From assembly GCA_949752735.1 (NCBI GenBank), contig OX457053.1:2695084-2759083 (forward strand): 64,000 nt of DNA. The letters run 5' to 3'. Of the stretch, positions 1 to 64,000 are shown piece by piece. This DNA comes from Lumbricus terrestris (taxonomy: Eukaryota > Annelida > Clitellata > Crassiclitellata > Lumbricidae). The translations under genes were made by a program, and so were the position numbers. The notes beneath the pieces were generated by a model that was not told the DNA's origin, searched no databases, and was given only the letters and a program-made list of their open reading frames with translations. Numbering within the stretch: the first letter of the stretch is position 1; each line of letters opens with the position of its first letter.

Positions 1-26
1 TTTTACATCGTTCCAATTCTAAACGC

Positions 27-545
27 CGCGGCACATTCTAACCGTTTGGTCAAATGACTACCTGAATGATTTTTGGATCTTGATCTTGGAAATGAGCGTA
101 TAGCTTACTTTCGGATTTTTATCTACGTGAGCGCCTGTGAATAACCCGGTTCCCATGACTTGTCCTTGTAGTCGCCAACTAAATCTGTAGAAACAACGAG
201 AAATTCGAGAACGATGATTATTCAGTGTGCTGTGGACTGACTGCAAAATATCTGAAAGTGCACAGGCGTAGCCTAAACAATGTTCTCCTAGATTCTTTAA
301 GGCCGCGGACAGAGCGGGAATTTCTAAATAGACCTACGATCTGGCCATCACAAATCGAAGCGTTCTATAAGTCAACTAACCACATTCTTCTGCAGCACTG
401 CGAACTGATGAAGCACAAAAAAGTAAATTTAAGTCTTCTGACTAATCTTTATAGTCTTCCATTCTTCTTCGTCAAATGTTATATGGCTTCTGTTTTCTTT
501 ACAGGTAGCGACGGCACAAGCGTATACCAGCTTGTATAACAACTC
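27..545 (+). repeat. Segmental duplication paired with 11990-12500
   Basis: A stretch of about 500 bases around the last CAP exon is repeated at 11990-12500 with small indels. Shared landmarks are GCACATTCTAA, TACGTGAGCGCCTGTGA, TATTCAG and the terminal exon itself. It marks a tandem duplication of the CAP gene unit. Confidence 0.75.
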
Positions 546-573
546 CTCGAATTCCACAGTTGCTAAGACTTAG
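505..573 (+). pseudogene. Broken last exon of an upstream CAP-EGF gene copy
   Basis: After a pyrimidine-rich tract and acceptor (ACAG at 501-504) the sequence matches the last exon of the complete CAP gene at 12443: both start GTAGC, continue GGCACAA, and share ATAACAACTCCTCGAATTCC. This copy lacks four bases near 522 relative to 12443, so the frame meets TAA at 537-539 after about 11 residues and loses the Thr-rich stalk and hydrophobic tail. The flank at about 27-300 also matches the intron at about 11990-12250, so this is the 3' end of a tandem duplicate whose other exons lie left of the window. It could be a functional variant with a shortened C-terminus, but a decayed copy is more likely. 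Confidence 0.6.
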
Positions 574-1093
574 TGTTAGACATGAAACCCCTGTACGATA
601 TATAAATTACATAATTATGATAATAATGCATAATATTGATTCAGTTTATATATTAATAATTATTTATTGCACATCCTCCTTCAATGCCAGTCATAAGCGG
701 CAGGTTTAATCACTGCAATAATAATATTTGGCCTACGCAGTTATAAACAGAGCTTTCAACTGCGAATTCGTGCGCACAGTTCTATCCAAAAACTCGTTAG
801 CGGGGAACAGCCAGCATCAACGCCCATCGTACAATTGTGTAAATGTCTGAATTTGTTAATCCAACACACTTCATATTGGTCAAATATGTTATAATGTTGC
901 CTAAGAATACTTCACTTTACGAGCGCAAGTTTATCTGAGTCACCACCTCTTGGTGAAGCCCATGGGCTATTTATAGAATGGTTTATAACATAATTAAAAG
1001 TAGTCAGGCATCCATTGTCTGCCCCATTGTCTGTCCACGTCTCGCTCTCTCCCCTGTCATTTTATTACATGTCAGACCTATATTATTCAACTT

Positions 1094-1365
1094 GCTACGC
1101 CTACATATTCAGGTAATAATTATTTTGCATTTAAATGTCTAAACAAACAAGCCAGGCCTACATGAGCATATCATACCGGTATATTGCAATTAAATGTCAA
1201 AAAAGCTTGCTACGCCTACGTAATCATTATCATATAGGCCTATTGCAGTTAGATGTCTAAGGAAACAAGACAGGCCTACATAAACATATCATAATTATAT
1301 TGCAATTGAATGCTAAAAACAAGCTCTCTAGGCCTACTTAATCATGTCATATATTGCAGCTAACT
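1094..1365 (+). repeat. Degenerate tandem repeat, period about 60-65 bases
   Basis: About four imperfect units contain in order GCTACGCCTAC or AGGCCTAC, AATCAT/ATCAT, TATTGCA, TTAAATGTC and an AAACAAG tract. No coding potential is seen. The rest of 540-2430 shows AT-rich intergenic sequence with no recognised gene. Confidence 0.5.
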
Positions 1366-1794
1366 GTTCCAGCAAAGTACAAACTCCAACGTAATGAACT
1401 CAGCAATAAACAAATATTGTAGGCCATAATAATTTATATCATCGCCGATTGCCTCTATTTCACTTCAGGGATGCGTCAACGCCTTTGTGATGTTCTGCAA
1501 GGACCATATGAGCTAGGGTCTACTATGTGCATACACATATGCACTCACCTGTACTTTAGAACACAGACTAGGATGGTTCTTGGCCTATATGTTATGATTT
1601 GTGGAAGTGATGTGAACATTATGCTTAGACCTAGCCTAGGCCTACAAGCAAAACGGACGTGTAAAATTAAGTCATAAAATGACAAAAGTTATGGGACATC
1701 GAATGGACAGAGTCCTATAATATATCCTGACGCGGTAAACTGATCAGGGTCACGGTCATAAAAACAATTCAGCTAGGCCTATGGATCGTGCACG

Positions 1795-2220
1795 AAAGCA
1801 TCGCTTCAACAACAGTAGGCCTACTCGGAAGACAGATTTTCGTCTATGTTTAAGTCGCTTTTCGAGAAACTGTCGATTGCTCTATACTTGGACCTCCTGG
1901 TTGAGCTTACTTGACACACCACTTGATTTGATAATGTTGACTTTAGAAAGACCGTTACGTCGAAAATTAAACTGGTTACGGTATTGATTCAGTTACTAAA
2001 GTCACAACTTCTCTGTTACGGTCGATTAATATCGTTTCAAAGCATCGTTTCAACAACAGTATACTGTCTTTCGAGTAGCCTATAGGCTACTCGAAAGACA
2101 GATTTTCGGCGATGTTTAAGTCGTTTTTCGAGGAACTGTTGACTTTAGAAAGACCGTTACGTCGAAAATTAAACTGTTTATTGGTTCGGTTACTAAAGTC
2201 ACAACTTCTCTGTTACCTTG
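1795..2220 (+). repeat. Local direct duplication upstream of the CAP gene
   Basis: Sequence from about 1795 (AAGCATCG, CAACAACAGTA, AAGACAGATTTTCG, ATGTTTAAGTCG, TTTAGAAAGACCGTTACG) recurs from about 2040 in the same order. The second copy contains a perfect palindrome at 2064-2101. It lies a few hundred bases upstream of the CAP first exon; a regulatory role is possible but not shown. Confidence 0.6.
2064..2101. repeat. Perfect 38-bp palindrome
   Basis: Two 19-base arms without spacer meet at 2082/2083; the left arm begins CTGTCTTTCGAG and the right arm ends CTCGAAAGACAG. The paralogous stretch near 1815 has only the right half, so the left arm looks like a local inverted copy. Confidence 0.85.
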
Positions 2221-2492
2221 AATAGATAAACAATAAGCAATAAACCTATTATGCAACCAGGATGTTCATGACTACGATCTTACAGTACACTAAGACGAAC
2301 GTCCTTCCTTGTCATTATGACAGAGTTATGGCTGAAATTGCGCTGGTAAAGGCTGGTTAAGGATGGCTTAGGTGATAAAATTACAATTATAAATGAGTCC
2401 TGATCTGCTGGCCTTTCATACACTTCTGATTGATCTCTGGAGGCGACTTGGCGTTCTTGAGCTTCAGAAGTTATAAACGTCTTTTGAGAAGA

Positions 2493-5400
2493 ATGGCTTT
2501 CACCATCGTTCAGATTTTCCCAACGCTGTTGTTAGCTGCTCACGTCTGCATGTGCACGAAGTCAGATCTGAGCAGAATATCCACCGGAGTTGTGCGTCAA
2601 CGTGAAAATTTTTACAAACCGGCCTTCTTGTCTTTAGCGACCGATGTAAGAGACCTAGCTCCTGCCGAATTGCGAGCAGTCTACTCTCAACCTGAGGTAG
2701 CACGAAGCAAACCAACAGACAACGAAGGGTCGAGAAAGAAAAGGTCTGTCACTAATAATACCTATAGAATAGACATCACGGATACGATCAACAGCCTGCG
2801 TAGTTACGCCGGAGCATCGGACATGAACTACTTGGTAAGATCTTCATTCAAACTTACAGAGACTTTAAAGAGATTCGGAAAACTGTTTTAGAAAGCTGCA
2901 TTTGAATGTGGAATTCTTTAACTTGCCCAAAAGCTCATTCTTATACACGTGTGAAAGCTGTGATGGTGTTCTTTGAGAATAATGGTAGCCTAATGTCGCT
3001 CAAATCCATTCCTCAAGTTTACCACTTTTGAGCTAGCAAAACTATGTTCCAGTAGGCTAGTTCTTTTGGTTTCGTAAAGCATATAATAATCTGCAGTCTC
3101 ACTTCGGGTTAATTTAACGAGCACCCCACTGCAAAGCCTTAATAATTATTTATTTCGAGCAGACCTAATAATAATTAACCTTAGCCTCAGATAGGGTCTC
3201 TTCTACTCCATCACTCCGATGTTATTTAACCCTCAGGCTACCAAGCTTTTTTTTGTAACACTGACTACCAAGGGGGGGGTGGTTACCACCCCCCTTCCTG
3301 GATTTTGGGTTTGGTTTGAGATATCATAACTTGTAATACACCATTTGATTCAGCATTCATTTCTGCACAAAATGGCATATTTAGGTTTAGAAAATATGAA
3401 TGCCCCTCGAAATTATGAATTTTTTACCATGGGTACCCGTCGATTCCACAAAATGTATACTTACGCATAGGGAATATATCAGATTCTGTGTGTTTTATAC
3501 ATGATTTATATATAAAAAGTAGTTTACATATGATAAAGTCCAATATTCAACTATAAAAACTAGTAATAAGTCTGTTTTATGTTCAATCAAAACAAAAAAA
3601 CATGTTTTAGCCGCTGAAAAACGTTTACGCACACATATCGGCTTGCGTTGTAAAAAACCCCAACATTTTCACACATTTTTATTTATTTTGAGCACTTCCG
3701 GTCATCAAAAGACAAATTATTTAGTATCAGAAAATAGCCCTAAATGCCCTCTACAGAATGGCATAATTTATTTCTATTAAAAAATAAATTATGGATAAGT
3801 TATAATAGAAAAAACATGACAATTTTATGAAAATAAAACACCTTTATATATATTTTAATTTATTTTGAGCACTTCCGATTGTCAAAAGACAACTCAGTGA
3901 GCATGGAAATGTAGCCCAACATTCCCTCTATAGAATGGTATAATTTGTGTCTCTTAATATTAAAGGGCGGAAAAGTTACAGACGATATTCTAGGGGTGGG
4001 TGGTATCCACCCCCCCTAGTACCTTGGGTATATCCGGTGTAACTTTTGAACGGTAGGGGGCATCATCAAAAGTTTTAGCTCAAAATGTGTCCCAATGAAC
4101 CCTCTACAGTTACTAATTTATTCACAATTTTTTTCCAGACGATACGCGTTTGATTTGCGAAAAACCTAGGGGGTGGCAACCACCCCCCTTGGTAGCCCGA
4201 GGGTTAATTTGGCCCACACCTTTTATGGTTCTTCGCAACTCAGACCATTGTGGCTCAAAATCATGTTGGCGGTTCCTTCTTTCTGTCATTTTTCCCTTTC
4301 TCCAGTTGTTCAGGCATGGATTCAAAACCGGAATTCACTTGAAAAGTGACATCATTTTTAAAATTCGGATTACTGGTACATGGGCGCCCGCACATACGGG
4401 AAGGGGAGCACTTGCCCACTGGAAAATTGGCACCTATGTTTTAACTACTACTTTTGGGTTTTAAACAAATTTCTTTGCATTAATGCACCAATGGTACGAA
4501 TGATACAGACAGTGAATGTCAGAAATCTACGTTTAGAGATCTCTACAGAAATAAGCATGCTCTTATAAATTTCTGCCTTGCATGACTGTTCATGAAGCTC
4601 TTTCTAAAAACTGTAACGATGACCATTGGCTTTCAACTCTCCTGCGGGCGCCCATGCAAACAGCAGGCCTATCGATTACGGCCTGCTTCAGTGTAATCCA
4701 ACTGTAGTGCAAATAATAACAACTGCAAAAATCAATGCTAATGCCAAAAATTGAAAATTTTCTCAAAGTCCTGAAATTACATCGGGGAGATCTGCTTACT
4801 CACCAGAATTGTAATTATAATTATAAACCAAGTCTGCCATAAGCCAGGCTCCATTTTGTCCATTTTGCAAGCTGCCAGTACAGAATCCAGGAAGGTCAAA
4901 CTGTAGATAAACTTGGATAAGGGGCTCTGGAGAATTTGTTAAGGAAACTATTCGTATATATTAAAAATTATAGGCAACGTGAAACTGATAAATTTGCATA
5001 AGAAACCTCTTTGAAAAATACCCGTATTCTTAACTTCCAGCTTTGCATTTTCAAGCTCTTGCTGCTAAAAAATTTAACCGTGACTATCGTAAAAAGTTTT
5101 GCTCCCCTGCAAAAATTTCTGCGGGCGCCCATGGGCTGGTAGCCAGACTGTAAACCTGTAAAAGTGTGTCTTTAAAGTTCCGATGAAAGGGTCTTCTTCA
5201 AGCTATCGAATCCGCTCAGAATTCCATTTTAAAATGTTCATTAATTACAATTAACCGGATTTGCCTAAAAGGCTTGAGGCAGATTTTTCTCCTGTTCTAA
5301 GCCTATAGTCTGGGTTATGGAACTTTTCGCCTGTAAAGCGACAATAAGAACTTAGACATCTTGCGATCTTGAACAATGATCAATGAAAGTTTTTTTGTTT

Positions 5401-6881
5401 ATTCAGACTCGCAGCTTCTCGCTTGAGAACGACGTTGCCAACTGGACTAGCTATTGCGACTATGATGCCACCCTTTACGAATACTCAGTTGGATATGCGA
5501 TAAAATCCGTCAGCGCAAGTCAACCAAACTATGTCTCTGCGCTGGAAATAATCTTCAATAGCTCCGATTTCTATTACGCAGTAAGTGGATTAAACCGACT
5601 CCACAGTAGGCCTATATACTAGCTTATATTTATAAGGCACAAAAGCAACTCATCATCAATTAAACTTTTGGTCCACATAATGTGCTACAGCTGGTTTCTA
5701 TACTATTGCAGATATACATGTAAACTTAGCCTACTGCTAGAGCTAAACTACTTAGTCTGCAGCTAAAGATAAATGTGACAGCATCATCATCATATGGGGC
5801 TCACAATACATAGGCGATTGGGTCTAGATAGTTTTCATGACATGAAGATCGTGTTAGAGATGTGGTACAGAGTTGGACATAATAATTATTATTATAGCTC
5901 GACTGGAGAATTTGAGAGGAGTAATGACCGCGAGTTTGTGTTTTCTGCCTCTTCAGTTGCGCTCTGTCGAACTACAAACCGTCGCTGCAGCCTACAGTTA
6001 CTGTTCAAGTGCCAGGGTCAACGGCAAAGACTACGCGAACGTTTACTTGTCAACTTACGCATTCTCCAACACCAGGTAGACCTAATAGGTCAATCGGTCA
6101 ATTAAAATTAGTGTAGGGGCCTAATGGAATTTTATGCAACTTTCGTTTATCTAGCGCAAATTTGACTAACACAGAGAGGGTGATATCGTATCCGGCAGAT
6201 TTCAGGTACGTTATCATAATTATGTGCGCATGAAATTGTTTTGGGTTAAATGCTAGGGGACAATCAGCCTTGATAGTGGAGCTTCACGTTGTTGTCCAAC
6301 TTGTCCATTCTTAAAGCTACACCTAGTGTTTAGGAACGGATATGAGCTCGTATTTCATCCTATTTCGTAACACAAATCCTACGCATTCGTGTACCCAGAT
6401 GTAGGCCTACAAGCCAGAGTTTTGACGACACCCGCCATAACGTGAACAGATATTTGACGGAACCTATTATTTCTGTCCTAAACTAATCTTCATGCATTGT
6501 TCAGCTAAGAGCCTCTCCCTCTCACTCTTACATTCTCTCTCCCTCTCCCTATCCCTCTCCCCTCCTTCTCGCTCTCCCTTTCCCTCTTGCTCTCCTCTCC
6601 CTCTCCCACCTCCTCTATTTCTCCCTCTCCCTCTCCGTCTCCGTCCCCCTCTTCCTCTCCTTCTCTCTCTCCCTCTCCCTCTTCTTCCCCTCCCTATACC
6701 CTCCCCTCCTCTCCCTACCCTCCCCTGCCCCTTACCATACTCCCTCTCACTATCCCTCTCCGTATTCCTATCTGTCTCCGTCTCCCTCTCTATCTATCTC
6801 TCGCTCTCTTCCTCTCTCTCTCTATCTGTTTGTCTGAGGTCCTTGATATGTCTGTCTGTCTGTTGGTCTGTCTGTCAGTCA

Positions 6882-6924
<43 letters not shown>

Positions 6925-9900
6925 CAGTAATCACAACTATTTGCACGTTATATCTCGTATCCTCGTTAGATTGAGCTATATTGAAGCATGGCGCCGAAGA
7001 GAAACCATAATTTTTCACGAGAGAAATATAGAGACAGACGGTGGCAGACAGACAGATACGCACACAGACAGAAGCAAAGACAAAAGTAAAGACAGATAAT
7101 ATTACATCATATAACTTATAAGTTAAGCAGTTATCGAACGGGTTGAAGTAATCAAGGTTCTTTGTTCCCCTCTATCAGCTTACCATACATTGACTTCTCT
7201 GCGTACATTGGTAGCCATCGTCTGTGAAGCAAAGCAATCCTTCGACAAAGTGTCACTTCGTGTCCTTATGGTGCATGGTTTTGTCAGACTCCATGATCTT
7301 GAGCGTTCCACCATGATAGTTGCATGCACGATGCTGTATTCACCATCAGCATGGTGGGTTGTACAAACGAAGACATGTCTGCTATTATTACGGGGTTTTG
7401 CCAAACAATACTCCTACATTTGACATTCTAAGGCAGATGAATTCCTCTTTGCTGTTATCCTCAGTGCCATGATCTTCTCTCGCCAGAAGGACTAACTTGA
7501 TACTTCCCCCGGCCTCGTTGACATAGCTTAGAGATGGCACGCTGTTATTCGTTGATTTAAACCGATTTATTAACAGAATTCTACATAAGAAACTTATTTG
7601 ACACCAATATTTCAGTTATCATAACAATGTTTTATTTTTTTATATCCCATTGTACATTTTGCAAATGGAGCAATAAAGAATAAGCTTATACTTATTTACT
7701 TCTATGTATATTCGTTTAATGAGCAAAATCAGGTTGGCAAACCGCAACCTGGTACATTGAGACAGACAAAAACTACACTGAAATAAAAATATTAAAGGGA
7801 GTAATCAGTTATTGGAATTAAATTGAATCGATTGTTAGACTAAGCTTTAATGATATGTTTGAAAAGGACTCTAGAAACAAAGTTTCGGTCATCTGTGCTC
7901 GGAAGTTCATAGCTACAGAAGTAAGGACAGAAACAATGCCACAGTCATCTCTTGCTGCCAATAAACCATAGGCCTACTCTTTCCTTCTTCTGCTTACTCA
8001 AAGTCATCTAAGCTTGAAGTTTTTGGCACGATTGTAGCGTCTCCTAAGGAACAGACACCTCAATGTTAACTATATGACAGATTTCTACAACTCCAGTTTC
8101 TGCCGCTTTAACTGTTTCGATGAAGGTTTTCAGCAATCCATAACGCAAATCCTTGAGCGAATCTAACCCATCAACTTCACGACGCATTCGATGTATTCTG
8201 TGTCCAATGTTGGACCATAATTATATAATATAGTGATACATTGGGTATCCAAGGACGTCGTCAGTTACGCTCTGCTGATAAGGGAGTCATCTTAGTTCCT
8301 TTTGCTCGTATACTACCATGAAGAATCGAGCCTTTTCTGTGGTTGGACCAGTGGTCTGGGGAATGGCCTTCCTTTTGAGCTCCGCCTACACCCTGGGACT
8401 CCACCAGGATCCTTCCTTACCAAACTTAAAACTGTTCTTTTTAGGCGCGCTGGAGTCGGGAACGCCTCTGAGTAGTTTTTTCTCGAAGGAGCGCTATATG
8501 AATGTCCGAATGAATGAATGAATGAATGAATGAATGAATAGTAATAATGAATTTATTGTAGCAATAATAATTAAGTATTGAGTGGCTAATAAATTTTTTG
8601 ATGGCACGACAGCAACTTCAACAGCAGTGTGCAACAGTATACGCCTGGAGAAGCATGCACAACCTGTCGGTCTGGAAAATACTGGTGCTACCAAGGCTTA
8701 TGCAATGGTTAGTAAAAGATTTTTCAAAAATTTTGAAGCAAGAGGTTGAAGAATGCAAAGCAGGAAATTAGAACATGCATGGGTATTTTTATAGAGGTTT
8801 CTTAATGAAAATTTCTCAGTTTCACACTTTTATAATTTGTAGGCTAATTATGAATAGTTTCTGTAGTGGGAAGAAATTTGTTAAAAAATCAAAGAGCAGT
8901 AGTTAACAGTTAGCAGTAGTTAGTAGTTAATCAGTTAATCTAGTTAACAACTGGGTTTCTAAAGGGGCGCAATAAATTCATAAAATGATTTATTGATTGA
9001 ATGAATGAATGAACGAATGAATGAACAATAGGCGTCAGTTTACCAGGTACAAGCGCTCCCTCTAGTTACTGGTATAAATTATTTCAATCGTCATTTCATA
9101 GCCTCTAAGGTACCACTCGAAAGTCAATCAAAAACTCGTAGACATCAGCTTATTCACGGGCACTGCATAGTGTAAGAGGGATGTTCAAAGGGTAGTCAGA
9201 AGAAGGTCCGCCTCCGGTTGCCATAGGCGCAGAGGGGTAGAGTAGCTGTTAAGCTGAGTGTTATTTAGGATTGGAATGTGGATGTTTTGAGGATCAGATG
9301 AGTATGGGTATGCATTCTTTTGAACAGGCGAGACGCCAGTTTTGGTTGTAAATTCCAAGGAGTGATAAAATTTAACAGCATCCCTTATAAAAGTTTGTCT
9401 ACAGTGTCCTTAGCCTCCGTCGATAGGCTTCTTGCATTGCAAATAATTTTACAAAAAGCAGACTGGCTATTGCAGACTTGATTTTATATATACATGTACA
9501 TAGGCCTAACATCGGCGAATAAGCAGCGCATCTCCCGGACGCAATTTCAGTTTGTTGTAGAGAAATTTGAAATTATTTTACTTTGGTGTAGTTTTTTATA
9601 ATTAATTGTTTGCAGTTGTGAAAGGTTGCATTGCAGCGATATTTTAATAAAGTAGACTATAATCAATACTATCTACATGGGTGCTTGTAGCACCCGATGG
9701 TCATGGTTACAGTTTTTAGCAAGAGTTTGGAAAAAATGCAAGGCAGAAAATTGAAGGCATGTTTATATTCATATAGAGGTATCAAAACGTAGATTTTTCA
9801 CTTTGTGCATGCTTAGTAACGCTAATTCTCTAATGCAAAGAAATTTGCTAAAAACTCAAAGTGGTAATTAGAAAAATAGGTGTATTTTTTATGGGGCGCT

Positions 9901-12633
9901 CAAGTACCCCTCTTGCCCCCAAGTGCGGGCGCCCAGGTCCAAGGATTGCGTTTGCAAGTAAAAGTGTATGGAGTGATTTTAGGAGCTTATCGAAGACATT
10001 CTCTCTTGATAAAAATGACATCTGTGGATTTCAATAATGAAGAAGTCCTACGACCTGAATTGCATGTCCATTGTTTTACTAAAAAAATAAGGTAGACCTA
10101 CGCTAATCAGATATTGGTCCGCACTAATAATTATTGAATCGTAGGTCCATCTGTTGCACACGCTTCGAAAGCGTTTATTTACCATGGAGGTGCATGTAGC
10201 CTTAGTTAGCTAAGATGACATTGTGCTTCAGAAACCTATGCTCTGTTAGATAAGATAATTATTAGACTGTTGCTCATTTGTATTTATAGTTTTGTACGAA
10301 CTGCATGAAAAATCCAAATTATAATTTATACATTTATATAATTACATATCATTGTTTTGATTTATTGCAGATTTTTGTACTGCCAGTGACTCTAGCTGTG
10401 GTAAGTTAAAAAAATATCTATCCACTTCGCAGTAGATGGAATAGACATACATTCCGCTCTAGATTACAACTTGAATCCATGCATGTGGAAATGATTGAAC
10501 CCATTAAACTAGCACAATCCAATATTGTGAAGCCAGAGCAGGTAAAATAAAGCGAGGTTATGAGCAATGTTTAAAGATAATAAAAGTGCCCGTTATAAAT
10601 ACCTTCCTAATGTAACGTTAAGCAGCGTAGGTCTGCAGGCCTATACGTTTAGACTATTTTAGGCATTAAAAAATAGGTTACAGAGTATATTATATGCCTA
10701 GCCTATACGGCAAAGTGTGCCATAAAAGGATAGGCAAAAGAATCAAACGCAAGTGTTAAATGATGATTTACATAATTTAATTCACAGGTATCTTAATTGC
10801 TTTTAAATAGTTTGCAACTCCTTCTGCCTGAACTGCGCGACTACAAACAAGACAACATGCAGCTGTCTATGTCTCGAAGGATGGACTGGTTCACGCTGTG
10901 AAAGTAAGTAGGCTACACATTCAGTAGGCAGCTTAAATCTAAACAAATTAAGCCAACAGTCTTTAGTAGTCCATTTCGCTATGAAATTGAAACTTTGATG
11001 TCGTAGAAATAATTATGATGTTTTATAAATAACAGCAACGTATGATACGTTGTTACAGTTCACTGTCACACTTACTTATGCCTTCTCTATGCCTGGGTCT
11101 GTGTCTCTATCTGTCTGCCTGTCGGATGCCTATAGTGAGGATGGTCAGGAGAGACCCTGTGCTGGCTATTGCACCTGATGGTAAATGAGGAGTGCTGTAG
11201 GATAGTTTTGGCGGTAGACTGGTAGTCTTGTTATATGGTGGATTGTCTGCTTGTCTTTGGAGTACTGCTTATGTATGGTTGGATCCTGGAAGAGGATTGG
11301 TGTGTTGTAAGAATTCCTATATAACGCTGTGATTTGAGAGATTAAAAAAAACCTTTGGAAAATCATTTGATGTTGTGGTCGCTGAGGGACCTCGGCCAAG
11401 CGAGAATATGTGGCGACATACAACAACGTATCATACTAATCGCTGTGAACCTCGTCTAATAAATTCTGACACACGTAAAGAACTGTAGGCCTAATTAAAC
11501 TTATTCGCATGGCCTATTAAATTACCAGTGTATTGTAAGACTCGAATCGAATCCTTGCAGTGAAATGTAGGCATAGACCAACACTTTGCATCCATGGCAC
11601 ATATACGCACCGCGTTGTTGTACAAAATATATTTATTGCTTGTCCTTGTTATCAAAGTCAAAGAACTGTATGTTTAACATACAGTTCTCAGCATCTCAGA
11701 ATACCTCGGATAAGAATGAAGGAACTTAATGAGGCGCCATGTTTAGATCTACCACATGGCAATATGGATATCTTGTACTTGTATATAAATGTACGATTAC
11801 AATTACAATTGCAATTACAATTACTCGCTCAGCATACACTAAAGGTTTATTTGTTGTTATGTGATACAGACAATGCGCATAGATATAACCCACAATGTCA
11901 AATAATCAACCTTCAACAAATTATCTTGCATCTCAATTCCATACCATCTAATTTACATTTCTCCAATATTTCCGACATATATTCTAAGCACCGCACATTC
12001 TAATCGTTTGGTCACATTTCTACCTGACTGATTTTTGGATCTTAGAAATGACTCAATGAGCGTATAGCTCACCTTCGATTTTTTTACGTGAGCGCCTGTG
12101 AAAAACCCGGTTCCAACGACTTGCCCTTGTAATCGCCAAATAAATCTATAAAAATTACGACAACGATAATTATTCAGCGTGTTGTGAACTGACTCCAAAA
12201 TATCTAAAATGCACTGCTTCACCGAAAACAATGTTCTCCTTTAACAATGGCGGCGGATGTTGCTAGAACTTGGAAGTTCTAAATACTATCTATAGAGACT
12301 AGAGTAGAGTTAACAAATCGAAGCGATAGTCAACTAACCTTATTCTTCTGCAATGCGAACTGATAAAACACGACATAAGATTAAATTTTAGTTCTCACCA
12401 TTGTCTTCTCCTAATGCTGGACGCCTGTTGATGTCTCAACAGGTAGCGTTGGCACAAACGCAACGGTACCAAGCTGCATAACAACTCCTCGAATTCCGAT
12501 AACATGGACCACAAAACCTACGACCACCAAAGCTTCTACTACCACAAACAGCGGCAAGAATTTGGCTCCTTTCGGAAAGTCAATGATTCAACTCGCCTTG
12601 TATACGACCATGGTTCTGTTTATGAGATTATAG
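2493..12633 (+). CDS. Secreted CAP-EGF protein with predicted GPI-anchor tail (7 exons)
   Basis: Proposed exons are 2493-2834, 5407-5580, 5957-6075, 8613-8707 (acceptor could be 8625), 10371-10400, 10811-10903 and 12443-12633. All junctions are GT-AG and the phases agree, giving 347 residues. The chosen ATG at 2493 starts a signal peptide (MAFTIVQIFPTLLLAAH); an in-frame ATG at 2430 would bury it. A propeptide follows with a furin site RKKR at residues 81-84. Residues about 92-245 resemble the CAP/SCP fold: an alpha-1 segment ending GASDMNYL, a WTSYC segment, and the C-terminal YTPGEACTTC...CYQGLC hinge. The usual HYTQ and GEN motifs are not visible, so ligand or metal binding may differ. Exons 5-6 give a Cys-rich EGF-like module (CLEGWTGSRC). 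The last exon is a Thr-rich stalk ending in a hydrophobic tail, as in GPI-anchored proteins. The function is unknown; the exon chain is inferred from sequence alone. Confidence 0.65.
3230..4203. mobile_element. piggyBac-like nonautonomous element (974 bp) in CAP intron 1
   Basis: The ends are inverted copies, CCCTCAGGCTACCAAG and CTTGGTAGCCCGAGGG, flanked on both sides by TTAA (3226-3229 and 4204-4207), the target duplication typical of piggyBac. There is no transposase reading frame. Internally it has C/G-rich hairpins near 3270-3300 and 3990-4020 and AT-rich filler. Confidence 0.75.
4379..4656. mobile_element. MITE with CATGGGCGCCCGCA ends, copy 1
   Basis: The 278-bp element has terminal inverted repeats CATGGGCGCCCGCA (4379) and TGCGGGCGCCCATG (ends 4656). 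It is non-coding. Copies at 13246-13512 and 9676-9937 (inverted) share the interior around TACTTTTGGGTTT and AAGCTCTT, and a right-end fragment lies at about 4980-5139. Confidence 0.7.
4980..5139. mobile_element. Right-end fragment of the GGGCGCCC MITE
   Basis: It carries the family landmarks ATTTTCAAGCTCTTGCT and the end TGCGGGCGCCCATG. The left inverted repeat is not seen. Confidence 0.5.
6505..6925. repeat. CT-rich and CTGT microsatellite in CAP intron 3
   Basis: A CTCTCC/CCCTCT-type polypyrimidine tract (6505-6835) passes into an almost pure CTGT array (6849-6923). Long Ser/Pro/Leu-rich or Cys/Leu-rich reading frames here are by-products of the repeat. Confidence 0.9.
7100..8310. other. 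CAP intron 3, no recognised feature
   Basis: Short open frames exist on both strands around 7180-7420, but I recognise no family. The rest is AT-rich intronic sequence. Confidence 0.5.
8318..8545 (+). mobile_element. LINE 3' end with GAAT tail
   Basis: The frame RAFSVVGPVVWGMAF resembles the C-terminal motif of LINE reverse transcriptases (family pattern: R.FSVVGP..WN.LP). The downstream sequence GAGTCGGGAACGCCTCTGAGTAG, GCGCTATATGAATG and (GAAT)n matches the tail used by the SINEs in this window. It is heavily 5' truncated. Confidence 0.6.
8710..8960 (-). mobile_element. Diverged GGGCGCCC-family MITE fragment
   Basis: It shares, in inverted order, the interior of the 9676-9937 copy: TTTTTCAAAAATTT, ATGCAAAGCAGGAAATTAGAA, CATGCATGGGTA and TATAGAGGT. 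It starts just after the donor of CAP exon 4. Confidence 0.4.
9676..9937 (-). mobile_element. GGGCGCCC MITE, inverted copy in CAP intron 4
   Basis: It begins CATGGGTGCTTGTAGCACCC and ends GTGCGGGCGCCCAGG. The interior (GGTTACAGTTTTTAGCAAGAG, ATGCAAGGCAGAAAATTGAA) is the reverse complement of the interior at 4379-4656. Confidence 0.55.
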
Positions 12634-13245
12634 GCCTATAGATTAGGGTTCATTAATTCGAATATAAATTCGTTATGCATTTTTTGCTGTTTCAATGGCT
12701 ATTAAGACCATGCTGAAATATACCCAATGGACCTCATTAATTTTCTAGAATTACATTAGACGTTATCTGATTACAATGTAGTTTCATTTTGACCTGCATA
12801 TTATATCATTTTTTATATATAAAATGATTTCAGCGATCGTAATCGTAATCTCGAGACTTCTACAGCGCCCACAAAAGCCAAGTCGCGGGAACCAGCTTAT
12901 TCACAATCGCTCAATCAAAACAAAATCGATAGGCAGCGGGTCAAGTCCGGAGAATCAGGCAGGCAGATAGATGGACGGCTAAGGTAGGTGATGTTTAGAG
13001 TTGAAATGGCGATGTGGGACGGATTTCGCTCTGTGGCATTTATTGCTCATTCTCAAAGTGTGATTTGTTTTAGGCCTAATGATTATGTAGGCTACGGACA
13101 TTCAAAGTTTTACTTGTGCTTTAATTGTTTGTGTTGTTCTTATAAAGTTTAGACCTACACAAAAACCGATTAAGTGTAAAATATGTAACAAATGTCATGA
13201 AATACGGTGGAAGAATTTAGTCTATTTAGGTGACCCTGTGAGTGG
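12634..13245. other. Intergenic, contains a short dispersed repeat (12845-13040)
   Basis: The stretch CTACAGCGCC...CAGCTTATTCACA...ATCGATAGGCAG...GATGTTTAGAGTTGAAAT recurs at about 62080-62225. Partial forms lie near 35680, 36125 and 17180 (GGTGGTGTTTAGCGTTGAAA). No coding sequence is recognised; the family is unidentified. Confidence 0.45.
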
Positions 13246-13512
13246 CATGGGCGCCCGCATAAAGGGGCCTGCCCTTGAAAAATTGACATCTGTTTTTATA
13301 ACACTACTTTTGGGTTTCTAAAATAAATTCGCATTAGAGAATTTATGTAACTAATGATCCACGCAATGAAACTAAGAAATCCATAGGCCACGTTTAGAAA
13401 AGTCTATAAAAAATAAACATGTTTTTAACTTTCTGCCTTACATTTTTAAGCTCTTATTAAAAATATAACCATTACGGTACCATCGAGTGTTACCCTCCCA
13501 TAGGCGCCCATG
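13246..13512. mobile_element. GGGCGCCC MITE, copy between CAP genes
   Basis: The 267-bp element starts CATGGGCGCCCGCAT and ends ATAGGCGCCCATG. The interior matches 4379-4656 (CTTTTGGGTTT, TTGCATTAGAGAA-like, AAGCTCTTATTAAAA). Confidence 0.7.
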
Positions 13513-14573
13513 TAAATAGCACAGATTATAGTTTAGCCTACTTGATTTGCAATGTCGCTGCAATGCAACATTTCACAACTGCACAAATTATCAATAAATT
13601 ACACAAATGTAGACATTTTAAATATCTCAGCAATAAGCTGAAATTGCGTCAGGTCAGGGAGACCTTGCTTATTCTCCGGCGTTATGTATGTATAAAATCA
13701 AGTCTGCAATGGCCAAGATTTTTGTTTGTTTTAGCCTTCTGCCAGTAGGCTATTATCAACGAGGGTAAAAAAATGTATAAGTTATTCTATTTTATCACTC
13801 CTCATGCATGCATGTATACACCGAACCCAAAAATGTAGGCCGATATCTTGTGTAGAGGTTTGATCACATTATAACAGAGGAATTTAGGCTTACAAAGGTG
13901 ATCTTTATTTGTATACGCCAAGTGCACAATGAACATTACCGGTATGCATTTTTTAGGCTTCCTTGCTCAATAACTAACCTACAAAGCACCAGTGACGCCA
14001 AGATGACCCTTGCTGCGTAAGTGTAAGGAAAGCCGTTGTTAAATAGCCTGCCGATGACCCATTGTTTGAAACCAATGAATTTGAAACCTGGGCTGCGCTG
14101 CCACCTCCACTCCCACACCTCCCGTCTTGTTTTCCATATCAATGCACGGCAGCGCTCTACCCTTCAAGCCTTCCACCCACACTCTGACTGTCAAGTCCCA
14201 GTTTTGTTAAGCCTGTGCTACACGATTGCAAACTGTTGGCCGTGCACATCACCAGCGAAAATGCGTCGTCTGACCATGTGTAGGAGTCAGTAGGACTATG
14301 GCCCAAGGAATTGTTCGACCGTCACTGACGTGGTGGCAAATTAAAGGAGGGCCACGTCGCCTACAATATTAAGATGCCTGCCAGTAGTGGTACAACATCG
14401 GGGCAATGAGACAGGCTGCCTGGGTAGGCTGTATACAGTGCTGTTGGCCTATAAGCTATAAACTTACAGTGCCCTTCAAGCTATGTGGCCTAGCCTGTAA
14501 AGAAGTCCTGATTTGTCGTTCTTTCATACACTGCCGATTGAGCTCTGAAGGCCAACTTATGTATTTGAGAAGA

Positions 14574-14870
14574 ATGGCAGTCATAATCGTTCATATGCTG
14601 TTCGCACTGTTGTTAACTGCTCAAGTCTATAAGTGCACTACGCATATTCTGAAGAGTGGCAATATAGTCGTCGGAGTTGTGCGTCAGAATAACGATTTGA
14701 AAGAGAAATCCACAGACTCAGCCGAGTTTGGTGTAGGAGATCTGGCAGGAGGTCGGAAGAAAAGATCCCTTTCGCCAAATGACAGAACAGATTGTGTCAC
14801 AACTGTGAACGATTTAGCCTACGAGGAGAAGTTGGAGCTTCAAACATGCCCTACATGGCAACGTCATCGC
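14574..14870 (+). pseudogene. CAP-EGF gene copy, first exon only, frameshifted
   Basis: It is paralogous to the first exon at 2493. It has the same LRRM start context, a hydrophobic signal peptide (MAVIIVHMLFALLLTAQ), GVVRQ, and the furin site GRKKRS. About 14820 one base is missing: the residues corresponding to the CAP start (GEVGASNMPYM, readable from about 14832) are in another frame, while the open frame runs on to a stop at 14901. The donor expected after this segment reads GCAACG instead of GTAAGA. No CAP, EGF or tail exons follow before 15.4 kb. It is most likely a dead, 3'-truncated duplicate, although a short secreted peptide from the 14574-14903 frame cannot be excluded. Confidence 0.65.
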
Positions 14871-14903
14871 ATTATTTCAATCAATAAAATTTTTATCATC
14901 TAG

Positions 14904-15362
14904 ATATAAAATCTTCAGATTTCGCCAACACTTGGTGCTCATGTTGACCTCACAAATGAAATTAATAGAATTTTAACCATAAAATGATGAAAAATGGTCA
15001 GTTACGGACCAGACGGTTCTGAAATATATAGTTGGTAACACGAACAATTACGCAGCTTAAAATCCAGGACCGAGGAAAATTTCTTTAACTAGGTTAGACA
15101 TTGGGTCAGATACCCAGGCCACAATAATTATGAATAGGCCTACATCTACGTCATTCATGTGCAGTTGAGAAAATTCCTTAGAATAAGCTCTGACTGCCCG
15201 TACTATGATAATTGCATGTATGTCAACTGCAGAAGTCTACTGCAGAGTGACACGGTTGAAGAAAGGAACCGAGTCCTTCACATAAACTCCTCAAAATCAA
15301 CTAGAGATATATGTATATTTGTTTTATTGGTAAAAAATGAACCGGTCGTCATAACACGACAG
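14904..15362. other. Intergenic, nothing recognised
   Basis: Short unrelated reading frames and AT-rich sequence only. Confidence 0.5.
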
Positions 15363-15523
15363 TTGATAAGCATTAAGCACAAAAGAGAGGATCGGATAAA
15401 GTCTAATAAAGTTTTTATGAAGCATTCTTGTTATGATTTTCTTTTTGTTTTTATTGCTTGTTCAAATGGATACGGCCTAGGGTCCAAGTTGTAATTTTCA
15501 GGATGTCTATAAGAGAAAAATGT

Positions 15524-15760
15524 TCAAAGAACATGATCGTTGTCCCTAATTGCAGCTCTGAAGAAGGCAGCATCAGCAACCTCAGTCACAATGACTACTT
15601 TTGGGAAGTCGAAGGGAAGGAATACAGTTCGTCTTACTCTTACACGTCCCAGGATCCTTTCGATGCGATCGACCTCACCAGCGCCCAGCTGCAGTCCCCA
15701 CCAGGCTGGCGTACAGCAGACGTGCAACTTTGGTCGCCCGAGTGATGATAGCACTGTATT
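15524..15760 (-). mobile_element. LINE reverse-transcriptase C-terminal fragment
   Basis: On the minus strand the frame reads TPAWWGLQ, VDRIERILGR and VTEVADAAFFRA. This matches the thumb/C-terminal pattern of LINE polymerases (family pattern: Y.SPAWWGF...R.RIE..L.R...GFLP...AD..LF). The paralogous fragment is at 26301-26531. Confidence 0.6.
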
Positions 15761-16479
15761 AGTGGGACCATAATGATTATAACTAGTTCTTACCTTAAAC
15801 CATCGACCTTCCGTGCAGGACTGCACATCAGGCAACGCAGCTTCTCTTATGCGTTGTTTCTGCTGCTGAATTTGTTTTACCTGGGTGGGATACAAGCCCA
15901 CCGCAGAGCGTCAGAACCATCCCGCTTTATCCTCGATCGGAACACGCAATGGGTACCCCCTATAGGGATATCCTGTGGCGTTGTTTAATATGCGCTGGTC
16001 GAAGTAAAAGATAGAGACTCTCATAGTAGCGCATATAATTGAAATACCCGCAGACATGATTACATCTAAGTACACACGAACGTACAGTAGGCTACGCAGC
16101 AGTACGCACTAGACTTTATTAAATATCATAAATAATACTCATTTTTTCTAATGAGCTGTCTTTTTGTTCTAATTGCTTGAACTTTTGACATCACCTATAT
16201 ACCGGTACCTACAAATGGGAGTAAAATGTGAAAATATACGTCACGAGAGACTCGTGATCATGGTTTAACCTTCCAACGTTTTAAAATACGAGAATGGCGT
16301 GATCTCGACATGGCAATCAGATAAGAGCAATTCCAAAGAGCATTCGACAAGTTGGAATCTTGTGGAGGATGAGATCCAGACAGCTTCAATGAGGGAAGTC
16401 CGAGGCAATTATTTTTGGTGTAGGCTAATAGTTTCTTCGTAAGTTGTTGTCTGCCCCAAATTCCACTCTCGAAAGGCAA

Positions 16480-16660
16480 ATTACCTAATCAGCTAATTCT
16501 AACTTTAAACTTGTCAGTGTTACTTTGTGTACGATTTAGTATCATTAATGTTCTAGTCCTAAGAAATTGGTTAAAAATCGAAAAGTTGTAGGCCCTAGTT
16601 AGAAAATAGGTAGACATTTTCCAGTGGGGCAAGTGCTTCTCTTGCACTCACGCTTGCGGG
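16480..16660 (-). mobile_element. Diverged GGGCGCCC-family MITE fragment
   Basis: It shares CTAGTCCTAAGAAATT, AAAATAGGTAGA and AGTGGGGCAAGTG with 33772-33945 and the right half of the 9676-9937 copy. Confidence 0.4.
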
Positions 16661-17000
16661 GTCAACAGAAGACATAAGCTTAGTAGGCTAGATTGAAAAC
16701 GCCCAAATAACATGCAACATCCGGCAAATCAACTTAATAAGTCATCTAATTACACTCGGCCGGCCGAATACAATGGTCTAGCTTCATCACATGCGTCATA
16801 TGATTCAGAATTTGAATAACCATGTTCAAGCTTCTTTACTAGGCGTACAGAGTCGTTTGGAATGGGATTGGCATAAGTCGACATAGTTATTTATTGCTTT
16901 CTGATCGCATCGTTTGATTAATCTGAGCACACAAGTTTGGTAGGAAATTCGCGTGGATTGAATATCCAATATCGTTCTCGTTTTTATTTCGTTCCACAAG

Positions 17001-17795
17001 AATTCTTTTTCGTTTTTATTCAATTTCAGTTCGCACTTTCTTTCGAGTTCGAGTTCTGTTTACGTGAACGATTGCCTAAACTTTTTCGTTCTCGTTTTAG
17101 TTTCGTTCACAAAATTAGCACTGTTCAGTATCGAGTGGCTCATGGGCTGGTGCGCATGCAGGCAGGAAGTCAGACTGTAAAAGTTGGGTGGTGTTCAGCG
17201 TTGAAACAGCTACACGTAGGTAGTTGGGCGTAAGAGGAGGAATCGAGAAAGGCTTTTGTGGCGAGATAGCAAGAGGTGAGTGCATTACGGTGGATCAGTG
17301 ACTCGTCGCAAAACTGGCGAAACTTTTATTTCTCGGGCAAAAGCATAGCGGGTTGACCGAAGCGGTTGAACCCATGAACAACTGACGGAGGATAGGTGGG
17401 CTGGGAGGATTTGAATTTGTTCTAAGTGAGTGACGTGACTCTATTTTTTCCGTTGAAGAGTAGAAGTAGTAGGCCTAGTAGCCAGTAGAGTGATTTAAGG
17501 ACAGCAGTGATGCTTTGGAGGTTTGGTGACAAGTGACAACACGAGCAAGGACAATCGGAATAGTTTGGAGGTGGTTTATTTGGGTGGTGTCTGATTTCAG
17601 GCCAGTGCCGTTTTAAGTACAATGCACCAACATTGAAAAGTTTTACTTTTTTAATAGAATAAGCCCACTCAAAATATCCATACTCAAATATTCGCCACTT
17701 TCACCATACGTCCCCGCGATTCATTTTAACAAAGCAAATAACTTACCTTATCTAACTCTGCCGTAAGCTGCCATCGTTTTGTGATAAAAGGTTAG
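17001..17795. other. Upstream region of receptor gene A
   Basis: No coding sequence is recognised. The 110 bases before the ATG (from about 17665, AAAATATCCATACTCAAATATT) match the region before gene B (37245 onward), so they are part of the duplicated unit and probably hold 5' UTR. An acceptor-like AG just before GTTAGATG (17790) corresponds to the CAG acceptors before the ATGs of C and D. Confidence 0.4.
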
Positions 17796-19578
17796 ATGGA
17801 AGACACAAACGGAATCGACTGTGATGGACTGGAACTGTCGAACCAGCGTGAAAACGAGACCAACTATTTCAGGTTGGTCCAGCTGACGATGGTCGAAGGT
17901 ACGAACGTGGTTAGGAAGACTATCCTCAACCGCCTTCAACAACGCAGGACACTGCACACAATCCTCGCAGATCGGAGGTCAGAGTTCGTCCAGAGGGGCT
18001 CTGGATTCAACCTTCAACAGCTGGACGTCCTCTATCCCGTGAACGGAAATGCCCACCTTGCAAAGTTTGATATGACTCTTTGGTTCGCACTGGCTCGAAA
18101 GCTCCGTGTACTCCCAAGGAATTACCTAGATCCGCGTATCGAAGGAAATGATAACTCCAGTACCAGTACACCTCTAATCGGTACCCAGGTGGAATGGTGC
18201 CAGGACCTGGCAACAATCCACGCAGTTCGGAACAACCTCTTCCACCTCGTGAAACCGGAAATGGACACGGAGATCTTCGAGGACCAGTGGACTCGTCTCA
18301 CGGATGCTCTGTACCGACTGGACCCCGACCTTGACCGGAGCGTCATAGAGAGATACCGAACAGCTGAACTGAACCCAAAGGCAGTCATTGAACTCCGCGC
18401 GATGATCATGGAACAGTGTTTTCAGGAACGGTGCGTGGATCTCGCTGACGAAGTACGCAAAAGGAATCGCATCATCCAACTGATTCTGCTCGTGGTTGCT
18501 CTGGTGCTACTTGTGATTCTGGTCGGCGTTCTTGTTTTCGTTCTTCTCTTCAAACAGCAGCGCACCTGCGATCAAAATCTACAGCACCGTGTCGTTGGTG
18601 AATAATTATAACATGGGGTCCACTGTCCAGCCATTACCGCGCAGGACATTCGCGCGCCGCCATTTGCGCGCCGTCGTTTGCGCGCATAAACAAAATCACG
18701 TATGAAACATATGACAGAAAATCTTTCATTTTATTCTTAAAGTAATGAGCGTTAGGAATAAATGTTTATGTTCCACGTAATGAGCGTTAGGAATAATATC
18801 TTTATTTGCTTGTATTTATTTATATGTATCCTAATATGCGAAATAAAAAACAACGAACAATATCTTTATTTAGGTTTATGTGCGAAGACAAACACGAATA
18901 CACATAAAAATCGCGTTTATCGTACCCATCACACAGGAGTTTGCTGTTTGACCATACGAAGACGGCAGATATAATAGTAGATATAATAGTACAAGTCTAC
19001 GCTGCGCACGCGCGCAAATGACGGCGCGCAAATGACGGGCGTTTTTTGCTGCGCGCAAACGACGGGATTGCAAACGTCCTGCGCGGTAATGACACGGGTG
19101 CCTTATAATATAGTTTTGATTTCTCTTTGTCTCTTCCTCTCTCGTGCAAATCAGCGTTTTCTTCTTCCTACTCCTGATCTTCTTCTTCCTCCTCCTCCTC
19201 CTCCTTCTCCTCCTCCTCCAACTATTCCTCCTTCTACTCCTCCTCATTATCGTCATCATCGTCATCATCATCAATGTCTTCGTCATCCTCCTCCTCCTCC
19301 TCCTCATCCTCCTCACCATCATCATCATGATCATGGTCATCATGATCATGATCATCATGATCATAATGATGATGATGATCATGATCATCATGATCATGAT
19401 CATCATGATCATCATCGTCGTCGTCGTCGTCGTCATCATCATCATCATCATCATCATCGTCATCATCATCATCATCATCATCATCATCGTCATCGTCATC
19501 ATCATCATCATCATCATAATCATAAACATAATCATCATAATCATCATAATCATCATATCATCATCGTCATCTTCATCG

Positions 19579-19643
<65 letters not shown>

Positions 19644-22600
19644 GTCATCGTCATCGTCATCGTCACCATCATCACAGACACTACTGCCGCCGCCGTCACC
19701 ACCACGAATGAGGGACATACATGCTGATCATTACGACGACAGCTTCTATAACTTCCAAGACCACCACCTCAACCAAGATATTCTTTTATCACCTATAATA
19801 CACTCCAGTGTTGAGCGAAGATCGCCTCAAACACTACTCGCTCTCTGACATCTCATTTTGGTCATCAATGCATCGGATTTGTACTTGTCGTCTGTTCATG
19901 ATGTTTCAGGTGACCTCGCAGATCTGAGCTACCTGACTCGCAGTGGCTGGGGAGCTGTGCCACCCAGGGGACATATAGACCCACTTCATCTGCCGGCGTC
20001 TTACGTTGTCTACACGCACACGGCTGGCACCTTGCAGTGCAGCGTGCCAGAGGAATGCTGCATGCAAGTCAGAAATACCCAGTATCTGCATATGAATGAA
20101 CGAAGCGATAGTAAGTACTGCACCTTCAATCAGAGACGTTCACAGTCGGACGGGGGACTGACGGACGCATGGAGAGACATAATACTAGATGGACAGAAGG
20201 ACGGACCTACGAGAGGATGGACAGAGGAAAGAGGGACGGATACTGTAACGGACTGGCCTTTCGTCTGGGAGTCACGTGTCTGCCTACTCTCCAACTCACT
20301 TTCACTTACCAGGGCCTTTGGAGAAATAGCCTCAGTGTCCTCCCAGCGAAAGCCACCGCACTGTTGTGGGAGCTTGCCCCTATGGCCTAATGAATCAGCG
20401 GTTTCACAGTTAATGGGCCTCATTCGGCTCAACAGGGATTCTGTTTCCACATAGCTCTCTGTCGTCGGGTATTTCCTTCTTTCTCTCACTTCTACCAGGA
20501 CCGAGTCAGGACATAACTCCGCGGCACCCTTTAGGGAAGCAACAGCACCAATACTCTGGTACTCATTAGGATTCGACTCCCACACAACAGGTTTGCCAGA
20601 AGAAATACCTACAGTGAGCTCTTCTACCCTATTCCCTAATTGTCTTATCTGTCTGGACTGCTGCTCTAATACTCTCTCAGTATTATCCTCCAATTTCTCA
20701 TATCGCTTCTGATTAAGCTCAAGAATATTCAGGAGTCTTTCTACTACACTAGGTGGCGCTACTGAGCACTCGACCTCTTCACTCTCAGAAGTTTCCAGTG
20801 AGGGATTTCTATCCTCTTCCCCTTGGGTCAATTCCCTCACCTCCTCGGATTCAGGTGCAGACATATTTGTGTATTTAAATTACCAGACTGTTTCGTTATG
20901 CAATTTAATTATCAAAACAACAGCCTTAACTAAAATACAAATTATCACAATTGAACACAATGGTTTCTCCGACTAGGGAGAACACTCTCCTGAATTAAGA
21001 TTAATCTGCTCCGATTTAACCTTAAGTCATTCACAATTGGCACCTTGCCAATAATTAAATCAGTGTTCAATTTCTACTCTATTGCGAACATCTAATAATC
21101 ACAATATATAGAATTTATCGCATTCCAATATTTATTTCTATCAGATTCGATCCAGTATTAGCGTAGTTAATACTTTCCTGTCTTAACGGCTTCGGATCCT
21201 CCCTTGGGATAATTTTGCCCAATGTATTTCTGCCAAATTCCTCTTCCAGAAATATCTTTCGCACCAGACATCCACTGCACTTTTCTCGGACGAAAAGGCG
21301 ACACAAATTGTAGCGGCGAGTTGCCCAGTTATCGGAGAATAAGTTCTTCCCAGAAATTCGATCCACCGGTGTGAAATCCTCGACAATTCTACACCAGACC
21401 TCAACACGGTCGCCACCAATGGCAGACAGGTCCTTCTTCATCGAAATTTAGGCCGAAATTACTAAACTTTCGCCATTTTTCTGTCAGCAAGTCCTTACTC
21501 TACCGATTCCCGGCCGCAACTAAAGAGAAGCGGCTAAATTAGCGCCAATCGAATTGCTGTAGCCAATCACAGGCCACCTACAGGACGCCAAACAAGCACG
21601 GAGCAATTTAGAGCCAATCACAAGCCTTCACGTGCCGAGTCTGCTGAACACAAAAAGCTATTAATAGCGCGTTGCAGCTTGCAGTGCTAAGATTAGCTAC
21701 CACGATCCAACTATAGCAAAAGATGCAGCGCGTATGTAAGTAAGTAGGAATTATTAGCGATTTCCAAAATCGCTACAATACAAGGGCAGTAAGATCCGAC
21801 CGTAGACTAAGCACGCTCACAAGGAGATGTACAAAGAGCCAGACAGACAGGAGGACGAATGGATGGTCAGATATAGAGACAGAATGACAGATAGACATTT
21901 TGACGGAAGGAAGTATACGATGGGTCATATTTTTGGAAAAGTCAGATATGTAATTTATTATTATAATTGTATTCATCATTTTCATCATGAACCATGGGCT
22001 CATCGCCCGCAGATATCCGACGCCATTTTCACTAAGTTCCTCCATCTTTGTTTGTCCAGAGCGATGTGGCTCACTTAGCTCCTCAAACTCGACGCACACC
22101 TCAACCATGGTGAGGGGTGACAACAGTTATAAATGGAAATGCCTTCTAAGGCCATGCTATAAGTGGTGAATGTCTTGGGTGATGTAACACCTAGGGCGCT
22201 ACGCGAGGTGGACTGCTCAGCAGAAGCCCTGAAACTGCTGGCTAACGTGGGCGAAATTTCCCCCTTATTGTAGGCCTATTGATGGTCCATCCTCATTCCT
22301 GAGGGTCGGAGACCAGAGACAACGACAGCAGCTTCCTCCATTCCTCTCTGTTCTGCGCCCGTCTGGCACAGTCCACAATTGATAGTCCTGTCCAGTCACA
22401 GACATCGTCCATCCAGCGCCTCCTTATCCTTATTGTATTACGTAACTTTATTTGAAAAGGTCAAATCGGTGCCTGGCGCGCTAGGCAACAGTGGTGGCGC
22501 TATTATGTCTCGGCAGGCTATTTGACGTAGGCTACTGTCTAGTTTGCTCTACACCTGCCTTATGGCTGGCCCAAAACTTTGGAATTTTTAATATAATCTT

Positions 22601-24687
22601 TTCATGTAATTTCTTCGACCTGCTGAATAACTCATAATAATTAATATTATGACCACGATGCTACCTGCTGAAATTGTATGACTGACACCGCCACTGATAG
22701 GCAGGGCCTGAAGTTGAAGACGTTTCCTGACACAGATTGGTTCTGCTTTCCCTGACTATTTTAGTATTATGTTTATTGTAATATTCACGCTATCGCATAC
22801 GCTCTCTCATTGATGAGTAATTCATTTATTTAGCCATTCAGTTGCTTTAAGAGAATTCGTTAATAATTATTACAGCTAACTTTCCAGCCGCTGCACAAAG
22901 TAGATCTTTCTCCGCGACCTAATATATTCCGAAAACTTCTGAAGTGTTCTGATAATTTGTTATGATAATTCTTTTCAGAGTTCCCCGACATTGGTTATCA
23001 TTATCTCATCGACAACAAAGGAATCGTCTACGAGGGCAGAGATATCCACCAAGTGCCAAGCGCAGTCTATAAGTCAGAAACTTTTCTTTAACTCATTTTC
23101 CAAATCCCTGAATCTATGACTTCTCTGACTGTCCATTCAAAACTAAAAGTCCTCCTGCATGTCAAGACATCTTACTATGATCCGTGCAATCTGCCACCTC
23201 CGTTAACATATACGCCACACACGGTAACAGCTGCCTCTGCCTCTCTCAATTCTCTATCTATCGCTTTCTTCGTCTGTTTTTGTGTGTGGTGCTTTCCATT
23301 GAATCCCTTTTACTGCCTTACCACTTATAATTCTTTTAGTAACTAATTACTTTTTGTACTGTTCTGTGAACGTGTTCAGTTGGAATTACAACATAACAAG
23401 CGTCGCATTCCTCGGAAACTTCGTGTATCAAAATCCAACATCGTATGCGCTGGCGACCTTCGATATTCTCCTAGCATACCTAAGATACAGCAATTACATC
23501 ATCCAGGACTACACGATCTATGGAATGTGCGAGTGCGTAGACACCGCAAGTCCTGGAAGAAATCTCTACGAGGAAATCAACAGATCCATCCTGAGTCACA
23601 TCTCTGGACACGTTGTAAGTGCTCCATGCATCTTCAATCCTGCAGACGAAGGCGGTGAACACGTTTTGCCTGCTTGTTTCAATCCAGAGATATAAAAAAA
23701 GGGAATACAAATAAACGGAAAATCGTCGTTTTTCGAAACAGTAAAAAAAAACGGAAAAAGGAAATCGAAATAATTTGACTTTGTTACATCTTAAAATGCA
23801 TTTTAATTTCAAAAACCTTGTTTGTGCAATTTTTTGATCTTAATCGACAAATAACACAATTTTATTTGTAGCCCAACAATCATGACAAGTGCCATTAATC
23901 TAAGTTATTTTGTTCTTAAAACTGATTTAATAAGAAATTGAGAAAAACTAACGGTATTGGAGTCTTTTCAAATTTAAATTGTGAACATTCCAAATAAATT
24001 CATGCTTATGGACATAACCCAATTAAAATCTAATCAGATATAAGGGCTATGGATGTATCTCTTAAATGATGTTGCTAAGCACTTAAATGATGACATCAGT
24101 TAGCTGAATCCTTGATAGTAGGCCGCAAGCGGAGAGGATATCAGAAAAAAATAAAATTAAGGAAATTAATAGCAGACAGTAAATAAATAAATAAAGTTAC
24201 ATAAAAATAAAAAAAAACCGGAATAAAACGACGGGGAAAAACGAAGAAAAACGACGGTTCTTTTAAGAGAATAAAAAACGAAAAACATTTTAAACAACTA
24301 TGATTTACTTAAAATGTAGTGTAGTGACTGTAGTCTGATCCTTGAACGAGTTTATCAGTCCCTGGGTCAAGATTTTAGAACGCCCCCTCCTTCACAATCA
24401 TGCCCTTTCACCTCGGTCGCTTATTTCGTTCTAAACCTAGGACTTGCCTTTCAAATTCAATTCTCAACATACAGGACTTGCCTCTCTCAAACTTCGTTCT
24501 CAACGTAAGACTTGCTTCTTTCAATTTTCGTTCTCAGCCTAGGACTTGCCTCTTTCAATTTTCGTTCTCAACATAGGACTTGCCGCTTTGTATGTTATTA
24601 TGCCTTACGTACCTGCTAATTTTTCAGAGACATCGACCAGACAACTTCTGCTTCTTCAATGATTCGGTGACCGCTGACTCTTCTTGA
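17796..24687 (+). CDS. Receptor A: type II membrane protein, DZIP3-type HEPN - TM - PGRP
   Basis: Exons are 17796-18597, 19910-20110, 22979-23072, 23380-23614 and 24628-24687; GT-AG junctions and phases (1,1,2,0) agree, giving 463 residues. Residues about 22-178 resemble the DZIP3/hRUL138-type HEPN domain (NYFRLVQLTMVEGTNVVRK, FDMTLWFALARKLRVLP, AVRNNLFH). The HEPN RNase motif RNxxxH is R145-N146...H150. After basic RKRNR, one hydrophobic helix spans about 227-252; no signal peptide is present, so the N-terminus should be cytosolic. Residues 268-444 form a PGRP domain: SGWGAVPP, VVYTHTAG, the Cys pair in LQCSVPEEC, DIGYHYLIDNKGIVYEGR, SVAFLGNF and DTASPGRNLYEEI. The amidase residues are altered (GHR...C-P-G became GMC...S-P-G), so recognition rather than hydrolysis is expected. 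N-glycosylation sequons (NIT, NRS, NDS) lie in the extracellular part. The tail ends DSS plus TGA. Confidence 0.85.
18632..19091. mobile_element. GC-ended MITE in intron 1 of receptor A
   Basis: The inverted ends are CATTACCGCGCAGGAC (18632-18647) and GTCCTGCGCGGTAATG (19076-19091), followed inward by more inverted GCGCGC/TTTGCGCG sequence. It is about 460 bp and non-coding. Intron 1 of B continues straight from the same flank (GTGAATAATTATAA) without it. Confidence 0.7.
19181..19672. repeat. ATC/CTC trinucleotide microsatellite, intron 1 of A
   Basis: About 490 bases of CTC-, then ATC/CAT-type trinucleotides with interspersed ATG and CGT units. It produces long spurious Asp, Met, His, Ile or Ser runs in several frames. 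The same intron of B holds a purer array at 38281-38561. Confidence 0.95.
20244..21777 (-). mobile_element. Retrotransposon-like insertion with TG...CA ends, intron 2 of A
   Basis: The insert runs from TGTAACG to CGCTACA and is flanked by ATAC at 20240-20243 and 21778-21781. Gene B has the uninterrupted site (GTATACAGGGGCAG at about 39119-39132). On the minus strand a frame starting at 20864 encodes an acidic protein with a Gln-rich coiled-coil (LEQQSRQIRQLGNRVEEL), gag-like in character. A further minus frame (21441-21115) and TGGCGACCGTG near 21410, reminiscent of Gypsy primer-site surroundings, support an LTR-element origin. I do not see two long direct repeats, so the class is unresolved. 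Confidence 0.5.
22280..22440 (-). mobile_element. LINE C-terminal fragment, intron 2 of A
   Basis: The minus strand reads RRWMDDVCDWTG, then ARRAQNREEWRKLL and VSDPQE before a stop, the usual end of many LINE polymerases. The flanks join directly in B near 39575 (CCAATTGTATTACGTAAC), so this insertion came after the A/B duplication or was lost from B. Confidence 0.6.
24425..24592 (+). repeat. Degenerate tandem repeat in intron 4 of A
   Basis: Units of about 36-42 bases contain GGACTTGCC, TTTCAA and TTCGTTCTCAAC. The same array is in intron 4 of B at about 41785-42025. Confidence 0.75.
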
Positions 24688-24835
24688 AACCATGAACTTT
24701 TGGTGAGACCTTGACTTCTAAAAGCTCAATGTCCGATATGGATTATAATACTCACCGTTGAATCAGCATTGCAATACAAGAGTTACTGTGACTTGATAGT
24801 ATCTCTCAGAAATGTAGGCCTACACTGAAGCAGTG

Positions 24836-24945
24836 CAGGCATACTCTAACAGCGTACAGTACAGACGTACTCTAACAGCGTACCGTACAGACATAGGCTA
24901 CTCTAACAGCGTACCGTACAGGCATACTCTAACAGCGTGGGACAG
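24836..24945 (+). repeat. Minisatellite downstream of receptor A
   Basis: Four units of about 27 bases contain ACTCTAACAGCGTA and CGTACAG. Gene B has a single unit (about 42313-42330), so the array expanded in A. Confidence 0.8.
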
Positions 24946-25094
24946 GCAAGTTTTCTGTTTAGAGCTGATATTTTAAATTAACCACCAGTATGTGAGTCTC
25001 ACAACAGAGAAGTTGCAAACAAGGTGAGGTAGAGGGTTGTAGAGAGAGCGACCATACACCAGCAGTTTATGAACAACGGACATCAGGCCATGCG

Positions 25095-26130
25095 ACTTAG
25101 AAAGAAAAAACTATCCTTTTGTTTATAGCCTACTGTCGTGTTTGTATTCGGGCTGCATCCCATACATTGGAAAACTCAAAATTATTAGGCTTCATCTCAA
25201 AGAATTATTGTCTTCGCCAAGGCGCTTTCGGCCGGATTTTGTGCATTGTAGGCCTACATTTGCGCCGAATATCAGTTTCGGGATTGATTTTGAAGTTTTT
25301 GGATCATTTCATTTTAACCATTTTGAGTTTCTCTCTGGATTTTGCAGGAGCTCTGATGATGAATTTGAAGAGCAGGGATGCCGCTCTGAATTTAAAAAAG
25401 GTCAGATCAGGCCGAAAAAGGCTAAAAAAATGGCTAGATACTATAGAAGTTCTCAGAAAAACACATAGATTTTTCCGGCTTGAAATTTCTGACGACCTTT
25501 TTTCAGTATTTCGCTTCAAAATCTGCAATTAATAATTTTTGGTCCAAGTTCACAGAATTTTCGCGTTTTCACGTCTTTCGTTCATTTTCACCTAAAAATC
25601 TATTTTTATGTAAGAAATTTGAAAAAACCGTCTTCAGAAAAACTATATTCTGATCAAAAAACACCTAGAAAACGACCGTAAAAATAGAGTTATAATTGGA
25701 AAAATCTATGAGTAGCATCCCTGACGAAGAAAGTTATGAATCAGTCAAAGGCTCTTATTGGAAAATCATATACAACGACCAAGATCACAGCTGGATGAAC
25801 TCCTGCTCGAAAGACATTTCCAGACTATAATCAAGGCGTGTTATTTTCAACTCATTTGCTGAGCACCATTAGAACTCACAATCTCTTCATCGAGATGCAA
25901 CATTCCGCTTTCACAATACTCAGAAGTGACAAGTATTAATCATAGAAAAGGTCTGAACAAGCGCATTGCTGCTATATGAAATGCAAGCTTGGTAGGCCTA
26001 TAGACTACATAGTGAATATTAGCCACCATTGTATGAGTTTTCGAAGACAGTTTAATGTTCGGCATAAACCCGTAAGTTTAGGCTGATAAATGTTTTACTA
26101 CTGCATTAATTATTCATGCTTCGTAGAATT
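25095..26130 (+). repeat. Downstream segment of the receptor unit, paired with 42385-43390
   Basis: Both contain TCGTGTTTGTATTCGG, CTTCGCCAAGG, the conserved acceptor, CACATGGATTTTTCCGGC-like sequence and CAGCTGGATGAACTCC. Only short stretches are recognisable near 56190-56400 behind gene C. No gene is recognised; part may be 3' UTR. Confidence 0.65.
25348..25356 (+). other. Conserved terminal splice acceptor and mini coding end (untranslated in A)
   Basis: TTTGCAG|GAGCTCTGA here matches the acceptor at 42629/42630 in B and at 56281/56282 in C (GACAG|GAACTCTAA). In C it supplies the last codons; in A the TGA at 24685-24687 precedes it. A donor-like TTG|GTGAGA at 24702/24703 in A could feed it, making it a 3' UTR exon. 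Confidence 0.55.
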
Positions 26131-26300
26131 GTCTGCTGTAATAAGCATTAAGCACAAAAGAGAGGATCGGATAAATCCTAATAAACGTTTTTATGAAGCA
26201 TCTTTGTTATGAAGTTCTTTTTGTTTTCACTGCTTAGTTCAAATGGATCCGGCTTAGGGTGCATATTGTATTTTTCAGGACGTCTGTAAGAGAAAAATGT

Positions 26301-26531
26301 TCAAAGAACATGATCGTTGTTCATGATTACAGTTCTGAATAGGGCAGCATCAGCAACCTCAGTCACAATGACTGCTTTTGGGGAAACGAAGGGGAGGAAA
26401 ACAGTTCTTCTTACACGTCCCAGGATCCTTTCGATGCGACCTACCTCACCAGAGCCCAGCAGTCCCAACCATGCAGGCTGGCGTGGCCTACAGCAGACGT
26501 GCAACTGTGGTCGCTCGAGTGATGATAGCAC
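26301..26531 (-). mobile_element. LINE reverse-transcriptase C-terminal fragment (paralog of 15524)
   Basis: The minus frame includes AWLGLLGSGEVGRIERILGR and VTEVADAALFRT. It belongs to the 26141-27261 segmental duplicate. Confidence 0.6.
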
Positions 26532-27317
26532 TGTAGTAGAGGGACCATAATAATTAGAACTAGCCTAGTTTTTATCTTAAACCATAGACCTTCCCGTGCA
26601 CGACTGCACATCGGGCAACGCAGCTTCTCTTTTGCGTTGTTTCTGCTGCTGAATTTGTTTTCCCTGGGTGGGATGAAAGCCCACCTCTGAGCGGCAGAAC
26701 AATCCCGCTTTATTCTGGATCGGAATACGCACTGACTAAATCCTATAGGGATGGCCTGTGGCGTTGTTTAATATGCGCTGGCCGAAGTTAAAGATAAAGA
26801 CTCTCATAGTAGGCTAGCTCATCTAATTGAAATACCCGCAGACATGATTACATCTAAGGACACACGAACGTACAGTAGGCTACGACGTACTAGACTTTAT
26901 AAAATATCATAGATGATGCTCATTTTTTGTAATGAACTGTCGTTTTGGTCTAATTGCTTGAACTTTTGACATCACCTATACACCTACAAATGGGAGTAAA
27001 ATGTGAAAATATACGCCACGACAGACTCGTGATTATGGTTTAACCTTCCAACGTTTTAAAATACGAAAATGGCGTGATCTCGACATGGTAATCAGATCAG
27101 AGCAATTCCAAAGAGCATTCGACAAGTTAGTATCTTGTGGAGGACACGATCCAGACAGCTTCAATGAGGGAAGTCCCACGCAATTATTTTGGTGTAAGCT
27201 TAGGCTAATAGTTTCTTCGTAAGTTGTTTGCTGCCCCAGATTCCACTCTCGAAAGACCGATCGTCCAAGCAGGGGTTATTTTAAGGAAATTTCTCAACTG
27301 CACATAATTGACAGAAT

Positions 27318-27468
27318 CAGCGGCGGCGCCAGGATTTCAGTTTTTTTGGGGGGGGGGGGATTAAAGGGGGTTAATCGTCAATTTTTTAAAATTTTTACAT
27401 GGGGGAAAAATGGATGACCTTTTTTAGGGGGGTTTAGCCCCTTAGCCCGCCTCCCCAGCGCCGCCACT
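27318..27468. mobile_element. Small hAT-type MITE nested in the hAT element
   Basis: It starts CAGCGGCGGCGCCAGGATTT and ends AGCGCCGCCACT. It has G-run and C-run arms and the internal GACCTTTTTTAGG motif. Copies are at 40174-40313 and 62397-62652. Confidence 0.65.
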
Positions 27469-27507
27469 AAACGTCGGGTTAGAAATTTGAGGCATTACCG
27501 GACATGT

Positions 27508-27741
27508 GAGGCGCGGTGGTATAGTGGTGGCGTCATTGCCTTGAAGCTGGAAGGTTCGAGGTTCGAATCCACCTCGCCGAGTAAGGACCTTGGGCAAGTT
27601 CTTCGCTCACAATTGCTCAGCGCTTCGGCGTGAAACTCCGATGCAGTGTCCGCTCTGCATTCGGGAGCGCCTCTGAGTAGAGAGAGCTTGAAGGGGCGCT
27701 ATAACAAGTGCACATACAAACAAACAAACAAACAAACAAAC
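27508..27741 (+). mobile_element. tRNA-derived SINE
   Basis: The tRNA-like head has an A-box-like TGGTATAGTGG (27517-27527) and a B box GGTTCGAATCC (27560-27570). The body contains AGTAAGGACCTTGGGCAAGTTC, GAGCGCCTCTGAGTAG and GCGCTATAACAAGTGC, then an (ACAA)n tail. The reverse copy is at 62814-63045. Confidence 0.85.
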
Positions 27742-28999
27742 ATGGCTGAGTCCGGTAAATAATTATTGCTAGCAACAAGTGTTGGATACTTGGAGGGTAG
27801 TTTCTTATTGGGGCCATAAAAGACGTCTATTTGAGATTTTCCAATTACATTGCCGTTTTTCTAGCTCCTCAAGTGCAGTCAGCCTGAGATACGTGGTAGG
27901 TATACACGTTGAGACAGATAGATTAGATGATGTTGCTTACTTTGACTGGCTACATAAGTATACAACTGGAGATAAGCCATGCAGCCATTCAACTGTACAA
28001 GTTATCCGATATAGGCCAGCCAACATGATGAATGTCACTGACTCACTGCTCCAGATTTCTTCATATACATGATGTAGGCTATATCTCAAATTAGTCGTAC
28101 CCGACATATTGTGATCCCTCCTAACATTTTACTTAGTAGGCTACTTAGTCCTCCCCGCGCAGGTCTGCATATCGGGAAACGCATCAATCCACTCAATCCA
28201 CTCATCTCGGCCCATCGCCAACTGCTCCGCCTCCTCCCACCGTCCCAAGACTTATAACAACATCACAAGCATAAGAGTGGCATCTCTCATCAGACTATTC
28301 ATTTATCTACCACGCACAATCAGCTTTTCATGCATGACGACAGGGTTGCAGTAAATCGAATTTCTAGCCGTTGCATTCTAGATAGGTCTACGGACCTCCC
28401 ATAAGCGAAATCACGGACGACACTTTTTTATCTACATGTTAAGCTGGACAGCTGCCACGGCATTACGATATATATATATATATATTTATATAACGTGCTC
28501 GCCATAGTCCGGTAATTTACTCAAGGCTGCTTGGCAACCCTACGTATACCCTACATAGCACGTGTGCCACGTGACACGGTCCGAGTTTCTAGGGTTTGCG
28601 TCAATTGCGTCTTTCGCCTTTTCGCAGTGAAAATGAAAAGAAAATCCGAATTTAGAAAGATAGAATCTTTTTTTATCAAAAGGTAGGTAGAAGGCAAAAC
28701 ACTGGCTGTACGATGACTTGCTGGATCCTATTGCAGGATTCCTTGTGTTCCTTTCGTTTGTTTTAATTATTTTTAAAACTGTTTTCCGTTTTCACCGTGT
28801 GACAAGGCTTGGCCTGCAGCGGAATACATGATGTCATACTGTAGCTGTAGAGGTACATGTATATAATTGTAGTGTTATGTGTTTTACTGACTGTTACATA
28901 TTTATTATTATAATCAGGTGCAATAAATAAGCATCGATACAATCAACGTAGGCCTTTAATTATGGCATGCCCGAGATTGTCTTTGTCCATTACCTATTG

Positions 29000-29343
29000 A
29001 ATTTAACCGATGATTAGTGTCGTCGTCGTCGGTGCCTCATTCGTCACTCCGAACATTGGCGGCATCATAGACAATCTTTCTCGGAAGTTTCGCCAGAGAT
29101 CCTTCTGCTGTGTTGCTTGCATCACCCATTCACCAGCTCCATTGACAGTCCCGTACATTCCAATATTCCATCACGTCGTCCATTCACATTCTTCGTGGTC
29201 ATCCTCTTCCTCTTGAGACTTGATCCTTCAGTTTCACCAATTATTATATCTTTCTCAAGGCAGTTTATTGTCTTCCTCATTATATGTCCGGAATACTGCA
29301 ATTTCCTTTTAACTATTACGCTCCAGAGTTCTTTTCCACCCAC
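29000..29343 (-). mobile_element. LINE C-terminal fragment nested in the hAT intron
   Basis: The minus frame has KRKLQYSGHIMRK, a LINE-like YxGHIxR motif, then the basic stretch SSLKRKRMTTKNV and a terminal SLAKLPRKIVYDAANV-like end. It lies in the intron of the hAT transposase gene. Confidence 0.6.
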
Positions 29344-29355
29344 TTCTCTATTAGG

Positions 29356-29424
29356 ATTATTAGGATTAGTGTAGGCGATTTAATCACTATAATATAGTCA
29401 TTAAGTCGCCTGCACTAATCCTAT
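29356..29424. repeat. Imperfect hairpin in the hAT intron
   Basis: The left arm (AGGATTAGTGTAGGCGATTT) and right arm (AAGTCGCCTGCACTAATCCT) pair over about 20-23 bases around an AT-rich loop CACTATAATATAGT. Confidence 0.6.
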
Positions 29425-32400
29425 TTATTCTTCTTAATTATCCTAACCCTATAATATCACTCTTTATATTATATATAATTTGTTATTATAGATATAATTT
29501 CTGAGATTGAGATTATCTTATGTTTTTGTAGGCTACAGCCTACAAGGCTAATGAGATTAGATAATTAGTCAACATTATATCTATGGACGACATCAATGAC
29601 AATGAAGGGGGCTTCTTAGACTATATAACACGTGTGAGACTGTGAGTTGTAGTTTCTTCTTAGATTATAACACCTGTGAAATGTAGGGATGTATTGGTTC
29701 CTGTGCAACTGTGTAAGCTTATATAATTATAGTCCTACTTCCGTCTGTGGTTGCTTATTATGATAGTCAAGTATAATAGTCCAGTTGCAACAGAACTGGG
29801 TTGATGAACTTGATACCAGTACATAAAGAATTGCAATTATAATTAATATTTATTGCAATCTTGAAGGTCTCTCTTTTATCAGCACTGAAATAATAGAGTG
29901 ATTTTGTTAAGGTGACAAATTAAAAAGCTACAATATTATTATTAGACCTAATATTATTATCATTACCATTGTCGCTAACATCGTTATCGTTATAATAATT
30001 ATATTATCAAGTCCCGATATAACCTAGGGTCCTGGACAGGTTTGTAGGCCTAATTAATTCTATTCTGCTTTAACAGAACAAAGGACGAAACTAACAACCC
30101 ACCTGAAAATCACAACTCCCAAGTTGAGGATGACCATGAGACACGCAACGAAGTGGAGGTTGCTGTTTATGGTGACGGGCGTTGTTTTTTGCGATGCCTA
30201 GCAGCAGTGCTATATCCAAGTTTAGCATGTGCAGAAAGGTTTAAATCAGGCCAAATCCGTTCAGTCGATATCGCTGCTAAGGAAACAGTTGTCGCTGATT
30301 TACTTAGAAAGGAAATTTGTAACGTTTTGAGAGAACACAGAGATGTGTTGCATGAAATGGCAGATAGTCTGCCGTTTTTGCTGGACAATACTGTTGATCG
30401 CAGATTTCTTTCGATTGACGATCGAATCTCGGCAATGTCACACCCTACCACATATGTTGGCAATGTTGAGATACTTGTTGCAGCATATCTTCTACGTACA
30501 CAGATACACCTTTTCTGTTCCTCTCCAGATGGGTTGAAGCTGGTCGCCAAATTGCCGCAGACATTATACACTCTCAGCAAACCTGTACAACTGATGTACA
30601 GTGAAGACAGTAAAATCCAGCCCGGTCATTTCAGTTTGCTGATCGCTGAAAAAGAACTACATCGTGGAGAAAATGAATGCGATTTCAAGCAGTCATTGAA
30701 AGATGTATTATCCGATCCTAGCAGACCAACTGGCCAAGACGGATGTGAAGCTTATTTCAAAGACGTTCTGAACGACCATGCAGGTGTAAGCAGTTTAGCA
30801 TCAATCCCTCAACAAGAATCATTTCAGGATGATGCAGTCGATATAACTTTGACAGAATCACGAACTTTATGCCGCAGTTTGTCTGAGCATAACTTGCACA
30901 AGAACACTCAGTTGTACGAAGAAGCCAACATTTCGACGTTATTATCATCTGGGAAGACAGAACTCACAGAAGTACCAGAGTGTGACCCAGCAGCATGCGT
31001 TAGCTTCTCTGCAATGCCATATGACTATGGTATGGATAAAAAAGAACTCAGAGAAAAATCTTTGGAAATTAGACCGGTGCAAACCACCAACACTTTACGT
31101 CATTTTCGACGGAACGGCCGTCACTACGTAAGCTGTACAGCTTGCTGTAAGTTTCAAGATTTGGTGAAAAGACTTTCAGTAAAATGTCAGGTGCCACCTA
31201 TTGCTATGGAGTGTGGAGTAATTTTTCGAAAAGAAACGGTACGGAAGCACTTGCAGCAGCCTTATCATTCTCAAAGCTTGAAGGCTCATCGTATGACAAC
31301 CTTATCTCCGGTAGACGCTGTGAAAATGTCTGATATGGGAAGATCAATCTCAAAGGTCAATGAGAAACTGGCAGAGAAAGTCGGCAGTCTTTTCGTACAC
31401 GCATATGGAGATGCAAAGAAATTAACTCTGAGTGCATTTTCATTTCCTGCAAGGCATCTGCTTTCTCATGGAATTGCGGTAAAATGACAACTGAGCAAGA
31501 TTGGAACTTACAGTACTTGACGCCAGCATCTCACAAAGAATTTTTGCAATGCATTGTACAAAGTCACCAAGAAATTCTTGCGAAAAAGCTGACCAATGAT
31601 GTATTGGCATTATCCATACGATGCGATGGAACAGTAGACAGAACGCAAATTGATAAAATTTACGTTATGGCGAAAGTGGTCAGAGGGGTTGGTTCAGAGG
31701 AACAATACTTCTTAGGTGCCAGCGAACCTCGTTGCCGAGGCGCTAAGGGGATTCTCGAAGCTCTGGAAGAAGCATGCATTAACACAGTTGGAGAATCTGC
31801 TGCAATTAAAGCATATACTAAGACACGCGTCCTCTTTGGTGACGGATGGAGCGTCTATCAATACAGGTGAGAGGTCTGGCTTATGGACTCTATTTCGAGC
31901 CAAAATGAGGGATCATCAATCAACATCTGTCCCTTTGTTAACAATCTGGTGTGCAGTTCACCGTTCGAATTTGGCTTGGAAATCTACCAGCAACTCTGTC
32001 AGTGAGATTGGTCATATATTTCAGAATCTGGTAGCCCTGTCCACATATTTTCACACATCAGGTCTCAGATCAAGGGAACTTCGGGAAGTCGCAGATCTTA
32101 ACAACTCTCACCTCGTTGCGCTTCCTAAGCTTTTTGAGGTTAGGTGGTCTGAGTTTTCATACGCATTAGTAAATTCGGTTCTGGTATCATGGTTTTCGCT
32201 TGTTCTTTATATGCGGCAATCCAAAGATAAAGCTTCAAGTGGTTTTTTGGCATTTCTTCTAGATGAGGATAAACTCGTAGCCTACTCCTGTCATTTTTGG
32301 CTGATGTTCTCACTGTCTTCAGCAGATACCAGAAACTGCTGCAAGGAGATGGCATCACTATTCTCGACATTGAAAAGACAACTAAGTCGGTAAAAGCACG

Positions 32401-33765
32401 GCTGTTAGCTTTAACAGAAGATGACTTACCAGGAGGGTGGACTAAGGCTCTGAAGAAGGAACTTGTGTTACAGCCAGATGGCGTAACAAAGATCCTGAAA
32501 GGAATTGAGCTAATGAGGACAAAGAAACGCCGCAAAGAACACCACCAATATGTTTCCGATTGCAGGGATGTCAATGCTGTTTGTAGAGAAGTGGTTGCCT
32601 CGCTAGTCGAGTTCCTTGACCAACGCTTTGATGTGGATGCTCAACTGATGCGTACTGCGAAGTCCTTTGCCACTCTACAACCTTCAGCAAATTTGGAAGG
32701 AGTTCACAGCATGCTCTGTCCTGATCTCGCTTTGTCCGAGCTATCTCTTGAGTTTTGGGAGTTGCTTGAAATGGACAATATTGAAGCTCTTAGACAGATG
32801 ACACTGGCACAAAAAGTTCGCTTTCTTGCATCATCTGACTCATACAGAAGTGTGACAACGGTCTTGGCCCGTCTTCTGGCTGCTAAACCTCACAGCGCAG
32901 ACGTTGAACGTCTTATCAGCACAAGCTCCGCTTTAAAATCTACCGGCAGAAGCAGTATGTCGGTCAACTCCGAAAATGAATACTTGTACATTTATCACAA
33001 CATGCCGCCATTGATAGAATGGGATCCTAGGGCGTCCGTGCTTCTGTGGCTGCAAAAGCGAGTCCGTAGAATGAGGGACACGCCAAAAGCATGAAAACAA
33101 CGTTGGTTTAAGGGAATATTTACACTTTCTGCAAGCGAACAGGCAGAATGCGATTACTCTTTTAGTCAAGATATCACCTCTGATGTTGCAAAACCAAAAG
33201 CATTTTGATCTCTAAAGTAAGTGTACGTGACCCGCCAAGGCTCGTTATGCGAGGAATAGCTGAATTGGGGAAATTTTGATACGGTCTAGGATTATTTGCG
33301 ATCCTTCATGTTTATATGCTTTAATTCATGTCTATTGTTTAAAATGGTTGAAGTTGTAAACACAACAGCAGAGAAGCCCTGTGCTCCGCCTGGCTTTCGT
33401 TTTTAACTAATTATTTTGTTACAAACTGTGAATCTTGCATTTGATTTCGTTTCGCTAAGCGTTATTTGACTTGCATCAGACAGCTTGTTTGAATATGCCA
33501 TGTCTTTATCTATAGACTTGTTTTCTTGTATTTTATGTCAATAGAGTTGTCGGTAGAAATTTAAAGTTAAATTCACGGCAAAAATGTCTTATAATCTTGT
33601 TTGTTGCAATAATAGTTTAATTAAAATATATTAGCTGCTTATATTGTTTATGCGATTGTATGTAAAAAAGTAACTGCACAAAACCTGATTTTCAACTGCA
33701 CAAATTGGTTTTCCAACTACACACTTTGTGTCTAGATGCGCGTTAAAATAACCCCTGCGTCCAAG

Positions 33766-34245
33766 CATATTACCTAATCAGCTAATTACAGCTATAAATT
33801 TGTCAGTGTTGCTATGTGTATGATTAGTATCATTAATGCTCAAGTCCTAAGAAATTTGTCAAAAACCAAAAATTTGTAGTTAGAAAATAGGTAGAAATTT
33901 TCCAGTGGGGCAAGTGACCCTCTTGCCCCCATGCTTCCTTAATCAACAAAAGACAGAGTAGGTTAGATTGAAAACGCCAAAATAACGAGTAGCATCCGGG
34001 AAATCAACTTAATAAGTCATCTAATTACACTCGGCCGGCCGAATACAACGGTCTAGTTTCATCACATGCATCCTATGATTCAGAACTTGAATAGCCTAAC
34101 CATGTTGAAGTTTCTTTACTACAGAGTCGTTTGGAATAGAAGTTTCATAAGTCGGCATATTTATTGCTTTCTGATAGCATAGTTTGATTAATCTGAGCAC
34201 ACAAGTTTGGTAGGAAATTCGCATGGATTGGATTCGTGAGGAATA
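33766..34245 (+). repeat. Segmental duplicate continues after the hAT insertion
   Basis: From CATATTACCTAATCAGCTAA onward it matches 16483-16965, including the diverged MITE fragment (33772-33945) and CACTCGGCCGGCCGAATACAA. Confidence 0.75.
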
Positions 34246-34359
34246 ATTGCATGTTCACATCTAAGCCGAAAAGTTCGAGTTTTCAGGAAAGGTGTAGATT
34301 AAAAAGGTCTTGACAGGTAAATTTAGACGCATTGTTATTTGTCATTAATCCACCATCCA

Positions 34360-34570
34360 CTTTTTCAATAGGCTACTTCTTTTATTCAATCCAGTTTCCA
34401 CTGAGGCAAAAATTTGTCCAACCAATCCGTCTTGAATTATTTTCCTGAATCCAACTTCTATGCAATATCAACATTGTTGGATTAAGCCAACTCCAATTTA
34501 GCAAGATTATTTCCATCGACTCCGCTTCTATAGGGCATATTATAAGCACACATTCATCAATCCGATTTCT
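34360..34570 (+). repeat. Degenerate repeat with AATCCAGCTTC-type units
   Basis: Loose units of about 35 bases contain AATCCA(A/G)(T/C)TTC followed by AATTT...CA. The same unit type forms a longer array at 47160-47640. Confidence 0.45.
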
Positions 34571-34736
34571 AACTTTGTTCGCCACTCGAACCTGTTATTA
34601 TTTATTGATATGACTAACGTTAAAACCGATGCGAAGGCGAGTAATTTAGAACGATATTACCAAACAGCTTACGATAGCACTCATAACTCACAGGCTAATT
34701 AATTGCCCAGTGGTTCAATAAAAAGTAAGTCAAACA

Positions 34737-34961
34737 GGGCCGGATTAAGGCATGTTCAACATGTTCGGCCGAAGAGTAGCCCCACACTTTAGGGGCCCCA
34801 CACATGCAGGAAAAAAAATTCAGGAATATTTGTATAGGCCTAACGACTAAAAAAGAGTTGTTAGTTATTTTTGGCAGGAAAGTAGTTCATCAGAATTTTC
34901 GGCCGAAGATCGGCAAAAATGTCCCGAGCAGGACCCCCACATTTCTTAATCCGACCCTGAA
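34737..34961. mobile_element. MITE with GGGCCGGATTAAGG ends
   Basis: The inverted ends are AGGGCCGGATTAAGG and CTTAATCCGACCCT, about 225 bp apart. Internal GTTCGGCCGAAGA and TTTTCGGCCGAAGA repeat. It is non-coding and no clear target duplication is seen. Confidence 0.6.
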
Positions 34962-35095
34962 GCAAAATTGTTTTTCATATATCTCCAATGCCTGATTAGA
35001 GTATCATTAGTCGTTACACTAATTTTATATTGGTCACGAATAAAATCAACAATATTTTTAACATGAAATTTATTGATATGACCTTGCTCGGCACC

Positions 35096-35215
35096 CAGTC
35101 GAAAATACCCCGGCCAAAATAGTTCCGTCAAAACAGCCCCGTCATAATCGCCCACCGACAAAACCGACCTGTCAAAATTGCCCACCAACAAAATAACCCC
35201 GTCAAAACCCCTACC
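35096..35215. repeat. Degenerate 15-18-bp tandem repeat
   Basis: Units like CCCGTCAAAATAGCCC repeat about seven times with changes. The minus-strand frames LTGLFCWWAILTGRFCRWA are by-products. Confidence 0.7.
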
Positions 35216-35424
35216 GAGTAAATAGCGCTAGGAGTACACAGGAGTAGGCTGCAACTCGTATGCAGGATGTAAAAGTATCTTGTGTCCTCATCAGTGGTTT
35301 GCTGTTGCATTATATTCCCCCTGTATCTCGAAGAGATAAGTAGGCCTAACCCTGTCGACTGTCTATCCGTGAGCATAGCCTACTCATCGGCCCGTAGGCC
35401 TGATACATGTACGGCCTAATTGTG

Positions 35425-35520
35425 TGATGGTGCCTTCTTGATTGCGCTCAGTCATACTTATCTGATCTTTGTTGACCTGTCTCTCACCCCGCAGCTCGTA
35501 GAGCTCGAAGGGCCTGTAGG
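35425..35520 (+). mobile_element. LINE fragment (duplicate of 36310-36400)
   Basis: GGTGCCTTCTTGATTGCGC to GCAGCTCGTAGAGCTC is nearly identical to 36309-36400, which belongs to a LINE polymerase C-terminal region. Confidence 0.55.
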
Positions 35521-35864
35521 CTTTACAGTGCTTTAATTTCTTCATGGACGACAACAACTATAATTCACAGTCGATTATTTTCGTAGGTGAGTCAAAGCAA
35601 ATTTATTGTTTGCCTTACTGTTACATAATTTTTTTATGCAAGCTTCGCGAACAAGTCATCGTATCACATCATCTCAGAATTTCTACAGCGTCCCAGATAA
35701 TTCGAAGTCGTGAAACCACATTGATTACCGTCGTTTGGCGAAAACACGATATGGATATTCAAAGGGTCATGATCCAAAGGGTCTGGCCATGGTCCACTTG
35801 GTTTAACATATTCAATATCCAGAGTTTGGACACTTTGCACGGTGCGTCTCCAGGCAGGATCACG

Positions 35865-36075
35865 CTAGGGCACTTAAGGCTCTGATCTCTGGCCCACCAA
35901 GGGGCTGGAAGAGACCACCCGAACGACCAAGGCATACACGGACCCGAGCGGTCGAGGCGGATCTCCGACCTCTGAACTTTGGGCTGAGCACGACATGGAG
36001 ACGAGCACAGGACAGGGTCTCGTGGCAACGGACGGTGGAAACGGTTACGCTCCAGAGAGGGGCACGCCGATGATG
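35865..36075 (+). mobile_element. LINE polymerase C-terminal fragment
   Basis: The plus frame contains RPRHTRTRAVEADLRPLNFG and TTWRRAQDRVSWQRTVET, matching the usual C-terminus of LINE polymerases (family pattern: GRPR.TW.R.VE.DL...A.DR..W). A (GAT)n run follows at 36069-36083. Confidence 0.65.
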
Positions 36076-36224
36076 ATGATGATGAGTATCCAGAGGGTCA
36101 TTGTCTGGCACGCAGGCAGGCAGACAAAAATGGGTGGTGTTTAGCGTTGAAATTGCTAGACAGTTGCGGGGAAGAGATTCGGCATAGAATTTGTGGAGAG
36201 ATAGCAAAAAGGTGATGCATCCCG

Positions 36225-36440
36225 AAATATGCCTCTGTTTCTGCCTGCATGCGTGACGTTCTTCACTGGCTTCCTGTTTCTCCTACCGAGGTGCTGGGCT
36301 TGTGTGTCGGTGCCTTCTTGATTGCGCTCAGTCATACTTGTCTGATCTTTGTAAATTGTTGACCTGTCTTGTCTCTGACTCCGCAGCTTGTAGAGCTCTT
36401 CGGGATGCTTTTGGTTCACCGAGCCCGCACTTCTATAAGA
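36225..36440 (+). mobile_element. LINE fragment upstream of receptor B
   Basis: Fragments read LHWLPVSP and CRCLLDCAQSYLSDLC, then ALRDAFGSP, resembling the LHWLPV...P.YL.DL...LRSA signature of LINE polymerases, in two frames. Confidence 0.55.
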
Positions 36441-36579
36441 CAGCGCCGAGTCTTTTTGATTGCGGTTCTCCCTTACCCCCCCCCCCCCTTCATGCTTACA
36501 TACACGTACAAGGATCCCGCGCGATAAGGTAACCGCGGCAACCCAAAAAAGCTAGGGTAAGCCAAAAACGTCAAAAAGT

Positions 36580-36643
36580 GTTGCACAGAAGAAATTTTAT
36601 GGCCAAACTAGTCTGTTTGGCCATAAAATTTCTTCTGTGCAAC
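36580..36643. repeat. Perfect 29-bp-arm hairpin
   Basis: The left arm 36580-36608 starts GTTGCACAGAAGAAATTTTA; the right arm 36615-36643 is its exact reverse complement; the loop is TAGTCT. It has the size of a miRNA-like foldback or of a recent inverted duplication, and lies about 740 bases upstream of the receptor B ATG. Confidence 0.9.
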
Positions 36644-37379
36644 AAGAAGGCCTACAAGAAATTTGAAGGACTATTGATAGCAACCTATAGGCCTAAAGTG
36701 CACCTGCACTCATTTGAAAATTATTCCATATGTCATGCCCTGGATCCCAAGATGGACGGGAAAACGGAAGCAATCATTGTGCGCGCACGTCAAACGGGGT
36801 TTGGGCGACATTCATTTTTCGAACAAATTGTCAGCACCTCATATAATTATGCTAGCAACTCAACCACCCAAGCAGTCGCGGGGCTGAATAATAATGTGGG
36901 TCGCGGCTCTGACACATACCTGATTGCTAGGGTTTCAGTAGCGTTTAACATTAGCTACCATCGTGCTTAGACGAGGTATCAGCAGTAGAGTTTGACTGTC
37001 AGATAACTCAAAACTCTATTTATACCAGTCCTTTAGCAGCAACCTTTTACAGTAATATTGTTCGCAGTATCGATACTGTGTGCAACCTTAGCGATTTTTG
37101 AAAACGATATTCATGAGGAACTACGACTTATACTTCATGAAACACAATATTTATAATGTTTTAACACTAAATTTCTAATTTCTTTTTGTCATTTCTAACA
37201 ACAAAATTGAAACGTCTTACTTTTATTTAGTGCAGGCCTACTAAAATATCCATACTCAAATATTAGCCATTTTCACCATACGTCCCCGCAGCTCATTTTA
37301 ACAAAGCAAATAACTTATTTTATAACTTACTTTATCTAACTCTGACGTAAGCTGCCAAGGATTTGTGATAAAAGGTTAG

Positions 37380-38344
37380 ATGGAAGACACAAACAGAATC
37401 GACTGTGAAGGACTGGAACTGTCGAACGAGCGCGAAAAAGCGACCAACTATTTCCGGTTGGTCCAGCTGACGATGATCGAAGGTACGAGCGTAGTAAGGA
37501 AGACTGTCCTCAACCGCCTACGACAACGCAGAACCCTGCACACAATCCTTGCAGAGCGGAGGTCAGAGTTCGCCCAGAGGGGCTCTGGATTTAACCGTCA
37601 ACAGCTGGACGTCCTCTATCCCGTGAATGGAAATGCCGACCTTGCTAAATTCGATATGACCCTTTGGTTCGCGCTGGCTCGAAAGCTCCGTGTACTTCCG
37701 AAGACTTACCTAGAAGATCTACGTATTGAAGGAAATGGTAACATCAGTGCCAGTGCACCTCTTCTCGGTACCCAGGTGGAATGGTGCCAGGACCTGGCAA
37801 CAATCCACGCAGTCCGAAACAACCTCTTTCACCTTGTGAAACCGGAAATGGATGTAGATATCTTCGAGGACCAGTGGACTCGTCTTACGGAGGCCTTATA
37901 TCGATTGGACCCTGGTCTTGATCCCATCGTCATCGAGAAGTACAGTACAGCCGAACTTAACCCAAAGGCAGTCATTGAACTCCGTGCGTTGATCATGGAA
38001 CAGTGCTTGCAGGAACGGTGTGAGGACCTCACAGACGAAGTACGCAAAAGGAACCGCGTCATCCAATTGATTCTCGTCGTGGTTGCTCTGGTGCTACTCG
38101 TGATTCTGGTCGGCGTTCTTGTTTTCGTTCTTCTCTTCAAACGCCCGCGCACTTGCGATGAAAGTCTTCAGCACCGTGTCGTTGGTGAATAATTATAATA
38201 ATTATAGTTTTGGTTAAAATAATAATTTTATACCTGTTTTGATTACTCTTTCTCTCTTTCGCCATCGTGCAAATCTGCGTCTTCCTCATCTTCATCATCA
38301 TCATGTCCATGATCGTCATCGTCGTCATCCTCCTCATCCACCTC

Positions 38345-38425
<81 letters not shown>

Positions 38426-38485
38426 ACATCATTATCATCGTCAGCGTCATCATCATCGTCGTCGTCGTCGTCGTCGTCGTCATCG

Positions 38486-38558
<73 letters not shown>

Positions 38559-41500
38559 TACAGACATCACCATCTTCACCACCACGAAAAGCGACGAATG
38601 AGGGACATACATGTTTGTGTTGATCATCACCAAGACAGCCGCTATAGCTTACAAGACCACCACCTCAACCAGGATATTCTTTTAACACCTATATGCTCCA
38701 GTGTTGAGCGAAGATCGCCTCGGACACCACTCGCTCTCTGGCAAATCAATGCATCGGATTTTGTACTTGTCGTCTGTTCATGTCGTTTCAGGTTACCTCG
38801 CAGATCTGAACTACCTGCCTCGCAGTGGTTGGGGAGCCGTGCCACGCAGGGGACATATAGACCCACTTCATCTGCCGGCGTCTTACGTTATCTACACGCA
38901 CACTGCGGACACCTTGCAGTGCAGCGCGATAGAAGAATGCTGCAAGCAAGTCAAAAATATCCAGTATCTGCATATGGATGAAAGAGCCGATAGCAAGTAC
39001 TTTACCTTCAATCAGAGACGTTCACAGTCGGACGGGGACTGAAGGACACATGGAGAGACAGAAAACTAGATGGACAGAAGGACGGACCTACAAGAGGATG
39101 GACAGAGGAAAGAGGGACGTATACAGGGGCAGTAAGATCCGACCGTACGCTAAGCACGCTCACGATAGACAGACAGACAGACAGACAGAAGGGAATGGGC
39201 AGATACAGAGACAGACAGACATTTGGACGGAAGAAAGTAGGCCTATACGACGGGTCATATTTTTGGATAAGTCAGATATGTAATTTACTACTATAATTGT
39301 ATTAATCATTATCATCATGAACCATGGGCTCATCGCCCGCAGATATCCGACACCGTTTTCTCTAAGTTCCTCCATCTTTGTTTGTCCAGAGCAATGTGGC
39401 TCACTTAGCCCCACAGCTCAACCATGGTGAGGGGTGACAACAGATATCTATGGAAATGCCTACTAAGTCCATGCCATAAGTGGTGAATGTCCTGGCTGAA
39501 GTACCACCAAGGGCGCTACGCGAGGTGGACAGGATCAGCAGGAGCTTTGAACCGGCTGGCTAACGTGGGAGTCATCTCCTCCAATTGTATTACGTAACTT
39601 TGTTTGACAAGGTCAAATCGGCGACTGGCATGATAGGCAGAAGTGACTGCGCTACCACAGGTCTCGGCAGGTTTTTTGACATAGGGGCCTATTCAAAACT
39701 GTGAAATTTTTAATATCTTCTTTTCGTGTAACTTCTTCGACCTGCTGAAAAACTCATAATAATATTATGACCTCGGTGCTGCCTGCTGAAATTGTATGGC
39801 TGACACCGCCGCGGATTTGCAGGGTCTGAAGCTGAGGATAGACTCCGAGAAGAAACCCATAAATTAGACATTCATGTCGCGCGCCTCTTCCGACTCCAGG
39901 CTGTACAAAAACAATACAAACTTGTGCCGTAATAATTCGATGTCGACATTCTTACAAGTTACAAAGCTCAGAAGTTACCACACGCTTCGACGACGCAACT
40001 CCAATTATATTGCAAAAAATAATTGGGAGTGAAGAACTTGCTCAAAGTCCATACACAGTTAGCTCCTCAGACGGGGATCGAACCTATACTGGCAGAGTAA
40101 CTGACCGACCGTTCTAGCCAATCGACCATCGTGCCTCCTTAATGCTCATCTGTTTAATCGAACAGTCCGAAGACAGTGACGGCGCTGAGGGGGGGGGGGC
40201 AGGGGACTTAGCCCCCCTAAAAATGGCCATCCATTTCTTTCCCATGTAAAAAAAATTTGGACGATTTGCCCCCTTTAGCCCCCCCCAAAACTGAAATCCT
40301 GGCGCCGCCACTGTCCGAAGAGCGACGGAACTGGGAGGACGTTTCCTGACGCAGATTGATGATGCTTTTGTTGACTCTTTAGTATTTTGTTTTATTGTGG
40401 TAATCATTCATTATTCAATATTCATGCTATCGCATATACGCTCTCTCATTGATGAATAATTCATTTATTTGGCCATTCAGTTGCTTTAAGAGAATTCGTT
40501 AATTACCGTCAACCTTCCAGTCCCTGCGCAAAGAGGATCTTTCTACGCGACCTTTTATATTCTGTAAACTTCTGAAGTGTTCTTATACCGTAATTTGTTA
40601 TGATAATTCTTTTCAGAGTTCCCTGACATTGCTTTTCATTATCTAATCGACAACAAAGGAATCGTCTACGAGGGCAGAGATATCCACCAAGTGCCAAACG
40701 TCGTCGATAAGTCAGGCATTTTTCTTCAACACCTTTTCAGTTGTACAACAACCATGTCGCTATCAATTGGGCCCTACCCATAGGAGCATTCTGTTTATAG
40801 GTAGAGTGAGTGGTGGATTTCCTCCCATACACTTTTCCACTTGGGTATGTACCGGTAGCATATATAATCAGCCTGTAAGACGAACGTTGATTCTGGATCG
40901 CGCAAAGTCGATGGGAAGGTCAGGTGGTGTGTGAGAGGACTTCTTTCCAAATCTCATATGCCGAGTTTAAGACAAGGAAGTCGCCGGCACTTCGCACGTG
41001 CAAATTATTCGTCGTTTCACTCTTCTGTCGTTCACTCGCCGTCGTCTGTACCACCCCTCCCCCAAATTCCTCAATCTATTACTTCTCTGACTGTCCATTC
41101 AAAACTAAAAGTCCTCCTGCATGTCAAGACATCTTACTATGATCCGTGCAATCTGCCACCTCTGTTAACATGTACGCCACACGCGGTAACAGCTGCCTCT
41201 GTCTTTGCCTCTCTCAATTCTCTATCTCTGCCTCTCTTCGTCTGCTTTTGAGTGTGGCTCCTTAGGTTGCCTCCCTTTATACCATGCTTTTTGTTGATTC
41301 CCTTTTACTGCCTTACCATTGTTTATTTCCTGTAGTAACTGATAACTTTAGCATTGTTCTGTGAACGTGTTCAGTTGGGATCACAATATTACGACCGTCG
41401 CATTCCTCGGAAACTTCATGTATCAACAACCAACATCGTATGCTCTGGCATCCTTCGAAATTCTCTTAGCATACTTAAGATACAGCAATTACATCATCGA

Positions 41501-42149
41501 GAACTACACGATCTATGGAATGTGTGAGTGCGAAGACACCGCAAGTCCTGGACGAATACTCTACGACGAAATCAACAGATCCGTCCTGAATCACATCTCT
41601 GGACACGTTGTAAGTACCCACTGCATCTCCAATCCTGACGACGAAGGTGGTGAACACGTTTTGCCTGCTTGTTTCAATCTAATGTAATGCAGTCTGGTCC
41701 TTGAACGAGTTTTATCAGTCCCAGGATCAAGATTTTAGAACATCTCTCCTTTAATTACCCGTTCACCTCATTCGCTTATTTCGTTCTCAACCTACGACTT
41801 GCCTTTCAGATTCAATTCTCAACGTATACACAGGACTTGCCTACTTGCCTCTTTCAATTTTTGTTCTCAACTTAGGATTTGCCTATTTAAAATTGCGTTT
41901 TTAGCATAAAGGATTAGCCTCTTGAAAATTTCGTCCCCAATCTAGGACTTGCCTCTTTCAAATTTCGTTCTCAACAAAGGGCAAGCGACTTTCAAATTTC
42001 GTTCTTGACCTAAGACTTGCCGATTTGTCAATCTACGGTAGAAATGTCTTTGTATCGTATTAAACCTTACTTGCCTGATAATTTTTCAGAGACATCGACC
42101 AGACAACTACTGCTTCTTCAATGATTCGGTGGCCGCCAACTCTTCTTGA
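37380..42149 (+). CDS. Receptor B: type II membrane protein, DZIP3-type HEPN - TM - PGRP
   Basis: Exons are 37380-38184, 38792-38992, 40617-40710, 41375-41609 and 42090-42149; phases match receptor A and give 464 residues. The HEPN part keeps AVRNNLFH and the helix VVVALVLLVILVGVLVFVLLF. The PGRP part has RSGWGAVPRRG, VIYTHTAD, LQCSAIEECC, DIAFHYLIDNKGIVYEGR, GNFMYQQPTSYALASF and DTASPGRILYDEI. The donor of exon 2 is GCAAGT instead of the GTAAGT found in A, C and D, so it must use a GC-AG intron or be mis-spliced. The tail ends NSS plus TGA, as in A. The promoter is not identified. It is the closest relative of A. Confidence 0.85.
38281..38561. repeat. ATC trinucleotide microsatellite, intron 1 of B
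   Basis: It is an almost uninterrupted (ATC)n with a CGT block near 38455-38482, at the same place as the array in A. Confidence 0.95.
39150..39240 (+). repeat. ACAG-rich simple sequence, intron 2 of B
   Basis: GACAGACAGACAGACAGAC and related units; the equivalent place in A (about 21830-21910) is a weaker version. Confidence 0.7.
39955..40141 (-). mobile_element. tRNA-derived SINE, second family, intron 2 of B
   Basis: On the minus strand the head starts about 40141 (AAGGAGGCACGATGGTCGAT), with B box GGTTCGATCCCC (40073-40084), then GTATGGACTTTGAGCAAGTTC. The A-box region is TGGTCGATTGGCT. It is absent from the matching place in A. Confidence 0.65.
40174..40313. mobile_element. Small hAT-type MITE, intron 2 of B
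   Basis: It runs from CAGTGACGGCGC to GGCGCCGCCACTG (140 bp) and is flanked by a perfect 8-bp duplication TCCGAAGA at 40166-40173 and 40314-40321. Confidence 0.85.
41785..42025 (+). repeat. Degenerate tandem repeat in intron 4 of B
   Basis: Units GGACTTGCC...TTTCAA...TTCGTTCTCAA are homologous to the array in A at 24425-24592. Confidence 0.7.
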
Positions 42150-42384
42150 AATCAAAAACTCTAGGTTAGACTTTGACTTCCAAATGTTCAATGTCCGATA
42201 TGGATAATCGGACTGACCACTGACTACATGCAATGCAATACAACAGTAATGTTACTGTGACTTGATAGTGGCTCTCAGAAATGTATACTGAAGAAGGGCA
42301 GACATAGGGGCCTACTCTAACAGCGTGGGATAGGCAAGTTTTATGTTTAAAGCTGATATTTTGCATTCGACACCATGAGACTTA

Positions 42385-43390
42385 GAAAGGAAAGACTATC
42401 CTTTTGTTTACACTGTCGTGTTTGTATTCGGACTGCATCCCATAAATTGGAAAACTGAAAACTATTAACGTACAGCTCGGCGAATTATTCTCTTCGCCAA
42501 GGTGCCTTTGGCCAAATTTCTTACAACGTTGCATTGTAGAATTGCGACGCATATGAGTTTCGGGTTTGATTTTGAAGTCTTTGGATCGTTTCCTTTTAAC
42601 CATTTTGAGTTTCTCTCTGTATTTTACAGGAGCTCTGATGGTGTATACGAAGAGTAGGGATGCCCCTCTGAATTTAAAAAGAAAGGTCAGATCCAGCCGA
42701 AAAATTATATAGAAGTTCTCAGAAACACATGGATTTTTCCGGCTTGAAATTTCTGACGACTTTTTTCAACGTCTATCGTTATTCGTTTCAAAATCTACAA
42801 TTAATATTTTTTGTCAAAATTCATAGAATTATCGCCTTTTCCGCACGTCTTTCGTGCATTTTCACCTAAAAATCTATTTTTATGTAAAAAAAAGTCGAAA
42901 ACCGCCGTCAGAAGAAACCTAGAAACCTAGACACGACCGAAAAAAATAGACCTGGGTGGAAAAATCTATATGAGTGGCAACGCTGACGAAGAAAGTTATG
43001 AATCAGTGAACAGCTCTTATTGGAACGTCATGCAACGATTGAGATAACAGCTGGATGAACTCCAGCTCGAAAAACATTTCCAGAGTATAATCAAGGCGCA
43101 TCGTTCCACGTGTTATTTTCAACTTTTTTTACTCAGCAACACCACAAGAGTTCATTGCTCACAATCTCTTCATCTAGATCCGACTTCCGCGTTCACATTC
43201 ACAATGCTCATAAGTGGCACGTTTTGTTCATAGCACAGGCATGATCAAGCATATTGATATATGAAATGCAAGCTTGGTAGGCTCCATGTTTTACATTAGC
43301 CACCATTGTGTGGGTTTTCGAAGACAGTTTAATGTTCGACATACACCCATAAGTTTAGGCTGATAAATGTTTTACTACTGCATTTATGCT
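42385..43390 (+). repeat. Downstream segment of receptor unit B
   Basis: It matches 25095-26130, including the conserved acceptor at 42629 followed by GAGCTCTGA. In B the donor-like CTAG|GTTAGA (42164/42165) would feed it as a 3' UTR exon. Confidence 0.6.
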
Positions 43391-44614
43391 TTCTTAGAGT
43401 TGTCTGCTGTAGACTTACAGACATGTGAAGAAATAATTTTATTAGGCCTACTTTTATCTCTGTCTTACAAAAGTTTTACAAGACCGCGACGACATGCAGA
43501 AGACCGCGACAATATTATGCAATATATTTTTTGCTTTAGAGCCTTAAACCGAGAATTTACTGAAGGTTGCGCCACGTTTAAAGAAACTATTGATCGCATT
43601 ACACAGTAATTATAGTTCAATCGTCAGTTGGTAGAATGCGATTTGATGGCGTCTCTGCTTAGCATGTCAAAGCGGTTGCCTGTATAGTTAGCTACAAATT
43701 GCACAATATATTTGAATAAAATAATTATTATGAAAGAATAAAAGGCTTGATTCTGCATGTTTATGAATTTCTTTTGGCTTACTTTGACAAAGCCGTTCAC
43801 CGACATTTGGTGCAAATCACACAATTAAGTAAGTAAGCAAGTGAGTAGCGTCTTTAGTAGTTTAGCAGGCCTACCTCAGCCTAGACTATATGCACACGCA
43901 TAATAGGACATCGGCCGCATAAAATGTTGTGATGAAGCATGAAAGTTATACTAATATAATATTGCTAATCAATTAAGTATGACATACATGTAGATGGCAA
44001 TGAAATTATGTTTGTGAGACATGTGTGTTAGCTGTACAACTTCGTAAGAGAAAAAAAATTAATATTCCCTCGCTAGTAAGGTGTTCATAGAATCATAGAC
44101 CTGTTCAGGCTGTTCTTGGTCAATTCCAGCCATAGATACTGATGAGCATTAAAAGTAAGTCGTCCAAAGACAAAATGACTGCGATACTGTACTGGTAGGT
44201 CTACAGTAGGCTGCTTGTAAAAGACATGCAAACAATTAGTGAGAATTCAACTGACTAATGAAATTTTCATGAATTCCATCCACTTTGCAATGCTGGGGGA
44301 CTTGGAGAAATTCTTGTGCAAATGGTTTCTTTGGTAGAGGAACTTTTCTAATCTACCTTTGCAGGCCAGTTTCGGTCCAGATAACCACTTCTAGCTAAGC
44401 AGCTAACCTGAGCTCCTCGTTTATTTAGCGTGTTGACCATGCCAGGAAATTGCTCACCTTCGTACATGTGACTATAGGCTATAACAAAATCACCTTTCAA
44501 TAAATTGGCACAGTATCATACCGTAAGCTCAACCAAAACCAGTCAAAAATATTATATAAAATTAAATTTATGCAAAAACAGCAATTAATTTTTCACAGAA
44601 ATATAATATGCATT
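43391..44614. other. Intergenic, no recognised gene
   Basis: AT-rich sequence. A short repeat at 43755-43845 (TTCTTTTGGC, AAGCCGTTCAC, ATTTGGTGCAAATCACACAA, AAGT units) recurs at 50825-50910. Confidence 0.5.
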
Positions 44615-44851
44615 CATGGGCGGAGTTTGCTTTCCGTTTGGGGGGGCTAAAAAAAACTTGGTCCTGAACGAGCGACGCCGAAAATATTTTTGGTGTCGAC
44701 CCCAAAAAAGTTGATGACCTTTTTTAGTTATTTGGTTGGAAGTTCTTGGGGGCTAAGCCCGAAAAAGATACCATTTACACGGTAGAAAAACATGAACCTG
44801 GGGCTTCTTGGGGGCTTAGTTCCCCCTAGCCCCTGATAAGCTCCGCCCATG
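44615..44851. mobile_element. MITE with CATGGGCGGAG ends, copy 1
   Basis: The inverted ends are CATGGGCGGAG (44615-44625) and CTCCGCCCATG (44841-44851). Inside are G-run/C-run arms and GATGACCTTTTTTAGT. Flanks TATGCATTC and TATACATTC resemble a diverged 9-bp target duplication. Confidence 0.7.
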
Positions 44852-45219
44852 GTATACATTCTCAGCAGTGATCTAGAATGTGGGCGAAAGTGACCCCAAA
44901 CAAGGGCCAAAGTCATCCCAAAAAATATCCTTGCATTTTTAACTTACTTATTGGCGACATCGCGGAACAAACGGTGTGCCATAGCCTACACATTCCATTA
45001 TAATGTAAGCCTACATTGACAAGTGCATGCCAAATTGTCACCCACGGTATTATTAACAGTAGTTCACACACAAAAATAAGTTTGCACATCTTAAAATTTT
45101 CCCATTTTAGGGTTTGCAAACAATTCCGGAAAATTTAAGCAAAAAATAAATTACAATGAAATCAATCAAGTTTTGTTAAGATATTCGCTATATAATTATT
45201 AAAGATCGTCAGCTGTAAG

Positions 45220-45405
45220 GCATGTCAAAACCACGTGATAACTACGGAAGCCCGGAGGTGTGGAAACTATTCATTCGATTTGGGCAAAAGTCCCCCGCGG
45301 GCCAGTCACCCTGTTCTACGGTACGAGAATGGCGTGCCCTCGACATGGTCATCAGATTAGCCTATAGGCCCCAGCAATTCCAAAGAGCATTCGACAAGCT
45401 AGTAT
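45220..45405 (+). repeat. Third partial copy of the segmental duplication
   Basis: TACGAGAATGGCGTG, CTCGACATGGTCATCAGAT and CAATTCCAAAGAGCATTCGA match 16288-16350 and 27062-27125. The match breaks at about 45405 and resumes at 48003 (GACGAAATCCAGACAGCTTC), so about 2.6 kb is inserted. Confidence 0.65.
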
Positions 45406-45500
45406 GGGGGCAGAGGGGCGGTAGAGTAATGGACAACACGCTGGCGTAGAGCGCGAGGGGTAGCGAGTTCGAGTTCCCGTTGGCCGGACATTCTTTGTAG
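45405..45500 (+). mobile_element. tRNA-like SINE head
   Basis: GGTAGAGTAATGGACAACACG and GAGTTCGAGTTCCCG look like A-box and B-box regions of a tRNA-derived head. It marks the left end of the inserted stretch 45405-48003. The body is not clear. Confidence 0.45.
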
Positions 45501-45699
45501 GCTGCAGGCTATTTGCGCCATGTAGCCTATTGCAGGCTGTCTGTTCAGTTGGTATAGTTAAGATTTGTGTATTCTGTCATCTCCGTTCATGTAAATTGTT
45601 TAAACTGCATAATTGTACACTGTAGAGTGTAGGCTAACCGGTTGGCATTTAATGAATGTAGGCCTACACATGGAAATTGATACAAGGGAGTCCCGCAAC

Positions 45700-46280
45700 C
45701 AATCAATTCCGACAAAACACGTGAAATTGCTATTATCAGACGCAACAAGAGCTCACTCTCAACACATTCATCAATCTCTGGAGTTTCCCGTACAAAATCC
45801 ATCAAGGCATTAGGAGTTCTCATTGGAGAGAAATTAACTGTTACAAAACACATCAACAAGATTATCTGCTCTGGTACTGCCTCTCTCTATGCCATCAGAA
45901 CCCTCAAGGCTCATGGGGCATCCATACAAGAGTTACAAACTTTTACTAGAGCTACTATCATATCAAGAGTTATGTATGCCTCTCCTGCATGGTGGGGTCT
46001 GGCTAGTGGATTGGACAAATCCCGTCTTGAGGGCCTCATGAACAAACTTAGACGAGCCGGCTACTTACATCCTGATACACTTACAGCAGAAACTTTAGCT
46101 CAAGAGGCTGATAAGGTGCTTTTCAAAGCTTTTCTGGGAAACGAACTTCATGTCCTCCGTAACCTCTTTCCAGTACAACGTGATCCATTATATAACTTTA
46201 GGGAAAGGGCTCACAATTTCATCCTCCCCAATAAAGACTCGTTAAACTTTATCCCAAGAATGTTATTCAAAAACATGTAG
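45700..46280 (+). mobile_element. LINE polymerase C-terminal fragment
   Basis: One frame runs from a KTREIAI-type segment through KALGVLIGEKLTVTKHIN, SRVMYASPAWWGLASG and TLAQEADKVLFKAFLGN to a stop at 46278-46280. These are the fingers/thumb-end motifs of non-LTR retrotransposon polymerases. The catalytic part is missing (5' truncation). Confidence 0.8.
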
Positions 46281-46779
46281 GCTACTAACTATTTTGACCA
46301 TAAGCTTTAAGCAGCCATACTGTTAATGTAAACCTACAGCGTTCTGTCTGTTGTTTATTGAATAGAACGAATATACATACATCAGACAATGAGCCTGAAT
46401 TTGCATAATGAATTATTCATCTTAGGCCTCTAGCCATAAGTAACTTAAAGTAAGAAATAGGAATGAGCTTCGGAACTTAATGTTTTTTAGGAATAATTTG
46501 CTTCAAGAAGCATATAACTCGGTATGCAAAGAGTTATCGTAATACATGTTTGTAAGTGATATTGTGATCTAGTGACATTGCGCGTGTGCAAGTAAATTTG
46601 GAACAAAACGTGATTCTTATGAACGAAGCGCTGTTAAGTCAGTAGGAACTTGATTTCTATTTTTAAAACGGAAAATCCTGTTGAAAATTGGATCGTTTAT
46701 TAAGGAACTTTATACAAGAAAATAGGTTGTCTAACGACAAAATTTTAAATTTTTTAAATGCTTTTCAAATACATCTGTC

Positions 46780-46895
46780 TAACTTCGTCACTGGTTGCAC
46801 TCTGCAAATACCAGTCCCATGCCTGAATAAAGAAGGAGGGCGTCGCTAGTGAGCTTCGTTATCACACAGTGGCGCTAAACTGCAAAATATGATCA
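46780..46895 (+). repeat. Upstream repeat shared by receptors C and D
   Basis: CACTGGTTGCACTCTGC, CCAGTCCCATGCCTG, AGGAGGGCGTCGCTA and CTAAACTGCAA recur at 60690-60790, both within a few kb upstream of the ATG of C or D. It could be an older repeat in the duplicated unit. Confidence 0.6.
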
Positions 46896-47159
46896 TATAT
46901 ATAATATTACATAGGGGGCCTATCTGCAGATTCTGTGAATAGAAACAGCTGCAACTAACTATCACCTTGATCACCCATCCTCAAAGTTCCTTATAGCTGG
47001 ATTCGACGAAAATAACGCTTGAGAAATAGAAGCCAGGTTAAGATATTTTTACATATCTTCAATTGAAGCTGGATGAAGGTATATTTATATCTGAAATAGA
47101 AGATGGATTGACTTTCCCGCTAAAATGGAAGCCGGTGCATGTTGAAATACATGAATGAA

Positions 47160-47640
47160 AATCAACAATCCAGTTTCCATTATTTCCTTAAGCTTTTTAT
47201 CATTCATCCACCTTCTATTTCAGATATATAAAAACCTTCATCCAGCTATAATTAAGATATAAAATGCTTTGATCCCGCTTCCATTTCTTATCATCTATCC
47301 AGCTACAACTTAGCCAAGAAAATTTTCCTCTATCCAGCTCCCAGTTAGGCAAGAATATTCTCATCCATCCACCTCCAATTTAATCAAAAACATTTTCATG
47401 AATCCAGCTCTAATTTAGGGCAGGACATTTTCATCAATCCAGCCTCTACTTCAGGTATGAAAATACTTATTCCGATTTCCTTTACTCCAACCGCAAAAAT
47501 TTTAACAAGACGATTTTAGTCAATTCAAATCCGACTTCTATCTAAAAATGAAGCATTTTCATCAATCCAACTTCTAGTTAGCAACGCGATTATTTCGTGT
47601 AACCATCTTCAGTTTTTACAAGCATTATTTTCATTAATGC
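47160..47640 (+). repeat. Degenerate 35-36-bp tandem repeat
   Basis: Around a dozen units follow the pattern TTTTCATCxATCCAGCTCCxATTTAGxCAAGA with variation. No coding content. Confidence 0.7.
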
Positions 47641-48464
47641 AACTTCATTCAGGAAACGTTCTTCGGGGTTAGAGTATCTAAAGAATGATTGATTGGGTAT
47701 GACGGCACTTCTGCACAGAATTGTCATTTCGCAAATTGGGCGAGTTTAACAAAAATCACTGTTTACAACAGATTCCTGCTTTTTACCGAACTAACGCAAC
47801 CCAATTGACTTAATGAATATTCAATACGCAGTATATGTTGAATATTCATAACGCAGTAAATGTCATTATTGATATGGCGACAGCTGATTTGTTGCGAAGT
47901 GTCCCTTGGATCAATTTCCATGTGTAGCCTACTTTCATTAAATGCAACCGGTTGCGGTCTGTCAACCGGATTGTTGAATAAAGAGAATATTATTATTATG
48001 TTGTAGGGACGAAATCCAGACAGCTTCAGTTAAGGAAGTAAGAAGCAAGTTATTGGTGCTATAACCAAAGACCTTATAGTCTACTATAACCTCTTCGTAA
48101 GTTGTTTACTGCCCCAGATTCCACTCCCGCATGCCCGATCGCAAAAAATTAATTAGCCTACCCATGCCTTATCAGCGTAATCAGCGCAAACGTTGGCCCA
48201 CCCATATACTTGTAGGACTGATTGCACACAGGCCTGAGCAGCGTACAGCCGGATAGTGGTTTGAGTTCTTCTTACAGGCGACCGTAGCGCTGATTCGCAG
48301 CCCACAATATTGATAGGTCAAGCGAAGCTTATTGTCGGCCATGTGGTGGCATAATATTGATGTAGGCCTATGTTTCGTCTGGTATAATCAGGGAAATTCC
48401 GCGGTTAAGCTTATAACCTAGACGTTGCCTGGATCTGTTTGCAGACGGTTTAAACACATTGCGA

Positions 48465-48588
48465 TGACTGTCTACTAGTGTCTAGTCACTCTAGTGTCTA
48501 GTCGTCGACAGTCGGCTGTTCGTTTTGGATCAAGCCCAAGCTTTGAATTTACAGTGAATGCAGAACATAATATTAAAAACTAATCAGG
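48465..48588 (+). promoter_or_regulatory. Candidate 5' UTR exon of receptor C
   Basis: GTCGTCGACAGTCGG is followed 80 bases later by AATCAG|GTAAGACTAAATGG. The region upstream of D has AGTCGACAGTCGGG and AACCAG|GTAAGGCTAAACTGG (59185-59262) in the same arrangement. C has a CAG acceptor six bases before its ATG (51083), so a 5' UTR exon is expected. No TATA box is convincing. Confidence 0.35.
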
Positions 48589-48589
48589 T

Positions 48590-49459
48590 AAGACTAAATG
48601 GGGCCACTGGGCCACGTTTGATTTTAAAAGGAATTCATCATACAGGGCATGTTCCCATTGTGGCTAACGTATTAACAGTCTTTACCTTAATAATAATAGT
48701 GATAATAAGAACGGCAATTTATCTGGCGCCGTAACACAGGGCGTCCTACAAAGCAGCGAACATGGGGGATAAGCCATAGCGAGCGAGTATGTTTTTAGCT
48801 GGAATTAAAGAATCCACTGAGAAGGACAATCGAATTGCGAGAGGAAGTCAGTTCCAGCATCGAGGACCAACGGCCGAGAAAGCACGATCGATTCGCGTTC
48901 TCATCCTCCAAACACGCGAATCTCAGATGATCGAAGTCGAAGCCCGGCCGCGGAGGAATGAGTCTCTGTGCAGCAATCACGCATGTATACATAGGACTCG
49001 AACGCAGCTCCGTGAAGTAGCTTATTTTCTATAATACCTTCATCCCCCATTGCTTTCTAACTGGCCCTTCTTACCTTCACTTCTGCATACTCGTTAGTAC
49101 CTTTCTTCTGATTTACGTCCCAAAATACTTCTTCAGATACTGCCCATAGGCCTGCTTCTTGCCATCAGTTCTAGGCGCTATCGCATGCATCCTTTTAAGT
49201 CACCCGTCAACCTACTCCTCCATCCTTAATTCCGGTCTGTGCGATTTTCGCTGAGGCGCTGGCAATGCGAGGGTTTTTCGTGTCAGGTTCTGATCCACGT
49301 AGACAGGAATGCTGTGGACGCAACCTGGTCTGTCCCCTAAACAACCTACTTCCCTAAACAACCAGACTCAATCCCTCTCGTTTAGCCCGTAAACAACCTA
49401 CTTCCCTAAAGAACTGGGCTCAATCCCTCTTGTTTATCACCTCCTGGGCTGGTCTTCCC
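48590..49459. other. Intergenic/5' intron of C, nothing recognised
   Basis: The open frame at 48789-49034 has no recognisable family; it shows no splice or homology support. Confidence 0.4.
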
Positions 49460-49460
49460 C

Positions 49461-49762
49461 ATGGGCGGAGACCTAGGGGGACGGTCCCCCTAATGGAAGT
49501 GTTGGGGAGGACGGCCCATGCATTTGTCCCCCCCCCCCCCAATCGTTGAGCGTCAAGACAAAAAAATAAGGTCATCAACTCTTTTGGCGGCGAAAATAGA
49601 AAATTTCGTCGAGATTGGGCCGGATGACTAAAAAAAGGTCATAAACTTTTTTGGCGGCGAAAATAATTTTTTTTCGATATTTCGCCGGTCGTCAGAAATT
49701 TTCCGGAAAATCTCGTGTCTTTCCGTCCCCCCTCCCAATTCTCGGCCCAGGTCTCCGCCTAT
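49461..49762. mobile_element. MITE with ATGGGCGGAGACCT ends and 10-bp flanking repeat
   Basis: The inverted ends are ATGGGCGGAGACCT and AGGTCTCCGCCTAT, flanked by GGTCTTCCCC at 49451-49460 and 49763-49772. A 9-10-bp duplication fits Mutator-type elements. The interior has G/C runs, GGTCATCAACTC and GGTCATAAACT. Confidence 0.75.
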
Positions 49763-50034
49763 GGTCTTCCCCCTCCCGACACGAGTTTTGGCTCATTTCT
49801 GATCCTCCTGTTTTTCCACTGGGCTCACGTTGTGCCCACCCAGTGTAGAGATAGAAGCTCCTGGCGGTCAAATACCGTGTCGATTATGAATTTTAGTTTG
49901 TCGAGTTGTCAACTGGATTAGGCTTTTTTGCGACTTAAGTAACATCAAATCAATCCTTTTTTAGGTGGACGTTGAGCTTAATGACAGAAAGTTACACCGC
50001 CACTGGCTCAAGTTGTGTGTTAATGAAATGCATC

Positions 50035-50112
50035 GGTATCAATCAATCAATCAATCAATCAATCGTAATTTATATAGCGCCCGTTCAATGTACCTACTCA
50101 GAGGCGCCCAAA
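50035..50112 (-). mobile_element. SINE/LINE tail fragment
   Basis: (AATC)n, ATTTATATAGCGCCCGTTC and CTCAGAGGCGCCC are the reverse complement of the shared 3' tail (GGCGCCTCTGAGTAG...GCGCTATA-(GATT)n). Confidence 0.65.
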
Positions 50113-50269
50113 TATCGTTAGTAATTGGATGGGAAATGCAATTGGTGAAACATTGGACATTTTATTTATGTACAGTAAGAGTAATGGAGGGACGAGATTC
50201 AGATCCAAGCCGTATCATGCCGCCCTTGATTTCCTGTAATTTATTATGTCTGAGAGAGACGTTGCAGAC

Positions 50270-50420
50270 ATGTTGCCACTTGATCTATGCCTTTGACGTT
50301 ATGAGGCCCGGTGTCTAAAGGGCAAGTGGTTGGAGACATCGCTAAGCGCAGCGTGGAATTACCCAGAGTTATGATTATAGAGGCATTATCAATCGACTTC
50401 ACATAGAATTATAACCTCGC
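50270..50420 (+). promoter_or_regulatory. Upstream block shared by receptors C and D
   Basis: GACGTTATGAG, AAGTGGTT(T/G)GAGA, CAGAGT and TATCAATCGACTTCAC in C correspond to 60160-60290 in D, at about 800 and 1000 bases before each ATG. In D the block contains ATATATAAAAAC (60241-60252), a TATA-like element. A promoter role is an inference. Confidence 0.4.
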
Positions 50421-50880
50421 GTGACACATTTATTTTCCGTTTTACAACCTGCCCTCATCTTTCGCGACGCAAAAGCTTCTGTTAGGACGGTGACTATAAT
50501 TATTATAATTTATTTATAACGACATGGGAAGGGCTAGATGTTGTTCATGCGCGATTTCATTTGTCAAAATCAATGCGGGATAGACCACTTGCTGAGACAG
50601 AATCTTTCACTGAGAATGAGGAGTGAGTTAATATTAACGTAGAGCAAAACTGATCTTCTAAATGAAACGAACTAATAGACAGTAAGAGGTTTATATGAAA
50701 AGAAAATAACACGTGCTGTATGTACAGGACTTTACAACACCGCACGTTATCTTATTTTCTTATTAAACATATTATGAATCATTTAGTTGTGTTTCAATAC
50801 TAACTTGATTATGCATGCTTGTCGATTTCTTTTGGCGTAATGTGACAAAACCGTTCACAGACGTTTGGTGCAAATCACAC

Positions 50881-50912
<32 letters not shown>

Positions 50913-51088
50913 GAATGAGTAGCTAATACTAACTAATGAATGACGGAGCATTTCTTTTAAACATATCTAACATTGAATCACCTTACTTAGACCGACCTCA
51001 TCCGCCACAGTTTACCTTCACTTACCTTAACTTACCTCACTTACGTTGACGGTAGACCTATCTGCTTCCCTATTTTGTCGCAGGTTAA

Positions 51089-54000
51089 ATGGAAGGGACG
51101 AACGGAGCGGACAACGACGAACTGGAACAGCCGAAAGAGCAAGAAAATGCTGCCAACTACTTCCGGTTGGTCCAGCTGACGATGGTCGAAGGTACGAGCG
51201 TAGTTAGGAAGACTGTCCTCAACCGCCTTCGACAACGCAGGACCCTGCACACAATCCTAGCCGATCGGAGGTCAGAGTTCTCCCAGAGGGGATCTGGATT
51301 CAACCGTCAACAGCTGGACGTCCTCTATCCCGTGAACGGAAATGCCGACCTTGCCACATTCGATATGACTCTTTGGTTCGCACTGGCTCGAAAGCTACGT
51401 GTACTTCCGAAGTCTTACCTAGAAGATCTACGTATCGAAGGAGCTGGCAACGCCAGTACCAGTACACCGCTTCTCGGTACCCAGGTGGAATGGTGCCAGG
51501 ACCTGGCAACAATCCACGCCGTCCGGAACAACCTTTTCCACCTCGTGAAACCGGAAATGGACACGGAGATCTTCGAGGACCAGTGGACTCGTCTGACGCA
51601 GGCCTTATACCGACTGGACCCCGGTCTTGACCGGAGCGTCATAGAGAGGAAACGTGAAGCTGAACTGAACCCAAGGGCAGTCGTTGAATTCCGAGCGATG
51701 ATCATGGAACAGTGCTTTCAGGAACGGTGTGAGGACCTCGCTGACGAAGTACGCAAGAGGAACCGTATCATCCAACTGATTCTGCTCGTGGTTGCTCTTG
51801 TGCTACTTGTGATCCTCGTCGGCGTTCTTGTTTTCACTCTTCTTTTCAAGCAGCCGCGCACCTGCGATAAGAGTTTGCTGTACCGTGTCATTGGTAAGTG
51901 CATGCCATGTCTTAGTGTTGCGTCATTAGTTAGAAACTTTATTCCGAGGGTTCGCTCTGTCGCCCATTAATGACAATGCTATCTTTACATCAATGTTGTT
52001 GTGCGTTGACATGTAACTGGGTGCGGTGTGTCACCCTGATTTGTCTCATTAAACGAAGGTTGAAGATTTCCGTCATCCAAAATATCATCTTATTCTTTCA
52101 TCGCCCTCAGCCACTCATCATCAACTCCAACCTTACGATCGTGCAACCTGATCATCCATGAACACTTCTGCAAGTGCAACCACTGCGGTAAAGACCGTTA
52201 TCCCCATCTTCATTTCGCTCATTGCATTCTGTTGATTGTCTTAACTATTTTTCTTATGACTAAGTAACCTACTGCTCTTGCCCAACATCGGCGTTTACTT
52301 TGGTTGGTCACTTCATTTGTAGTGACCTTCCTCCAGCAATGAGGGCTAAACTAATGATTCGTTTGTCTAGTCGGTCTCTCATTCTTTAGCGGTATCTCTC
52401 TTGCCCCTCTGAGTGTCCGTGCTGAGAGCGCATCTAAATGGTCATTGCACCCATGTTTTACGTTGGTCATCTGTCTTTATGTGGTCGTGTAGGTAACCTC
52501 GGAGGTCTTTACTTCCTGCCTCGTGGTGGTTGGGGAGCTGATCCACCTACGGAGCACACTGAAGCACTCCATCTACCTGTGCCTATCATCGTCTACACGC
52601 ATACGGCAGAGATCTCACAGTGCAGTGTGACAGAGGAATGTTGCAATCAAGTGAAGAACATCCAGTACCTACAAATGCACATAAGAAAGGACCGTAAGTG
52701 TATTTACAAGGTTTACACTGCAGATGATAGGCTAGACATATGAACGAATGCAGAGTTTGACGAAGGGACATAAAGACATACAGGTAGAGGGACAGATGGG
52801 AGAGAGATCGACGGAAATATTATATGCACAATAATATTGTAAGACACTCTATAATAGCTGTCTTGAAATGGACCGGTGCGTCAACTATTCAGGAATGGCT
52901 CTTCGAAAATGATCCGGCACATTATACCTATTCTTGAAAGACGTATTAAACTTATTGTGTACCCTACTACCCTGCCTCGCATTGCTTTATGATCTAAACG
53001 ATGTTCAAAGTACATTTATAGGCAAGAGAGCGTGACATTCCAGCATACAATGGACAGTCAAAGACGCCTTCTGAATGTCCATCGGTTGTGCATAGAAACT
53101 CTGATAGCAGCGAAGGTGTTGATTAAGAAAGTTTTTTTATAACAGTAATAATACTTATTATTAATTATAATGCAGTATAGTCATTAATGATATACAAGTG
53201 AGATAGTCATAGGCGTACGGGACATTTTGGCAGTGGGGGGCCAAAAAAATTTTGCCCGAAAAATCTGACCTTTTTTTAGTCGTCCGCCCAAAATTCCTAG
53301 TATTTTCCCGTCCGAAAAATCTGACGACCTTTTTTTAGTCATCCACCCAAAATTCTTAGGATTTTCACGTCCGAAAAATCTGACGACCTTTTTTTAGTCA
53401 TCCACCCAAAATTCTTAGGATTTTCACGTCCGAAAAATCTGCCGACTTTTTTAAACCCCTGCGTGCCCGAAAAAATCCCCCGTACCTATTTTTCCAGAAA
53501 AAAAATTATGAAATTTTTGGCCCGTCCATGCCTCTTTTGCCCGAAAAACACATTTGCCCGAAATTTGGGGGGGCTTTTGCCCCCTCTGGACCCCCGCCTC
53601 GTACGCCTATGAAGATAGTTAAACAATGCCTATAATGTCGCTGATTAGAGCTAGGCCTACCAATGCTGACAACAGGCAGGAAGTAACTGATAATAATGAC
53701 CAACCATTAATGATCATTGATAATTAATGGCAATTGAAAATTATCGATAGCTATAGTTAGCTTACCGTAGGCTACCTGTCATCGATGACAATTTATTAAA
53801 ATAATTTATGATAATTATCTGCATCGACAACTAAGTCTTAGACAATGAAGAAAACTATACAACGACAAGAGAATGAGGAAGAGGAACAGATGGTGGTCTG
53901 GTAGACCAGTGGCTTGGAATGGGCCCCCAAATGAGCTACAACTGCTTCCTGGGGTTCTTACCGAGGTTTTTTATTCAGGTCAAAACTGTTCGGTTTTGCC

Positions 54001-56290
54001 GTGCTAGAGTCGGGAGCGCCTCTGAATAGTCTCCTTGAAGATGCGCTATGGAAATTCTTGAACGAATGGATGAATAAATAAGAAATATGGAAAGCAGTAA
54101 GAACGACAAAAAGACAAAAATTAAGAATATTTATAAATATAATATCAAGGAGAGCAAAAAGAAGAACAGGAATAATAAGAGCAATGATAGCGACGACAAA
54201 ACTTGTTAAATCCGTTTACTTTTTAAGTGTTTGGATATGCCTTTGTGATGTGCAATTGCTTCACTGTTCCGTTGTGTTCTTTAGCATTCGAGGACATTGG
54301 TTACCATTATCTCATCGACAACAAGGGAATCATCTACGAAGGCAGAAACATCACAAAGATTGCATCAGCTGTCTACCAGTCAGTATCTTCACAATAATAC
54401 TCGTTTACAATAATTATTGTGGCCATGGTCGTCGAGAGAGGGGCGACTTTTAGGAGCCCCGGCTACGAAGTTATATACCTTACTTAACCTTAAATCGCAA
54501 TGAATCACCAAGTCTTGCTTTCCATCACCTTGCATTACCCAACCATACCTGTACCAAACTTGCCTTACATTACCATTGCATTTCTGTTAACGACAAAGTA
54601 TCTCACCTCTGTTCTGCTCAGTTGGAATCGCAACATAACAAGCGTCGCCTTCATCGGGAACTTCATGTACCAAACACCAACAGTTGAGGCCCTGGCGACC
54701 TTCGACCTTCTCATCGCATACTTAAGATACAACAATTACGTCATCAAGAACTACACGATCTATGGAATGTGTGAGTGTAGGAACACGGACAGTCCTGGTC
54801 GGATACTCTATGACGAAATCAACAGATCCAAACTGGATCACATCTCCGGACACGTTGTAAGTAACTCTTCAAATCCTGGTGAAATTTTAAAAGTCGATGA
54901 CATCTGGGCCCGTATGCACATGAGGGCATAACTCTTATATCTGGCTTAAATATGGCCTATTCGGGAAAACTGGGTTATTTCCGTATGCATGGCTTGAGAT
55001 TAGCGACGTAAACTAGGTATAACGTTATCCCAACTCAGAGGTAGGAGTTAGCCGGCTATTCCCATTGTGAACAATAGACAGCCGACTTTGGCTGGACAGC
55101 GTGAACAATAGGCAGCCGTCGATATTTCCCTGTGGCCCGTCTGGGGGTCTAAATCTGCTTACCCCACGCTGGCAACGACCGCAAATAAATATATTTAACG
55201 CATGCGCTCTCAGCTAAAACCTATTGAATTGGGGGAAGAGCAAGCGTCATGCATCGTCGGGCGCAAGGAATGTGTAGATTAGTTATTCTCTTCGCTATTT
55301 TGTCTCGTGCATACGGATAAATTCCAATGGCTACGTCGGGAGTTGTTAAGTCGCGTTTAGGCACTATACGTAGATTACCTTATGCCTTGTCCTGTGCATA
55401 CCGGCCCTGAGGTTTATGAACTCTTCAGTCAATAAGAACTTAAGTCAATGAGATTTTAAGTAAATGGGATTTAAAGTTGGGATACTTTCAAATACTTCTA
55501 CAACATCTTCTGGCTTAAATGTCTTGTGCCGTATCGATAAACTGTTTGCCTGATATTATTTCTTTGCAGAGACATCGATCAGAGGGTTATTGCTCATTCA
55601 ACAACTCAGTGGCTGAAACTCGGGAAAAAAGAGAACTTCTGGTAAGCTGGTTATTCTCCTATTTCCTAATTGATCCTAATCACAGTTCTCTGCTTCCTTT
55701 GCACCATCATCTAGCAACTGCTTTTTCTCCTCTGCCTTATCTTACACACACCCCTCTTTCATCTAGCGCTCTCCTTCGTGAATGGCAGAATGCGTGGGAG
55801 GCGATAATATACCGCTCCTAGACCTTTGAACGAGCAATGCACGAGCACAAGGTTCTCCATTTTCGAACGTCAAACCGCTGAAACAAAGCACCAATTGAAA
55901 ATGAGAGTATTTTGCAAGTTTAATCGTGGTTTATTCAGGGTCCGTGTGGAAATGCACATCATGGGTAATTCGCCGTTTTTCACGTTATCAAAGATTGAAA
56001 TGTTGTCCAAACAGTGAGGCTTAATATGTTCTGTTGCTTTCGTGTTTGAGCTGTATCCAAAATAATGGATCATAAATCAATATAATAGTAGGCCTACTGT
56101 TATTATCGGTAATGTTTTTGAGCAAATAATGACTCCGCGGATCTTTAAACGATCATGACTGCCTGTATTTTATTTAATGTGTGATTTAAATGTTGGCCAT
56201 AAAGTTCACTTTTTGTTCGCTTTTGAACTTCGCGGATCATTTCCTCATAACCAAAATGACTTTTTTGTTGGATTTTGACAGGAACTCTAA
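51089..56290 (+). CDS. Receptor C: type II membrane protein, DZIP3-type HEPN - TM - PGRP
   Basis: Exons are 51089-51893, 52493-52693, 54285-54378, 54622-54856, 55570-55641 and 56282-56290, all GT-AG with consistent phases, giving 471 residues. The ATG follows an acceptor CAG at 51081-51083, so a 5' UTR intron is likely. The HEPN part keeps AVRNNLFH; the helix reads LLVVALVLLVILVGVLVFTLLF. The PGRP part is of the C/D type: FLPRGGWGADPP, IVYTHTAE, SQCSVTEECC, DIGYHYLIDNKGIIYEGR, SVAFIGNFMYQTPTVEAL and TDSPGRILYDEI. Unlike A and B, exon 5 has no TGA, reads on to a donor (CTG|GTAAGC) and joins a tiny exon supplying two codons and TAA. If that splice is not used, the frame reads to a stop at 55821. 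Confidence 0.8.
52285..52440 (+). mobile_element. Old LINE 3' remnant, intron 1 of C
   Basis: CCAACATCGG, GTCACTTCATTTGTAGTG, CTTCCTCCAGCAATGAGGGC and GCTGAGAGCGC match 63073-63205 in intron 1 of D at the same position before exon 2. In D the frame reads RALPVVSPFIWSALPPAVR, a LINE C-terminal motif. Confidence 0.6.
53208..53611. mobile_element. MITE with CATAGGCGTACGG ends and internal 56-bp repeats, intron 2 of C
   Basis: The inverted ends are CATAGGCGTACGG and CTCGTACGCCTATG. Inside, CCGAAAAATCTGACGACC, TTTTTTTAGTCATCCACCC and AATTCTTAGGATTTTCACG repeat about three times. Flanks contain AGATAGT on both sides. Confidence 0.7.
53905..54085 (+). mobile_element. LINE 3' tail fragment, intron 2 of C
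   Basis: CTTGGAATGGGCCCCC, CAAAACTGTTCGGTTTTGCC, AGAGTCGGGAGCGCCTCTGA and GCGCTATGGAAATT with an AATG/AATA-rich end match the 8318-8545 element. Confidence 0.55.
54906..55409. mobile_element. MITE with GGGCCCGTATGCACA ends, intron 4 of C
   Basis: The left end GGGCCCGTATGCACATGAGG and the right end TTGTCCTGTGCATACCGGCCCT are imperfect inverted repeats about 500 bp apart. The interior has GCATACGG/CCGTATGCAT motifs. It is non-coding. Confidence 0.6.
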
Positions 56291-57772
56291 ACGTGTACTC
56301 ACAAAACATGACAAATCAGTCGACAGCCGTACTGAAACGTCATATGCAAACCGAGATAACAGCTCAACGAACTCTATCAACGAAATCGAAATGCATTTTC
56401 AGCCTATACGTTTACAGACAACACGTTTTACATAATTGCTATTGAGCAGTGTTTCAACACCATTGCCTTACATTTTGTTTCTGTGGATTAAGTAAGTAAA
56501 TAAGTAGCCATTCTTCGCATCTGGCAAGCGCACATGCATTAGGCCTACATTGCAAAAAATCATTACATTTAAAAGAAAAACTAATATTGATAGCCTAATA
56601 GCAGTTTAAAGTCAATCGTGCATTGCAATCAAACTATAATTGCACTTCGTACATCCTCGAAAGCAGGAGTTGGAACGGAACAAGGAAGTAGGCTAAGCAA
56701 AATGTGCGACGAAATCTATAACAGTGTGTACAACATTTGATGCAATTTGTACATTGGGAAATTGCAATAAGAAGTACTAAGTGCAGTTTGCCCAATTTGT
56801 GCCAAGCTTAGTCAGTGTGGTATATTTCGGCCCAGGCTATTTTGGCCCAAACCTTCTAATTTGGGCCTAAAAAATGCGGGTGAAATTTTCAATGAGCTCG
56901 CCCAGGATTTTTGTCACGGACCATTGGTCCATACTTTACCAGGGATAGCTTTATGCTGAATTCACGACAGACAATCACCATTCTATTTCTTGTGTACTTC
57001 GAGTTTAAATTTCGTTATCACTAGTCATTTGACGTGCTATTCTAACCATGTAACCTGCCGGTTTCTGATTTCAAATGAGTTCCTAATCGTTAATGCTTGT
57101 ACCTGTCAAATCTGATACTTATTTCTGTAGCTCCCTTATCTTGATGCATATGACTGATATGAGTGATAAGTACAGTATTGTAGATAGTAATCTAACATCG
57201 TATTCAATTTCATGCATTTTTAATTTACCACGGTTTACTTAGATGTACTTGCTTACATGTACTAACTGTTTTTTGCAAGCAAGCACATTGCTATACCATA
57301 CGCAAGTTTGGTACATTTTGCTATATCATTTGCAAGTTTCATGCACTTTTAGTTGACTACCATTATTTTACTTATTTACTCATTGTCTATTGTAGTCAAG
57401 CACATTGCTTTATCATAATTCAAACTTGGTAACCATTTTTCATTGATCAGTGATCACCATTATAATTATGTGTTTAAACAGACGATTTGATGTACACCAA
57501 AATAAATGTTATACATCTTTATAAATTTTAAAAGACGATACAATGCAATAGTACTACCTAGTGAGCTAGCAGATTTTTTGCCATTAGACATACGTTTGTG
57601 CTTCTGATGTAGGCCTACAGGCGCGGGAGCAAATTACGATTTGTTTTTCTTAAACATTCGTTCTTTGTCTTGTTTAAGTTGGACATGATACTGACTTTTA
57701 TAATGTAACGGCGGCAAAAATATGTATTTGAATTGGAATGTTAAACTAACAGAGTTAACAAGAACCTGCGCT
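56291..57772. other. Intergenic between C and D, no recognised gene
   Basis: AT-rich with local repeats (GCAAGTTT, CAAGCACATTGCT near 57280-57410). No coding sequence is recognised. Confidence 0.5.
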
Positions 57773-58170
57773 CATAGGCGGAGACTTGGTCTAGAAGTTG
57801 GGGGGGGGGGGAACAAGCGGTCGAAGGACGATCGCCGACGTTTTGTTGGGCATACGCTGAGTCGCTGAACAACGACCATTTTCATCGACCAAATTTGCTA
57901 AAGTTTTTTTAGTCATTTGGTCGAATTCTCCTAAAAATACCATTTTTCGTTCCAAAATTAGCTGATTAAATTTTGGTTGCAGCATACATTTTTTATTAAC
58001 GTATTAACCGAAAATGTCCTGAAATTTCCTAACACTGTAAAACTTTTTCGATGCAGTTTATGATGAATAGGCTATTTCTAAAATATTAGGGAGACACGAG
58101 CATGGACGGTCCCCACCACAAACATTGGGGGGAACCGTATCCCCTTGTCCTCTCTAAGTCTCCGCCCATG
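57773..58170. mobile_element. MITE with CATAGGCGGAGACTT ends
   Basis: The inverted ends are CATAGGCGGAGACTT and AAGTCTCCGCCCATG. The interior has G-runs, TTTTTTTAGTCATTTGGTC and GGAGACACGAGCATGG. A separate right-end fragment lies at 59680-59716. Confidence 0.7.
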
Positions 58171-59174
58171 CCTACGATACATTAACGGAACTGTTTATTG
58201 CATCACAGTATAATAGTGTGAACATCGTACGTAGATTTCGAAACAATTCGATGTGTTATGTATGCTAATGCAAAATACCTGCTTGATTTTCATGTTCAAC
58301 TTGTTTCGTTGCAGTCCATTGATAGCCAAGAAATTGAAAATAATTCTGTTCGAATATTCACGATGGCTTAAAAGTGGCATAGTTAAGTCACTGGCGTGTG
58401 GAACTGATCGTACGCGACCTGCGCATTGTGGAGTCGGAGTTCAGGTCTTTGAACTTTGTATGGGCGACAACAGAGCTGATTAACAACCGATTACATTCAT
58501 CGTCCAAGCGAAGCTAATAGTAATTATTGCCGGTGTTACGAAATAGAATATCCCATAATAATCGTATAGCCTACCCCAGACGAAGAAAAGTTGGAAAAAC
58601 CCACATCCGCATGTTTGCAAATTAATTTCCGTTTGCTTTTTTTTACATTGCCACTAACAGATAGGCCTATGTTTATTCCGACTAGATAACTTTGTCTGCT
58701 TGGTTTGCTTTTAGAACAGTGAGAACGTTTAGAATATCTACGAGCATTTCATAGCCACTGACAAAATTCCAGTTGCCTTGCTTTGAACATTAGCCTACAC
58801 ATAAAACAATTACAGTCACTTTAAATTTTGGTTGCAGCATACATTTTTCAATTATTGTACGAGTTTTTCAATAATACTTTTGATAGAATGGCAAGCTTAT
58901 CCACCCCACCCCTCCCCGACACTCTATACCCGATAATATTCCATCTCTTGGATGGCTTTAAGGGGATATAATATCCCGCGACCCCGACTTCACGATTGCC
59001 AATTTAGGCACGCTTCGTCGACAAGTGCCAGCCCCTAGCCAGGAGATTGGAGGGGGACACTGATCAACGTTGAACAGAAAACAATAAGGGAAATTTCGGT
59101 GTTTAGGAAGTTTGACGAACCAGATAGCAGACCACAGAAGGGCGTGTTTATAGGTATACAACGGTTTGCGACGG

Positions 59175-59262
59175 ATAATAGTCGACAGTCGGGATATATC
59201 GATTAGGATTAGACGTCGATTTCGACTCTGATGTGTCTGCAAAACATCGCTAAACAAAACCA
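59175..59262 (+). promoter_or_regulatory. Candidate 5' UTR exon of receptor D
   Basis: AGTCGACAGTCGGG is followed by AACCAG|GTAAGGCTAAACTGG, the same arrangement as 48489-48588. D has a matching acceptor TTGCAG (61209-61214) before its ATG. The similarity is short; low confidence. Confidence 0.3.
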
Positions 59263-59679
59263 GGTAAGGCTAAACTGGATAACCGAATCACTTCTGACTT
59301 TTACGCGGATACACGGACTATGCCCCCCAATATTTCAGAAATATCATTATAAATTTCTACAGTGTTATCCACTGTTTATCCGTAATGATCAATTTGTTAG
59401 GATGACGGTCTAAAATGCATCATTCAGTTTGCAAATTGAAAAATATTTTAAACAATGGGAGGGGACATAGGGCCTATATTAAAGTCTTAAGCCATGTCAC
59501 TGAGCACTGAAATCATGAATGATTTTGTGAAGATGACAGTTAGAAAAGCTACGATTACAGTGTGGAAATCCAAACAAATGAGATGCGACACTCTTAAGAA
59601 TTAAACCCTGACTATCAGCATTGGAAACTGAGTAATTTTTTATTAATATTACAGCTTAAATTCCTACAATGCCGCTCGT

Positions 59680-59716
59680 CCTTCCCCCCAAAGTTCGGAC
59701 CAAGTCTCCGCCTATG
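59680..59716. mobile_element. Right-end fragment of the CGGAGACTT MITE
   Basis: CCCCCCAAAGTTCGGACC and AAGTCTCCGCCTATG match the right end of the family; the left end is missing. Confidence 0.5.
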
Positions 59717-60240
59717 ATAATATGCCAAATAAATTTCTGTCGACGGCAAATGCCTTTGTTGTCATTATAAGCTGTAATTAAATTTTGGATCCCATAATTA
59801 TGGCTTGAAGTGCTAACGTTGCGCGGTTCGAATCCCGTACGACTCCTGGGATTAGCTCTTCCTTCATTTCTTACGTGACAACTAAAGTACACAGAGCATG
59901 CTTGAGCATCAAGACCGCGTTTACTCGCAAGCATCCGCAAACAACCATTTATAAAGCGCCATGACAAAAATCACCAGCGGAGCTCAAAACACAAATTAGT
60001 GATAGGCTACTGCTGGGTAATTATATAGCCCACGCAAGAAAGTGTCTTTCCAACCCGGAACCAACGTGTATAGGCCTGTCGAGACGCGCACCTGCACAGA
60101 TAACTGCAATGAACCGCGAGGTGTTGACGGGCATCACAATGCTATCAATTGTCTAGACGTTATGAGCACCTGCATTATATCGTTGAAGTCTAATGGACAA
60201 GTGGTTTGAGATACCGTTATCAAATTACTGCAGAGTGGAG

Positions 60241-60252
60241 GATATATAAAAA
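60241..60252 (+). promoter_or_regulatory. TATA-like element upstream of receptor D
   Basis: ATATATAAAAAC lies in the block shared with the upstream region of C. It is about 970 bases before the ATG, compatible with a 5' UTR intron, but the start site is unknown. Confidence 0.3.
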
Positions 60253-61220
60253 CACGCTAACAAGAGCATCGTCAATTGACTTCACTTATAATATTGTTAC
60301 CTCATCTTATTCAGTATTCTTTTCAGTTTCCTACTAGTATTTATTTCTTGCCACACCGTAGTCGAGTGAGTTGTGACCGACCGTCATGTACTGGATTGTA
60401 CATGACTATTTATAATGCGCCTCTCTCAGCAAAAAGCCTCTTAGAAGCGCTCTCAGTGGGATCGTCAAAGAGAGACAAGGCAGGATTTGAAGCGAGAGAG
60501 AAAGATGAGGAAAGACTACCAGAGAGAAATATATTGTGTTGTTTTTTGTCGGGCCGTCCCGAAACATCTAGCGTAACGTCCTTGGGCAATATGCTCGTGC
60601 ACAATTTCCTTGGCAAACCCCTGCGCGGGATTTTGGCTACCTCTTTTAGTTAACGACGACATTTTTTAAATGAATTAACTCAAAGATCAGCCACTGGCTG
60701 CACTCTGCCAGTGCCAGTCCCAAGTCTGGGTAAAGGAGGAGGTCGTCGCTAATGGTTTTTGTTGCCGCACAGCGAAGTTAAACTGCAACCACCACCATCA
60801 TTGAGCGTGTTGATATGAAGGAGAAAGAATTTTATAAGAAACAGGCAGTTATAGGCCTATAGAAATAGCGCTGATTGACGAGAAACTATTTGACATTTTA
60901 CAGAAAATTATTCACTAATCTCGAGAATTTATAAGACGCCTCTTCAAGATATCAAAGGCGCTATCACACTTCACTAATGAACGACTAAATACGATCACCC
61001 AGTCTTGTTTTTATCTGTGCCTATGATTAGTGGGGAAGTACTGATCAACATATCCGGCTTTGACGTAGCCTACACTTCAGCATACCTTACTTCGACACAC
61101 TTTAGCATGACCTACCTGACCTCAAAACACCTTCCCGTGAATCACATAACCTCAACATTATTATAGCTCACTTCTCTCACGTTACGCCATTCTGCATATC
61201 GACTTTGGTTGCAGGTTATT

Positions 61221-63440
61221 ATGGAAGAGACAAGTGGCGTCGATTTTGACCTAGTGGAGGTGTCTAGCGAACGAGATTCCGCAACAAACTATTTCCGGTT
61301 GGTCCAGCTGACGATGATCGAAGGTACGAACGTAGTTAGGAAGACTATTCTCAACCGGCTTCAACAGCGCAGGACACTGCACACAATCCTCGCAGATCGG
61401 AGGTCAGAATTCGTCCAGAGGGGATCTGGATTCAACCGACAACAGCTGGACGTCCTCTATCCCGTGAACGGAAATGCAGACCTTGCCAAGTTTGATATGA
61501 CTCTTTGGTTCGCACTGGCTCGAAGGCTACGCGTCCTTCCGAAGAATTACCTAGAAGATCCACGTATCGAAGGAAACGGTAACACCAGCATCAGCACACC
61601 TCTTATCGATACCCAGGTGGAATGGTACCAGGACCTGGCAACAATCCAAGCAGTCCGGAACAATCTTTTCCACCTCGTGAAACCGGAGATGGACACGGAC
61701 TTCTTCGAGGATGAGTGGACTAGTCTGACGGATGCCTTGTTTCGATTGGACCCCGACCTTGACCCAAGCGTCATAGAGAGGTACCGTACGGCTGAACTGA
61801 ACCCAAAGGCAGTCGTTGAATTCCGCGCGATGATCATGGAACAATGTTTTCAGGAACGGTGTGAGGGCCTTGCAGACAAAGTAAGCAAGAGGAACCGGAT
61901 CATCCAGCTGATTCTCGTCGTGGTTGCTCTGTTGCTACTTTTGATTCTGGTCGGCGTTCTTGTTTTCGTGCTTCTCTTCAAACAGCCACGCACTTGCGAT
62001 AAGAGTTTGCAGTTCCGTGTCGTTGGTAGGTGCATAATTATTATGTCTTGCTAATACTTCTGCGTTTTCACAGCTCAATATTTCTACAGCGTCTTCAAAG
62101 GCGAAGTCATGAGAACCAGCTTATTCACAGACGCTAACTCAAAATGAAATCGGTAGGCAGAGGGTAGAAAAACAGAAATTCAGGCTGACAGACAAACGGA
62201 CGACTGAATGATGTTTAGAGTTGAAATTAAATGGATGAGAGTGATGTGAGGAGAAGAGAAGGAATCAGGTTAGGATGTGTGTAAAAGAAACGCCTTCATT
62301 TTAAGTAAAAGGCTCGCGGAGAGATAGTAAGATACGAGGCTTGGGTGAGTTCGTACGGTGAATCAGGTATTTGTCTTTAAACTGAGTAGTGACGGGCAGT
62401 AGCGGCGCCAGGGTGGTGATCTAAGCCCCCTAAAAGGGCTATCCGGTTTTTTACATGCAAAAATGAAACATTTTCATGATTAGACCCCCTATAACTGAAA
62501 CATATAGGCTACATGTAGCCTACACGAGATGAATTCGACATTTCGACTAAATGACTAAAAAAAGAGGTCGTCAGAGATTTAGGCGAATGAAAATGGAAAA
62601 TTTCCTCCGCGAGGATTCAGCCCCCAAAACTGAAATCCTGGCGCCGCCACTGGTGGCGGGACAGCTATAGCTATAGCATGCCCATCGTCACCACCACACC
62701 ACGATCCTATTAGGCCTATAGGACATCCATGATCACTACTTCAACCACCACGGCAAGAGCGTCTGTCCGCATCTTCACCACTCTCAATGCGTTCTGCTGA
62801 TTGTCTTGATCCTGTTTGTTTGTTTGTTTGTTTGTAAGTGCACTTGTCATAGCGCCTCTTCAAGCACTCTACTCAGTGGCGCTCCCGACTGCAGAGCGGA
62901 CACTACGTCGGAGTTTCACGCCGAAGCGCTGAGCAATTGCGAGTGAAGGACTTGCCCAAGGTCCCTACGCGGCGACTTGAGGTGGATTCGAACCTCGAAC
63001 CTTCCGGCTTCAAGGCAACGACGCCACCACTACACCACCGCGCCCATGTTGCCAAGACTAGGACTGTTCTTGCCAAACATCGGGCGCTTCCTGTGGTTAG
63101 TCCCTTCATTTGGAGTGCCCTTCCTCCAGCAGTGAGGGCTGAAATAATGATTCAGCAGCATTTCTTTTGCCCATGTGATCTACCGTGCTGAGAGCGCCTC
63201 TGAACGGCTGGTCATCGATCTATAATTATGTCGTTTTAGGTCTCCTCGGAGGTCTGTACTTCCTGCCTCGCGGTGGCTGGGGAGCTGATCCACCCACTGC
63301 ACTCTCTGAGCCACTTCTCCTGCCGGTTCCGAACATCATCTACACGCACACGTCAGATATCTCACAGTGCAGCGTGACAGAAGAATGTTGCAATCAAGTC
63401 AAGAACATCCAGTACCTGCAAATGCATACAAGAACGAAAC
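61221..63440 (+). CDS. Receptor D (partial): type II membrane protein, HEPN - TM - first PGRP exon
   Basis: Exons seen are 61221-62025 and 63240-63440; the remaining PGRP exons lie beyond the window. The ATG at 61221 is chosen because it aligns with A-C and follows an acceptor at 61214. The HEPN part keeps AVRNNLFH; the conserved EWCQDL is EWYQDL here and IHAV is IQAV. The helix is VVVALLLLLILVGVLVFVLLF after SKRNR. The PGRP exon has FLPRGGWGADPP, IIYTHTSD and SQCSVTEECC, close to C. The exon 2 donor is GTAAGT. Confidence 0.8.
62397..62652. mobile_element. hAT-type MITE, intron 1 of D
   Basis: It begins CAGTAGCGGCGCCAGG and ends CTGGCGCCGCCACTG. The interior contains CCCCCTAAAAGGGCTATCC and AAAAAAAGAGGTCGTCAG. 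It is longer than the 140-bp copy in B. Confidence 0.7.
62814..63045 (-). mobile_element. tRNA-derived SINE, reverse copy, intron 1 of D
   Basis: It is the reverse complement of the 27508-27741 element: (TTTG)n, GCGCCTCTTCAAG, CTCAGTGGCGCTCCCG, the B box as GGATTCGAACC (62984-62994) and the head ending CCACTACACCACCGCGCC. Confidence 0.85.
63073..63205 (+). mobile_element. Old LINE 3' remnant, intron 1 of D
   Basis: The frame RALPVVSPFIWSALPPAVR matches LINE C-termini; the sequence matches 52285-52440 in C. Confidence 0.65.
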
Positions 63441-63460
63441 GTAAGTGCATTTCACCTTGT

Positions 63461-63900
63461 CACCTTGTGCCGTCGGTTCTTTGAAACCCAGCGACCGCCA
63501 TGATCAACCTCCTCCACGTATTACGATCTTCCGTCACGTCTTTCAGTTCCTCCAAGTTCTTCTTCGTTCTCTCGTGTATTTCTTCCATCCACCTCCTTCT
63601 TGGGCGTCCTCTCCTCCTTCCTCCCTCTCCGCAGGCCAGCATCATCTCCATTTCCAAGCCTTGTCACCTTGTGCCGTCGGTTCTTTGAAACCCAGCGACC
63701 GCCATGATCAACCTCCTCCACGTATTACGATCTTCCGTCGCGTCTTTCAGTTCCTCCAAGTTCTTCTTCGTTCTCTCGTGTATTTCTTCCATCCACCTCC
63801 TTCTTGGGCGTCCTCTCCTCCTTCCTCCCTCTCCGCAGGCCAGCATCATCTCCATTTCCAAGCCGTTTGCTCGCATCACATGATGTCCGAAAAACGCCAT
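63461..63900 (-). mobile_element. LINE C-terminal fragment, tandemly duplicated (204 bp)
   Basis: The minus frame has FGHHVMRANGLEMEMM, GEGGRRRGRPRRRWMEEI and DRNTWRRLIMAVAGFQRTDG, the standard LINE polymerase C-terminus. CACCTTGTGCCGTCGG starts at 63461 and again at 63665, so 204 bases are repeated almost identically. Confidence 0.8.
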
Positions 63901-64000
63901 CTTCTGCCTTTATTAATAATTGCTAAAAATTAATAATAGCTAGAACATTTTGATAGCAATAATTAATGTTCATTTATAACCGAAGATAATTGATTATTAT

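Follow-up and report, generated by a model that had tools for sequence, protein, structure and literature searches.

A tandem family of earthworm genes that join a DZIP3-type HEPN domain and a predicted membrane helix to a PGRP domain

Introduction

Do the HEPN and PGRP exons that alternate on chromosome 18 of the earthworm Lumbricus terrestris encode a single receptor, and what would the cytosolic part of such a receptor do? The locus was analysed in a stretch of 64,000 nucleotides (G000:C19:2695084-2759083), referred to here as the window, for which the initial annotation had proposed four paralogous first exons encoding a HEPN region and a membrane helix, each spliced in phase to a PGRP domain. 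PGRP-LC is a single-pass membrane protein, and its N-terminal part is cytosolic.

Clitellate membrane PGRPs with cytoplasmic domains of an unrecognised kind are already known, as far as the accessible text of PMC5117596 goes: OalgPGRP1/3/5 of Olavius algarvensis have an N-terminal helix and a cytoplasmic domain, and no similarity of the latter to known sequences is reported there. According to the same portion of that paper, OalgPGRP1 and OalgPGRP5 retain the amidase residues and the incomplete OalgPGRP3 retains four of five (PMC5117596). A survey of papers outside subscription, seen in part and dealing with PGRPs together with HEPN or DZIP3, with transmembrane DZIP3-type HEPN proteins and with annelid and mollusc PGRPs, found no PGRP-HEPN protein described. 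None appears in the accessible parts of PMC3710099, PMC5117596 and PMC9835746, and those of PMC9334734 and PMC7773633 name PGRP and HEPN/DZIP3 separately and not as a fusion.

Results and discussion

Gene cluster and splice structure

The window and 100 kb on each side (264 kb in total, with 5,000 N in each added flank) contain nine tandem copies, all on the + strand, with exon 1 starting at window coordinates -21411, -7628, 17796, 37380, 51089, 61221, 71823, 81909, and 96480. No tenth copy was seen in the remainder of the 264 kb (tblastn, E 0.001). The four copies first proposed for the window are all present, and the family is larger than had been thought, with nine members in the cluster and three more on chromosome 15. 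In each copy of the cluster, a HEPN_DZIP3 domain and a single predicted transmembrane helix are encoded by exon 1, and one PGRP domain by exons 2–4. The spliced frame is open over exons 1–4 in all nine copies, while the other two frames contain 10–21 stops. Donor sites are GT in 35 of 36 cases and GC in one, the sole exception being GCAAGT at window 38993 (copy 2, exon 2), and all 27 acceptors are AG. The junction of exons 1 and 2 is in phase 1, and the phases are compatible in 9/9 copies. Five boundaries (the exon 2 end in one copy, the exon 3 end in three, and the exon 4 start in one) were moved by three bases from the general rule to meet a splice site. A short fifth exon was recognised in seven of the nine copies, by eye in copy 3 and by search in the other six; that of copy B carries a premature stop.

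In copy 1, exon 1 (17796..18597, +) encodes HEPN_DZIP3 at residues 51–195 (Pfam E 9e-13) and the predicted transmembrane helix at residues 229–252, and ends in phase 1. The PGRP domain is divided among exon 2 (19910..20110, first part), exon 3 (22979..23072, the middle with YEGR) and exon 4 (23380..23614, last part), which after splicing match Amidase_2 at E 4e-9, and exon 5 (24628..24687) encodes a short tail, RHRPDNFC...SS, before the stop. Copy 2 (+) has its HEPN_DZIP3 and predicted helix in exon 1 at 37380..38184 (Pfam E 7e-11), its PGRP domain in exons 2–4 at 38792..38992 (followed by the GC donor), 40617..40710 and 41375..41609, and its tail and stop in exon 5 at 42090..42149. The corresponding exons of copy 3 (+) lie at 51089..51893 (HEPN_DZIP3 and predicted helix, Pfam E 3e-11), 52493..52693, 54285..54378 and 54622..54856 (PGRP), and 55570..55641 (tail, whose 3' end is uncertain, a donor-like gtaagc standing directly after it). 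Copy 4 (+) begins with exon 1 at 61221..62025 (HEPN_DZIP3 and predicted helix, Pfam E 2e-12) and exon 2 at 63240..63440 (PGRP), and its exons 3 and 4 (64491-64584 and 66431-66665) fall just past the window end. The junctions given in the initial annotation (18597-19910, 38184-38792, 51893-52493 and 62025-63240) coincide exactly with the boundaries found here, all in phase 1.

The cluster arose by tandem expansion and is under purifying selection. Among the 36 pairwise comparisons of the nine copies, none gave a dN/dS of 1 or more; the median values were 0.21 for the HEPN domain (range 0.14–0.34), 0.29 for the helix part (0.07–0.61) and 0.27 for the PGRP domain (0.10–0.67), each from 36 pairs.

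HEPN domain

All four exon 1 frames of the window score above the Pfam cut-off for HEPN_DZIP3 (PF18738), with E values from 7e-11 to 9e-13, and each also contains one run of 24 hydrophobic residues, which bears out the initial reading of them as paralogous HEPN-helix exons. The match persists over the cut-off in spliced copies 1–3 (E 2e-12 to 3e-10). The motif R-N-x-L-x-H is kept in 27/27 HEPN proteins and agrees with the Rx4-6H pattern of HEPN RNases with a polar residue after the arginine. The second acidic motif Ex3[KR], found in many HEPN families and not defining for them, is absent from the invariant alignment columns.

A search of PDB sequences with exon 1 gave no match at E 1. The AF2 prediction was poor when nine close exon 1 proteins were supplied (pLDDT 49); with 19 rows the HEPN part was confident and the PGRP part was still poor. 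In the cytosolic part of copies 1–3, HEPN was the only Pfam match over the cut-off, although cryptic RHIMs may escape Pfam. The spliced proteins of the same copies gave no Pfam match to a kinase domain.

PGRP domain

The Amidase_2 profile was scored on copies 1–3, the copies with exons 1–4 inside the window, and passed the cut-off in each spliced product (E 6e-10 to 1e-8, 35.8–40.1 bits against a cut-off of 26). Exons 2–4 rebuild one domain when joined in phase, and HMM searches, a check named in the initial annotation, bear out both domains of the proposed fusion. The exon 2 frames of copies 1 and 2 gave no Pfam match by themselves, so the PGRP domain becomes visible only once the exons are spliced. 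Searched against PDB sequences, the ectodomain of copy 3 had 29 matches with E values up to 0.001, headed by PGRP-LE (2cb3, E 1e-22).

Three residues that we take to be the amidase zinc ligands, namely the first histidine of HHT, the histidine of GHRD and the cysteine of DCPG, are replaced in 11/11 ectodomains, as judged by alignment with three other L. terrestris PGRPs, one of which reaches the last two ligands. The YEGR arginine, as in PGRP-LE, is kept in all 11, and the GW is lost in all 11. We read the domain, from these residues, as a probable non-catalytic peptidoglycan receptor.

L. terrestris has further PGRP genes (L001-L008) on chromosomes 5, 6, and 14; Amidase_2 exon matches number 11 in all. 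HHT or HHS occurs in L001, L003, L006, L007, and L008, and GHRD..CPG in L003, L006, and L008.

Membrane topology

A type II topology, with the PGRP domain outside and the HEPN domain in the cytosol, is plausible from the kinds of domain involved and from the long (220-residue) N-terminal domain with no apparent signal peptide. Hydropathy of the window exon 1 frames showed no hydrophobic N terminus, in line with the initial annotation, which had noted no signal peptide, and sequons lie C-terminal of the helix in copies 1–3; both fit type II, and the N-terminal half also holds one or two sequons. The charge rule lends no support. The "basic stop" of the initial annotation does not settle the topology: among the 26 proteins long enough to include the helix (P0007 ends before it), the net charge of the N-terminal flank is higher than that of the C-terminal flank in seven, equal in three and lower in 16, and in 0/9 cluster copies is the N-terminal flank the more positive.

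Further copies and relatives

A genome search with exon 1 yielded 12 loci among the 18 candidates scored, comprising the nine cluster copies and three on chromosome 15 with 36–39% identity. A search with PF18738 returned the same 12 loci among 13 candidates scored, 12/12 over the cut-off; both searches ran exon by exon with the best candidates scored, so members split by introns may have escaped. At 3/3 chromosome 15 loci the HEPN-helix exon has a PGRP exon after it within 3.7 kb, and the YEGR exon was also located at two of the three. Exon 4 was not found in the 3.7 kb examined per locus, and one additional 1-kb stretch near one of the copies contained exon 3 and no exon 4.

The same architecture, which the initial annotation had suggested looking for elsewhere, also occurs outside this genome. 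Among 15 proteins from a profile search, 13 carry HEPN alone and two carry HEPN and Amidase_2 in one frame: P0011 (447 aa, from a contig of 2,014 bases, Amidase_2 at 41.2 bits) and P0013 (452 aa, nine members on two contigs, the longest of 1,836 bases, Amidase_2 at 32.3 bits). Both have the order HEPN, helix, PGRP in a single uninterrupted frame across the predicted junctions. They align over their full length with the spliced earthworm products, gapless at the HEPN-PGRP junction, whereas small gaps, each a few residues long, surround the second one; the tail of P0011 is of the same kind as that of copy 1 and the other spliced products, and that of P0013 is loosely alike. Neither protein matched NCBIfam, and a search with full-length rows gave no third protein with both domains. 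Since the earthworm genes have introns at these junctions, we infer that the contigs of P0011 and P0013 are spliced transcripts from other worms.

In a midpoint-rooted tree of 27 HEPN proteins, the chromosome 18 and chromosome 15 types form two groups (100/100), each including rows from outside the L. terrestris genome. P0006, P0017, and P0018, which have Amidase_2 and no HEPN, were excluded from the tree, the dN/dS analysis and the motif and charge counts. The nine fused models fall in the chromosome 18 group, and P0011 and P0013 in the chromosome 15 group. Fused members are thus present in both groups, and the fusion of HEPN and PGRP most simply predates their split.

Comparison with known systems

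The earthworm proteins resemble PGRP-LC and PGRP-LE in the loss of the amidase ligands, the retained YEGR arginine and a similar ending (C.C..T.SPGR.LY.EI), PGRP-LE being also the best PDB match. They differ in having lost the GW of EGRGW, and in carrying HEPN where the cytosolic module of PGRP-LC/LE is RHIM-like. With the Olavius PGRPs, as described in the accessible text of PMC5117596, they share a clitellate origin, an N-terminal helix and a cytoplasmic domain (predicted here), whereas the amidase residues are largely retained there and the zinc ligands are lost here. In the earthworm proteins the predicted cytosolic module is recognisable and is conserved across two old gene clades.

The likeness to the HEPN domain of DZIP3/hRUL138 consists in the Pfam cut-off, passed by all 12 genome matches, and in the retained Rx4H. 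The accessible part of PMC3710099 names TPR, Zn-ribbon, RING, ankyrin, CARD, NACHT, DEATH, and LRR as partners of DZIP3-type HEPN domains, and PGRP is missing from that list. Ire1 and RNase L, with a KEN-type HEPN, offer a functional parallel in combining sensor and HEPN nuclease in a single protein, and Ire1 also spans a membrane; a kinase precedes the nuclease in those proteins, and no kinase match was seen in the spliced earthworm products.

Proposed function and alternatives

We would give something close to an even chance to a PGRP receptor in which clustering by peptidoglycan activates a cytosolic HEPN RNase. In this model the PGRP domain, which has lost the amidase zinc ligands and is predicted to be extracellular, would be joined by the predicted helix to a predicted cytosolic HEPN domain. 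The ligand may be DAP-type peptidoglycan, as suggested by the retained YEGR arginine. Peptidoglycan would cluster the receptors so that their HEPN domains meet and become active RNases; the switch would be dimerisation, by analogy with Ire1 and RNase L, and the output presumably RNA cleavage. The sensor would also be the effector, with no Imd-like adaptor for that step, and the many paralogues may widen the range sensed. The more exacting form of this proposal, a peptidoglycan-gated transmembrane ribonuclease by which a surface receptor would itself cut cytosolic RNA without passing through an adaptor, a kinase or NF-kB, is held more tentatively, as somewhat short of an even chance. Should the HEPN domain prove to be an active RNase, the sensing of peptidoglycan would connect directly to RNA cleavage at the membrane, and the ribonuclease reading, if true, would represent Ire1-like logic directed at bacteria and multiplied through tandem duplication. 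A change of the HEPN motif offers a specific testable prediction.

PGRP-LC-type receptors act by recruitment, and the main alternative is that the HEPN domain is a non-enzymatic assembly platform that, once clustered, would draw in a partner acting downstream, much as Imd is recruited by PGRP-LC; we regard this as a serious possibility, on balance a doubtful one. The co-occurrence of DZIP3-type HEPN with CARD, DEATH, NACHT, RING, and ankyrin modules, as given in the accessible part of PMC3710099, points to signalling proteins. The catalytic-type motif is nevertheless retained without exception, and all 12 HEPN_DZIP3 matches of the genome (13 scored) are these receptors, so that no separate HEPN_DZIP3 partner, and hence no homotypic adaptor, is seen among them, although intron-split genes could be missed. 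With that same limit, a self-contained effector is mildly favoured over a homotypic scaffold.

A role in decoy or tolerance, comparable to that of PGRP-LF, in which the receptor would sequester or bind peptidoglycan and the HEPN domain would do no more than hold or traffic the protein, would suit an ectodomain without amidase ligands and GW in soil-feeding worms that meet much peptidoglycan. It seems unlikely, given that the HEPN domain keeps its motif in every protein and is at least as constrained as the ectodomain (median dN/dS 0.21 versus 0.27). It is highly improbable that the HEPN-helix exons form one set of genes and the PGRP exons another, the two alternating in tandem: the 13 proteins with HEPN alone in the profile search would agree with such an arrangement but are also expected from genomic DNA or retained introns, and the nine splice models with compatible phases, together with the single frames of P0011 and P0013, led us to reject it.

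Repeats and other open frames in the window

Copies 1 and 2 each carry a long (TCA)n array in intron 1, at window 19244-19674 (144 units) and 38286-38558 (91 units), respectively. The arrays separate the HEPN exon from the PGRP exons and create spurious open frames; the frames at 18990-19727 and 38313-38981, which overlap the arrays of copies 1 and 2, respectively, were rejected as coding. In copy 4, intron 2 holds two repeats of a 204-base unit at 99% (window 63455-63864). Between copies 1 and 2, a series of overlapping long frames occupies window 30054-33094; the first has an OTU match below the cut-off (E 9e-4), the next three have no Pfam match, and the series is perhaps a mobile element.
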